The position numbers and the translations under genes were made by a program. The notes beneath the pieces are model-generated. The model did not search any database and was not told the origin of the DNA. It was given only the letters and a program-made list of their open reading frames with translations. DNA of 64,000 bases, taken from NCBI RefSeq assembly GCF_000182565.1, contig NW_015971549.1, positions 557,102-621,101 on the forward strand. The letters run 5' to 3'. The DNA is from Spizellomyces punctatus DAOM BR117. Its lineage: Eukaryota; Chytridiomycota; Chytridiomycetes; Spizellomycetales; Spizellomycetaceae. This document shows positions 1 to 64,000 of this stretch, one piece after another. How positions within the stretch are numbered: position 1 is the first letter of the stretch; the number at the start of each line of letters is the position of its first letter.

Positions 1-57
1 GTATCAGTTGAGGCAGAATCATCAGATTCATCAACGATTTGAGATGTATCAGAGTCA

Positions 58-1660
58 CTATCTGTTATTTGCGGCGGCAAGGGGGGGATGCTAGAAAAGC
101 TTTCATTTTCATCCAATATGGAAGACCATTCGCTGGCCCCCTCGTCTTCGAGATTGGGTGCGGGGTATCCAGTCAGCGAGGTGGTTGCATCCATTGGATC
201 GCTGTCAAGAGGTTCGGCCAGGGTGGAAAGATTGCTGGTGTGGTCCATGAGGAACATAGCTAAGCGGGATTCTGAGTCAGGGTCTTCACCATTTGTTGTT
301 TCCAGCTCATTTTGAGGAACGGATGGGGATGTGTCGTTTTCTGGGAAAGGATTTGTCGGGAATGGGGATTCAAGGGCCATATCTTCCGGTAAATCCATGA
401 CCATGCACGTATCACCAGTAGCTACTCGCTCCACCTCAATTGGCTCCTCGTCAACATCAAGAACACTGTCGTAATCAGTATCATCCATTCTGACGGGCTC
501 GACATCAGAATCAGAGTTGTCGCCAAAATCCTCCTGTGAAGCCTCGGACGCCGTGTCCCTCTGCTGATTAGACGTTGTATCGGGTACCGAGGGGCCAGTA
601 TCGGGTACAAGCCGTTGCCGTAGCGTTTGCAATACATCCTCGCGACGTCGTTTGAATGGGTTGCATTCATCTGGCGTGGATGACGGTATGTGTTTGAACA
701 ATGAGGGCTGAATGAAGCGGGCAACCCACCCCCTGGACGATGAAACATTAGAATAATTTTAAATGGAGACCGTGGCTATAGATATGCTGCAGTACCATTG
801 CCCGTCTACTTCGCGAGAATAAAGAGTCTCGCCAGTTTTGATGTTCCATATTCGGAGAGTGCAATCTAAAAGGGTCCCATGAATCAGATTGCTGACACCA
901 TCTTGCGGATATCGCAAACAGAATATAACACCTATAGAACATGATAGCAGGTACCTCCCACATGAACTGAAGTCAATGGCAGGAACATTATGTTCGTGTC
1001 CCACAAGCTCTCTCTTCTCAACGCCGCCGAGTGGATCGCCATCTCTGTCACTGACGAAATTGCCATGGCTTTGATAGCTTGACCTCAGATTCCATACCAT
1101 AATAGTATGCGAATTAGCCGAAACAGCGAGTAAATACGACGGTCCGTGTATCGCAATGCCCCACGCCGAGTCTCGATGCCTTTTTTGACGTGCAAAAAGA
1201 AGGCCCGTCAACCATCACACCATGAGGGCACAACTGAACAGTGTCTTGTAACGCACTGCAGTACAATTGGGTGGCGATCTAGATCTGCGGTGAACCAGAC
1301 GTGGACGAGGTGGTTGTCGTCAACTGCTACAAGGACTTCTTCGGTTCCGATTTCTCCGACTCGAATGGCATTGATCGGTCCATCATGTTCCTGGTAGTGA
1401 GAAATAAAAACGCAAAGAGTCGATTAATAAAACCTCGCAAAGCGTATGAGCTGGCCGATATTTCCCCCAAAGAAATCCTCACGCACCTCACCAGAACCAC
1501 TCTTGAGCACACGATACGGTGCAATCGAGAAGCGCTTATCGAACCGATGCGGATTACGATAGACATTGATTTGCTGATTAACGGCTACAAAGAAAACGTC
1601 GCTATCCCGTACACTGGCGGCAGTCAAGTTCATTCGCTTCACAGCAAGTTGAGTTGTCAA
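58..1660 (-). CDS. WD40-repeat protein, Crt10-like
   Basis: Minus-strand gene reconstructed as five exons: about 1660-1487, 1390-1257, 1179-932, 865-796 and 732-58. Each junction has GT/AG ends and keeps frame. Exon 2 reads HDGPINAIRVG then EEVLVAVDDNHLVHVW. Exon 3 carries SAWGIAIHGPSYLLAVSAN and the WD-type motif TIMVWNL, and exon 4 has LRIWNIKTGETL, all beta-propeller strands. The last exon is an acidic, Ser/Thr-rich tail of about 220 residues ending at the TAG at 58-60. Motif order resembles the fungal Crt10 family (in yeast linked to ribonucleotide reductase expression); that family call is from memory. The 5' end is uncertain: the first exon may be preceded by another starting with an ATG near 1717. 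WD40 assignment is firm, Crt10 assignment moderate. Confidence 0.62.
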
Positions 1661-2935
1661 TGAGATCGTGTAAACTTTTATGACTACGGCATACCCACCC
1701 AGGTTGGCGCATGGTCCAGACCACTTATGCGTTGTCCTGCATATAGATCTTCAATAACAATGGGCTGATATGGGCATGCGAGAAATGTGGGCATGACTTG
1801 CAGATCTGACCTGGGAAGCGGTGGAAGCTTGTGTTGTTGATGACGAGACGGGTTATAAACTTATGATCACGAATCGTCACGTGTTAAATAATTATAATCG
1901 CTACGATCAGCTTACGTTTACCCAACCAGAAAAGGATATGCAGGACGCTTGCAAAACGCAGCAAATTGGACGCCAATAAAAGGGAAAGGGAGCAAGCCTT
2001 TGAATGTATTCGTTGTGTGTAAATTCTAAAAAGATAGCGTATAATCGATCGACGTTAATTTAGACACGACTGGCCCTTGTCCATGCAATACACAAAGGCT
2101 CATTGGATGACTATATAATGAGAGAACCTGCATTAAAATGTACCATGTTCTTTGTCGCTCCTTACTGACAGGCAGTTGGCTGTCTGCGGAGATCCGCGTG
2201 CTACTATTCACCTTGCAGTCATCCTTATTGTTATCCAGGTATTCACCATCTCTGGCTGTCACTGTCAGGCGTTCAAAGAATCGCTAGTCATCGTTGTATC
2301 AAATCTGTCTCTCCAAAGTAATGGCAAAGATGCCTTAATTTCGATGCGATTTCCTCCGTAAAGATCATGTTCCTGCCCAGCATGTCGATTTACGTCATTC
2401 CTCACTACGTTTCGGCTTCATGTATGTCATCCTACCACAACAATATCGCCAATGGTTCTTCCGCTGAAGCGCTCATTCTGCAGCATCGAAATCAGTAATC
2501 TACCATGTCAATCGAACACCCACACTGGTTTGAAAAGTTGGCCTAGGCCCATCGTTGTGAACAATCATTTTGGATTTTTCCAGTGACCGTTATGCAAACG
2601 GAACACTTTGATTCGGTTCTACAGTACAAGGTGCTGCGCTTTCTTTTATCTAGCCTGGTCTCTCGAAAGTGAACACCGTTGGACCTTGCTCCACTCGAGA
2701 GCTGGACATCACATCACGTCGACAATTTTGGTGATCTAACGCGGGCGAGATCTTAGATACCCATCACAGAGCAATATCGCCCTCCTTGGCTGAACAAGAC
2801 GCTCACACAACCTGTCAGCGAGTAAACTTGATGCCACTTATATTATTCACATTTTTATAGCATGAGAGACCAGCCCCGCATGATTTTCTCCCCCATCCCA
2901 GATCTTTTGTGTAAGATTGTCCTATTTTACATAAT
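1661..2935. other. intergenic, no gene recognised
   Basis: About 1.3 kb between two minus-strand genes. Only short open frames are present (the longest about 78 codons) and none shows a domain or coherent splice structure. It should contain the promoter of the WD40 gene near 1.7 kb and the 3' flank of the YcnI-like gene. Confidence 0.5.
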
Positions 2936-3620
2936 TTACATCAAACCAACCATGGACCCAACGACCAACACCAATGTCCCAGCACTCACAGCCAAAGCTG
3001 AAGCAGAGCTCTTGGTCGCTTGGGCAGGTCCCATCGAAGAGTTGCTGCCACCAAAGACTGACGACGACAACAATGTTCCATTCTTCATCAAGGTGATCTT
3101 GGGAGTAGCAGTACCATTCCAGTTAGTGGTCTGACCGTTCTCGCACAACTGAGAGGTTTCAAAGTAGACGACAGATCCATCAGGTCCGTCAGGAAGGAGA
3201 GCCTGGAAACCAAAGTCCATGTAGGCGGTGTCGGGAAGGAAGCCGCCATGCCACGTGACCGTGTCGGTGGTCGTATTGACTGTGCCACCCTCGCTGACGA
3301 CGGGTTGAGGAAGAGGGCGCTGTGTGATAGCCAGTTGCCAGTTGGGGACCAATTGGGGCTTGAAGCTCGTTACGTTCTGAGGGACCTTTACGGTAACGCT
3401 GATGGTTGCGGTGTGATTGCATCCATGTGCTGCAAGTTGAAAAAAGTGAGCAAGTTTGTAGTAGACGCTTGATGGCAGATACAAAATACTTACGAACACG
3501 GAGAGCCGTCTGCACATTCTTTCCGGGCACTCCAACAGGAGGCACACATGTAACGTGTCCATGTATGCTCTGCACGGCGGCAGTAGCCAGGACAAGGAGA
3601 GTTGCGATAGTCTTGAACAT
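2936..3620 (-). CDS. secreted YcnI/DUF1775 domain protein, probable GPI anchor
   Basis: Two exons, 3620-3494 and 3429-2936, flank a 64-nt intron (GTAAGT...TTGCAG); the product is 206 aa. The N-terminus is a signal peptide ending ...SIHG, so the mature protein would begin HVTC. Domain motifs in order are RVPHGC, SVTVKVP, VPNWQL, TVTWHGG, LPDGPDG and VVYFETSQLCENG, matching the YcnI-like fold (DUF1775). In bacterial YcnI a mature N-terminal His helps form a mono-histidine copper site, and the predicted His1 here fits that. The Ser-rich C-terminus ends in a short hydrophobic stretch (GTLVLVVGSMVGLM), suggesting a GPI anchor on the cell surface or wall. Copper binding is inferred from the family. 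Start is the only ATG before the signal peptide. Confidence 0.85.
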
Positions 3621-3640
3621 GATAACTACTAAGAGGTTTC

Positions 3641-3659
3641 TGTGTGTGTGTGTGTGTGT
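3641..3659. repeat. TG dinucleotide microsatellite
   Basis: Nine TG units and a final T, just upstream of the YcnI-like start codon (3620), inside its presumed promoter or 5' leader. Confidence 0.95.
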
Positions 3660-4091
3660 TGGGATGGGCAAAGAACGCGAGGGTTTTATGCAAGTGGGCG
3701 ACTGGAGGGAGGGAGAGGGCAAAAACCCCTCGCCTTTAAATAAGCCGCGACAAGGACTCTAAAAACACTTTATGAAACGATGGAAAAGGCGCCAATCATG
3801 TTTCAATGAGGCGTTTATGCGGAGGAGATCATGACTGTGCCACCACTATCTCTCCAATCGCAAATTTCTCGCACTTTTGGGGAAAGGCAGCGTTGTGTTT
3901 TTGGGCGTACGGCGAGAGACGGGGCATGGGGGGCCACGGCGGCCGTGACAACCCCACACACTCTTGTGGAGTTTGATGATGGACAAACACGAGGGTAGAG
4001 AGGGTTTGAATGGGGAGTGCATTTTGATAAACAAGGTGACAATGGGTTTCAATCCTATTGTGGACGTGTGATGGTGAAAGTGATCCATCAC

Positions 4092-4157
4092 CTCTGTAGC
4101 CAGACAAACAGTTGCAAATTGTCGTACCTGAGCCATGCCCATTGCACAAACATTGCA
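4092..4157 (-). other. possible orphan exon with EGF-like motif
   Basis: On the minus strand an open stretch bounded by CTGCAG acceptor and a GTGATG donor-like site reads CLCNGHGSGTTICNCLSGYR. This resembles the C-x-NGHG...C-x-C-x2-GY core of EGF-like domains. No convincing flanking exons or start codon were found, so it may be a relic or chance. Confidence 0.25.
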
Positions 4158-4332
4158 CTGCAGATGCACCAAGCTATCCGGCATGCTCACTTTTGTCGGT
4201 CCTGGTTGCTCCCGAAAAGAAAAGATCATGCTGTGACAGTACATGGGTGCGTGTAGAACTAGATTCGCACCAGAGAGCACCCAATATGCAATGCCATGAT
4301 CGCAGTGACACGATGGTGATCGACCACCCCTT

Positions 4333-4474
4333 GTGGCTGGTGCTTTCATTTAACCATTTCTGACTGTTGTCGTTGCCATGTCCCTCTGAACGCAGCAGAC
4401 CAAGACGAACAAATCACGATTGCTTTCATACTGGGCAAGACGGCCACTAGGTCAAGTTTGCATGTCCCCAAGCA
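4333..4474 (+). pseudogene. decayed partial copy of the MRPS18 5' region
   Basis: This 142-bp stretch matches 7671-7849 (leader and first exon of the S18 gene) in the same orientation. Shared blocks include GTGGCTGG, CATTTAACCATTT, GTTGCCATGTC and GGCCACTAGGTCAAGTTT. The copy has a CACG in place of the ATG context (ATCACGATTGC versus GTCATGATTGC) and lacks about 37 nt, so it cannot be expressed as S18. It lies 79 bp left of the Fanzor element. Confidence 0.75.
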
Positions 4475-4553
4475 TCCTGCGCATGGGCAGATATTTATAG
4501 ATATTGTATGTAATAGTTACATTTCAGAAAAAAAGAATCCGATTGAAATCATA

Positions 4554-4584
4554 GTGCGGAGCCGGTGGACTTTGGCACTAGTAC
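4554..4584 (+). repeat. left TIR of Fanzor element 1
   Basis: 31-bp terminal inverted repeat pairing with 6857-6887. Thirty of 31 positions match; the exception is position 29 (T here, C in the right TIR read in the same sense). The same left/right difference recurs in element 2. Confidence 0.95.
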
Positions 4585-4664
4585 AGTGATTGCAACCAAT
4601 TCAATCATAATTTTACTCGATTTAGGCACATGAACTATGGTTCGATATGGTTCGATGCAAACGA

Positions 4665-4804
4665 TGCTCCACCATTGAAAAACGGGTCCAATATGTGCGG
4701 CAATAAATGATTGAATATTCTGCAGTTGCCACACGGGTCCAATATGTGCGGCAATAAATGATTGAATATTCTGCAGTTGCTCCACCATTGAAAAACGGGT
4801 CCAA
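4665..4804 (+). repeat. direct repeat array in the Fanzor 1 leader
   Basis: Imperfect tandem units start at 4665, 4727 and 4778 (the last partial). A 47-nt core (4683-4729 and 4734-4780) is identical between the first two units. The block TGCTCCACCATTGAAAAAC opens units one and three but is shortened in unit two. Element 2 has no such array at the same place, so it arose after the copies diverged. It lies between the conserved 5' segment and the TATA box. Confidence 0.9.
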
Positions 4805-4825
4805 CGTGCGCAGTTGTCATATTTC

Positions 4826-4832
4826 TATATAA
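4826..4832 (+). promoter_or_regulatory. TATA-like box of Fanzor 1
   Basis: TATATAA 66 nt upstream of the ATG at 4898, followed by a 10-nt C run. Element 2 has TATATAAG at the matching place, which supports a promoter carried within the element. Confidence 0.5.
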
Positions 4833-4897
4833 CCCCCCCCCCATATCATTCTCTGCCCATTTCCCAGGCGTTCATCCATTTTTCTATTCCAATCATC

Positions 4898-6796
4898 ATG
4901 CCACCAAACAAGAAGCAAAAACTCGACAATCGACCTACCTGTCTGCATTCATGCAACAAGACTTCCTTTGCAAAGGCTTTCTTACCTAATGAGACCTACC
5001 GGCAGCGTCTTCTAGATTACATCGCCATCATCCATCAACTCGCCGACCATGCTTCCCACGCGCTGAAATTCTATCTCCTTTCAGCACCAACCTTTCCCAC
5101 GGTAAATGAAGATACAATCGAAGGCATCCTGTATCTTCTCAACAAGGGGGAGGCTTGGCATCCAAGAAAGGAAGCGAAGAAGGCATGGCGGGATAGTTTG
5201 CTGCCATACGTTCAACGGTACTGCCAAATCGTCGGCTTCGTTCATCCAAATCTACGAGGCGAGCAGCAGTCAATCAATTACCTGACAGCGAGTATGATGA
5301 CAAACCTGAAAGTCAACGTTCAAGAGCATTTTATGACGATGCTGCTCCGATATATCAATCTACGGCTGGACGTGAAGGGACGGAAAGGGCAATTTCCTCC
5401 AAAGAGTGAAGTGCGGAAAGCTTTCTTTGCTCGGCTACGCTACTTGAAGTCGATTTTCCTTTTTGATGTCGTGCCCGAGTCACTGGATGACTTGACTGCT
5501 GAAGAGAGTGAGCTTCTAGAAGAGATGTGGTCATTGGATCTCCCATTCCTTCCCAACAATCCCCTTGCCTACGCCATTGTTGCTGATCCGATGTCATTTT
5601 TTCCCGCGTACTGCAAACTCTCTGGGCTGTATGAACGATATGGCTTCCGACGGTTCAGTGCAATACCTCTGCGCCGCTCGCTCATTCAAAGTCACGTGCG
5701 AATCGACACCATCATCCTGTACCAGCATATCCTTTGCATCACACGTCCAGAAGCAGAAGCGGTCGAAAAGGATGATCTGTGGTTGCGGGTCTGTAATCTA
5801 TGTACCAAGGCTTTTCGGTCTCGCCGCGGTATGCAGTTTGAAGGCTCGATCACGACGGATGGTACCTCGGTGTCGGTTTACTTGAAACACCCTGATGCCG
5901 ACAAGTATGGAAGGCGCGGGGGTGGGAAAAAGTCAGCAAAAACGATGGAGGCGGAGGTTAAAGCGGTATATGTGGAGAACAACTTGCCTGCTTGTCGAGC
6001 AGCAGAGAACATTGTCGTTATCGACCCAAACAAGCGCGACATTCTCTACTGCCAAGACAGCAATGGTGCGACAATGTTTCGCTACACCGCCAATCAACGC
6101 TGCAGGGAGACTGGCAGCCGGCAATTTGCAAAGAGACGAGAAGCAATGAAGAAGGAAGCGGGAATTGACCTCATAGACTCACGAATACCATCCCCCAAGA
6201 CGATGAATCTCATGGACTTCATGCGTTACCTTCTCGTTCGCCGCGCTGATTGGGATCGTCGCAAGGAGTTCTACTCCCATCCTGCCCACACGCGGTGGAA
6301 GTGGCACTCTTTCATCAATCGGCAGCGAAGTGAATCGGACCTCATAAGCAACATGCGCGACAAGTTTGGGAACTTCACCGTTGTGATGGGTGATTGGAGC
6401 GATGCCGGCCGAACTGCAAAATTTCAGACCTCATCAAAGACAAAAGGCTGGCGCATTCTGTTCAGGCGCAATCGCATCAACTGCTTCCTGATTGATGAAC
6501 ACAAGACCTCATCTGTTTGCCCTCGCTGTTTGGCCTCATACAACGACTTCCTTGAAAAGGACTTCAAACAACGACCTCATTCAAGACCTTGGCGGCGACG
6601 AGAAGGCAAGGTTGAAGATGTCCATGGCTTGCTGGGTTGTACCAACCCTAACTGTTTGCAGCAAGACTGGACGACAATGCGCTACTGGAATCGAGATACG
6701 CTGGCAACGTGCAATATGCTGACAATCGTGCAATCAATGTTGGATGGGCACGGTAGACCAGAAAGGTTCAGCAGAAGCGTTCCAGCTATAGCGTAG
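4898..6796 (+). CDS. Fanzor RNA-guided endonuclease, copy 1
   Basis: Intronless ORF of 632 aa. Start is the ATG at 4898 followed by a lysine-rich NLS-like N-terminus (PPNKKQKLD); the frame is open further upstream but offers no ATG. Family: Fanzor, the eukaryotic TnpB relatives, which cut DNA guided by an RNA made from the 3' end of their own element. Seen here: a helical N-terminal part, then RuvC-I VVIDPNKRDILYC (D376), the region around VVMGDWSDAGRT, the Fanzor-type alternative glutamate in IDEHKTSSVCPRC (E534), a zinc finger C541/C544...C581/C586, and RuvC-III YWNRDTLATCNML (D600). All catalytic positions are present, so the enzyme looks active. About 85% identical to copy 2 overall but only about 61% over residues 162-262. 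The stop codon overlaps the predicted guide-RNA region. Confidence 0.93.
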   Translation: MPPNKKQKLDNRPTCLHSCNKTSFAKAFLPNETYRQRLLDYIAIIHQLADHASHALKFYLLSAPTFPTVNEDTIEGILYLLNKGEAWHPRKEAKKAWRDSLLPYVQRYCQIVGFVHPNLRGEQQSINYLTASMMTNLKVNVQEHFMTMLLRYINLRLDVKGRKGQFPPKSEVRKAFFARLRYLKSIFLFDVVPESLDDLTAEESELLEEMWSLDLPFLPNNPLAYAIVADPMSFFPAYCKLSGLYERYGFRRFSAIPLRRSLIQSHVRIDTIILYQHILCITRPEAEAVEKDDLWLRVCNLCTKAFRSRRGMQFEGSITTDGTSVSVYLKHPDADKYGRRGGGKKSAKTMEAEVKAVYVENNLPACRAAENIVVIDPNKRDILYCQDSNGATMFRYTANQRCRETGSRQFAKRREAMKKEAGIDLIDSRIPSPKTMNLMDFMRYLLVRRADWDRRKEFYSHPAHTRWKWHSFINRQRSESDLISNMRDKFGNFTVVMGDWSDAGRTAKFQTSSKTKGWRILFRRNRINCFLIDEHKTSSVCPRCLASYNDFLEKDFKQRPHSRPWRRREGKVEDVHGLLGCTNPNCLQQDWTTMRYWNRDTLATCNMLTIVQSMLDGHGRPERFSRSVPAIA

Positions 6797-6887
6797 CGTA
6801 GATTGGTTAGATTAGCTTATCCGAACCGGTTGTCGCCGGTTCATTCCCTGGTGCGGGTGCTAGTGCCAAAGTCCACCGGCTCCGCAC
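6794..6887 (+). ncRNA. predicted fRNA (omega-RNA) scaffold of Fanzor 1
   Basis: Segment from the stop codon to the right end, strongly conserved with copy 2. It contains a 7-bp hairpin at 6823-6842 (GAACCGG/CCGGTTC with a 6-nt loop). In copy 2 the 5' arm is GAGCTGG, which still pairs through two G-T wobbles. An A-box-like sequence starts at 6794 and a degraded B-box-like one at 6838, 44 nt apart as in tRNAs. By analogy with known Fanzor and TnpB systems the RNA would run on into host DNA from 6888, giving a guide starting near TAAGTAATAGG. 5' and 3' ends of the RNA are not determinable here; the 5' end may lie inside the coding region. Confidence 0.6.
6857..6887 (-). repeat. right TIR of Fanzor element 1
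   Basis: Inverted copy of 4554-4584 ending CTCCGCAC, followed by the TA duplication at 6888-6889. Confidence 0.95.
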
Positions 6888-6908
6888 TAAGTAATAGGGG
6901 GAGGTGTT

Positions 6909-7420
6909 CTAGTCAGCAACCCTTTCAAAATCTTCAAGGGAGTACTCCTCAGTGTTCGTCATACTAACCCAACGGGATTCCTCCGGTATATGAATCATCT
7001 TCACAATATCATCTGCAAACGTAACATTAAGTTGACACTTTGCAAATCTGTTTTTTCTCCCGGCTACACGTTGGAAGATTCTGTCAATGCGTCCTATGTA
7101 TTGGGTAGGTTGGAAGTAGTCCAAGGTAACATTCTGAGCTATGCGTTAGCAACTCAGACAGATGTACAAGCCCCTTTAAAACTGGAAAATACCTTGTTAG
7201 AGGGGTCTTGAAAACCCCTTGCCGAGATTTTGAAGAGTTCTCCCATGGGTTCGACGCAAAGGCCAATATAGCTCCCCTGATGCTCGTTTTGCTTTGGTTT
7301 AAATAGCAGATACATGGTCAACGTTTTGAAAGTAGCTGGCTGAGCCATTGTCTCAGGTGACGGCTGCAGGGCACCATTTTCATCAAGAGACATGCCCTGA
7401 AACGTAGTAGATAGCGACAT
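6909..7420 (-). CDS. small protein of unknown function (149 aa)
   Basis: Two exons, 7420-7193 and 7133-6909, with a 59-nt intron (GTATTT...GCTCAG); 76 + 75 codons including stop. The N-terminus reads MSLSTTFQGMSLDENG and the C-terminus ends LEDFERVAD. I recognise no domain; there is no signal peptide or membrane segment. Middle segments such as TMYLLFKPKQNEHQGSYIG and LNVTFADDIVKMIHIPEES look like a compact beta-rich fold. Its stop codon is only 21 bp from the right end of Fanzor element 1, so the element's flanking guide sequence runs antisense into its 3' end. Frame continuity and clean splice sites favour a real gene. Confidence 0.6.
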
Positions 7421-7791
7421 TCTGAGTTGGTTGAACCGAGCGGAGTTCTCTTAGCGATCTCACACGCTGATGACTGACGGTGACCAAGCTGTATAACTGA
7501 ACGCTCCGAACGACAATGGACACAGGCTATTGAAATATCGTCCAAGCAAACTGGAAGCAGTCAATAAACAGGCTTCCAGCCGATGTTGTACCTGACGCTG
7601 GCAGACTCTCAGTGTTCTGGCAGATCAACGTAAAGACATTTCGTCCGTTTCTGAAAGCCCCAATGTTCCTGTGGCTGGCACTTCCATTTAACCATTTATT
7701 CCTTTTCTCGTTGCCATGTCAACAATTTGCCAAACGCTTTGCAAGCAGTTCATTGAGCAGGATTGTTAACTACCTTTTGGACGAACAAGTC
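7421..7791. other. intergenic between divergent genes
   Basis: Shared upstream region of the small minus-strand gene and MRPS18. The part from 7671 on is the S18 leader that is duplicated at 4333-4474. An open frame continues upstream of the S18 ATG, so a longer N-terminus from an upstream ATG at 7664 is possible. Confidence 0.5.
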
Positions 7792-8723
7792 ATGATTGCC
7801 TTCACTATAGGCAAAACGGCCACTAGGTCAAGTTTTCATTTTCCCAAGCCGATTGGCCACTCGCCAATAACCCGGTCTTTTGCCAGGAAGCCTCGTCATG
7901 ACAACTCCCTTTGTAAGTTCCAGAAAATTGTAGCGGTTGAAACTTTATGAAATATACATGTGAGCTTACTCGTTACAGTGAACATTGTTGGACGAAGTGG
8001 TGTTGTCAAATACCTTGGTGAGTGAGAGCTCGTTAATGTGACATTGGCATCGTGCATTTTTGCTAACGTGGAGACTTAAAGAGTCACACAGAGAAAGCGA
8101 TAAGAAGCAGGACGTACAGTACGTTCCCCATCCCCAACGACGGTTTTTGCCAAATGAGGTACGAAACGAATCTTTTGGTCTAGTAGACTGGTAAGTGTGG
8201 CCAACTGAACTGACCTTTTATATCGCAACAGACCTATGTCCCCTCCGACTTGAACAATGAAAATATTGAAAAGTACATCAAAGACAAGCAAAAGCAAGCA
8301 CCGGAAGACGTTTGCGAAAAGTATGGAATAAATCCTTTGAAGGTGTATCGGGTACGTACCGTGTAGAATATTTTACCGTGTTTGTTGGATCATTCGTTTG
8401 ACTTGGGCTGCCGAATAGGATACGACGTTTCTATCGAGATTTTTAACGCGAATGGCATACATGAAGCCAAAAAGTCAGACAGGTATGGGCTTGGGTAGTC
8501 TCAAATCATAGCGACGGAGACAATATCTCAAATTTCTCTACCCAGGATTAAGCACGGCAAATCAACGAAAAATGACAAAGGCAATCAAACGCGCAAAGGC
8601 AATGGGTATGTCATTCACTTTAGTTCCATATAGTTAATGCAGCAGGCGAGATTGAAATGTTCATCTGTTCCAGGTCTTCTGCCTTTCACATATAATACTG
8701 TTGGATCACGAGCAGACTTTTAG
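7792..8723 (+). CDS. MRPS18: mitochondrial ribosomal protein bS18m
   Basis: Seven exons (7792-7912, 7979-8017, 8094-8158, 8232-8351, 8419-8482, 8546-8605, 8674-8723) sum to 519 nt, or 172 aa, in frame throughout. The C-terminal half carries the S18 signature: NPLKVYRDTTFLSRFLTRM, KPKSQTG, LSTANQRKMTKAIKRAKAMG and LLPF. The first 40 residues are rich in Arg, Ser and Lys with almost no acids, as expected of a mitochondrial presequence. Role: small-subunit protein of the mitochondrial ribosome. Exons 1-3 are less certain than 4-7; an in-frame upstream ATG could extend the N-terminus. Part of its leader and first exon is duplicated left of the Fanzor element. Confidence 0.87.
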
Positions 8724-9363
8724 AGGGCGGATTGTCCTTTTTATTTAATACATTGTAAATGCTTTGCGTGAACTTTGGTGCAATACTTTCTTTATCTTGT
8801 GTTCATTTCTCCTCCTCGTACGAAGGCATTGCCTATCCTATGGAAGTTCTACATGTATGGCCGCCGAAGGGCTGATGGCAAAAATCCCTTAGGATGTTCC
8901 TTTTGAATATTTGTTCTCCCATGAATTGTTCTATCTGCAGCCCTGATAGTATGCTACACATCCATATTCTGTGATGAACCGAAAGGAACTGTTTGCATTC
9001 ATAGTTGAAACTGTCCCATCCTATTGGGTCTTGCTACGTCGCCTCAGTATACAAGTAGCACTAAACAATGCATTGTTCTCCGTGATGGCACGCCCGCCGT
9101 CCCGAGAGCAAATCCTGTATCATAAAATCTTTGCATAGTGACAGCGCAGGGGCCTCTTGCCCTTTCCTCTTGCATTGACCGCGTAACCCGTATGACAACT
9201 GGTGACGTTCCATTGGCCTTCATTACGTAGCGCGTTCCGCAAAGATCTGAGCTCAGTATCCTTCAAGCCTCAAGCCAGTCTGCTATAAAAATGTACTGTA
9301 TTGCCCAGTTTGTCCCTTTTGATGTCAACACTTGTGTGTTAGATCGCACACATTGAGAACAGA
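8724..9363. other. intergenic, nothing recognised
   Basis: 640 bp between MRPS18 and the next plus-strand gene; no ORF with support. It should hold the S18 terminator and the next promoter. Confidence 0.5.
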
Positions 9364-11371
9364 ATGCCAAGCGCCAAACGTAAAACTGCAGACGCAGAAA
9401 TTGCTATCTCGACTTCCCCAGAGGACCCTGCGGAAAGCACAAACGCCAAACGCACCCGTCGTTCAACGAGGGCAGCAGCAGCAGCCGGAAAGGAGAAATT
9501 GGCTGCAATGACTGAAACAAAGGAAAAGACCAAGGCTAAAACCCCTCGTAAGAAGAAAGCAGACGAGGAAGAGACGAGTCCAACTAGTCCGACAAAGAGA
9601 ACAAGAAAGAGAAAACAGGATCATATGGGAGGTGATGATGGGAGTGCACCGACAAGTCCTACGAGCCCCAAAGGGAGAACAACCAAAAAGCCCAAAGAAG
9701 AAGAATCCGGAACGGCAGACAGTGGCAAGAAAGACACACAGAATGGAAATGGAGAGGCGAAACATGAGGGTGAGATGAAAGAAGAGCAGGAGAGCAGCAC
9801 GGGGAAGGGCGGTGTTAAAATGGGAAGCCCACAGAAGAAGGATTTGCAAAGCCCTAAAAGTGAGGCGCCAAAGAGCCCAACAAAGGAGAACGTTAAGAGC
9901 CCCAAAAAGGAAGTACCAGAGAGCTCAAAGGAGGAGGAGTTGAAAAGCCCTAAAAGAGAGACGCCAAAGAGCCCAACAAAGGAGAGCGTCAAGAGCCCGA
10001 AAAAAGAGGCACCGGAGAGTCCAGTCAAGAAGGAGAGCGCCGAGACGGGCAGCGCACTTGGAGACTTGGTACCCCCGCCTCCTGGTAAAGGTAATCTAAA
10101 ATCTGATCCCTACTCCTCTCATGATGCCACATACCAATCATCCAAGCATTCCAAAACACTCTTCCAGGCGTCCTAGAGAAAGGTCACATCTTCTTTTTCT
10201 ACAGGCCCAAGGTGGAAAAGTCGGAAGCAAAAGGCCTTGACGACGTCCAACGGTTCTACATTGTCCTCAAACCCGATGTATACCAATTTAAATCTGAAGA
10301 TGACAAGGAATCCCATGTTTACCACGGCCATCGAATCCGGGAAATCATTGTGACTCGCAAAAAACTGCCAGAGATTGGTAGTCGGGCTCGATATTGGGGA
10401 TTTGTTGACCACGTTGTGGATGATGTGAAAGATTTGGAGCAGTACCTTCGAGGGGAGACTTATGAAACGAAGACGAGAGGTTAGTGGGGTTTTCCGCTCA
10501 TTGTTGTGAAAGCTGGAAAAGGCTGACAGGTATGCCCAAGGTACCCGGCATCTCGAACCTGCGCGACCTTGTGGTAAGATAGATTGGCGTGTAGAATAAA
10601 TTCCTCTCTCCCGTATAATGACTTTTCTTGACTTTACTGTCGATAGGTGAAGGGGTATATTCAATTGTGGATCATAACGGTCATACCCATTTAGCCTATG
10701 TATTAACACTGCCAGAGGAACCAAGTAAGTCAGATGTCACGGTTTAGACTGGTACCTTGGACTTCCCTAACGTACTACAGCTGAGGTACAAAAGACCTTC
10801 AACATTGAAAAGGAGGGATCTTTCATCTTGTCGATCAAAGTAAGCAAAGAATCTCCATCAAATGCACAATGACTTCCATGATACGATATTGACGTATAAC
10901 GAATTAGAATCCGGAAACACCCTCTCCACCCTGGGCCGGCCTCGGAGAGCGCCAAAAGTCGAACCTACCACCCAAATTCCTCGAACTCTTCCGGGGCCGT
11001 AGATTCATACCCGCCAACCCGCCTGCACTTCTCGATTTCGATCATGTTGAAATTCTGCTGATTGGTGCTGCGGAAGATGTATCCGAGGATCTTGGGCAAG
11101 CTGGGAAAGGTTTGTTTGTGAACTACCGTTACAATATTTTGCAAGACAATGAGGTCTCACGGTTTTACCTTGCAGAACTTGAAGAAATGGAAGAGGAGGA
11201 ACACAAGGATGTAGTGAAGCTACAGGACGACAAAGTCTTTCAAGAGTACGTACCAAACACTTTAAAACTAATTCTTTCTTGTGACGTCTCTGATTATCTT
11301 TTCTCATGCACAGCCTCCAATTGGACAAGACGAAATTCAAGACAGAGCCATTATTTGGAAAGTGGGCTTAG
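9364..11371 (+). CDS. nuclear protein of the fungal 'BTB transcription factor-like' family
   Basis: Exons 9364-10090, 10168-10479, 10530-10573, 10647-10724, 10781-10839, 10908-11109, 11176-11245 and 11314-11371. The first 240 residues are a basic, low-complexity tail with repeated SPKK/KSPTKE motifs, typical of DNA-associated nuclear proteins. The conserved part follows: EKGHIFFFYRPKVE, DDVQRFYIVLKPD, RYWGFVDHV, GEGVYSIV, HLAYVLTLP, GSFILSIKNPE, FRGRRFIPANPP and VEILLIG. I know this motif set from fungal proteins labelled 'BTB domain transcription factor', although no BTB fold is apparent; function is unknown. The exon 3 to exon 4 junction leaves the frame off by one with the splice sites I can see, so that boundary needs transcript support. 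Ends KTEPLFGKWA. Confidence 0.75.
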
Positions 11372-11924
11372 GTTGCGCTATTGATTCATATACCTATCCT
11401 GTCTTCCCATGCATAATTACACGAATCACACATTGTTCTGGTACACTTAATTTTTGGACATTTCAAATTGAAGCGATATTATTGTGGAAGGGAACTGTTG
11501 ATTATCCATGTACAGTTTCCGTCCAAATCCAAAGTTAATACGCATATCTGCTGTCTGCGCTACGAACCAACGAGTAGGGAAATTGTGGAGCAGGCGAGTG
11601 AGGTGATACAAAATGATCTCGCAAGGTCAAGCTCGTTGAGTTCGGTAGCCCATTCGTAAATCTTGTATTGATGCAAGAGCTGGGAACCATTCCCTCATAT
11701 ATATAAAGGATTATGAATGTTCCTTTTCAGTGACAGGGCTGACATAACGCTCTACGGTCATCAAGAGAAAACCAAATCACGGTACTCTGTGATTTCAAAG
11801 ATAATCTTCTGATGTACTAAAGATGACAGACGGCCCCAAGTGTCTCCAGCTATGCAGATACCATCCGTAACAAGATTTGGCGGGTCGAATCAACAAAAAA
11901 CATTTTCTTCTCCGTAACCCAAGT
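11372..11924. other. intergenic, nothing recognised
   Basis: 553 bp downstream of the nuclear-protein gene and 3' of the tRNA; no supported feature. Confidence 0.5.
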
Positions 11925-12005
11925 GCACGCTGTGAGATTCGAACTCACGCCTCTTTCGAGACTGGAACTTGAGACCAGCTCCTTAGACCGCTCGGACAAG
12001 CGTGC
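11925..12005 (-). tRNA. tRNA-Leu (CAA)
   Basis: On the minus strand an 81-nt cloverleaf: acceptor GCACGCT pairs with AGCGTGC, the D-arm contains GTCCGAGCGGTCTAAGGA, and the anticodon loop CTCAAGT gives CAA. A class II variable arm (TCTCGAAAGAGG region) marks it as Leu/Ser type, and the T-arm is GTGAG-TTCGAAT-CTCAC. No intron, although tRNA-Leu(CAA) often has one in fungi. It lies between two convergent protein genes. Confidence 0.93.
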
Positions 12006-12157
12006 TTGTTAAGATTGCAGGTCATATATATTTTCTCTCCATATCACCACTGATCCCATATTGTGCAATTTCTTGTACAAAGAAGAATGGTGACATGAAC
12101 AGCTGTTATCTTGTAGAACCCACCAAACATATATCAATGTAATGTCGTGTTACTCAT

Positions 12158-14048
12158 TTACAGAATTGGCCCTTCCATTGGCCCTTCCCCATTGAATCCC
12201 ATTGCAGTCTGCATATCCTCGTCCCCCTGCTTCCTTGTCTGGCAATGTGATCTCTCTTCACCCTGTATCTCTTCTCCCAATATCACTGTCTTTTGACCCG
12301 GTTGTTCCTCTATCGGCAGAACAGGACTGAGCGCAACTCCCGTTCCTTCCAGTTGGGCAGATAGAGGGCTTCGAGGTAATTGATCCCCTTCTGAATCCTT
12401 ATGATCCAACTTATTTCCTTCCAGCGGCCAGAGTTCTTCCAAAAGCGGGCGCTTCCGGACAGGAGTAGGTGGCGGTTTATCAGCAAGGGCACTTGCTCCA
12501 GTTTCGGACTTGCGTCGCACTGTATGATGATGTACCACACCCGGATCTCCACCTTGTCCACATACTCTAATTTCCTTGAACCACGCATCCTCTTCCACCT
12601 CCGCCAGCGAGCATCTTTTCCCCGGATCTCGTTCCAATAATCTTTGTATTATCCCTTTCATGTGATCTGGCAGTCCTACGATGGCAGGGTGATTTGGGGG
12701 AAACCCTTCTTCGGTTTTAACTGGATGGGCACCCTCTGCCAGCCACCCATCCATTTTCTCATATCCCCAGAACATCAAAAGAAATAGAACTCCACAAGAA
12801 TACACGTCGAGCTTTTCCGGGCTGGAAGGATTCGGAGATATCGGTGATGCACCGGACGAAGTGGCTTCTGGAGCGGACCACAAGTCGGTGACACCGAATG
12901 ATGTCAGCATGTGTATAACATTTTGAGTGTCGGCCGCGGATCCAAAATCGGAGAGTTTTAGCGTTCCATCGGATGTGAACAGGACGTTGCCTAACGATGT
13001 GCACAGCGATGGAGAAGCAGGTTAGAGACAGACCACCCAAGGCGCGTGCAGACACTGCAACCACCGCACATTACCAGGTTTTATATCGCGATGCACAATG
13101 TGGTGAGAGTGCAAGTACAAGATTACGCGAATGAGTTTCTTAAAGTTGCATTGAAGTTCTGCGAGGGGCATTGCACCTTGAAAGAGAAATCGTCATGACA
13201 GACCGCATGCGACCATTCCCAAGTGAAGCGTACCGACGGAAGAAATCATAATGTCTTCAAGACTTCCCCCCGTAGCAAACTCCATTACCGCGTATATTCG
13301 TTTGTTACCGTCAATTGTTTCAAGAGCCTAGTAGCATATAGTCATGAGACATCAATCATTCTAATAGCATAACAGGTGCATTTAGTCTCCTCGTACCTTT
13401 ACCACATTGATGTGGTCCGACACCTTGGTCATTGTCGATATTTCCCTTTCAACTCGCGCTTTGAACTGATACTTTGTCTCGTTCTTTCTCTTTTCGTGGA
13501 CTTTAACTGCAACCACAGATCCATTTGCCATTTGTGCTTTGACAACTCGTGAGAACCCTCCCTGACCCAGTATCTCGGCGCTGCTGCTTTTTACTTGTCG
13601 CTTAAGGTCTTTATCACTGAGCGTCGCCAAGAGAGTCAAAGAAGGCAGCGATTTGTTGCGTGCTTGTCTCGGAGAACCTTCCATATCCTTGAGGTCCGCG
13701 AGACCATCGTTCTGGGACTTTGCACCAAAAGTCTTCCCTACCGTGCTGGTTTTGTACAGCGTCCCACTCGCTGCTCTTGATAGAGTTTTCCCAGCCTTGG
13801 ATATCGTTCCACCCGCTTTTTTCGAAACCTTTCCTCCAACATCTTTAACACCACCGTAGAACTCGTCAAACTGTGCACATTGAAGTGATACACGAATATA
13901 GTTGGAGGGAGATATACAAAAAGGATTTTCAGTTCGCGGGGAGTGAATCCTGACCAGATATTTGTCGCCAAGCGAGGTTGGACAGTAATGTTACCTTTTC
14001 TTTAAGGTCCAAGTCCTTCAGCCGTCCACGGAGCTTGTCAAAGGACAT
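12158..14048 (-). CDS. serine/threonine protein kinase
   Basis: Five exons (14048-13995, 13870-13397, 13327-13234, 13176-13075, 12990-12158) give 518 aa in frame. After an N-terminal Lys/Gly/Ser-rich region the kinase domain begins with the glycine loop LGQGGFSRVVKA, then VVAVKVHEK (catalytic Lys), YAVMEFATGGSLEDIM (hinge), HRDIKPGNVLF (catalytic loop), LKLSDFGSA (DFG), WSAPEA (APE) and DVYSCGVLFLLMFWG. All key residues are present, so it should be active. The C-terminal 150 residues are Pro/Glu-rich and unconserved. Subfamily and substrate cannot be told from the sequence. The start ATG at 14048 is followed by an 18-codon exon. Confidence 0.88.
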
Positions 14049-14552
14049 GGTGGTCCTCGAAATACGGACAAAGGGGCTCCAAGTCCAGACATAGTGGGTT
14101 GATGCTAAAGATAGAGTTGTGAGTTCGCTAGGGGCCACGCGTGTTTCTTACGGGTTCATCTGAGGGTTCATCGCGTCTTGCATTTTCACAACTGTGCCAC
14201 TCATTGGACCACGTGATAGAATTGGTAAGCAAACAAGTTTCTGCCTCGACGGTATAGAGCTTCTACCATGGTTAAAGTGGATAAATATTGAATGACATCC
14301 CCTTGATGGTTGTCAGCAGAACAAGTACTGATATTATCAAAATATGCACTCTCTACTACAACAACCCGCAGATCGTGCTTTGCCTTGATATACCAGGATA
14401 CCCTACTTATCGATCCTGGATATCCCTCCCTTACTCAAAGGCCGTAGTCCCCCTTCCTCTCGCTAACTAAAAAAAAATGTCACGTATCGTACTACTTTGG
14501 CCAGTCGTCTTTAAACTCGATTGTGAAGAACAGATTCGGTTTATCTCTCAGT
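14049..14552. other. intergenic, nothing recognised
   Basis: About 500 bp containing the kinase promoter and the 3' flank of the next minus-strand gene; only a 60-codon unsupported frame. Confidence 0.5.
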
Positions 14553-15431
14553 TCAGCAGTGGCGGTTACCGTCGTGATAATCGCCTCCCGACTTTGCATC
14601 GGAAAGTTGCACCGTGCGTCCAGCCGGCCCCCCGTTAGAGGAGTGACCGTGGCCCTTTCTGCCGCTCGTGGAATCCAAATTGTGTAGCTTCGTCATGCAG
14701 TCCTGGAAGCGTCCCACATCGGTAAGAATTATGATGATGAGGAACGCGGGGCCGTACATCGGGAAGTTCCAGTTGTGGGTTACGGGTATCACTTCGCCGA
14801 GAGCTATGAACCCAATGCAGATATTGGCGGTATAGGCGATTGATCGCGCAAATCCATTCATGTATGTCGTCAGCTTGGTCACCATGCTCACGTTTGTCTT
14901 CGTGGCAGTGGTAGATTCCACGATCTTGTACTGAGTGATCAGGAACAGAACTGACTCGACTGTGCTGTAGTACACCAATACCACCGTCTCCATTGTGGTG
15001 CTGATTGGCGACGGGATCGTTCCGTAGTTAGCTTTCATATTGGTGGCCCAGAAGTAGCTTGCGGTGCCGTGAATGACTATCTGAGTGAGCGTTACGCCCG
15101 CGGCCAGTAGCCAGACTCTCGGGTGGAACGGCTTGCATATGAGAAACGTCCGGTACGCCGAATGATATGTCAGGCAGGCGAAGAAGAAGTCGTAGAATGC
15201 AGTAGCACATATAATTCTGGTGGCAAATCCATCCGGGTTTCCCAGCCCCAAATAGCTCCAGGAGCTACTAACGAACGACATGGAAACGATATAGGAAAGG
15301 ATGGCAATCAGAATCGACGTTTTCATGTGCACGTTCTTCGTCTTGACAATGTTCTCCCAAAACGATAGCAGTACAGTCACCCCAGCAAGGGCACTTCCTG
15401 AACCTATAGCTGAAAGCTGGAGTGGGTCCAT
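14553..15431 (-). CDS. multi-pass membrane protein of unknown function
   Basis: Single-exon ORF of 292 aa starting at the ATG at 15431 (MDPLQLSAIG); the frame is open further upstream but only from a non-ATG codon. About seven hydrophobic segments are visible, including SALAGVTVLLSF, SILIAILSYIVSMSFV, IICATAFYDFFFACLTYH, VWLLAAGVTLTQIVI, VVLVYYSTVESVLFLI, ICIGFIALGEVIPV and PAFLIIIILTDVG. These are followed by a soluble Ser/Gly/His-rich tail. The topology suits a receptor-like or fungal-specific 7-TM protein, but I see no diagnostic GPCR motif. Lack of introns is unusual for this neighbourhood. Confidence 0.7.
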   Translation of the reverse strand: MDPLQLSAIGSGSALAGVTVLLSFWENIVKTKNVHMKTSILIAILSYIVSMSFVSSSWSYLGLGNPDGFATRIICATAFYDFFFACLTYHSAYRTFLICKPFHPRVWLLAAGVTLTQIVIHGTASYFWATNMKANYGTIPSPISTTMETVVLVYYSTVESVLFLITQYKIVESTTATKTNVSMVTKLTTYMNGFARSIAYTANICIGFIALGEVIPVTHNWNFPMYGPAFLIIIILTDVGRFQDCMTKLHNLDSTSGRKGHGHSSNGGPAGRTVQLSDAKSGGDYHDGNRHC

Positions 15432-17733
15432 GTTTTGTGTCGACCGGGTTACTTGGGTGCAGCAACGATATTGTAGTGCAAAAAAGACTTGCAAACTCTA
15501 CTTATATTCTGTGGCTAGTTTTCGTTGTAGTTGGAGCGGAAACGGGGCCAACTCATGGCCTTTATAAACCCCTCGCATATGATAGCATGTATCTTTTTAC
15601 AAATATGCAAGCCTCGTTAACCTTTCCCTGAACATAAATGGCGCATTGACATTCCTTAGAAGGCACCTGAATGTCACCTAAATATTGACGAATTCACGTC
15701 AAAATCCTGGTCTTGCTTTCTTATCCTCGGGGTACGAGAACCTTTGTGCGTAGTCTGCGGAGCAATGTTTGGACCAATAGTGGAGCGTTCTTTGACATGA
15801 TTTGTTAAGATTGTTGCACCATGGGAATAATAGCAAGGTAGAGTAAATCCAAAAGAAGATAAGCGATTCCAAATTAACGTTACCTAAAAGGCGCATGAAT
15901 GTCACATAAACATGGTCACATTGGGTAAAGAAAAACGTTGTCTGGTGCTAAGCTTGGCTACCTATATTTAATTTGTGTAACCCCATATTCACACCAATGG
16001 TAGGCTTTTCATTCCCGAGTTTGTGCTTTTTTTTTTTTGCTGAGAGACATGTGCTTTCTCCCGCATGGACGGATTATGGCTATTCTTAGAATGAAAGAAC
16101 TCGGATATGAACATTTCCGTGACAGACAAACGTCACCCGCGGAGCCATCACGGACACGGATTTGTTTGTCTCCAATAATAACTACAGAATAATGTGCACA
16201 AAGCCAGGGTCGTCCCTTGGATGCTCACATGCAAGCTACTTTTGTTTAGGTATCCGGAATGTTGACATGATAGCTGCTCGAACTAACTCAGCGAGCTATT
16301 ATAGTTCTGTTGCACAAAGCTGGAGGACCTCAAGAGGACTTGGATAATAGTCAGCTTCTCGTGCTTTCTAAAACGACACAAAAACTGAACCAATAGGAAA
16401 CACACGACCGAAATTTCAAAATACTGGGGCGTATCATGCCTTTGCTGATGGCATAACCAAACTGATTAACTCAATTGGTCAAAAAAGCTGTTGGAGGTTG
16501 GTTTGGTGACCCTCTTTACCTTGGATAGTCAGCAATGGCGAGTTTGGCATGTTGAAACAAGCAGATTATACAAGCATGCTTCCTCGGAACGCCTCAAATC
16601 AGATGCGGAAGGAGGCTGCCTTATTTCCGGAGTGTTGGTTGAGATTGAGAGGACGGACATTTTGAAGCACACAATGAGGTAAATATTACTTTTTATGCCA
16701 TATTCATGGTACATTTTCAACAAGATAGTTCTCACCTCATATTCTCAGCTTTACGTCGATGCTTTGCTGCAGTTATGCGTCTCTTCTTCTGCGGCCACTG
16801 CAATCGCTGGTCGCATTCTAATTCAAAATATACTGTATATACTTCAAAGAGACATATCCAACCATAATCTGCATTCACTACCAGAGGTTATACTAATCAA
16901 TTCATCGATTTCTTCAATGGAATTGCTTAAATCATTGTTTTCGCCTCGCAGGGTGTAGGATGGATAGACCGACCACCACGGCAGCGGCGTCACCATGCCG
17001 GACACAATACGTACGGTACAACCCCCAGTTTTGCTGATCCATTCACATCACATGTCTATATGTGGCCAGCACAAGCTTTCCATACCGCAAACCGATAGCA
17101 TAGTGGGCGATGCAAAGCAGAACTTTTTCAATGCAAGATTGACACACTATACGGAGAGGGCCTCATCCATGGGAGATTGCGATCCTCCATAGAGTATTGT
17201 GCGCCTCTACAATCGGAAACATGCAGAACATGTTTGCTGGATGATGATCCCGCGGAGTAATTTATTGCTGCACGTCAACAAATTATGTTAAAGAGGAGTA
17301 CAGGGGGATCATCCGGAGAGCCACTTGCTAGAAAATACTATAAGCGAATGGAAAGGTTAGAATTCCACCCCACGAGAAAGGTGCGACATTTGACAGTGCT
17401 GTTATTTGGAACAAAACTTCATTCTGGGGCAACAATGTTAGCTATAAACCAGCAAACAAAAACATCGCGTTCATACGATAGAGTACTGCGGTAACTGGCT
17501 CGCATAACAGAACTAGCTTATTCTCTAGAGGCATCTTTGTCGATACTAACGTGGACTACTCTACATACCTTCCTCGTGGGGATGGTATTCTAAAATTACA
17601 ATTGGTGTGGTGGAAAGCACTCAGTGCTGGAGCTAAAGTAGACGGGTGGCTGTACTCTTGATTTAGAGGAACCTTGCTGAGAGCGCGTTCTTCAACAGAT
17701 TCTACCGCAAAATTCATCAGGACAGGAATCAAC
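15432..17733. other. long intergenic region (2.3 kb)
   Basis: No supported gene. It holds a 12-nt T run (16027-16038) and two imperfect 23-nt direct repeats, near 15661 (AAGGCACCTGAATGTCACC) and 15888 (AAGGCGCATGAATGTCACA), about 227 bp apart. Short frames of 60-90 codons show no domain. Confidence 0.45.
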
Positions 17734-19968
17734 ATGACTATGGACCACAGCAAGATCACCGAGCTCTCAGCGAAGCACCCAAAACTGAACGTCTCGTACA
17801 CGTATGGGACTGCGGGCTTCCGTACAAAGTAAATTGTGCTCGTCACCTTTTCACCATCTCCAATTGGACATTGGTTTGACTTGCACACTTTTCTGTAGAG
17901 CCGACGTTCTAGACTCAGTTATTTTTCGGGTCGGGCTACTTGCGGTGCTTCGGTCAAAGAAGCATGCCGGCAAGGTCATCGGAGTGATGATAACCGCGTC
18001 TCACAACCCTGCCCAAGACAATGGTGTCAAGCTCGTTGAACCCATGGGGGAAATGCTAGCTCAATCGTGGGAACAGTATGCAACGGAGCTGGCCAACGCC
18101 TCCTCGGACGATGCCTTGATTGCAGCACTGCAGAATGTTGTGGAAAAGGAGCAAATTGACCTTTCGAACGAGGCTGTTGTTATTGTCGGCAGAGACACCA
18201 GGTAACGATTGTTGTCACACGAGCGCATCTATCGCGATCGAACCTATAATTTTGTTGAATATGGACAGGCCGAGCGGTGAGGCGTTGGTTGCTGCTTTGA
18301 CCGACGGTGTGCAGGCACTTGGGGGGAAAATCACCGACTATGGATTGACGACTACTCCCCAGTTGCACTACCTTACACGCTGCTTAAATACCCAAGGCAC
18401 GCCAGACGCGTACGGAGAGCCCAGTGAGCAGGGTTACTATCGAAAGCTGGCAGAAGCATTTAAGCGGATAGTGGTAGGACCCTCGCCGAGTCACCGATCC
18501 CAGTCACTAGCAGATGCTCATTTTCTCAAGCCAGTCCGGCAAGCCCAAGTTGTCGACGATTTACGTAGATGCCGCGAATGGCATTGGTGCACCGGCTCTT
18601 CATAAGCTGGCAAAAGTGCTGACCGATGACCTCTTATCCGTGCAAGTGGTGAATGATGACACGGCTACACCAACGAAGCTTAACCACCAGGTAGTGCGGA
18701 CTATCGTCGGCCAATAATTCACATGTGTTAATAACTTCACTACGTCAGAGCGGTGCTGATTTCGTCAAAGTCAATCAAAAGAAGCCGGAGGGCTTCGATC
18801 TGAAGCCCGGCATGCGATGTGCGTCTCTGGATGGTGATGCTGATCGTATTGTGTTTTGGTACGCGGACAATGGTAAGAACCAAGTCGTAACCAAACGCTA
18901 TATCTACCGATATCAACCGAGTGTTAGCCGGAACGTTTAAATTGTTGGATGGAGACAAAATTGCGACGTTGGCGGCCGAATTCATCATGGGGCTTGTGCG
19001 AAAGGCAAAGGTCCCAAACATCAACGTAGGTCTGGTACAAACCGCGTATGCAAATGGTAGTGCGACTGCATATGTCAAGGATACGCTGGTGGGTTATAGC
19101 TTTGCGTGGCTTCTGCAAAGTCATGGCAATTAATGCAACTATGGCTACTAGAAAGTACCTGTTGTCTTTACGCCAACGGGTGTGAAGCATCTCCATCACG
19201 CCGCAGAGGAATTCGATGTTGGGGCGTATTTTGAAGCCAATGGGCATGGAACGGTCTTGTTCAGCCAGCAAGCTATCAAGGCGTTCCACTCCACCACTGG
19301 GTGAGTTAGTTCCCGAGGGGGTCTTTCCGATGAGCTTGCTAACGAAGCTTCAAATCGGATGACAGAAAAACTGCGGAAGAAACGGAAGCGCTTGAGATTT
19401 TAAAGGCATTGACTGACCTGATCAACCAAACGGTCGGCGATGCACTATCTGATCTTCTGATGGTGGAGGCAATTCTGACCTCTCAAGGGCGGTCATTGGC
19501 GGACTGGGATTCTGCGTACTCTGATCTGCCAAGTAGATTGGAGAAAGTCAAGGTGTGTACGCTCCACCAGACGGATATGGTACACTCCTGCCAACACTGA
19601 CGCGGGCGACAGGTGCAAAATAGATTGAACTTTGAGGCCATCAAAGCGGACACAGAGCTTGCCAAGCCAGAGGGCTTGCAGCAAAAGATCAACCAGCAAG
19701 TTGCGAAATTTAAACATGGCCGGTCCTTTGTCCGGTAAGTTATCGTACGAGTGTTTATTGTGGACATGTTTCTGATCTTTGACTGCGGAATATTAGTCCG
19801 TCGGGTACAGAGGATGTCGTTCGCGTCTATGCGGAAGCTGATACACAAGAAAACGCGGACCTGTTGGCAAACATTGTCTGCGGGCTCGTGTACGACCAGT
19901 ATGGTGGCGTTGGAGAACGCCCCGCAAAGTTCAAAAAAGTGGATCAACAAGGGAATATCATAGCTTAA
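17734..19968 (+). CDS. AGM1/PCM1: phosphoacetylglucosamine mutase
   Basis: Ten exons (17734-17828, 17899-18201, 18269-18473, 18535-18690, 18749-18872, 18928-19088, 19152-19300, 19366-19552, 19613-19734, 19797-19968) sum to 1,674 nt, 557 aa, all in frame. The enzyme converts GlcNAc-6-P to GlcNAc-1-P in the UDP-GlcNAc pathway that feeds chitin and glycan synthesis. Visible motifs: [10 protein letters not shown] near the N-terminus, the active-site serine loop [15 protein letters not shown], the metal loop [12 protein letters not shown], the sugar-binding segment [13 protein letters not shown], and the phosphate-binding [15 protein letters not shown] near the C-terminus. Length fits the family. 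It converges with the hydrolase gene 87 bp downstream. Confidence 0.95.
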
Positions 19969-20055
19969 GCAGCCAACAGCCGAGATAGAGATTGTTATTA
20001 GCCGTTAGAGTCCGGAGAAATTGAACAGTGCTGCATAGTTGCGCTATTTACGGCA

Positions 20056-20991
20056 CTATAACTTTGCTGTAGTCTCTGTGGTCTTAAATCTAGGTTCTAC
20101 GCCCTCAATAATGTAACGCGCTATCGCATCCCACGACCCATCTTTGCACGCCTTTTTAAATAGTCCCATGTGACCAACCTCCTTAGCGCCTAGCTCTTTG
20201 GGTTCTACATAATAAAAGCGCACCTTGGCATTCGGCATTAAAGCAAACCACTCATCAAACGCCCGCCTATCCGCACATAAGTGATCATCCGTCGCCGCTA
20301 TACCGATAGCAGATTCAGGTTTAAATGCGTCATATGCGTCCTTCACCTCTGGTTCAGTCGTGCAATACTCGGGACACCGTGTCCACCTTGCCCAATCCCG
20401 GCCGACTCCCAACGGAATATCATCGCAAAGTTTAATTTTCTTGGCCGGAAAGTATCCCGCAACTGCTCCCAGCACTTCTACCATCCAAGGAAACGCAAAT
20501 GTCACTAAAGGTCGAGAGTGATAACCCCAGAATGCGTTATTGCTTGCCGCAAAAATGTATCGGGTTACGAGATGCTTTAGAGGATTCAGGGGGGCAATGT
20601 GCGCTCCCACGCTGTGACCAATGATAACTATGCCCCGATCTGGATACAGAGTGTGGAGGTGAGCGGTTGCCGCGGGTTGATCGTACGTGGCCCAATGAAT
20701 GTGGATATGGGTATTCTTGAGTGCGGCCAACCCGCCTTCCTCTGGAAGGGAATCGCCATGCCCGCGGTAATCGTAAATCAAAACGGGGCAAGAATGAGCT
20801 GATGCCAGATACTTGGCAAAGTTGCTATAGAAGCGTCGGGGCACCCCGGTCGCCGAGTTTATGAGGACCGCTGAGGGTAATGTGGTGGAAGTGGAAGGTT
20901 CGGTAGTTTGCGGGGCAAACAACGTAGCTTTGATGGGAAATGCATCAATGTGCGCTGGAATGGTGATGTCTGAGATTACAGGTTCTGACAT
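20056..20991 (-). CDS. alpha/beta hydrolase
   Basis: Single-exon ORF, 311 aa, from the ATG at 20991 (MSEPVISDITI). The fold is clear: LINSATGVPRRFYSNFAKYL, the YDYRGHGDS strand-loop, a WATYDQPAA helix and the nucleophile elbow IGHSVGAH (Ser). An acid and a His fit later (AATDDHLC and EVGHMGLF). It resembles the predicted hydrolases of COG4757, common in bacteria and also found in fungi; substrate unknown. No signal peptide, so probably cytosolic. Confidence 0.85.
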   Translation of the reverse strand: MSEPVISDITIPAHIDAFPIKATLFAPQTTEPSTSTTLPSAVLINSATGVPRRFYSNFAKYLASAHSCPVLIYDYRGHGDSLPEEGGLAALKNTHIHIHWATYDQPAATAHLHTLYPDRGIVIIGHSVGAHIAPLNPLKHLVTRYIFAASNNAFWGYHSRPLVTFAFPWMVEVLGAVAGYFPAKKIKLCDDIPLGVGRDWARWTRCPEYCTTEPEVKDAYDAFKPESAIGIAATDDHLCADRRAFDEWFALMPNAKVRFYYVEPKELGAKEVGHMGLFKKACKDGSWDAIARYIIEGVEPRFKTTETTAKL

Positions 20992-21421
20992 TGTTGGCGA
21001 AAGTGATAGATTGCGAGTAGAAGATGGCGGAATGGGGAGGCGACAGTGTTCTACTTCAAACGCGCTTCGCTCGCGCGCTACAACTTTTACCCAGATCGCG
21101 ATCACATTACTTAATACTAACCAACTAATTAACATCCAATGAACAAGAAACTATGAAAACACCCATGGAAGAAACTCAAAAGCAGATCTAACCGCTTCCG
21201 TATCCTTTCTACGTTACTTATATCTAACTTACGTATTACGTTTGCAACAGAGGAACTTACAACGTGCCTTAAAGCTGCCACCTGTGGAGCAGAATATATC
21301 AATACCTTCATAGTTTTACTCAATTTTTATTGCTGTGAAACTTTACCATTTCTTTTGCGCCTAATTGATATGTGTGTGTGTGTGAGAGAGGGAGATAAAA
21401 GAGTAAACAAGCTGACGGCGT
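20992..21421. other. intergenic with short TG microsatellite
   Basis: 430 bp between the hydrolase start and the tomosyn stop. A TG repeat lies at about 21371-21384; otherwise nothing recognised. Confidence 0.5.
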
Positions 21422-24400
21422 TCAACATAAACCGACGCTGCTATGGTCCTGCCCGAACTGAGCGTAAATCACCTGTCGTTCGTTGTATTCCTTTATAGTG
21501 TCCAAAAAATTCTTTGATGAATCTGCTAGATCCCCAAACTTGTGTTCAAGCTGTCCCAGTTTTTCCCCTCGCTCATCCAATGCCTATTGACAACCCAGTT
21601 TAAATCAAATGTTCCACAACAGTACATACTCTGCCCACTTACTCGTTTGGCATGACCAAAGGCGGACCCTTCCTCGCCGGATAATGATCCCACAGGTTCA
21701 ATTTTTGGTAAGGGATGAACTAGAAAGTTATAAATCAGAAAACTGAAAGCAATGTTCTTAAGGGTCGTCAGCAGTCTTACATAGAGCATCATGTTCTTTA
21801 TTTGAGCTAGCGGAACTTAGTCTCACACCATGAGCTCGCGCCCATGACGTCGCTCGTGTGAGATCGTATATCCGGGTTTCCACGTCTGGAAGACTACGAT
21901 AAACAATAATTAATGGTTGATATACATGACCGACATTAACACAATTGCTTACTGAGATTTATCGCTCATAAAGCTGAACATACGGAATTCCCGTTCCCAA
22001 GTCCAGCACAGCGTTTTACCATCCTTTGCAATGCATGTCTTCCGGAGACGACTGCATAAAACGAAAGGCAACCAGGATGAATAAAATGTAAGCCATGTGC
22101 ACGCAGCCCGCTCTTTACCTTTCGTCCAAATTTGCTATTGGCAAACGATTCTCCCACAGGAGCTTCAATCCAGGCAGCTCAAACGCTTGTATGAGCCCCG
22201 TTCCGGTAACAACGACAAGGACCGGATCTCCTATACCAACAAGAGTTGTAACAATCCCATTCTACCAGAAACAATGGATATTACTTACCATGAAGAAAGC
22301 TCAAGGAGGCTTTGAGGATTGGCCCATTCTCGTCCGATGGATTAACAATAGCTGCCACAGCAGGTTTGGTCCCTGGCTCTACAATGTATACCACGATCGT
22401 TCGGGATAGTGCTGCTATGATGTAATTTTCACCCGGCTGGTTGGAGGCTCCACTGTGATGTGACGTTCGAGCTTGTCGAACGACACGACCATGGTCATCG
22501 AGCACTGTCACAAACACTGGTTGTTGTCTAGTTCGCCGGCGATCAAAGAGAACCCCTGTAAAGCAGAACATTGATGTCGGTGAAAAATAATTTCAGGCTA
22601 ACATTGAGAATCACAAGTCGTGTCGTAGACTTACATTTCTTCAATGTCAGATCCCCCATTACGATGTCAGTGTAAACTCCGTACACGAGCTGAAGACCAG
22701 CTGCGGATAGAGCAAAGATGCAAGTCCGAGGTACAGTTTCTGAGAAATAGTGCGAGGGTTAACCCTATTGCGACCGAGGAATGCAATGATTTTGGGCAAA
22801 CCTTTATCGAAATAGGTATCGGCAACATGGAGTAAGTCATATTCGACCACTTCAGAGTTTTCACGCGATTCACCTAGAGAATGATGCACAAATGAGCATT
22901 TTAACAATTTATGATTCACCGTTCATGACATTCCTTACCGTATAGTGGTTCTACGGTCACCTCTCGTCCAGTACTCAATTGAACAACGTGTAAGCGACCA
23001 CCTTCGGTAGCCGTTACGAGACTACAAAGGGTACGAGGTCAGTGAAATTCAACAGGAGCAAACCCAACCATGACTTACAGATCCGCCCAGCTTGCAAACG
23101 CTTGCAGCCGAACAGGGTCCTTGTGTACAGCTTGCACCATCGGCTGCCAACTGGGTTTTTCGGGTGGCTCTTCTGGAAGAATTGTCTCGAGTGTGACATA
23201 GTCGTTACTTGTCAAGGAGTCCCGGAGCTCCGTTTCCTGGGCTTCAAAGGGAAAACTGTCTTTTACCAGAACGGAATCTCGAAAGTCGACATGCTGTGAG
23301 TTTCCAACCAGGCTCGCCCTTTCGTTCGCCAGGGGATCATGAGAACTCAATCGTTGCGGTAGAGCCGGTGGTTGCTCCGGCGCTGGTAATTTAGCCTCAG
23401 ATTCTTTCTTTGGGGAAGTATTACCGGAGACCGGACGTTCCCCTTCAGGTTGTTGGTCATCAGACCCTGTTGGGGACCGCTCTGCGCTTTGACCGTCGCC
23501 CGACGTCTCCAATGATACTGTCGGGGCTGATGTCTGATCGGGCGGGGTTGCATCAACAGCTGGCGCAGGGTCCACCCCATTGTCCGTACCGGTCTTGCTA
23601 TCAGCTTCCCCAACGCCTTGGGAATCTCCCGCCGAAGAGTGCTTACGCAATGGCCGTGCCACTCCCTCCTCCTCTTCCGATGTCTTGCCACCGTGCTCCG
23701 GTTCTTGACCCTGTGGCACTTCTGGCTCATCTGCAACAGCTTGCAAGCTATCACTAGCACGGGAGAGTCTCTGAATGTCCTCCGATTGCTTTAAAACTTG
23801 GTCAACTGTCTCGTCTAAACGTTGCATGAGTGCATCCATGTCCTCCAGTGGGCCGTTGGCGGCCTTTGCCGCCCTGATTTCACTCGCACTAAACCAGCGA
23901 TACATGGTGACCGTGCACCCTGCAGTCAGCAGAAGAGCACGTTGGTCGAGATCCATCGTAACCTGATTGAGATCGCCGCTAACTTTGTCTGGCGATAAGG
24001 TGAAGAGTAGTCGTGGCGAAGGGATGCCGACTTGCCAAAATCGAATCACTTTGTCGGCATGCAATGTGCAAAATACGTCCCACACGTACTTTGCGTTCTT
24101 GTTGATCAGTGTTCCGCCGTGCATTGGCAGCGTTCGAGGGTCTTCTGGAGGCGTGGCGCCTCCCCGCATCTCCCATCCTAGAGCTTCAGGACAATCTGAA
24201 TATGTGAAGTCGGTAATACGTTCGGCTGACGATATTATCACAGACCCGGACAAGCTTAATCGATCTTCTTGTCCCAAATAGAAGGCTTCAACTGTCCTTG
24301 AAGAGGTAACCACGACAACCGCCAAACGATGCTTGCCCTTGTCATCACCCACTAGAGCAAAGTCTACCGCATCCATGCCAATGGCGTGCATTACATCGCT

Positions 24401-25399
24401 CTTCATGTTTGCCATGTTTGTACATCGAGAAAGTCGACGGACAGCCAAACTCTCACCCTCCTCCTTCACACCCGTCATAATGAGTAAACTCTCGTCTGTT
24501 GTTGTTCCTCGCATCCATATTATTTTACGACTGAAGGGTTTGCTAGGATCTTGTGCCGGGGTTACCGATACGGGCGTAGTCTCAATAACTCGTACAGGTT
24601 TATGAATTGTATTCTTTTTCAGCCCATCTAACCATCCTTCCTTCAATTCCCATATTGCTGATCGCCGCCCAAAATTGGCCATGAAATAGAGTCCATCGGG
24701 ATGCCAACACACTGCTTGCAATGGTCCATCGCCGTCTGCCAGCTGCATGCGAAATTTTCGTCGCAGCAACTGCTCCTTCAGATCCCACAAAGCAACGAAC
24801 CCCGATGCATACCCGATAAGCAGTAGGTTCAAATCTGTTGGACTTGTTTCAAGGCCAGTTACTTGTATTTGACGTTGATCATCTTCTCCGGGTGCTTCCT
24901 CGTCACCGTAAAAAGGGTAGGTGATGGTGTACGGGGATTGCTTGCCCGTCGTACAGTCATAAACAATAACAGTTCCATTACAGCAGCCCAGATATATCCA
25001 CTTTGATTGTGATGGCACATTCAAGCTGGAAACACTGCCATATACAGGGACCGGTGGGAACTTCAACTTGATCGCCTGCAGGTCCCATACCAAGAGGTCG
25101 CTCTTTGCAGTGACTCCAATTACGTACTTGTCTCCAACTTTGAAAGCCAGAAAACGAATGGCAGAGGAGTAGCCTTCCGGTGCGAATAACGCATACTCCC
25201 ATCCCTTCCCGACTATTACCACGGATCCCACAGACGTTCCTATCGCCAATAGCGACTGGGCAGGATCATGCGCGATTGCTGTTGGATATCCGGGTATACC
25301 AAGGCGCGAAATCTCTGTAAGAGCAAATGCATCGTGGGGGCGCTCTTTCCGCCGTGCAGGTGCAGTATTGCTTCGAACGATCTTTCGGAGAAGATCCAT
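21422..25399 (-). CDS. tomosyn / Lgl / Sro7-family SNARE regulator
   Basis: A long first exon (25399-23079, about 773 codons) starts at ATG 25399 (MDLLRKIVRSN). It carries the family opening LGIPGYPTAIAHDPAQSLLA followed by the beta-propeller repeats, for example LLLIGYASGFVALWDL and AVCWHPDGLYFMANFG. A Ser/Pro/Glu-rich insert occupies about residues 530-720. Several short exons follow (23021-22939 and others), joining LVTATEGGRLHVVQLSTG and later RTCIFALSAAGLQLVYGVYT. The last exon is LDERGEKLGQLEHKFGDLAD...NFLDTIKEYN, an R-SNARE-like coiled coil as in tomosyn, ending at the TGA at 21424-21422. Role: control of SNARE assembly and polarised exocytosis. Exons in the 3' half are only partly mapped. 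Confidence 0.88.
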
Positions 25400-26273
25400 G
25401 CTTTTAGTCACTCGAGTCTCAAGACTATGGGCACTATTTCTCGTTGGGACAAGGGATGAGCAACAGATGTCTTGGAGTGGCTCGAGTTCGGGAACTTGCA
25501 GTTTGAGGGTATCCGAGAGAGTTGGGGGCCACTCCTTCCGCGACGTCGTTAACTGCTAAAGGTACTCCTCAACCTCACTTGACACTTGGTGGCGTTTGGC
25601 CAAAAGGTCCGCCTGGGGGTTTAGTCGCGCGATGTGGGTTGATTTGGCTGCGCGACTCACTCTCTTCCTACCACTTTCCAAAGGAGCTTTGTCAACCGAC
25701 GACTTGCGACATGCAAGGAAGGCTCTCAACTAGTCCAAGTGGTAGATATCTGGTATGCAAGGAAATAGGGACGACGGACCATAGCCCGCCAGAGCTATGC
25801 TCAGGGAATCAGTGGATTTGGGCGTGTGTATAAGCAGTAAATCTCTTGATGTCCTGAAGAACTGTAGTGCAATGCACAGTATCAAACTTGGTGGTCAAAG
25901 AGGGCAGGTCCTCTACAATACTCTATAAGTTAGTTCTGCCGTTTGGGCGTGCCATCGGGACTATCATGACCTACTGCTTGTCTATCAACGATACATTCAT
26001 TAACAATGCATCCCAAAGCGTAATAGGCGTGTTAATATCGGGCCTTGAGATAGCCATATTTCATCTGAGATCCTTTGCTGCAGGCTTTTGAGCTGGCTTT
26101 CTGGCCAAAAGTCGACGGTTGTGTCGCACTTTGAACCTTCATGTGGCTGGCATGTTGATATATACGAGTTTAGGCACATTAATTTACGTGTTAAGTGACA
26201 TGAATCTGGGTATTACCCAATCCGATTCCCACGTCTCAGATGAACTATCGCCGTACTTTGCCGATGATAAGGA
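25400..26273. other. divergent promoter region, tomosyn and SPO11
   Basis: 874 bp between the two divergent start codons. No supported gene; open frames of up to 103 codons show no domain. Confidence 0.5.
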
Positions 26274-29200
26274 ATGCAGTTGCTAACGTCCAACTATGAT
26301 GATTTACTTCTTGGATATCAAGTTGAAGAGAGAGGAAAGGACGAAGGTGTTGGAGGATATTCCCCCGCTCACGAAGGGGAATGGGCGCCGGGTTGCTGGG
26401 AACTGTTTATCAAGGATGGGGAGAGCACGGAATGGGTTGACCATGCCAATCAGGATTTTGCCTTTCGACATGACGATGATGTGCTGTGGGACCTGACAGA
26501 AGACGAAGCGATATGCTTCCGGGATCGCGGAGCGGAAGGCGAGTTATCTTCAGTTGATGGGCACTTAAGTGAGCTTTGGGATGACGACTTTGCTGAAGTA
26601 ACACACGAGAGCTGTGTTGAAATGGATATAATTTGGGAAGGGAACGAGTTTTTGGATCATGAGAGCGAAGCGGAGAGTTCTCACCAGAATCAGGCGGTTT
26701 CATGTGATGAAGATGTGCTGGATACTACAGAACAAAAACATGACCATGGCGGTTCTACAATCCGTGCTAATACACTCTCCAGCAATATGGTACATTACAG
26801 TCCAGACGCACATGCCGAATGGTTCAGCGAAGATGGCTTGGAAGACACCGCAGAAAATGATAGCTGGGCGCCGCCCTCATTGAGTCGAGAGCATGATCAA
26901 ATCCAGTTCCGCTCTGAAGATGATGATATGCTGTTTACATACGAAGCGGACAGCAACAGCAGTTCTTTGAAATTCGAGCTATCGGTGGACAGCGATGTTT
27001 GGGCAGATGATCGATTATCGTACAAGGACGAGACGCTTGTACCGGATATATTAGGACTCACGGCAGGAAAGGAAATGGAAATGGATATAGATCCTCTGAT
27101 TTCCAGCCAATTGGAGAAGGACAAAAAGTTATCAAAGATCCCATTCGAAATCGTTCTAGTTGGAGATCCATGTATGGACCAGTTAGAGGTTGGGTCGCTC
27201 TGGAAAGCAACGGCACGTAGCCGGTGAGAATCAACCGATGAAGTGGTCTGCCCGTTCTGGTGCTGTAATAGTGCTAATTGCTTGATAGAGAGTGGATGCT
27301 GGAGCAAGTAGATGCCGTACTCAGTCGCATCCGACAAGCGCCCGAAACTGGAAAACAACATGTTCTCAAGATGATCTCTCGTAGTCAAAAAGTTTGGAAG
27401 TACGAGTCGACATTTTGTGAGGAAACAAGGAGTTCTGGAAATGGTCCTAAAGTCTGGAATGCAGGTATGACGATCAGATCCCAGTCATGAGACTGCAAAC
27501 AAAAAGGCACGTCTACAAAATGATTCCAGATGGGAATGGGCGCTTCGGTAAGTTCGACACTCTGAATGCTCTCAAATTTGAGAAGTAAAGGTTGAGGACT
27601 ATCATCGTATAAGACATATATGTGCGCATTCTGGAGTACTGTAAAGATCTCTTGCAAAAGAATGTAACTGCGACAAAAAGAGAGATATACTATCGTGATG
27701 TCGCTTTGTTCAAGAGTCAACGGGTTGTAGATCAGGTAATGGGATTGTGATGCATGTGATTATGCGAAGACGTGTGACAAACCTCTCAGATTGGTAGGCA
27801 ATCGAAGATCTTGCATGTACCTTCGCAGTTCAAAGGCATTGCCTCAATATGGTAAGGTTAAACTGTGGTCATCGTTGTACACTGACTCGCACGCAAGCAT
27901 CAACTTGAAATTTTTCAGGTTGCCTCGTCCAAAGGTCTGGTGCATGGGGACTTGCGCTTACATATGGTAGACAGAACTATAGTAGATTGTCTTCAAGGGG
28001 GCCATCAGGTAGGGTGATATTCTGATTAGTTCTGACCTTCAACTTTGACGACCATTGTCCCTTTGATAGGGAATTCTTATTCCTACGTCTGAACAAATAT
28101 CTCATATCCTTACAAACAAGGCTCTTTTTTTGTTCTTGATTATTTGTCCACTACTTGTTAAGTCCTTAACTAGTTGATCCATGGCTCTACATTTGGAAAC
28201 AGCAGCCAAGTTTGTGCTGGTGATCGAAAAGGAGGCAACATTCCGCACAGTCGTTGCTGACCGATTTGCTGCCATACATGGTCCATGTATCTTGATAACG
28301 GTATGAGCCACGGACGCACCGTGCACTGTGTCAACCACGATGTTACTTAGGATCGTTGTGAATAGGGGAAAGGATATCCTGACGTATCAACACGAAGACT
28401 TGTCAAAAGATTATCTGAAATTGAACGTACACATATCAAGACGCCGAATCTCGATGATGGCAATTTACCGAAGCCATGGGAACGGGACACGATCATGGAC
28501 GCACACCAGTTCGATCATTCTCGTCCGAATAGGCCGGATCTTGTTGACTTTCATGACCCTGATTCTCTGAACATCGAATTTCGAGTCGAACAGGGTGCAA
28601 CGGACCTGTTAGAAATGGAGGGCGAGAGGCCGGCGGTTATCAATGATCCATTGGAGGAGCCATATATAATTGGTGCATCTGCGGATTCGATCGTCAACAA
28701 TGATGTCGACTTGGAGACTGAAACTGAATTGGTAGAGCTGGCCGCTGCAGAACAACCTGGAGATTCAGTGAAAATCGAGACGTTTGATGTTTCTGACAGT
28801 CCAGAACGTGCACAGGTGGAGGATGGACCGGTCGAACGCCTTCCGGTTTTGGCACTTGTAGATTGCGATCCCCATGGAATTGAAATTTACTTGTGCTATA
28901 AGTTCGGCTCTAAGGTATGGAATTGGTGACAGGGGTTTTCAAAGAAATCATACACTATTGGTAGTTTGAAATCATACCAAATCGCGCAGGCAATGGCATT
29001 CGACTCTCATAATCTCGCCTGCCCTACCATCCGCTGGATCGGTCTCCGCCCAAGAGACTGGATCAACACCGACTACCAGATCGATTTTAACAAACTGCTC
29101 GTTTTGACGGAACGGGATCGGCGTCGAGCTTTGGGAATGCTAAGAAGAGGTTACATCAAACAATTTTCAGATATACGGTATAGTGCATCGCTGCTTAGAT

Positions 29201-29358
29201 GCCGTCAAAATGAGTTTGCTTTGATTTTTTTTGGACATTTTAGTACTGCCTTATCTCGCATACTATTTTATGGCCGCAAAGCCGAGATACAGGCGGTACC
29301 CCCGGATATACTCACAGGAACCTATTTGCCGAGAATTGTGGCAGAACAAATTAATTGA
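26274..29358 (+). CDS. SPO11: SPO11, meiotic double-strand-break transesterase, extended
   Basis: Topoisomerase VI-A homologue that cuts DNA to start meiotic recombination. Exons mapped: 26274-27223, 27289-27464, 27485-27547, 27614-27735, 27798-27851, 27919-28008, one from 28070, one containing FVLVIEKEATFRTVV (about 28209-28302), one ending 28914, then 28990-29177 and 29244-29358. Catalytic tyrosine motif: TATKREIYYRDVALF. Then ASSKGLVHGDLRLHM, the Toprim glutamate in VIEKEATF, GKGYPDVSTRRLVKRL, the Toprim LVDCDPHGIEIYLCYKFGSK, AMAFDSHNL and the C-terminal RKAEIQAV. Odd: about 317 acidic residues (Asp/Glu/Ser/Trp-rich, no known domain) precede the core, and about 120 extra acidic residues sit inside the Toprim region between SEIERT and VLALVDCDPHG. 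The junction after 28070 is unresolved. The first exon could be a separate gene, but its end splices in frame. Confidence 0.85.
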
Positions 29359-32300
29359 AGCATGGACCTAATATCTAGTTACTTTTTGTTAACTAAGGAA
29401 GATCACTATGACAATACGTAATTAGAATAATAAATGGTGTAGGATATTTAATTAGATGTCACCAATAATCCTAGGATTTTTTCCCGGGCGGATTTCCTTC
29501 TGATACTTTGGCCAAACTACTGATGGACAAGTTGGCCAAACAGGACCCAGACATTTACAGCATCGGCACGACGCAGGGTAGGTCACCAAGGACTAGATTT
29601 GCTTCGATGAGAATTGCGCATATGGCCCCAAGAATCAAAGTTTGACCGCCTCAGACTTGGAACTAGCAGTATGCTGTTGGCCACAAGTCGAAAGCTTGCA
29701 TTTTGCGCGCATTATGCACGATAATCACATCATCCAAGTCCTTGTGCTACCTACACGAACTCTTGATTCGCTGTCCAAGGGAGGATGTTTGCAGCCTGTT
29801 GGCTGCTGACAGATCATGATCTTTTAGAGGCGTCGGTTATCTACGCATCTTGGCTTATAAGCCGTGTCAACGTAGTTGATGCGCCCGAAGAGGATGAAAT
29901 CGGTAGCATTGTATGAAATTTCGGATCCTTGGACTTTTCACCTAACCCCGAATGGATGCTTACAATATAAATCATGGCTCTTCTGTCATTGTTCCACAAA
30001 GTGAGCGTTGCCTTGTAGGCGATATCGCGTAAGCTGCTGACTGGAAGAACCACTGAGAATACAGTGTCTGAATAGGATTTCAAAGGGAGTTTGGTTTGCT
30101 ATCATTTTCTCATTTTCATCCTTTTCATCCTTTATCACAGGCCCTTCCCCCGAAGAGGATGCCATCATCACCCGAAGGCTCCGGCGAGTCGTTGCTCCTT
30201 CCATTTCTGGCGCGCGCAAACGATCAGTCCCAGGCGCCCACCTCAAAGAGGTTATCACGTTGCATTACTACAACGGCCTTTAAAGTTATCCGGTATACTT
30301 TTGGACCGAGTACCCATGGCTGGAGCGAGTTTTATGCCATCCCGAGGCGGAAGGAAAGATGAAGAGAGAGTGGGGGGATGTGGGAGAGGGTGCCTTTTTA
30401 TAACCCTGGGGGACTGCGCTTTTTTTTTGCATTCGGAATTCTCGGCGGAAGATAACGTTATCCTGCGTACGTCATTCTTCTGAGCACGCCATGAAGGCCC
30501 AATCATCGTCGTCGTTTCCACCTCCTGGCAGACCTCCTGGCGTGCGTTCATTCCCCTTGCACACGGCGCGCGAGTCAAGATTATGTAAACGCGTGAAGCG
30601 AGTCATTTGTTTATCTTGATTTTCCCACGGTCCTTGCCAAACGAGATGAAGACGAATATCGTATGCACAGACAGCACAAGATGTCAAGTACTTGTTCTGC
30701 CCAAGGATAGGATAGTCTACTGCAAGGTCGGGTGTGCAAGTCACTCATAGACAAAGACTCCTATGCGTTTCATCGGCGTCTTCAGGTGGGATCTGAGGGG
30801 AACTCCAACTTGTACGTAACTGTGAGTACATACATCTCTACATGATATGCACTGACGAATTGATGTCGCATTGTATTTGGTTATGTATATCGACCATCCA
30901 GTCGACATCCTTTCAGGTTAGATATGGAATATCTAGATACGACGGTTGTCATATATCGTCACTGTCCATTGTCCCACCCAAAAACAACCCGACATCTCTG
31001 CAATTCAAAGAAGGTCAAATGATACCAGCGCAGTCCGTCTTCATCACTGACATATAATAATCCGATGAAAGGTCGACACGAATCATCCTGTAAATTCACT
31101 CCCTCCATCCGTTTCGGACAATTCCCTGACTGGGGCGCAAGTGATTCATATTCCAGAAATATTTGCATTAACTCTTCAGTCGGGACCTCCATTATCGTCA
31201 GGACGATTCCAGGGAAGTTCTCGGTGTTGCACAGTGTTGACACACAGTATGTCGTCGAGACGGATCTGGGAGACTGATTCGACGAATCTGTCATTGTCCG
31301 GGCAGTGACTGGTGTGACTGGTGGGGTTTCCAGATCGACGTAACCGAGTCAGCTCGAAGAGCATTGAGACTGTTGCCTGCAATAATGACGGCGGGTGACG
31401 TTCGCAAGTTGCTCAAAAGCTCAATAGGGGGGCAGGCTCCTTCTGCTTCGTTATAGGCGTATGGTGGCTCGCATTTCGAGCGAGGAGGGATGGAATCATC
31501 TTCAATGACGTTCTATTGCGCGGCTCTTTCCGGTGACGGATGTAGACCAGTGGCACAACTCTATGAGCACCATTTACAAGATGATGATAGCTGCACCCAA
31601 GTAGATTCCTCCAGCTCCTTCTTGAGAAATTGTAGTCCTGCGACCTTGAGACTTCCCAAAATCTTTGGAATCTTCCGGAGCTGCTATTCCGCCAGAGCTA
31701 AAGTGTCGGATGTAAACATTTTCTGATTATGGGAGCTTGGGAGCCAGAGATATCCGCTATCAAGGAAGTTTGGAGCTTGCCCTTCCACAACAATAAAAAA
31801 GTGTCGTCGTCACGTTATTCAGATGCGGAACAAAGTTGGCGAGCATGGAGAAGGATCGTTTCTCCTAGTAAGCGATCTTTGGGAGAAAGCGAACAAAGCA
31901 AGCACAATTGAGGATGTTCTTTGGGAATGGGTCAAAGTGCCCTAGATGAGCCAGCCTGTAGTGGAAGATTAACAACACGCAGATACGGTTAGCATACGCC
32001 TGGTGTAGTAGGAGCATCTAAGAAAAAGGTCGTGGAGCGAGTCAGCATTCTTTGTCAGATGCTTATGATAAGCCATATCACAGACCAGATATGTAACTCT
32101 ATGTGCCCGCACTCTTTTGGTGTTGAGCACCGGTTTCGCCTCAACCGTCAACCTACCCATCAATATGCCTTCGCAAAGTTCGATGGCCATGTATGTTTCC
32201 GAACAACGTACGCGAACGTAAGAAACATCGCTGCTGTGTACTTTGACATGATTGGATAACTTCGCTCCCGTCGAGCCTCATCAGTGACGGTTTGGCATTC

Positions 32301-33815
32301 GAGAAGCATTTTTGAGACGACTGCGTCGTAGCCAAATTTGGGCTCAACTTGGGATAGTCCGGCCTGCATTTTTTGGTAGTTGGTACATCAGGTCGGTAAG
32401 CAAACCTGACCATTCCCAGGACTGGTGAGGAGACTTTTGCTGAGCAGTTTAATTTCTGCCTTGGATTCACTAAACTTTATATCATTTTGTGGTGTCTCTA
32501 ATGTCCAACAAGTCTGCGAGGGCTGGTCGATCCCTGGAACTGACCTCGCCATCTGAACAGAATTTCTATACGAGTGCGAAAATAATCTGCCAGCAAAGCT
32601 GGCGTTCCGCACTCCGTGACATGAGCATCAAAACCCGAAGGTTTCTCATTGCTCAGCGGCTCCGTATCAAAGACCAGCTGGTCGACGTTTCTGTCCGTGA
32701 CGGGAACATTCCGCCCTGCCTACAGTACTAGCTACTAGTACTACCCCTATTAGTACGAAGATCAGTCGTTTATAACGCATACGGCGACGGTTTACCACTG
32801 TCGGAACGCGCATTGGACTTCCCGTACCTTTTCTGCTCCTGATCGGAAGTAAACCCAATATGACGTTTTCTTCTGGATATTAATTGTTTATGAAGGAACA
32901 GACATGTATCTCATGCTGAATGTAGTGTCCTCGATGTTGACATGTCTATCTGCCTGACAGGGACCTCCACATTCATTCACCATAGCTGAGAGCAATGTGA
33001 AAGCGAAGATACGTCGTTGGCAGGTCTATTTGGTATTGTGGCGGTTCACAGTATTGCAATTGCAGCAAATCCGGTCTTCTTCATTTTGCCTTTTTCTCCT
33101 TTCGCATATGGCTGCAAGCATGCTACACAGAGAGGTGATGCTTTGTTATATAATGGATATAATGGAAGATTTCACTTGACGAGGACGAGTGGATGGAACA
33201 ACTTGGCGGTGTGCCACGGCACTCCTACTGATACCGCAAATTCGGGTTCCTTCCACATACTTGGATTTGGTCTACTTTCTAATAATGTCTGATTCATTAG
33301 ATAATTAAAGCTGTTATGGGAGACAGAATTACATACAGTATCAAACCACTTTTTACCACTGGGGCAGATTTAACGGACGACATCTACGCCAAAAAAAAAA
33401 AGCATGCGCAGATGCATTACCTCTTGGCGCAACAAGCCCACCAGAACAAGACTTGATTGTTCTCCAAACATGCTCGCTCCTGACTAAAGTCACAAGTTAG
33501 CAGATTCGCTACCCTACTTCTCCGGTAAACTCCCTTCATCTTTTTTTAAAAGCAAAAATTCATTTGTTGGTATTCTTCTTCTAGGAGCGTGGAAATGCTT
33601 AGGCTTTCCGTAGCATTTTCTACATCATTGCCGCCATTACCTGTGCCGGTCTATTGGCATCCCTATTCTTCAAGCACATTCCTTTAAAGTAGAAATACAT
33701 GGGCTGATGACGAAGGTTAAATGCAGAATACAATAATAGGGTAGTGCTGCAACTAAGAGTCCATGTGATATTCAAACATGAACTATGGTGGTCTTCTGTT
33801 AAACGTTTATATCTA
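29359..33815. other. gene-poor region left of Fanzor element 2 (4.5 kb)
   Basis: No gene I can defend. Open stretches with coding-like character lie at about 29490-29590 (plus; GGFPSDTLAKLLMDKLAKQD) and 29900-30260 (minus; possibly two exons around DEKDENEKMIANQTPFEI and DIAYKATLTLWNNDRRAM). They lack a convincing start and any domain and may be relics. Remaining frames are under 115 codons, mostly without ATG starts. Confidence 0.4.
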
Positions 33816-33846
33816 GTGCGGAGCCGATGGGTATTGGCACTAGCAC
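33816..33846 (+). repeat. 3' TIR of Fanzor element 2
   Basis: 31-bp inverted repeat pairing with 35922-35952. Its internal sequence (GATGGGTATTGG) differs from element 1 (GGTGGACTTTGG) at four positions, all shared with the other end of this element. Confidence 0.95.
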
Positions 33847-33909
33847 CCGCACCAGGAATTGAACCGGCGACAACCAGCTCGGATAAGCTAATCTAACCAA
33901 TCTACGCTA
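33816..33909 (-). ncRNA. predicted fRNA (omega-RNA) scaffold of Fanzor 2
   Basis: Counterpart of the segment in element 1. The hairpin lies at 33861-33880 (GAGCTGG pairs with CCGGTTC through two wobbles, loop TTGTCG). The A-box-like TAGCGTAGATTGG starts at 33909 and overlaps the stop codon. The B-box-like GGTTCAATTCC (33865-33855) fits the Pol III consensus exactly. The guide would begin in host DNA beyond 33816 on the minus strand (TAGATATAAACG...). Transcript ends are not determinable here. Confidence 0.6.
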
Positions 33910-35791
33910 CGGCTGGAACACCCCTGCTGAACACCTCTGGTCTACCGTGCCCATCCAACATTGATTGCACGATTGTCAGCATATTACAGGTTGCCAGCGT
34001 ATCTCGGTTCCAGTAGCGCATCGTCCAGGCTTGCTGACAGTTAGGGTTGGTACAACCCAGCAATCCATGGACTTTTTCAATCTTGCCTTCGCGACGGCGC
34101 CAAGGTCTTGAATGAGGTCGTGTTTTGAAGTCCTTTTCAAGGAAGTCATCAGATGAGGCCAAACAGCGAGGGCAGACAGATGAGGTCTTGTACTCGTCGA
34201 GAAGGAAGCAGTTGATCCTGTTCCGCTTAAAGAGGGTGCGCCAACCTTTCGTCTTTGATGAGGTCTGAAATCTCGCAGTTCGACCGGCGTCGCTCCAATC
34301 ACCCATCACAATGGTGAAGTTTTCGCCGTACTTGTTGCGCATGTTGGATATGAGGTCTGATTCGCTCTTCTGACGGTTTATGAATGCGTGCCATTTCCAT
34401 CGAGTATGAGCAGGGTGGGAGTAGAACTCCTTTCGACGATCCCAATCAGCGCGGCGAACGAGAAGGTAACGCATGAAGTCTATGAGGTTCATCGTCTTGT
34501 GGCTTGGGATACGTGATTCTATGAGGTCAATACCGCCAGCTTTCATCCGCTGCCGTTCTTTTGCAAATCGACGGCTTCCAGTCTCCATGCAGCGTTGATT
34601 GGCGGTGTAACGGAAGATGGTGCCCTTGTTGTCTTGGCAGTAGAGAATGTCGCGCTTGTTTGGATCGATAACGACAATGTTCTCTTGACAAGCAGATAAG
34701 TTGTTTTCCACATACAGCGCCTTCACCTCAGCTGCTAGAGCCTTTGCTGACTTTCTCGCTCCGCGCTTTCCGTACTTGTCAGCTTCTGGGTGCTTTAGGT
34801 ATACAGACACCGAGGTTCCGTCTGTCGTGATCGAGCCTTCAAAATGCATACCACAGCGAGACCGAAAAGCTTTGGTACGTAGATTACAGACGCGCAACCA
34901 TAAATCGACCTTCTCTACGGCTTCTGCTTCTTGGCGGGTGATGCAGAGGATGTGGGCGTAGAGAATGACCGTGTCGATGCGAATATGGCTTTGGATGAGA
35001 GAGCGGCGCAGAGGTATCGCGCTGAACTGTTGAAAACCTTGCTGCTCGAACAACTTTGACAGTCGGCAGTATGCAGGAAAGAAGGACATCGCGTCGATGG
35101 CAATGAGGTAGGCAAGCGGCTTGTCTTGATCAGGAAATGGCAGGTTAAGTGTCCAGATCTCTTCTAAAATCTCGTTTTCAAGAATGCTCAAGTCATCCAG
35201 TGATTCTGGCATAGTTTCGAAAAGGAAAACCGACTTCAAGTAGTGTAGCTGAGTAAAGAAAGCTTGCCGCGCATCGCTTTTCAGTGGCAGTCGCTGCTTC
35301 TGTCCCTTCACGTCGAGCCGCAGATTGATATACCGAAGGAGCATCTGCATGAAATGCTCTTGAACGTTGACTTTCAGGTTCGTCATCATACTCGCTGTCA
35401 GGTAATTGACTGATTGCTGCTCGCCTCGTAGATTTGGGTGAACAAAGCCGACGATTTGGCAGTACCGTTGAACATATGGCAGCAAACAATCCCGCCATGC
35501 CTTCTTTGCTTCCTTTCTTGGATGCCAAGCCTCTCCTTTGTTGAGAAGATAGAGAATTGCTTCGATTGTATCTTCATTTACCGTGGGAAAGGTTGGTGCA
35601 GATAGGATGTAGAATTTGAGAGCGTGGGAAGCGTGGTCAGCGAGTTGATGGATGATGGCGATGTAATCTAGAAGACGCTGCCGGTAGGTCTCGTTTGGCA
35701 AGAAAGCTTTTGCAAAGGAAGTCTTGTTGCAGGTATGTAAGCAAGTAGGTTTGTCGAGTTTTTCAAGCTTTTGCTTTTTCTTTGGCGGCAT
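33902..35791 (-). CDS. Fanzor RNA-guided endonuclease, copy 2
   Basis: Intronless ORF, 629 aa, from the ATG at 35791. The N-terminus PPKKKQKLEKLDKP is a stronger SV40-like NLS than in copy 1. Same domain order: helical N-terminal half, RuvC-I VVIDPNKRDILYC (D376, same number as copy 1), VVMGDWSDAGRT-type region (IVMGDWSDAGRT here), LDEYKTSSVCPRC carrying the alternative catalytic glutamate, a zinc finger closed by CTNPNC, and RuvC-III YWNRDTLATCNML. Small indels relative to copy 1 (GARKSAK, ENFTIV, QQAWT) all keep frame. No stop or frameshift, so it is presumably functional. Length and motif spacing agree with the Spizellomyces Fanzor1 as I remember it; whether this or copy 1 is the studied protein cannot be decided here. 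Confidence 0.93.
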   Translation of the reverse strand: MPPKKKQKLEKLDKPTCLHTCNKTSFAKAFLPNETYRQRLLDYIAIIHQLADHASHALKFYILSAPTFPTVNEDTIEAILYLLNKGEAWHPRKEAKKAWRDCLLPYVQRYCQIVGFVHPNLRGEQQSVNYLTASMMTNLKVNVQEHFMQMLLRYINLRLDVKGQKQRLPLKSDARQAFFTQLHYLKSVFLFETMPESLDDLSILENEILEEIWTLNLPFPDQDKPLAYLIAIDAMSFFPAYCRLSKLFEQQGFQQFSAIPLRRSLIQSHIRIDTVILYAHILCITRQEAEAVEKVDLWLRVCNLRTKAFRSRCGMHFEGSITTDGTSVSVYLKHPEADKYGKRGARKSAKALAAEVKALYVENNLSACQENIVVIDPNKRDILYCQDNKGTIFRYTANQRCMETGSRRFAKERQRMKAGGIDLIESRIPSHKTMNLIDFMRYLLVRRADWDRRKEFYSHPAHTRWKWHAFINRQKSESDLISNMRNKYGENFTIVMGDWSDAGRTARFQTSSKTKGWRTLFKRNRINCFLLDEYKTSSVCPRCLASSDDFLEKDFKTRPHSRPWRRREGKIEKVHGLLGCTNPNCQQAWTMRYWNRDTLATCNMLTIVQSMLDGHGRPEVFSRGVPAVA

Positions 35792-35841
35792 GATGATATC
35801 TGTGGGAAAAGATGAAAGCCTGGGAAAATGGGCACGACAAC

Positions 35842-35848
35842 TTATATA
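35842..35848 (-). promoter_or_regulatory. TATA-like box of Fanzor 2
   Basis: TATATAAG on the minus strand about 51 nt upstream of the ATG at 35791, matching the position of the box in element 1. Upstream of it both elements share a block with AATCATAATTTTACTCGATT near the 5' end. Confidence 0.5.
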
Positions 35849-35921
35849 GGATTTTTTGGATCAAACCATAGTTCATGAGTCTAAATCGAGTAAAATTATG
35901 ATTAAATTGGTTGGAATCTAT

Positions 35922-35952
35922 GTACTAGTGCCAATACCCATCGGCTCCGCAC
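35922..35952 (-). repeat. 5' TIR of Fanzor element 2
   Basis: 31-bp TIR at the promoter side of element 2. Read 5'->3' on the minus strand it begins GTGCGGAGCCGATGGGTATT and ends TAGTAC, whereas the 3' TIR ends TAGCAC. Confidence 0.95.
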
Positions 35953-38900
35953 TATGATCTGCGTCAGCCATCCCTCTCTATTGTAATATCTTGGTATTTT
36001 GGATCGAACTTGCCAGTGCTCTTGCTTGCAGTGCTTCAGTTTACTGGCCTTTCTTCTTCTTACGGACTTACTAGGAACTCACTGATGTTATGCTGCAATA
36101 AACCATCTTTATTCTTTGCCGCTGCAATACGACTAGTTCCATGGGTCTTCTAATTAAAACACTACATGGGTACTAACTTAAAGCGGCCTTAACTTCATTG
36201 GTAAATAATTCCGGACGCTGACCGAGGCACAGGAACAAAACCTTGAGGTGGCCTGAGTGAGCACCATCGATCCATTCGGGAATGGTAAAGAAGTCGAAGA
36301 GATATGTCGAACAGAAGAGTGACTATCAACCAATCATTTAACCAAACAGTAAGATGAATGCTTTACCAGAGTTTGCCAGAGTGGTTACGAACTTTCCGAC
36401 GTCTGAGAGATCTTTTGAATCGCAGGATCCGAGGAGAGGGTATCATTTTGGACCAGCCGATCGAAGATGTCCGAGTTCGTTACTGGGCAGAGAAAAGAAC
36501 CCTTGCGCAATCTGCCCTAAAAGATCGCAGTCAAGAAGAGCAACTGTTCGAAGGATATGAGACGCAAGGAAATACATACGCGAAACCCATTACAGAAGAA
36601 GGAAACGTCCTTGGCGATTTCGTCGAGTCTCTTCGTCTGTGCAACCTGGTAGAGATTGCTCTTTTCCGTTGTTCTTGTTGCGTGCATGTGGGACTCTCAC
36701 AATCTGTCATCAGTGGGACACCTTGCTCCAGAAACAATCTATGGACAGAGGAAAGCGGGAGAACAAGCACGACGTCCAAGTCATGTCATACATCTGCAGG
36801 GCGAAACTTTGATCGGATTCATAGGAATCGATCGAATGCTGCCCACCACGACTAGCCAAAGCCGCCAATATGTCTAGCTCTCTTAGTTACGGGCATTTAG
36901 GCTATTTTGACCAAAATCAACTGAGGGCAAGTCTTTTGCGATCCTGCGTATGCGAACAACCGCCGTTCGTCACTCGAGGTCAACAGGGTACTTTCGAAAA
37001 TAACTGCATTGTAGTTTTGTTTTCCCTTGACAATATTGATACAAGAGTCAATTGTGATTTCGATGCCTGTCTTGGGATATGCAAAGGGATCTGATACCTT
37101 TTTTTTATCAATTCGAGTATCCCTTTTCCGCCCACCATGTCCGAATCCGGTTAACATCGCTGAGCCTTATCGGTATGCCGTTACATTTTCTGCAGTTGTA
37201 CGCATGTAAGAAGGAAGAAAGCAATAATAAGAAACCGACCCTTCTCGCGACAGGTTCTATGGTCATCCGCAATCTCCCGACCGAGCCGCTTCGCAGTCGT
37301 ATTGGCACTGTTTGTCGCCGGCATGACGGACTTCAAGGACCTCGAGGTATCCAAGATTGAGCACAGAAATAAACGAAATTGACAGGAACAAAGGTCAGAT
37401 GATAAATGACATGACCGGCGTTGATGCAGTGTTCTTGTGTTAGACCTGAAGAAGACGGACGAAGACCGCATATTCGAGGCACTTGCATCTTTCCCACATA
37501 TAAGACCGTCTTTCATGAAGGGCGAATGGTCCGCGACTCTACCGTTTTGCAGTTGCCAGTTACCCCGGGTGCGCATGTTGCTTCATTGGCGCTCGAAGTA
37601 AGAAACAAAACAATACTGGAAGCAGTGTAGACTGTTTTCTTGCACTTCGTCAGGTTGATCCTTCTCCATCACCTTGTACCAGAACGCCGGCAAACTCCCG
37701 CTCATTTCTTCACTGTGGGCTGCCCTGCTTACCCCCTAGCCCCAAACGCCAACAAAATGCCATCATATTACCGATGATGAATTCCTCACCGCAACGGGCT
37801 TCGCTGAAGCTTGCAACTGTACATTTAACATATCACCTACAATCCGGTCTCACTCAAATAAGGTTACGCCGATTTCAATTCGTTGCGGAATTTTCAGTGA
37901 CTATCAAATCGGCGTTTGAGTAAAGCGAGGGAATAGGGATTCCACATGCATCCTGGAATCATATCGTTTTCTTTTACCAAGACTCAATTGTAGTGTGCTG
38001 GAAAACCGGCAAATCATTAGTGAAGGCCGCTCCAACGTTATGGTGAGGACGTTCTGACCATGACAGGCGAGATGCCCTTGTCGTTGGAAGAGTGGTTTAA
38101 ATAAGTGCGCCATATATTCATTTCCACTACTGATACGGAATGATGCAAGGCTGGGGAAGAAGTCAGTGGTTTATAGGTGTAGATATTATTACATCAGACC
38201 ATTAGATGCTGCTTGTGTGGGAAACCTTCAGTGTGCAGCCTACGTTAAAGGGACATTCTGAGCTGTTCCTGCAAAGATGCGGCATCCATCTTTCATCCGT
38301 TCACTTGCTGCGTTCTACCAAGTTTATCTCAACTGACGCAAGGTGAGACCACATAGCACATTGTTCTGTCGTCGAAGTGGGCAATTACCATGTCAGCGCG
38401 GTGGACCTTTCCTCTTTTCTATGTCATCCAGGTTGGGAGACTTGCAATGTATCCGTTTATATTAAGATACAGCAGAGCATCTATTACCACACTAGCTTAG
38501 GGCTGGAAACATGCATGTCGTTCTACCGAAAGTATCCCTGGGCTGTTTTCCAATTCTAGATGCGAAGACTACACTTTCATTTCCCTTCTCATTGTAACAA
38601 GCACCCATCTCATCAATCTATTCGTCCCTCAACCAAAGTGCCTTTAACTCTAACCCTTTCCCCACCTCCGGTAAATATCCACACGTGGAAGATACAGTCG
38701 TCGGAATGCTCAAGCATCTCCACAGAGCCTTCAACGTCCACATCAAATCTAGTGTTTCTAGAATGTCGACAGAGAGGTCAAGCTGCATAGTGGCCTTGAA
38801 ACCGAGTGAATGAACCGCCGACCCTTTCGAAGCCTTGTTGGGGCGTGAGTCATTTTTTCCCTCTGGAACTGGTCGCTGGTGGGTCGGTAGACCAGTTAGG

Positions 38901-41900
38901 TGACGGCCAGCCACTATTGTTCTACTTGCATTGATATGATTTCGACACACCTTTGCCCTCATGTCTAGTCTGCAAGGTGACGTGTAAGGCAAGCTCAGTG
39001 TGTTTGCCTGGCATTACGGTTCGCTTCGCCTACTAAAGGTTTCCAGAGAAAGATGTTGCTTGGAGGGTCTTCATGGGTTGCGGCAATCTCAAAAGGACGC
39101 ATAATTTCTTCCTTTAAGATGGTAAGATGTTGTAATTCGATGAAAGGGTTCCGGGGACGCAGAAGGTTTTGGTGTGGGAGATGTTGACGGGGTGATCCTT
39201 TCGGCCCAGAATGAGTGTTTAAATTTGTACCTATCCATCATTGCCGCAAGATGAATAAGTTAATGACGTTGTGAGATTCATAGTGAAAGAAACGGGCCTC
39301 GTTCTTCTATCTTACCATAAGAATGAATTGATGGGAAATCACTCTCCAATGCACACTGAACACTTGGTACGCCGTGAGTTCCGTTTTGCATCTGGTTAGC
39401 TCAAACAGAGCGCCCCCAAGGAGCTTTGTTGGCATCACGAATCGTCAGCATACGCTACCTGTAACAGCTAGCAACCTTGCCAACCAGTTATACCAGATAT
39501 TACTGTCCACATCGCTAACCGTTCTTCGCTAAAGACGGAACTAATCACATCTGATTACGTTCCCAGGTTTACCTTCGCAAGCGACATGAATGGAAAGGCT
39601 CCAGGGAATGCCTATACCGCTACACTCGGATCACCAACGGACTCGTGAAATACCGATCTGCCAAGGGAAGTAGATATCAGATCTGGGACGGTACACATCC
39701 TGAGTTGTGTGTTTAACTACATCTTTGCCTGCTGTTAATTTTGTTGCTGATGCAACAATTTTGGTGGGGTCCACCCTTTAGGGTTTTAACGACCTCAGAA
39801 AACATAGCACTCCACTACAGAGATGGGTGAGAACACCTCAAGCACGAAAATCTCAACTTCAGCAATCCCTTCTTTGCCCTCCTCGGACAAAGCGTTAGAT
39901 TAATGCATAGCAAACAGCTCCTAGGAAGGTCATCGATAAACACTTTTGTCACGCCCGCCATTCTTTCACGGGTCTCGGGTGTCGTGAAAGATGTCAATGA
40001 GTGGGCTAAAAATCTCGAAACTCATCCGCTCGTCAAACCCTTGAGAGGGACTGCTTGTGTCGATCGTAAGTTGAGGTGCGGATTTCATCTTAATTAATGA
40101 CATCTAGCTCGGCAGGATTGCATGAAAAAGTTCCATTGGTGGCTTTAGAACACCTCCACATTTTCCTTATTGCGAAATTCCTATATGGTAATATCATAAC
40201 ACAAGCAGATCTTCAGTGGCTCAATATCGTGAAGGAATTTGGCGGATTGTTTCGCCTGCAATTTGTCCAGGTCCAAGCTGAGTGAAGTTGCTTTCGGGGG
40301 GCACTCAATCTCCGTTGTGGATTCCAGCTTGGGTTTTTAAGATCGCACATGTCAATTGGAAATGTGGATTAAGTGTGGGCGCCGCCTATGTTTGACCACA
40401 GGACATTCTCAAAGTGTTTAAAATAGTTTGGCTTCAAAGGCCAATCACCGATTTAAGATCAGATTACCCATCGACTTCTCAAACGGTTCGTCTATTTGTC
40501 CCTATATCTTTCTTCCGCTCCAGCTCCACCTGCTTTTCAGGTGCGCCATTCGTGAAAGTCCGCACTTAACCCAATATCTCACCACCACATTGCAACAGCG
40601 TTTCACGATGTCATTGCTAGTGATATGCTCGATGCAACATACTACAGATGGAAGCGTCTGCAAATTCGGTCACAGTCTCGTACACCACCGTTAATTCCCG
40701 AATCCAGTTACCCTCGTCGTGGAACCGGAGGGTCCGGTATTTCATTCCCTTCGCAATCTGCGGTAGATGAAAAACATGGACAAACATACGATCGACAATT
40801 TGAATGGAGGCAGCTACATCGAAGAAGGGCTCGATTGGCGCATCGGGCTAGATGCGGACAGATTGATCACTTTGCAGTATGATCTGAAGATTAGACAGGG
40901 AGGATGTCGCCAGGCCAAATGTGCGCTAGCAGGTTCGAGTCACTCCAGAACGCGGCCACGGGTGCCATCTCGGACGATATGGAACTCAACCAACGATCCA
41001 GTTTTCCTTTCTTCTGGAGAGTTAGATAGAAATATGAAGGCACATCTTCACAACAAAATGGCAAAAGGATCGAGCAAGATCAACACTGGTGCCAAAAGTG
41101 CCGCCACCGCAACCTTGATATGATTGATTCTCCGCGAGGATCACATTCCCTCTAACAGCAGCGCCAAACGTTAATTTGAAGTTGGAGAAAGAACAGTTTC
41201 CAGCATGCACGCATAATGGGATTCCTGGGATCGACAAGAGCCGAAAGACTTCAAGCTTTTGTCTCTAGGAAGGGTAAACTGATCCTTTAGCGTTCCCTCG
41301 GTTGTCTCCTAATGAGTCCTGGCGCGGTAAGCAACGTCAGGTTCGTCAGGATTTCAGTACCAGACTTTCCAAAATGATGAGGCTGCACGCGCACCTTTTT
41401 TTTTCAAGCTCGCCAATGATCGAGACCTGGTAGTGGGAGTATCCCTCGACAAGACGACGTTTTTACTCCCTTGTCGAATTAGAAGGGTAATAGCTTCAAT
41501 CAGAAATCACGTCTGGGTAGGGCAGGGTAGAGAAGCACTTGGAAGGGAGCGCTCAGCTATGCTCAGAACCTCTGTATGCGGCTGTGGAAGGGTTTCCAAG
41601 CAGACGACAAGAGCAAGCCAAGCGCTATCGACGGAGCTACACGCTGACTAGCATGCCATACAGCCACTGACAGGAGGACAGGAGGATACAGGCCTTATTG
41701 GCAAATAAATCCAAATATTCTAGAGTGCAGCTGGAATGGGAAAAGGGACATGCGGCAAACCGGTATTTGACTTTCGTTGGCCCGCTTCACCTTTTTCGCT
41801 TCATGGTGTTCCCCAACCTCGTTGAAAGCCAACGAGCAATAGTACTTGGATTCCCCACACCTTTCCTTCAACGGCACTTCATGACTCGTAAAGTTCGACA

Positions 41901-44856
41901 TCGTTCATCGGAGGATCAACGAACTTGCAAATTGAATCATGACTGGCCCAGAGCGCAATGAAGTCCCTCCTCCCAAGTACGAGGATTCCCTGAAGCAATT
42001 CCTAAACCACTACAAAATGGAAAAGGGATCTGATCTTGCAAGGCATAGACAAAATAAGGTTTGGTGTTTGGTAGGATCTCCTGTGGCTGGGGTCCCCTTT
42101 GCAGAAGCTTTCGGATAAACAAGAGATCCAGGTTGAATCGCTGGGACAACAGAACAACGATCAAGGTGGGGGGGGGGGGGGGGGGAGGATTCCAAGCAGC
42201 GCCAACTACTTACTATATGCCGGCTGACATGCGCAGCAGGAAGAAAGAAAGGGGGTTCAACGAGGTTGGCCGTCAGGAAGTCCTTGCAAATATTTCGTGC
42301 AGAATGAACCCCATCCCGCGCTGGCGGTCGGAGACAACCAACGTTGTTTTTTCTGTCCGTCCGGCATGACGGACGTATTATTTTCCACTTCGAGGAGACG
42401 GCCGGATGGAGTGCATATGTTGGTCAATTTTAGCATTGACTGCCCTTGTCAACTCGCATAACTCGCAATTTGATATGAAACCCTCCAACTGCCAATTGCG
42501 GTTGAGAGCCATCCTCCACAACTGTCCTTAACTTGCATTCGCCCTGATCTTCCACATCCTCTTTTCATACTCTACCAGGCCACAGAACAGAATGGCTTGC
42601 CTCGAGGAATCACAGAGTCCGGTGTCGGTATCATTCGCATTCAAGGCGTAAAGTAGGCACTATATGACCCTCTGGTGCCTATGACTACCTCCACCCGATG
42701 ATAGCATGATGGTTCTTACCCAAAAGTCTCTACAAAGGGCCATTTCTTTGCGCGATACTCAACTGCTGGTAATTCAACGAACTTATGAAAAAGAGTACAC
42801 ATCCAAGACGAGAAGATTTAGAACATTACTACCCACCGAAAGTAATTCATGCCCATCTTACTCTTTCCCGTATGTTTCCCGATTCAAAAACATCAAGAAT
42901 CAACAAGCTCTTTCTCCTTTTCTTCGCATTGCCTTCGTAGTCAATTTCCCAAGACTCTTCAGACTCTTCCATCCGCTGATGGATCCGCAGCGGCAGCCAA
43001 GACCGCATACTTACGCTTGCAATCTTTCTCGGTACGGAAGAGGGACGCGAGGACCTGACTCTTACAGTTCGGACGGCTCTTAAGGAAAACGGCCAGGAAG
43101 ATTCCACGAATATTTTCGAAGTTGCTTTCGTTCAACCCATCAGAAGTGAGGGGGCTGAGACGGACAGGTTTAAAGCGTAGATTTGTACCATCGACAAATG
43201 GCCGAGCTGCTAACAGCATAGCTCTACCACTTTCAGTTGGCGGTGAAAACTTGCCATGCCAACACTCAGGTATCAGTCTTGTTCAACACCTTAATACCAA
43301 ATATCAAATCACTACTGCGGTGATACTGTTCAAAATCAGTCGGTAATCCTTTACATGTTAATCCTTTGGTTTTCCGCGCCTTTCACGACGTCCATAATTC
43401 CGCAGTGGTTAACGCAAACCGAAATATTCAGGAGCTAGCTGCAGAGTAGCCAGAGACAAAAGGTACAGAGTTAAGCTGGTCTTAATGACCAAAAATGAAC
43501 ACCAGCTACGATATTTGAATGTAAGTTGACTAAGTCTGGTTAAACGTTCAATTTTATACCGTAGATGTTCTAAACTTCCGAAAGGTTAGAAGTACTGTGG
43601 AGGTCCGCCAAACAGCAAGAAGTAACCATTGGACCCTCAATAGTTAGGATGGATGGCCTAGCTAAATGATTGTCCATTGCGGTACTCATGATAGAATGTT
43701 ATAGTCCAGACCTAAAATCCGCGCAAATTCCTCAGCCCTACTCCATTGTGATATTTAAATTGCCTCCACCCGTTTCGACACAACCTCGACACACCTTGAA
43801 GAAAATGAGCGGCAGCTCTACCCCTGACATTCACAGGCATCGTCTCAAAAGTCGTTACAGAATTGTGCCTTTACCGAGGCGTCGAGATGGGGTAATGTCT
43901 GCTGGAAGGTTTCGAAGGAACGAAGACTAATTGACGATCCAAAAACGACGAACGTAGTAGTCCCTAGCAAAATGGCAAACGATGGTACCTTCGTGCCATC
44001 CCAATGGCATTCAGTCCAGACGGGTATATCGATCGTCATATGGGTGTCATCTCCTTTTCCTGCTGCCAGTCCTGGCCGAGCGGTGCGGATCACCTTAAGA
44101 AGCCTACTATCAAATCGTAAGTGGCGCCTCCAATATCCAGCAGCATACGCATGCAGTCGGCGATTGCAGGAAATTTTCAGTAGTGTACTGTGGAAACATT
44201 TTGGTCCGCAGTCATGATGATAATGATAGTATTACGGTGCTTTCTATCTTTTATGGAGGAGAAGGATTATTCTGGACGCTTGGCACAGAGAGACAGAAGA
44301 TTACGAAGGAGTACTTCTCCCAGTCTTCAACTTATATCTGAAAAGTGTCGCCGCCCAAATTATGGTCCGTCATTAGATACAAAAATTGCTCCTGAGTGAA
44401 TATCCGACCATTAACCGATTAGACCACCGCATGGCCGGGTGACTGTAACCGCTAAATATCGGGAAAAACCATCATGTTAACATGCTGGTGAATACTTGTC
44501 ATATCGATGGTATCCACAGTAAATGTGGCAGCAATTCGAACTTGTTGATTGTGGTTGCAATCACTTCAACTAAATGTCATCATACTGTCTTATAGCTTTC
44601 ATCAATAAACGAGATGGTTGGGATGAGCACGGTAATATACATGCGCCAAACTGTTCAATGTTCTTGTAGATAAGTTTTCCTGTTTTCCGAATTCCAGTTT
44701 TTAAAGAGTTCGATGCTTGCCTCACTGATAACGAACGGGGCCTGCGGAGTTCTTTACGTAAGCAGACGGTCATTCAGGGCACGTGGACAAACGTTAATGC
44801 CGACATCCTTTTGACACAGCCGAACAGTTCAAAGCAACTACCATACATTGGCCACC
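35953..44856. other. gene-poor region right of Fanzor element 2 (8.9 kb)
   Basis: I cannot defend a gene. An ATG-initiated frame at 36358-36855 (MLYQSLPEWLRTFRRLRDLL...) and exon-like pieces at 37190-37620 (FAVVLALFVAGMTDFKDLE and TYKTVFHEGRMVRDSTVLQ in different frames) have coding-like composition but no domain and no coherent gene model. A short start at 43804 (MSGSSTPDIHRHRLKSRYR) is similar. The DNA also has a 9-nt T run (41396-41404) and an 18-nt G run (42168-42185). It may be decayed genes or transposons. Confidence 0.4.
42168..42185 (+). repeat. 18-nt poly-G run
   Basis: Uninterrupted G run in non-coding DNA. It could form a G-quadruplex and is also a likely place for a sequencing length error. 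Confidence 0.9.
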
Positions 44857-46388
44857 ATGGCATCGCAATCTCGGCATAGGAATACTGCAGCATCCCACCT
44901 TGCAACCCCTCCAGAATCTCAAGACTATGAACTTGTATCCCGATCGGTGTCGCAGTCAAACCCGTCATCAACCCCAAGCACCCAGCCAAAGAAAAAGAAT
45001 AAGAAAGGTGGTCACTAAGTTATCCAAACGCTTCACGTCGTTTGTAACTGACTATGAAAGGTACTCCTCTAGACAAACCATGGAAGCAACAACGTCTTCC
45101 TGCCTGGTTTCCCATTCTCACTCCAACACTTGTCGCAATTCCTTTGATTGTGACAGCGCTCATCTTCATTCCAATTGGTGCCTGGATATATCATACAGAA
45201 TCACAAGTCGGTGAAGTTATTTTCGACTATACAGACTGCTCAGAGTTGGCTGCGCCCACATTTGCTCCTCCGCCACAAGGGTCCAAATATCAACACGTTA
45301 GTGCATGGCAATACGACCCGACGACGAAAAAATGCAGCCTCCAACTGAACCTTACGTGGTCGTTACCACCTCCGGTTTTCCTTTACGTGCGTCTCACGAA
45401 CTTTTATCAAAATCACCGACTGTACACTAAATCCGTCTCCGCGGATCAACTTAATGGCAAGGTCTACATGGATGCCAAAGACATTCCGGGTGACTGCTCC
45501 TGGTTGCGCTATGCGAATTGTGACAGGGCCCGGCAGGAGAACTCGTGGAGTGGTTCAGGGAATATGGCTGACATGAACCCAGATTGCCGGACAGCTGTAG
45601 CGGATAGAGCTGAAGTGATTAAGAATGCGACATGGGGTGCACAGTATTATCCATGCGGATTGGTCGCCAATTCAATGTTTTCTGGTATGTTTGTAGTCGC
45701 TGACTTTGTGAAGCAGTTTATGTATCTCACCATAGTATTCTTCGTTAGACGATATTTCCGCACTTACCTGTATTAGTACTCCAGATGCCCCATCGTGTCC
45801 CGTTGGGACATACATCTTCTCTGAGCGCAACATTGCGTGGGAAGAAGATAGATGGCTGTACAACCCCAGTTCATGGTTTACAACCCCATCCCTTGCCTCT
45901 GATGTTCCCACAAATGTTATCCCACCTCCTGCCTGGCGAAGCGCATTTCCCGCCTACAAAAATGGTTACAACTCAAGTAATTACCCTGACATAAAAACTT
46001 GGGAAAGATTTCAAGTCTGGATGCGTAAGGCCGGGTTCCCAACGTTCCGGAAACTCTGGGGGCGGAACGACGAAATGGCGTTAAATCGTGGGGTGTGGCA
46101 AGTTGATATTGTTGATTCATTTGAGGTCAAGAGGTTTGATGGGACCAAGTCGTTCGTTGTATCTACTCTGGGTCCTTTGGGCTCTAGAGGTGGATTCGCT
46201 GGAATCGCATACCTTGTTGTAGGTGGGTTGGCAGCCCTATCTGCGTTCTTGGTATTTGTTGTCAGAGTCAGGTGAGCATGCCCGGCTCCTTTTATCGCTA
46301 TCGATTGTCCAGCTAACGGATGCGGCGCGGTAGGAAATTGGGTGACGAAAGCTATCTCTCATGGAATAACCCACCCAAGAGCGAATGA
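44857..46388 (+). CDS. CDC50/LEM3-family flippase subunit
   Basis: Four exons (44857-45007, 45061-45684, 45785-46271, 46334-46388) give 438 aa in frame. Non-catalytic beta subunit that escorts P4-ATPase phospholipid flippases from the ER and supports their activity. Motifs: the cytosolic KQQRLPAWFPILTP before TM1 (TLVAIPLIVTALIFIPIGAW), the lumenal FLYVRLTNFYQNHRLYTKS, a C-x-P-C-G loop (YYPCGLVANSMF), WQVDIVDSFEVKRFDGTKSF, and TM2 GGFAGIAYLVVGGLAALSAF near the C-terminus. The short last exon encodes a cytosolic tail. Start ATG at 44857 in a GCCACCATGG context. Length is normal for the family. Confidence 0.94.
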
Positions 46389-46671
46389 TCGTCGTTCTTT
46401 GACTTTGTTGATGAACAAATGGATGATGTATATAGACAATTTATCAGTTTTTGGTACTGGTGCTGAGATAGGAAACCTTTACATTCAATACAACCTGTGT
46501 AAATTGACCTCAATATCTTACGCGATGACATCACTCACTGAGGACATGTAAAGTGCCAAGTGAAACCGCTTGAGTTATCAAAACCCCCGGCAGTTTGCTA
46601 AATTACAAACTAGACTGCGTCGCTTCCAACCTAAAACTATGTTATCTGGCATTTCCAAAAATTCTTTGGCA

Positions 46672-47807
46672 TTATTCCAATCTGATCTCGTCAATATCTT
46701 CTGGTGTCTCTTCGACTACGTCGTCGCCATCATTGAAGTCTTGGAAGAGTGGCTCATCGTTCTCAGACTTCTCTTCCGATGAGGCGGCAGCAGCGGTTTG
46801 TCCTTCGTCGCCGTCCTCTGGCCTTCTGAATCGGATATGTGACTCGTAAAAGGATATCATCTGGTAACCGAAATCAGGTTTAGCATCGCCTTCCGGTAGA
46901 GGTTACTCCGGCATACTTACCGCTTGGGGACACTTTTTGTTCGCAACCACGGACGAATGCATACTTCTTCTCCCGTCTTTCCATAAGATAAACACAACCA
47001 ATTCGGACTCTGTGTGTCCTTGCTCGATAGTTTCGACCTCAGCGACTAGGTCTTCCCATGACTCCGCGTTCGCAATTTCTGGGTCAAGTTCGACCTCTTG
47101 GTCATATACGCGCACTAATATAATACATTATATTCGTTGAGGTCTGCATTCGCTGTCGCGGCCAAGTAGGGCACACGGCACTTACCGTCGTCCTCATCTT
47201 CGTCTTTCGCGGGGGTGGATGCCGACTCTCCGTTCGGTTCGTATTTGGGCCTCTTTCCTTTTGGATCGTCGGATTCCACGGTCGTCCGAAGAGGCTTCCG
47301 TTTTGTCTAAGATAGCAGGTCAATTTTAGTATACCTTCGGGCCGCCATAAATCCCTTTCATAGAAGACCATACCTGCTTTGGAACAGGGCGCTCTGGTTC
47401 ATTGTCATCGGCACTGTTTGACCCATCTTTCCCACCTTGAGCTGCAGCTTTTGCAGCCGCAATTTGCGATCGTGCAACGGTACCCGTCTTAGAGGGTCCT
47501 TGATTAGCTTGCGACTTCCAGTACTCTTGGATTAGATCGGTCGCATGGATGTTTTCCACGGGTTCCCAGGTGTTGTCTTCCTCGGGATATCCTTCCCATT
47601 TGATCCGATATTGCTCCACTCCCTTAAAAGGTTGAAAACTCAGTTTCCTCGGCAAGAGTCAGACAGACCGGATGGACCCTGGGGACGTACTCTATGACAC
47701 CGATAACCAACGATTTTCTCCACTTCATACGTCTCTGGTTCCTCATCGCTCTCTTCCTCCGAGGGAGGGTTTCGTTCCAAGACGGTTTTCCCTTTGGATT
47801 TCACCAT
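46672..47807 (-). CDS. heterochromatin protein 1 (chromodomain + chromoshadow)
   Basis: Five exons (47807-47691, 47622-47374, 47306-47186, 47114-46921, 46860-46672) give 289 aa. The chromodomain spans exons 1-2 (TYEVEKIVGYRCHRGVEQYR then IKWEGYPEEDNTWEPVENI) with the aromatic cage residues (Tyr, Trp, Trp-type positions) in place for methyl-H3K9 binding. A charged, Lys-rich hinge with an NLS-like KRKPLR and KGKRPKYE follows. The chromoshadow dimerisation domain reads SWEDLVAEVETIEQG, VVFILWKDGRRSMHSS, and CPQAMISFYESHIRF. An acidic tail ends the protein. It is the HP1/Swi6 type acting in heterochromatin. It is divergent from the SDR gene, with 355 bp between start codons. Confidence 0.93.
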
Positions 47808-48162
47808 TTAGCAGAGCTATCCCCTATTTGGTGGGAGTGGGGGATATCAAGAGATTGGGAGATCGTGGTTAGTATCGCGTACAAGATCATCCCAGTAGGC
47901 TTGGGTCACGGTGTCTTTGGAGTGTGGGACTTTTTGAACATCACCGGAAAGAGTATATCCTCGCATAAAAAGACGACAAAGGCATTACATACCGTCAGCA
48001 AAGTTCCCCTCCTAATTGTAATGGCCTGCCGAGCAGCACACTCCAGAACAGAAGCCTGTCCGAAAGCTGTCCGCTTCGCAGCCCTACACGTGACGTAAGA
48101 CTGGGAGACTGCCCTCCCAAAAACCAGCAACGGGGCCTCGCATCGACGAACGTTCTGCAACA
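47808..48162. other. shared promoter of HP1 and SDR genes
   Basis: 355 bp between divergent start codons. A long open frame crossing it on the plus strand overlaps HP1 exon 1 antisense and has no domain, so it is treated as chance. Confidence 0.5.
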
Positions 48163-49014
48163 ATGTCCTCAATGAAACGTATCCTGATAACGGGCGCTGC
48201 AAATGGAATAGGACGACACATGGCCTCACATTTTCTCTCTGGGGGCTATTATGTGACTCTCGCCGATTCTGACTCCCAATCCCTCCAGACGTTGCGTGCC
48301 ATCTTGACTCAGCAGGCCTCAATTCCACCAGAAACTCTCGAATCTCACGCTCTTTTCCAGTATTGCGACGTAGCCAACGAGGCATCCGTGTCGGACCTTG
48401 TCGGAAAGAGCATAGAGAAATTTAAGGGAATCGATGCGCTAATAAATAATGCTGGCATCTCGTCCCCGTGGATTGGCCAGGACCCGAACATTCCCTTTGA
48501 TGCCGTCCCGGCTGAGCATTTTACACGGTTTTTAAATGTAAACTTGGTGGGTGCGTATCTCCTTTGCCACTACACAGCCAAGCATCTCCGCGCATCTCGT
48601 GGTTGCATTGTCAATATTGCTTCGACGCGAGCATTGATGAGCGAGCCGAATAACGAGGGATACGCAGCAAGTAAGGCTGGCTTATTGGGTTTAACGAGGT
48701 CATTGGCAGTGAGCTTGGGCAAGGATGGTGTAAGAGTCAACGCTGTGTCTCCGGGGTGGATTGACACGAGAGATCTGCAGACGGAAGAAGTGACGGGCGT
48801 CTTGCGAGCACACGGCAATTTAAAGGATATCCCAGCACCCCCAGAGTTGAGTGAGAAGGATCACAAGCAGCACCCTGTAGGAAGAGTTGGAACCTCTGAG
48901 GATGTGGCAAAGATGGTAAGGTTTCTCGTGGAGGATTCGGAAGGATTTATTACCGGACAGAACTTTGTATTGGATGGAGGAATGACCATCAAAATGATAT
49001 ACGAAGAGGACTAG
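48163..49014 (+). CDS. short-chain dehydrogenase/reductase
   Basis: Intronless ORF, 283 aa. Classical SDR: cofactor loop ILITGAANGIGRHMA, acidic ADSDSQS after beta-2 (favours NAD(H)), CDVANEAS, NNAGISSP, catalytic Ser in VNIASTRAL, catalytic YAASK, then VNAVSPGWIDT and the C-terminal FITGQNFVLDGGMTIKM. The GQNFVLDGGMT ending is typical of bacterial-type SDRs. Substrate unknown. The single exon among intron-rich neighbours and the bacterial flavour make transfer from bacteria possible, but SDRs are common in fungi too. Confidence 0.93.
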   Translation: MSSMKRILITGAANGIGRHMASHFLSGGYYVTLADSDSQSLQTLRAILTQQASIPPETLESHALFQYCDVANEASVSDLVGKSIEKFKGIDALINNAGISSPWIGQDPNIPFDAVPAEHFTRFLNVNLVGAYLLCHYTAKHLRASRGCIVNIASTRALMSEPNNEGYAASKAGLLGLTRSLAVSLGKDGVRVNAVSPGWIDTRDLQTEEVTGVLRAHGNLKDIPAPPELSEKDHKQHPVGRVGTSEDVAKMVRFLVEDSEGFITGQNFVLDGGMTIKMIYEED

Positions 49015-49168
49015 TTGCCGATAGAGATGAACGCTTAATATTCGTGTACATATCTGTATATAGGTCCCTGTATATATTCTCAGATTACTATCTTACTAAT
49101 AAGATGATACACGCTATCGTCCTCCACGTACGGCCTTTTAAATGCCCTGACATCGCACGTACCCGCGC

Positions 49169-51603
49169 TCAATCAGTGGATTTGAGCTCATCAATCTTTT
49201 CTCTTAATGCCTTCACTTCTGTAACCAAATACTTCAGAGTTTCTTCCAACCCTTCATTCGCTGGTAGATTGTCGCTGCCGGGGATCAATGTCTTTTCCAC
49301 CCTGCCCTCCTGGTTGCTCATCTTTGCCACTTGAGACCGGTGGTACAACTGCTGATCTTCCTCTTCAGTCTCCTCTTCCTCCTTTTCTTGATCTTCTTCT
49401 AAATTCCAGTTTGCTGCCGTTTGATCTGGAAAAAAGTGTTCTGCAGCGGCGATGACGGCATTGATTGGGAAGGCGACGACGATCCAAATCCATTGGTGGT
49501 ACTTCAGGTATGCACGTCGTGGTAAAATAAGACGCGGTAGAGGGAGCAGGGTCACTTCAACAAGATTGGTGGGAGGGGCAAAGGGATATTGCGTCGGGAG
49601 CAGATAGAAACCAAGCACCTTGGATGGACGTTGTCATCAATATAGGAGCTCATATGCCTTGCGCTTATGGAACGATGAACGCACCTTCAGCGTAAATTGC
49701 ACTACGTGTTGCTGAGTCGCTGCCTCCACGACGTTGCTATAACTCTGGTTAAAGAATGCAATGACTGTAGAATAGACGTTAGTCTCCCTTTGAAGTTGCT
49801 GTTTGCGGTATAGGTACTCACGCATGTTCAACATGATCACGGTAGCTAGGATCTGAAAGAAGACTAGGAGAGGGGCCCCTAAAACGTCGTGCATCTGTTC
49901 GGCGTCACCGAAATCCGGTGCTCTACGATAAGGCACCAAGAGATATAAAGAATGGAACAGAAAACAGACAATTTAAGAGCGCGAGCTTACTGCAAGAATG
50001 CTTTAGCGAGCATATACAGTCCCTTGAGGAAACCAGGGCTTTCGGACGGCTGAGCTCGTGCAAGGCCTGCAAACGCCTTGAACAACATGTGTTGATTATT
50101 CTCTCCCAGGACGCTAAAAGAGAAGTCTATGCGCATACCTGTACGAATCCAACAAGGACGAAAAAGAACATGACAAAGAATAATGCCGCATCTCGGAGCA
50201 TGGCGCGAATAATAACTACCATTTCGCCAAAATAGCGGAATCTTAAGGAAGGGTAAGAACCGCGTATCCCAAGCCTTTCGCAAAATGGAAACGTACCCAG
50301 CCAAAACATTTATCCCTCGTGTCCACAAGAAGACTGCATTGCACGCCAGCAAATCATATGATGTGTCGTTTGGACCCGAGAGTGTCTCTTTATTACCTTG
50401 ATAGTAACCAATCATGCGAAATGTGAACGCGAGAGTGAAGAGGACAATGCTGATCATGTCATTGCAATTGAACTTCAAATATATCGCGTCAGGCAACTGA
50501 AGCTCTAACACGCAAAATACAGAGGTACTCACAAGAGTCAAGAAATAAAAGGCAGATCCTTGATTCCAAAACTGTTTAACTTCCGAGATCGCAAACGACA
50601 CCACCAGTAGGTACATCAAGATCTCCATGCCATTGGGTTCGGGTGTTCGATAATTGACGACAAAAGAGTATACGGCCAACAAAAAGAAGTTGAAGAGCGT
50701 TTCTGCCGCGTATTGGTACATTGGCACGCGAAGGCGGCCTTCGGGCAAGGCTGCCCATCCCATTTTGACTTGCGACGGCCAAGTATATACTTGGACGTAT
50801 CCATCGTTATTAGCACGGTCATCATCTTGAACACCCTCTGAGAGAAAGTCAAGAATTCATGTCTAGCATGGAATGGTGCAAGCTGAATTGAAGACACAGT
50901 ACATAACATACGAGGTTGCGGTATTATGACTCCTCTCCAAAGATACTGGAAGGGTGGAGGATCAGTCGAATGTTTGTTTGAGAATGAAGAGCAAGTGGTC
51001 AGTTACCTCCACGCATTGTTGAACAGAAATCTCGTTGATGAACTCGGCGGCGTCAGTTTCCACAGCCACTTGCAATGCTGTTTAGATCAACCGAGATCAT
51101 TATGCGGATACAACAATGACAGGTACGAAAGAGGAGGATAGCGCCAGCGGATACCAACCACTCTCCATCGAAACCGGATTTTGAAGCGAATTAAACAGCG
51201 GTGTAAGCACCTCCACAAATAGCTCGTCTCTGCCATTACTGTCCCGAATAATGGCACGCACGAGTCGAATTGCCAAAACTTGACAAAAAAGCGCACGGCA
51301 TCTCAACAATTCTCCTCTATGTATACTTTTGTTTGCTCGTTGCTGCAACAATCGAAAGGCAGCCAGACATCCATAGACACATGCACGACGACTGAGTTTC
51401 CGCAAGTGCTTGATACTGTCTTCGTCGGCGATCTCATAACTGTTGATGATACGATTGCGCTCCATGGGTTCAGCAATCCGAGTTTGGGCAAGCTTTGAGG
51501 CAAATTCCATGCAACTTCTGGCCTGGCCGGTGTGATCGGTGCGATCTCCACGGCCAGAAGAACCCAAAAGGCGGCGACCTTCCTCTGCAGTCCTGTCCGC
51601 CAT
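49169..51603 (-). CDS. TRPY/Yvc1-like vacuolar cation channel
   Basis: Multi-exon gene from ATG 51603 (MADRTAEEGRRLL) to the TGA at 49171-49169. The N-terminal cytosolic domain contains LFVEVLTPLFNSLQNPVSME. The membrane part has at least six segments: AAETLFNFFLLAVYSFVV, NGMEILMYLLVVSFAISEV, SAFYFLTLVSTSVF, MISIVLFTLAFTFRMIGYY, MVVIIRAMLRDAALFFVMFF (S5-like) and FFQILATVIMLNM plus IAFFNQSYSNVV (S6-like). This matches fungal TRP channels that release vacuolar Ca2+. The C-terminal tail is acidic and ends in a predicted coiled coil (LEETLKYLVTEVKALREKID). Intron boundaries inside the membrane part are only partly resolved. Confidence 0.82.
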
Positions 51604-52137
51604 GATCGCAGACCGTTGTTGAAATTGAGTGGGTGGTAAGTAATGGGAGGGAGATGCCCTTTCTTATCGGGACGTCAGAAAGTGTTTTACGCTGAGAACT
51701 TGAGGGCTTGTGCTGGACACACTGATTTTTCCGCAGGCAATCCGTAAATGAATGCCAAAACTATTTGCCTCAAATCAAGGTTTTTAGCTTCCAGCATGAT
51801 GTCATCCCCCCGCGTTCAGACGGTCGGTTAATCATCGGAGGCTCTACCAGGTGCATTTCAAGATGAAAACTCCAATAACCTTCTAATAACTTTTCGGACC
51901 TTGCCAGTTTGATGAACACCAGCCTTTTTCATATGAAACTATCCAGCAGTCAAGTGAAGAAAAACGAGATGCCATTGAATAAAGTTACAGTCGCAACTAT
52001 TCAAATTCAAAGATATTTTCGAAAACTTGCAATTGAAACTATGGTGTGAGATACACCGTGTCTTGTACATTCTCCCTACTTACAGACCATCTTACTTGAT
52101 TCTAGCTACATGCTACCTAATGCCTCCTACTCTACCA
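51604..52137. other. intergenic, nothing recognised
   Basis: 534 bp between the channel start and the next minus-strand stop codon; no supported feature. Confidence 0.5.
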
Positions 52138-54189
52138 TCAATTCACCAACACATTTGTACTATCCCGTTTGCGATCCCTATCCTCTAGAACTCCTTTACT
52201 GCCACATTTCCGCATCATACTCGGTGTGAAGACAGTTGACCGAGCCGAAGTAATGTAATCAAACAGAAGATTTGTGCGTGTTCTAGCGGAAGTAAGGTTC
52301 GAGATGCGCTGATGTCTCACAACATTGTCGGAATTTGTGGTTTGGGACATCCATTTCTTTGGATCTTGCGGTGTTGAAGGTTTGGCAACCTGTCGCTCAC
52401 GAAGATGGGCTTTGACAAGTGGGTAGGCGTCCTTGTACCTGTATTTCGAGAAGCGGGTCAGTTAGGAGATAGAGTGCCCGCGGGCGAATGATCGTCCTAC
52501 TTGCCACATGTATGGTACTACATGATCCCATGGCGTATGAGAGTGCCTCGTCGGTCCGACCAAAGTGCAGTTTCGCGCGTCCATCACAGCGAGTTTTAAT
52601 ACCCCTAAGGCACTCTCGTCATCTTTGCATACTCGCAACCGGTCATGGCTGCGGGACTTGAGAGTTGTCGAAAGTTCTTTGCGTGTCGTGTCCAGATAGG
52701 CTGCGAAAGCCGAATGATGGTTTTGAGCGGGATTCTGGGTAAAATATTTTAATCAGCAAATCTTTGTACTCATGCAGATTCAATGAGAGTCGTACTTGGA
52801 GTTTCCGTTTCCAGACTTCAGCTACCGTAGGATCCGGCGTGCTATTATGAGAGGATGTGATAGACGGGCGCTGCGTCGTGACCGATGTGACGCTGTCAAT
52901 CGGTAGTGTCTGGAAATATATGTGTTTAGTTAGTTGTATGATCGAGTCATTGAACGACTACAGCCGCCATGACATGCTCATGAAGGTATTATTTACCGCA
53001 GTTGTATCTTCTTCAAATAAGTTCTTGTCCGCTTCAATGTCTAGTTGGTTTTTCCGGACTGTACTGCCTAGTTTGGTCAGTTCCTTGAATGCTATATTGA
53101 ACTGATCGCCCACATCCTGGAAAATAAAAACCATGAGGTTGTCATTTTTCATACATCAACCAATTAATGTCTTTACGCACCTCATCGATCCCTTCTGGCT
53201 TTCCAAAGCAATATTCATCCTCATTCAACGCGTTGCCTAGTTCAGGCAAATGCTTCTGTCTCCAGAGCGCATTGGCCTGCATCCAATTTTGAGCATCCTG
53301 GAAGGAGGCACTTCTAGCCAAAAGGGATGGAAGACTTCCAGCGGAATCTTGGACCAACTGCAGATTAGCGGAAGGCGAACGGCCCTTATCTTCGTTTTCC
53401 TCTCCTTCTGATACAAATAAGGAAGTTGCGGAAAGAGCTTGACTAAGTGGTGGCAACACATGTCGCGGGGTCGTCAGATTCATTGCTCCGCTTTGTGCGG
53501 TTCTTGCTGGCCGACTTTCGGGGGCATATGAGGTCCGCAGGCCTTTAATGGGTTGGGAGGAGGCTGGATTTCGGCTGATATTTTTGATGACGCTCCAATT
53601 GATACCGTTTGTATTCGCCAGTGCGAGACGGCATGCGGCTTCTGAGGAGGAATTGGAAAGGGGATAATCAACCGTGAAAGTCAAGTAAACTGGAGCTCCG
53701 TGTCACTTAAAAGTACCTTCATACGCTTTGGCCCGCTCATCGGCGCGATGTGCCTTGTCTCGAAACGCGAGCACGTAGCGGGAACTTGGATTATTCTGGG
53801 CAAATGGGTTAACCTTGGGCTAAAATATTCAAACTCCTATGCAAATTACCTTCAGATGGATCTTGGTCGTGGTGGACTCTCGAATTTCCGAGAAAGGAAA
53901 TGTATTTTTCTCTATGCTTTCACCGTTAAATCCGCACTACAAGGTGATAGCGAACAGACCTTACTCATGACATTGGGTTTCCTTTGGACGGCAGCCTTGC
54001 GCTTCTCTTGCTCATCGTCCTCTCCGCCTTTCGTTACTTCTACGGTGGGCGCCAACCGCGCTAAAAGCGACGGACGCGGCAATTTGGCGGCTTCGGCCAA
54101 GGGAGGTAACCTACGTGAAGGAATCCACATAGAAATGACAGTTTGGAATATAATTGTCGGAAACTGCGCATCTACCATTTGGATCTCAT
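52138..54189 (-). CDS. multi-exon protein of unknown function
   Basis: Minus-strand gene probably starting at ATG 54189 (MRSKW, spliced to LPPLAEAAKLPRPSLLARLA) and ending at the stop at 52138. Coding exons recognised by frame and splice sites include SSRYVLAFRDKAHRADERAK, a Ser-rich stretch around SLLARSASFQDAQNWMQANA, a helical FNIAFKELTKLGSTVRKNQL, LGVLKLAVMDARNCTLVG, and a basic C-terminus (MRKCGSKGVLEDRDRKRD). No domain recognised. The Glu/Lys/Arg-rich helices suggest coiled-coil character, compatible with a cytoskeletal or basal-body protein, but that is a guess. Exact exon borders are not all defined. Confidence 0.6.
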
Positions 54190-54724
54190 CAATCTCTTGA
54201 CCTCATTCCTATGCACTATCGTGGGATCTACGGGTATTTCCCGACCTGCTGCACAGATACCTGCCACGATGGCGGGAGCCTCGGCCGGGAGGACTAAAGA
54301 ATAGGGCATGAATAAGTGACCTGATTGTGGGTTGCAACTGCATCAGTTACATGCCCCGTTCCTTTATGTGTGACATCTATGGTCGATGAGTGTACACCGG
54401 CGACATGAAGACAAGGAATTGAGGAATGGTTGAAATGGAGAGAGGGCCAGGGCAACATGTGCTACTTTCACGTTGCATTGAAATTTAGAACTTCCACAAT
54501 GAGGATCACATTTTAGGGTCAATTGTTCAAAACCAATGATTGGACTTTGAAAAACCGGTCATCTATACCCGCATTCTCGCCTCATCAATACAGTTATTGG
54601 AAGCCGCGGGAGTAGTGCGGTAGAATTCACAGTCATAAGCATGAGGTTCCCTTGGATTGTACGCTAAGGAGGACTCACTCCTCAATTTCTCTTTCGTGAT
54701 GATACTTTGTCCTTCTCCATTCTA
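54190..54724. other. divergent intergenic region
   Basis: 535 bp between the starts of the unknown minus-strand gene and the PLC-like gene; nothing specific seen. Confidence 0.5.
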
Positions 54725-56055
54725 ATGCCACCGCTTGGACATATCTGCGTCCTCCTCCTTCCGCTTCTCATTATATTCCACCTCCGTCCAGTCAATCCCG
54801 TGTCCATCCCTGCCCCTAGGCCATATTACCAGCCCTCAACATGCAACGGATTTGCTGAGCTTTGTCATAAACGATATGACGAGGTCTGCTTTGCGGTAAC
54901 CCACAACGCATTTGCAGTTGCGCCGTTGGTGGATGCGACGGCGACCATAATGAAGAGTGGTGTTAATCAAGATCCTGGGTACATCTTGGATTATCAGCTA
55001 GAAGATGGGTATCGGGGTTTCAAGGTGGCAGTTTGGCGAAATAAGACTGGTGAGGTGCATTTATGTCATGGTAGGTGGTTCCTGGCACCAGCAAGAGAAG
55101 CTCAAAAGGATTGAGACAGTATTCTTTCGTAGGTAAATGCGAAAACTCTTTTATCTTCTACGATGCCGGACCCTTTGTCAACTTCCTTACCACTATTCGA
55201 CGATTTTTGGATTCAAATCGAAACGAAATCGTCACATTATTCCTGGAAAATGTTGCCAACCTAGACGTAAATACCATGGCATCGCAATTCGATGCGGCCC
55301 ATTTGACACCATATGTCTATGTTCCGCCTGATGAGGGTCCAATTCGATGGTATACCATGCAAGACATGATTGTGGCGAACACTCGACTAGTCGTTTTCAT
55401 GGATAGGCACTGTGACATCACACAACAGCCATGGTAAGTCGGTATCGATATCGGTAAGCAAACTGGAACTGATGAATGGTCTCCCTCTACCAGGCTACTC
55501 CGACAATCAATGTACGTTACCCAAAATAATTATAGAAATTATTTTCCCGAACCACAATTCTTCAATTGCGAACCCTATCCTAACCCCCGCAGCGACCGCC
55601 GATCATTAACCCTTCTCAACCATCAGCTCAACATCCTCATAGCGGAAGGATCAAATGGCATGGATGATGTTTACAAACCCGACTACTATGACCGCCTCAC
55701 AACAAATTCACTCGATTCTATAGCTGCCCATATATCAACCTGTACAAACAAGAATGTCCAGGTCAACTTTGTAAGTGTTGACTGGGGTGCATCGGGACAG
55801 ACAATCGCGGCCGTCGATGCCTATAACGGGGTATCGAGACCAGTCAAAGTCCGGTCCTACGATGCTGTCATTCATGAAGCAAGTCGGAATATTTCCTCCA
55901 TTATGGAACGAGCCATGCGCTCTGCGCACCGGTACGTGGAAAAGGATTCGTTGATGATCGGTATCGACACACTACTTAAAACATTGGGCGTCGTACTTGG
56001 TATGGGAGTCTGGGGGGCTTTTACGATCCTCATGGCTTTTGGGAGATGGTGGTAG
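54725..56055 (+). CDS. secreted PI-PLC X-domain-like phosphodiesterase, membrane-anchored
   Basis: Three exons (54725-55070, 55133-55433, 55494-56055) give 402 aa. An N-terminal signal sequence (HICVLLLPLLIIFHL) precedes CNGFAELCHKRYDEVCFAVT and THNAFAV, the first catalytic-His region of PLC-like phosphodiesterases. YQLEDGYRGFKVAVW and VHLCHG provide the second His, then EIVTLFLENVAN and RLVVFMD. The C-terminus has a hydrophobic segment (LGVVLGMGVWGAFTILMAF) ending in RWW, so the enzyme is probably anchored with its domain outside. Related fungal proteins are poorly characterised. Start is the ATG at 54725. Confidence 0.87.
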
Positions 56056-56480
56056 ACATTTAATATTTGACATTCCTAAGGATAGTTAAATCTGCGATTT
56101 GTATGTACCTAAGGCGACGGTGGATCAATTCATAGGGTGGCAAACTGCTGGAAATTATCATAGGTAGTATAAGGAAAAAGGGTACGGGGAGTAACTGACA
56201 AAAGATACGCATTTGAGTCCTACATTCCCTCACAGTTATATTCCGGCTGTTTTTGTTCGTCTCCGTATGATTGAAGCAAGCATTGGGCCGATCTTACTGG
56301 TGTAGCATGTCTCCTCTATACTTGCCAAAAGTTGACCCGACCGCATTACATCAACAGCAAGGATGGGGTTCTGATATGCCTTTGGCACTGGGTAGAGGTC
56401 AAGCAGACGAAAATCTCTGCCGTTGTCCCAAATCTGTTCAAATATATGTATCATTCTTTCACAGCACAGGCTTGTACGCC
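56056..56480. other. convergent intergenic region
   Basis: 425 bp between the stop codons of the PLC-like gene and Rpt2; presumably both terminators, no feature resolved. Confidence 0.5.
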
Positions 56481-58333
<1,853 letters not shown>

Positions 58334-59418
58334 TGCGTGCGCTTACAAGTGACTGGGCGTCAAGTTGGTAGGTTGTCGATGAGGGAGAGGAAAGTGAAAA
58401 TTGTTGTTGCGTTGATGTTGGGTGAGATCGACGGAGCTGCAATGAGAAATGGTGCCCTCGGTTGTTGAAACCATTAGATGATGTGGTTCGCAGTTACTAA
58501 GCCTCTTGGTGATATTTGACTTATCATCCTGCTTATGTCAGCGATCTTGCCAATTGAATAAGCCATTTGTCTGAGTACAAGTGCAGATTCCCCATAGGGG
58601 TCTGCCGCCTATTATCTCTCTTGGGAGCATGGAGACTTTACGGATTGCCAAGTGGGTCAAGTGCACACATTTCCTCCGTCGTTTGCCCTGGCGGGAGCTT
58701 CCCAACTTTCTGCATTGCGATCATGAGCATATTATCAGTACTATCAAGAAAAATTCCTTAGTTTGGATGTCATCAAGCACTCATGCAACGTCCCTACATC
58801 ATCGTCTCCATTAATGGACTTACGCTCGACACCATGTGGTCCTTGTGCCAAAACACACTCTGCAGCTGGTTGGAAGTGGCAGTGCAAAGCGACAAGTGGC
58901 TTATGCATATGCCTACAACTCATATAACCATAAAAGTCAGAATTTCTGTCCGGTGGGACTCTCCTCCAAACCCATTTTTGACAGAGCAAAGTGAGTGGCA
59001 CAGTCATTGAATAGGACGGCACAGCAACGATCAACGAGGGCCGCTCCCACGCAAGCGACTCAACTCCTTTTGTTCTTTCTTCAGCCAACGGGGGATCTCA
59101 CAAAGGGGGTAAACGGTTGTTGGGCGAAATCTGGCATTGGAGAAAGGAAGGAAAACTCTTGCTGTGTCATTCGTCGTCCTTTTGGTATTGCAAGTGCTAG
59201 TCCATTGTGCTTCACCGTGCTCACAAAGCAGTGTCAAAACCGCCCATACTCTGCTTTTGCGATTCCCAAGAATTGGTCAAGGGCCAACCTAATTCCAAGA
59301 AAACCGTTTCTCTCAAACTCCAAGTTCGTTAGCCAGTCCGTGTGCTGTTGCACGCACTGCGTCAGTTGTTCTACAGTTCGGCTATCCTCCGTTTGTCAAT
59401 AAGCCCTGGTTGTGTACC
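58334..59418. other. divergent upstream region of Rpt2 and Argonaute
   Basis: 1,085 bp between start codons. Open frames up to 135 codons lack ATG-led models or domains. Probably promoters and leaders only. Confidence 0.5.
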
Positions 59419-62401
59419 ATGTCTGCCTCAACTGCATTGACGACATGGCGGTTCCCTCCACGCCCAGGAGTTGGAGCCTCTGGGAGAAACATCCAAGTGC
59501 GAGCAAACTTTTTCCCTGTCATGACCCTTCCCGGGCAGAATATCCACCACTACGATGTCAACATTACTCCCGACGTCCCGCCAGCAAAGAATAGGAGAAT
59601 TTATCAGTTGTGGGAGGACGAACAGTTATTGAGCGGGGCGTTGAACGGTATCAGACCTGTGTTTGATGGAAGAAAGAATGTGTTTGCGGCTAAAGCGCTA
59701 CCCATTGCTCCGGGGGAAGTGGCGTTTAACATTGATTATTTTGACGATGACGATAGTAAAAAGTAAGTACAGCACACGACCGATGCTGCATTTACTCCTC
59801 TTGGAGTCTTGCAACGTTTTTGCTCCTATTTGCATCACACTACCGGCTTCGATGGATTCGACAACTTCTGATTGGTGTCATTTTCAGGCGCGGGCCGAAA
59901 AAGTTCACATTGATCATCAAAAAGGTTGGCGAAATAAATATGCAGAAATTGTCAGCCTTCCTCGATGGGCGACTAGCTGACACGCCGAATGACGCCATTA
60001 TGGCTCTTGATATCCTCCTCCGTCACCGTCCTTCCCTTACTTACACCACAATTGGAAGGTGCTTCTATACGCCGGATTCCGCTGCGAGTATTGCCAATGG
60101 TGCCCAGTTGTGGCAAGGGTTCCATCAAAGTATCAGGCCAACCCGGGGGCAGATGCTAATCAATTTGGATGTATCTGCAACAGCCTTCTATCAGCCTGGT
60201 AAATACTCAACTAGATAATTTCAATGTAAGCGATAAGCTGACATTCGTTTTCCAAGGCCCTGTTATTGAGATGGTCGCCAAGATTCTTGGTAGACACAGT
60301 GGCGCGGATTTACGTGCACCACTAAGTGACCGGGACAGACTGAAGGTAGAAAAGGTGCTGAAAGGACTGAAGATTGTCGTCACCCATCGTGGACAGATCC
60401 GCCGCAAATTCCGAATTACAAAGATCACATCCACCCCCGCTAACCGTACCATGTTCTCCCTGGAGAGCACTGGTCTCGAAAACTCTGTTGCTGGATATTT
60501 CCAAGCCAAGTACAATCACCAGCTGTACTTTCCTCACCTCCCCTGCCTTGTTGTTGGTGACCCATCACGACAGGTATTCCTACCAATGGAGGTCTGTGAC
60601 ATTGTGCCCGGTCAAAGACACTTGAGGAAATTGAATGAGCGCCAGGTTCGCATACTTTGTTCATGACACCGTTGGCTCAGTACTTACCGCTACCCACCTG
60701 CAGACGGCGGAAATGATCAAGTTCACTTGCCAGCCACCTCACGTTCGATCCAATAAGATTTCAGCCGGTATTACCATTCTTCAGCAAAGAGACAATGATT
60801 ATCTCCGCGAGTTTGGTGTGCAGATTGGTCATGAAATGACAATTGTCAATGCACGTGTACTACCTGCTCCCGCTATTTCTTACCACCCAGCTTCAAAAGA
60901 GCCCGTCATCACTCCTCGGGAGGGAGCCTGGAACCTTCGCGACAAGATGGTTGCTCAGGGTGTTACAGTTCGATCCTGGTCTGTGATTGCATTTGGTCAG
61001 GAAACTGATTACCCTGTCGCTGCCATTCAAAAGTTTGTCACGCTTCTCGTGCAAACCTGCGAGGAGTGTGGTGTGTTCATTCAGAATCGCCAACCCCCAA
61101 TTTCCTACGCGAACCCCCTGGGCAATGTGGAGAAGACTCTGATTGATGCTTACATGTTAGCTGGAAATTCCTTCCAGGAGCGTCCTCAGATGGTTCTGTG
61201 CATCTTGCCCAACACGGGTGTGCCACTTTACGCTGAGATCAAACGGGTGTCTGACACCATTATTGGAGTCGCCACACAGTGTATACAGGCTAAGCACATG
61301 TTTGCGGCCAAAAGGCAATACTGCGCGAATGTATGTTTGAAGATGAATGTTAAGCTGGGTGGTATGAACAGTTACTTGTCAAATACTCAACTGCCGTTCG
61401 TGAGTGAGCGGCCGACCATTATTCTTGGGGCAGATGTTACGGTGGGTATTGTATTCTTCTACGGTCTTGAACATCAAGTTCTAAATTTATTTTTTTAGCA
61501 TCCGGCCCCTGGCTCTGCCTCCAACCAATCGATTGCGGCCCTTGTTGGATCCATGGATGCACAATGCTCACGGTTTGCCGCGGCGATCCGTGTCCAGAAA
61601 GGACGTCAAGAAGTTATCCAGGACCTCTCAGGCATGGTGATTGAGCTCCTCAAGACCTTTTACCAGACCTGCGGAGCCAAGCCAGAGCGTATTGTCTTTT
61701 ATCGGGATGGTGTATCTGAGGGACAGTTTGCTGAAGTTTTGCGATGCGAGGTAGAGGCTATCCGAAGGGCCTGTGTCTCTCTCGAACCGACGTACAGACC
61801 GACTGTGACGTTTGTCGTTGTTCAAAAACGTCATCATGCAAGATTTTTCCCGATCCGAAAGGAGGACTCGGACCGGAGTGGAAATGTCTTGCCAGGGACA
61901 GTGGTTGAAACGGGTGTGACGCATCCCTCCGAATTCGATTTCTACCTCTGCTCGCATCCGGGTCTCCAAGGGACGTCCAAACCCACTCACTACCACGTGC
62001 TGCATGATGAGAACCGATTTTCCCCCGACGCGCTCCAAGAGCTTACTTACCGCCTCTGCTACCTGTACTGCCGTGCCACGCGAAGTGTTTCCGTATGTCC
62101 ACCCGCTTATTACGCGCATTTGGTTGCTGCTCGAGCGCGATTCCACGCAACGGGCGAAGGATGGAGTGAGAGTTCAAGTGAAGGAAGTGTGTCAAGCAAT
62201 GGGAGCGCCCAGACTGTACCGAATGTGGCTGCTGTCCCTCTTGGTGGTATGATTGGTGTGCCGAATGGTAATGGGATTCCTGTGGTGGCGCCAGCGGCGG
62301 CGGGGGTTGGTAAAAAGTGTGCTGTGAAGGAGGGTGCGGTGCGAATGATGAATTACGGCGTTGTGAAGGAGGAGTTGACTAAAGTCATGTATTTCATGTG
62401 A
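59419..62401 (+). CDS. Argonaute (slicer-type AGO)
   Basis: Five exons (59419-59762, 59888-60198, 60257-60645, 60704-61441, 61499-62401) sum to 2,685 nt, 894 aa, in frame. Small-RNA effector of RNA silencing. Order: N domain ([20 protein letters not shown]), linker, PAZ (KLTFVFQ-flanked region through [11 protein letters not shown] and [20 protein letters not shown]), MID with small-RNA 5' phosphate pocket, and PIWI. The catalytic tetrad is complete: D592 in LGADVTHP, E632 in [10 protein letters not shown]664 in [11 protein letters not shown]801 in YYAHLVA. A Ser/Gly-rich insert lies after this His, before the C-terminal [14 protein letters not shown] functional slicer is expected. The ATG at 59419 starts a conventional N domain. 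Confidence 0.96.
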
Positions 62402-62925
62402 GAGTGGTTTGTCTTTATTGCCATGTGGTGGACTTCTGCGTACTACCTCTTGTTTGACGGCGTTGGGATGAAAGGCGTAAGAGAATTGGACAATGGAATA
62501 AAAAGTGTCGCTTTGGGACAAAAGAGGGGTTAGTTGTTGTTTGTTGACTTTGGATTTTGTCTTGAGGATGTTTTTTTTTGTTTTGTTTTGTAGCGATACT
62601 TTTTATATGTTGTCATCTAGTATTGTTGTTTTTTTTTCTTGTAGCTTGCATCCTATGTTCCCTTTTGCGTTTGCGTTGTGTGGGCTTTATAGTCTTGTTT
62701 AATATTTTTGCTGCGTGGGGTTCTTTTTTGAATTTATGAGAGGCGTGGGGTTTGGGTCCGGACGTTCTATTTTATGTCGCTGTCGTATGGTAAGAGGTGA
62801 ATGGTATCAGGATTCCTAGTATAACCAGGTAAACGGAAAAGAACGCATTCCATCCTTTTTTACAGTACACTGCCCATGAAGAGCGTCCATGTAGTTCTCT
62901 TTTATATTTTCCAATTCAAACATGA
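62402..62925. other. convergent 3' flanks
   Basis: 524 bp after the Argonaute stop, T-rich with TTTTTTTTTGTTTTGTTTTG-like tracts; no gene. Presumably 3' UTR and terminator sequence for both neighbours. Confidence 0.5.
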
Positions 62926-64000
62926 TCATCCTAACCTAATCACAGATTTCTGGTCGGCACGTAACGGTTCGCGTACCATGGAACAAAGCATCGAGCGTGC
63001 ATATGGGGTACTTGAAAGGCCATGATCAGCGAACGCAAGTGAGAGTTTGTGTCTAGAGTATAGAGGTAAGAGCGTGAGAGGGGGGTAAGGAAGGAGATGT
63101 TTTGGAGGGAACTTACCTGGGGTCTTTGAGGAGGTCTTGAGATGTGTATCCGGGAATATTATACAAGGGTTTCTTAATAAAAATAAACAAATACATAAAA
63201 AACCGAAAAAAAAAAGAAAAAACCGAAATACAAAAACACAAACAGATTTCTCAGCCTTTAGAAAATGTGTCCACGCTTCCGTATTCCCCCAAATCCTCGT
63301 CCAATCACTCTGAGCCTGAACTGCCACTGTAGCGCGAAGGGCATCTAAACGTGCTTGGAGTTTCAGAGATTCTAAATGTGTTTGACGAGTTTGGTGGGCT
63401 TTGGAGAGTTGTTTTTGGGTTTGGAGGGTTTGGCGGTGGTGTATGCGGGTTTGATTGTACTTTGCAAAGTGTAAGTGAGAGGTTTTGGAAATGAGATTGG
63501 GAGTAGACGTACTTGAATGCGATGGAGGGTTTCGATTGTATACGCTTCTTGGAGGTCTAGTGAGGTTTGGATTTGGGAGAGGAGTGTTTGATGTTTTTTT
63601 GTGTGGTAGGTTTTTAGCATTTCTTGGGTTTTTTGGCGGGTTTGACGGGTTTGTTCCTATTTAACCCAAACACGTTTATTATTTTCGTTAAGATACATAA
63701 TTGTGCTGTATCGTTTTGTTGTTGTTGTGTACCTCCAATAAAAGCCGTTGCTCCTCTTGGTTCCGCAATCGAATCTCCTCAACACGCATGTCATGTCGAA
63801 TTTGCTCCATTTTCTGATGTCGCCATGTACGCACTCTTGCATGAAGATCCTCTAACCGCTCCATACGGTCCTGAGTTTCCTGTTCAGCGACAAGAGCCCG
63901 ATGGTGGTCTATGGTAGCTTGCGTGTAGAGGGTTAATGTATCGGAAATATGTTGGGTGAGTGTGGTTTGGAGGGTTGTTTTGAGGGATTTAAGTGTTGAG
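62926..64000 (-). CDS. coiled-coil protein, 5' part beyond the window
   Basis: Minus-strand gene entering from the right edge and ending at the stop at 62926. Exons recognised: from the edge to about 63736 (ERLEDLHARVRTWRHQKMEQ, EEIRLRNQEEQRLLLE), then EQTRQTRQKTQEMLKTYHTK through LQEAYTIETLHRIQ, then YNQTRIHHRQTLQTQKQLSK through THFLKAE, a short exon with GYTSQDLLKDP, and the last exon ending REPLRADQKSVIRLG. Long heptad-like helices rich in Gln, Arg, Thr and Leu mark a coiled coil, perhaps structural. No domain recognised. Confidence 0.65.

Follow-up and report, generated by a model that had tools for sequence, protein, structure and literature searches.

What an RNA-guided nuclease contributes to the transposon that encodes it, and which transposase moves such a transposon, are questions raised by the window analysed here, a 64-kb stretch (64,000 nucleotides) of contig NW_015971549.1 of the chytrid Spizellomyces punctatus DAOM BR117 that carries two intact Fanzor elements. 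The host role of Fanzor is stated as unknown in the Discussion of PMC10432273. The two units themselves add little; their value lies in what they and their relatives in the same genome indicate about that role and about the missing SPu-1 transposase.

Two SPu-1 elements and their Fanzor1 proteins

Unit 1 (4554-6887, plus strand, 2334 bp) and unit 2 (33816-35952, minus strand, 2137 bp) lie, to the base, where the sequence-only reading had placed them, and the 31-bp TIRs, the TA at both ends and the single intact, intronless ORF that it described for each are all present. In both units, the two TIRs (unit 1: left, 4554..4584, plus strand, and right, 6857..6887, minus strand; unit 2: left, 35922..35952, minus strand, and right, 33816..33846, plus strand) are identical over the first 28 bp inside the TA and agree at 30 of 31 positions overall. 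The TA that flanks unit 1 at 4552-4553 and 6888-6889, and unit 2 at 33814-33815 and 35953-35954, is consistent with the ends and represents a putative target-site duplication. At the left of each unit this TA forms part of the tetranucleotide CATA, the TAM of SpuFz1 (unit 1, 4550..4553, plus strand; unit 2, 35953..35956, minus strand). The 5' region of unit 1 (4694..4807) contains three copies of ATATTGGACCCGTTTT on the minus strand (match starts 4694, 4745 and 4807; at most 2 mismatches), which makes its leader longer than that of unit 2.

Each unit encodes one ORF of at least 200 aa from ATG to stop, at 4898-6796 on the plus strand (unit 1, 632 aa) and at 33902-35791 on the minus strand (unit 2, 629 aa), and neither contains a transposase. 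The units are non-autonomous TIR transposons, lacking the transposase of its own that characterizes an IS630-Tc1-mariner element.

Both proteins match SpuFz1, the Fanzor1 of PDB 8gkh, over their whole length (unit 1, 1246 bits, residues 2-632; unit 2, 1245 bits, residues 2-629), with identity at 545 of 627 (87%) and 550 of 625 (88%) aligned residues, respectively. These scores, together with 71 matching stretches in the genome, exclude a chance match. Aligned to SpuFz1, both proteins retain the RuvC triad (D383, E541 and D606), N385, the five cysteines after residue 540 and the C4 zinc finger, in agreement with the motifs read from the window earlier. Also conserved in both are all of the TAM-contact residues R96, Q129, Q130, N133, R291 and Y345, whose roles were defined for SpuFz1 (PMC10432273). 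The protein search that had been proposed as a check thus gave a divided answer, confirming Fanzor1 through PDB 8gkh and yielding no Pfam match above cut-off for either protein, the zinc-ribbon model PF07282 included; the assignment to Fanzor1 therefore rests on the solved relative. The sole PF07282 match in this genome is a second Fanzor, on contig 7, and SpuFz1 itself is likewise missed, so that the PF07282 result is a matter of model sensitivity and not a defining feature.

The gene for the 8gkh protein lies in the same 24.0-Mb genome, identical at 637 of 637 residues (contig 17, 213846-215756), and the units are therefore SPu-1 elements and already known in kind; both the discovery of Fanzor and the first demonstration that it cleaves DNA were made in this family. 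They share with SPu-1 its single ORF (629-632 aa), its size (about 2.1 kb in the family, about 2.1-2.3 kb here), its TA-flanked TIRs and the CA before its left end, and differ in being additional copies, whose proteins share 87% and 88% identity with the one that has been studied. Bao and Jurka (2013, PMC3627910) described SPu-1 from 17 full-length copies whose TIRs measure 33 bp and whose TA duplications are putative; Saito et al. (2023, PMC10432273) counted 42 Fz loci (19 full length) and 134 ghosts, and gave CA as the dinucleotide preceding the left end, CATA as the TAM, and a 75-nt scaffold followed by a 14-15-nt guide. The window units presumably belong to these 19 full-length loci. Their SPu-1 type family identity, the lack of an internal transposase and the CATA at both left ends had not featured in the sequence-only reading.

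The earlier expectation of an RNA derived from the 3' end agrees with the predicted folds. With the scaffold length of 75 nt borrowed from the published SPu-1 omegaRNA (PMC10432273), the predicted scaffold spans the right end of both units, right TIR and TA included (unit 1, 6815..6889, plus strand; unit 2, 33814..33888, minus strand), and is followed in the flanking DNA by the predicted guides AGTAATAGGGGGAGG (unit 1, 6890..6904, plus strand) and GATATAAACGTTTAA (unit 2, 33799..33813, minus strand). In both units the predicted 3'-end fold has two stems, as in the published omegaRNA, the second with an 8-nt loop, and the predicted structure of the 90 nt that include the guide gives z -2.73 for unit 1 and z -3.18 for unit 2. 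Since SpuFz1, an 87-88% identical paralogue, is a proven RNA-guided nuclease (PMC10432273) and the TAM contacts are kept, it is plausible from sequence that the unit proteins are RNA-guided nucleases as well. A perfect copy of CATA plus the first 14 nt of either window guide is absent elsewhere in the genome; the search, made with one combined degenerate pattern, returned 20 places, of which the single mismatch-free one fits neither guide and 12 carry one mismatch, and its exclusion covers perfect 18-base targets only. The lack of remaining perfect targets would follow from the cutting or filling of such sites, and chance alone also predicts none.

Selection and decay among SPu-1 copies

Many of the 71 Fanzor-matching stretches are fragments of one copy, and 14 are near full length and free of stops. 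Across these 14 intact copies (91 pairs) dN/dS ranges from 0.11 to 0.23 (median 0.15), and the SPu-1 Fanzor protein is under purifying selection. The suggestion that both units are recent survives for one of them. A sister copy of unit 2 on another contig shares 98.2% identity with it, whereas the nearest intact relative of unit 1 is 86.9% identical (13% apart), so 'recent' applies to the lineage of unit 2 only, and the intact frame of unit 1 is better explained by family-level purifying selection than by young age. A recent duplication inside the window was considered and ruled out, as units 1 and 2 are not mutual nearest relatives.

Eight broken copies were compared, four of them CpG-poor (o/e 0.27-0.54) and four CpG-normal (0.86-1.02). 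In one broken copy (L019), C-to-T or G-to-A at CpG accounts for 58 of the 68 positions at which it departs from its closest intact relative. Both Fanzor ORFs of the window are CpG-normal (o/e 1.00 and 0.97).

TIR variants match within each of the two units, which gave rise to the idea of concerted evolution of the TIRs within one copy; this was rejected, the two ends being different in copies L007, L020, L025, L030 and L034.

Left flanks and RNA modules of elements and ghosts

The CATA seen at both window units recurs at most of the SPu-1 left ends analysed in the genome. CA precedes the left TA at 26 of 29 of them, one of the 29 standing alone next to the L004 copy, and occupies the mirror position at only 4 of 33 right ends (left vs right, Fisher p 5.5e-10); the L040 left end, which is too diverged, and a look-alike in L052 were left out of these counts. 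TA stands at each of the three left ends that lack CA, which a C-to-T change would produce, and CA precedes 7.6% of the 6109 TA sites in the 64-kb window. By experiment the TAM of SpuFz1 is CATA, all four bases being needed for cutting (PMC10432273). With 28 bp identical at both ends of the units, the TIR gives a transposase no cue to left and right; Fanzor has a reason for a one-sided CATA, which would serve as its TAM at the empty site. The comparison of copies genome-wide suggests that Fanzor's own recognition motif decides where elements persist.

Ghosts, the gene-less elements of this genome, extend the comparison, as they share one left TIR type and have two types of right end. The first, of the SPu-1 omegaRNA type, gave 102 matches (100 of 102 listed); the second gave 23 and also occurs some 200 bp downstream of the contig 7 Fanzor. 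Each type of right TIR has 24 positions identical to the left TIR, and the two types agree with one another at 22 of 28. The second set comprises at least 20 elements, and the two that were compared in detail, out of 17, illustrate its composite build: their last 174-193 bp agree at 96-98% with the 3' end of the contig 7 Fanzor locus, and their first 230-245 bp or so match a first-type ghost at 81-83%.

The left flank differs between the two types. In an earlier pairing, among the matches listed (100 of 114), CATA stood at 60 of 65 first-type ghosts (the others being CAAA in 1, TATA in 3 and AACA in 1) and at 0 of 10 second-type ghosts (one CAGA), with 25 left unpaired; its left-end pattern contained CA and could favour CA, and the pairing was repeated with flank-blind left ends. 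Of 76 exact left TIRs taken regardless of flank, among the matches listed (100 of 244), those with a first-type right end have CA before the left TA in 39 of 42 readable cases (TA in the other 3; 2 unreadable). Those with a second-type right end have it in 0 of 11, reading CT, AT or TT in all 11 (39/42 vs 0/11, p 4.8e-9, among the matches listed); a further 21 of the 76 have no assigned right end (17 CA, 1 CT, 2 AT, 1 AA). When 20 second-type ghosts were fetched and three with no or an unreadable left end excluded (L074, L075, L077), T was found before the TA at 16 of 17 readable left ends, against a background of 23.5%, the exception reading CAGAG. The left flank thus goes with the omegaRNA module, a pattern that retention of copies through recutting by Fanzor would produce.

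In their left TIR type, the CA before it and the SPu-1-type omegaRNA right end, the first-type ghosts resemble the ghost Spu-1 of Saito et al. 2023. The accessible part of that text has one type, with CA; here at least 20 ghosts form another set, with the right end of the other Fanzor and a T preceding the left TA. In searches of the open literature neither this ghost type with its TTA flank nor the transposase candidate described below was found, and they may lie in supplementary data. GtFz1 of Guillardia theta, with the TAM TTAA, is an example of a Fanzor1 that recognizes a TTA-type TAM (PMC11423790, PMC10432273); PMC11423790 prints the SpuFz1 and GtFz1 TAMs the other way round.

The second Fanzor (L001 on contig 7) is intron-bearing, and a PDB search with E up to 1 gives no sequence match between it and GtFz1. 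Of the residues that contact the TAM in SpuFz1, it has Q in place of R96, V of Q129, T of Q130 and S of N133, the other two falling in gaps, in an alignment that is itself weak. Its probable left end (L080:479) has a weak TIR, matching at 18 of 30 positions (next best stretch, 17 of 30), and is preceded by CACA; the probable left flank is CATA and not TTA, a single case resting on that weak TIR. As plain support for a TTA TAM, the second Fanzor is therefore weakened by its own left flank.

One reading is a natural module swap, in which ghosts with an unchanged left end would have exchanged about 180 bp at the right, omegaRNA and right TIR included, for those of the second Fanzor, and with them a CATA left flank for TTA. 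It holds that Fanzor and its RNA, rather than the transposase, decide which insertions survive, forming an RNA-guided retention or drive device that also serves gene-less elements in trans, that the second Fanzor has a TTA-type TAM, and that an IS630-like element on contig 3 is the missing transposase or its descendant. We hold this combined reading tentatively, at a little under even odds.

A proposed retention mechanism, rival explanations and a candidate transposase

As the best explanation, to which we give a probability of about 0.6, we propose transposition in trans to TA sites followed by Fanzor recutting of empty sites, which would retain the copies at CATA. A transposase acting in trans would move the SPu-1 element to TA sites; excision of a copy would leave an empty site reading CATA followed by the guide, a perfect target of the element's own Fanzor-omegaRNA; the nuclease would cut this site, and repair from an element-bearing sister or homologous chromosome would restore the copy. 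Copies at CATA would be kept and others lost, and this retention of TAM-matched copies would account both for the oriented CATA and for the TTA in ghosts with the second right end. Excision, cutting and repair are steps that we infer, set beside an observed anatomy, left-end TAM, kept residues, predicted omegaRNA fold, selection and association of flank with RNA module. Recutting and copy restoration have been proposed for TnpB (PMC11870625; PMC10432273, Discussion), and TnpB of IS200/IS605 is a proposed retention or drive nuclease, with the insertion site recorded in the guide and loss prevented (PMC11870625). In contrast to IS200/IS605, a single-strand HUH element, SPu-1 is a TIR element with flanking TA, and its left motif reaches further out than the putative duplication. 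Counting against the retention explanation are the CATA flank of the second Fanzor, the one second-type ghost without the T, the 21 unpaired ghost ends and the fact that no empty site was found.

The left-flank motif might instead reflect a target preference of the transposase itself, exerted through subterminal DNA and inserting one way round beside CA for SPu-1 and first-type ghosts or T for second-type ghosts, perhaps by two transposases, with the TAM having evolved to fit. In IS200/IS605 elements the TAM and the transposase target do coincide, not only the omegaRNA but also the right TIR changes between the ghost types, and an A/T bias beside TA, judged by eye, is present at right ends too and points to some target preference. 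However, such a preference would have to distinguish ends whose TIRs are identical for 28 bp, both ghost types share a left TIR yet differ in left flank, and the motif is identical to the TAM measured for SpuFz1, in which each of the four bases is required for cutting; we consider this account unlikely, while the strongest of the alternatives. Less probable still is that Fanzor acts at insertion, its TAM-bound complex with omegaRNA helping the transposase to choose or orient a target. Motif-less relics are few, and the three SPu-1 left ends without CA all read TA, as if insertions had nearly always begun at CATA; but the guide is flanking DNA and so has no match at a new target until the element has inserted there, and we know of no target-choosing complex of Fanzor or TnpB with a transposase. 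Finally, the units could be relics or host-used copies whose nuclease is inactive in the life cycle of the element, in keeping with the lack of an internal transposase and with the many broken copies, several of them decayed at CpG. This we regard as very improbable, given the 14 near-full-length, stop-free stretches and their low dN/dS, the close sister of unit 2 elsewhere in the genome, and the detection of omegaRNA from four Fz loci in culture (PMC10432273).

Retention by recutting is directly testable, since the genome offers a ready comparison, with the same left end, two RNA modules and two left-flank motifs, and a single transposase candidate. In PMC10432273 a search for a transposase between SPu-1 IRs was negative. 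A PF13358 profile search of the genome gave two matches, among them a 385-aa ORF on contig 3 that combines DDE_3 (PF13358, 1.4e-12) with HTH domains and is carried by an IS630-like element at about 531540-534565. This transposase is full length only there, with three further partial matches in the genome, and its relatives at 40-70% identity come from environmental data and from chytrids, e.g. Phlyctochytrium arcticum and Clydaea vesicula. At the ends of the contig 3 element, 21 of 28 positions agree with the ghost left TIR, 22 of 28 with the second-type right TIR and 18-19 of 28 with the SPu-1 TIR, values reached by 0-1 of 100,000 shuffles; the TIRs are related and not identical. Flanking TA in SPu-1 and DDE_3 in the candidate are features shared with IS630-Tc1-mariner elements, from which the candidate differs in its acidic triad, DD44E by manual reading and counting, and in a flank that looks like TTA on both sides, not plain TA. 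On these sequence comparisons the contig 3 element is a good candidate for the missing SPu-1 transposase, not an established one, and its supplying that transposase is the least certain point of the retention explanation. Among the matches listed, two first-type ghosts flank the contig 3 element, one on each side, at distances of 657 and 168 bp.

A second, divergent Fanzor

A second, divergent Fanzor1, which has DPG and DE motifs, is present on contig 7 of the S. punctatus genome (locus L001, G000:C7:73105-76332; also covered by locus L080). Its reading frame is interrupted by two TGA codons, both of which probably lie within a GT-AG intron, and its closest named relative is a Borealophlyctis nickersoniae protein (51% identity). 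Repeats of ATATTGGACCCGTTTT occur in the leader of unit 1, an intact SPu-1 transposon (window 4694-4807), and in the leaders of eight others among the SPu-1 loci examined, in an orientation that is constant relative to the gene at all of them; the second Fanzor carries three inverted copies ahead of its gene (L080 639-699).

Remnants and decay of SPu-1

Two duplicated relics of an SPu-1 relative on contig 9 (L028 and L031), each without a recognisable TIR, retain part of the omegaRNA scaffold and 58-60% identity to the protein of unit 2, the window's other intact copy. A gap of 74 bp separates a solitary SPu-1 left end (L004 1336-1410) from a complete copy's right end. Four SPu-1 copies (L019, L021, L023 and L025) are depleted in CpG, and CpG transitions account for 58 of the 68 differences between L019 and its nearest intact copy; inactivation of these CpG-poor copies is, judging from their sequences, RIP-like or methylation-driven.

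Terminal palindromes and neighbouring genes

Every TIR contains an inner palindrome, TAGTGC...GCACTA (for example, window 4552-4581), a shorter form of which is retained in the left TIR of the ghosts, gene-less elements whose left end resembles that of SPu-1. Contig 3 harbors a single IS630-like transposase element with ghost-like TIRs (L055 539-3568), closely adjoined by ghost elements on either side.

An Argonaute gene of at least two exons, with ArgoL2, Mid and Piwi domains (window 60635-62401), is located 25 kb from unit 2, and RNA silencing is therefore encoded beside the transposons.
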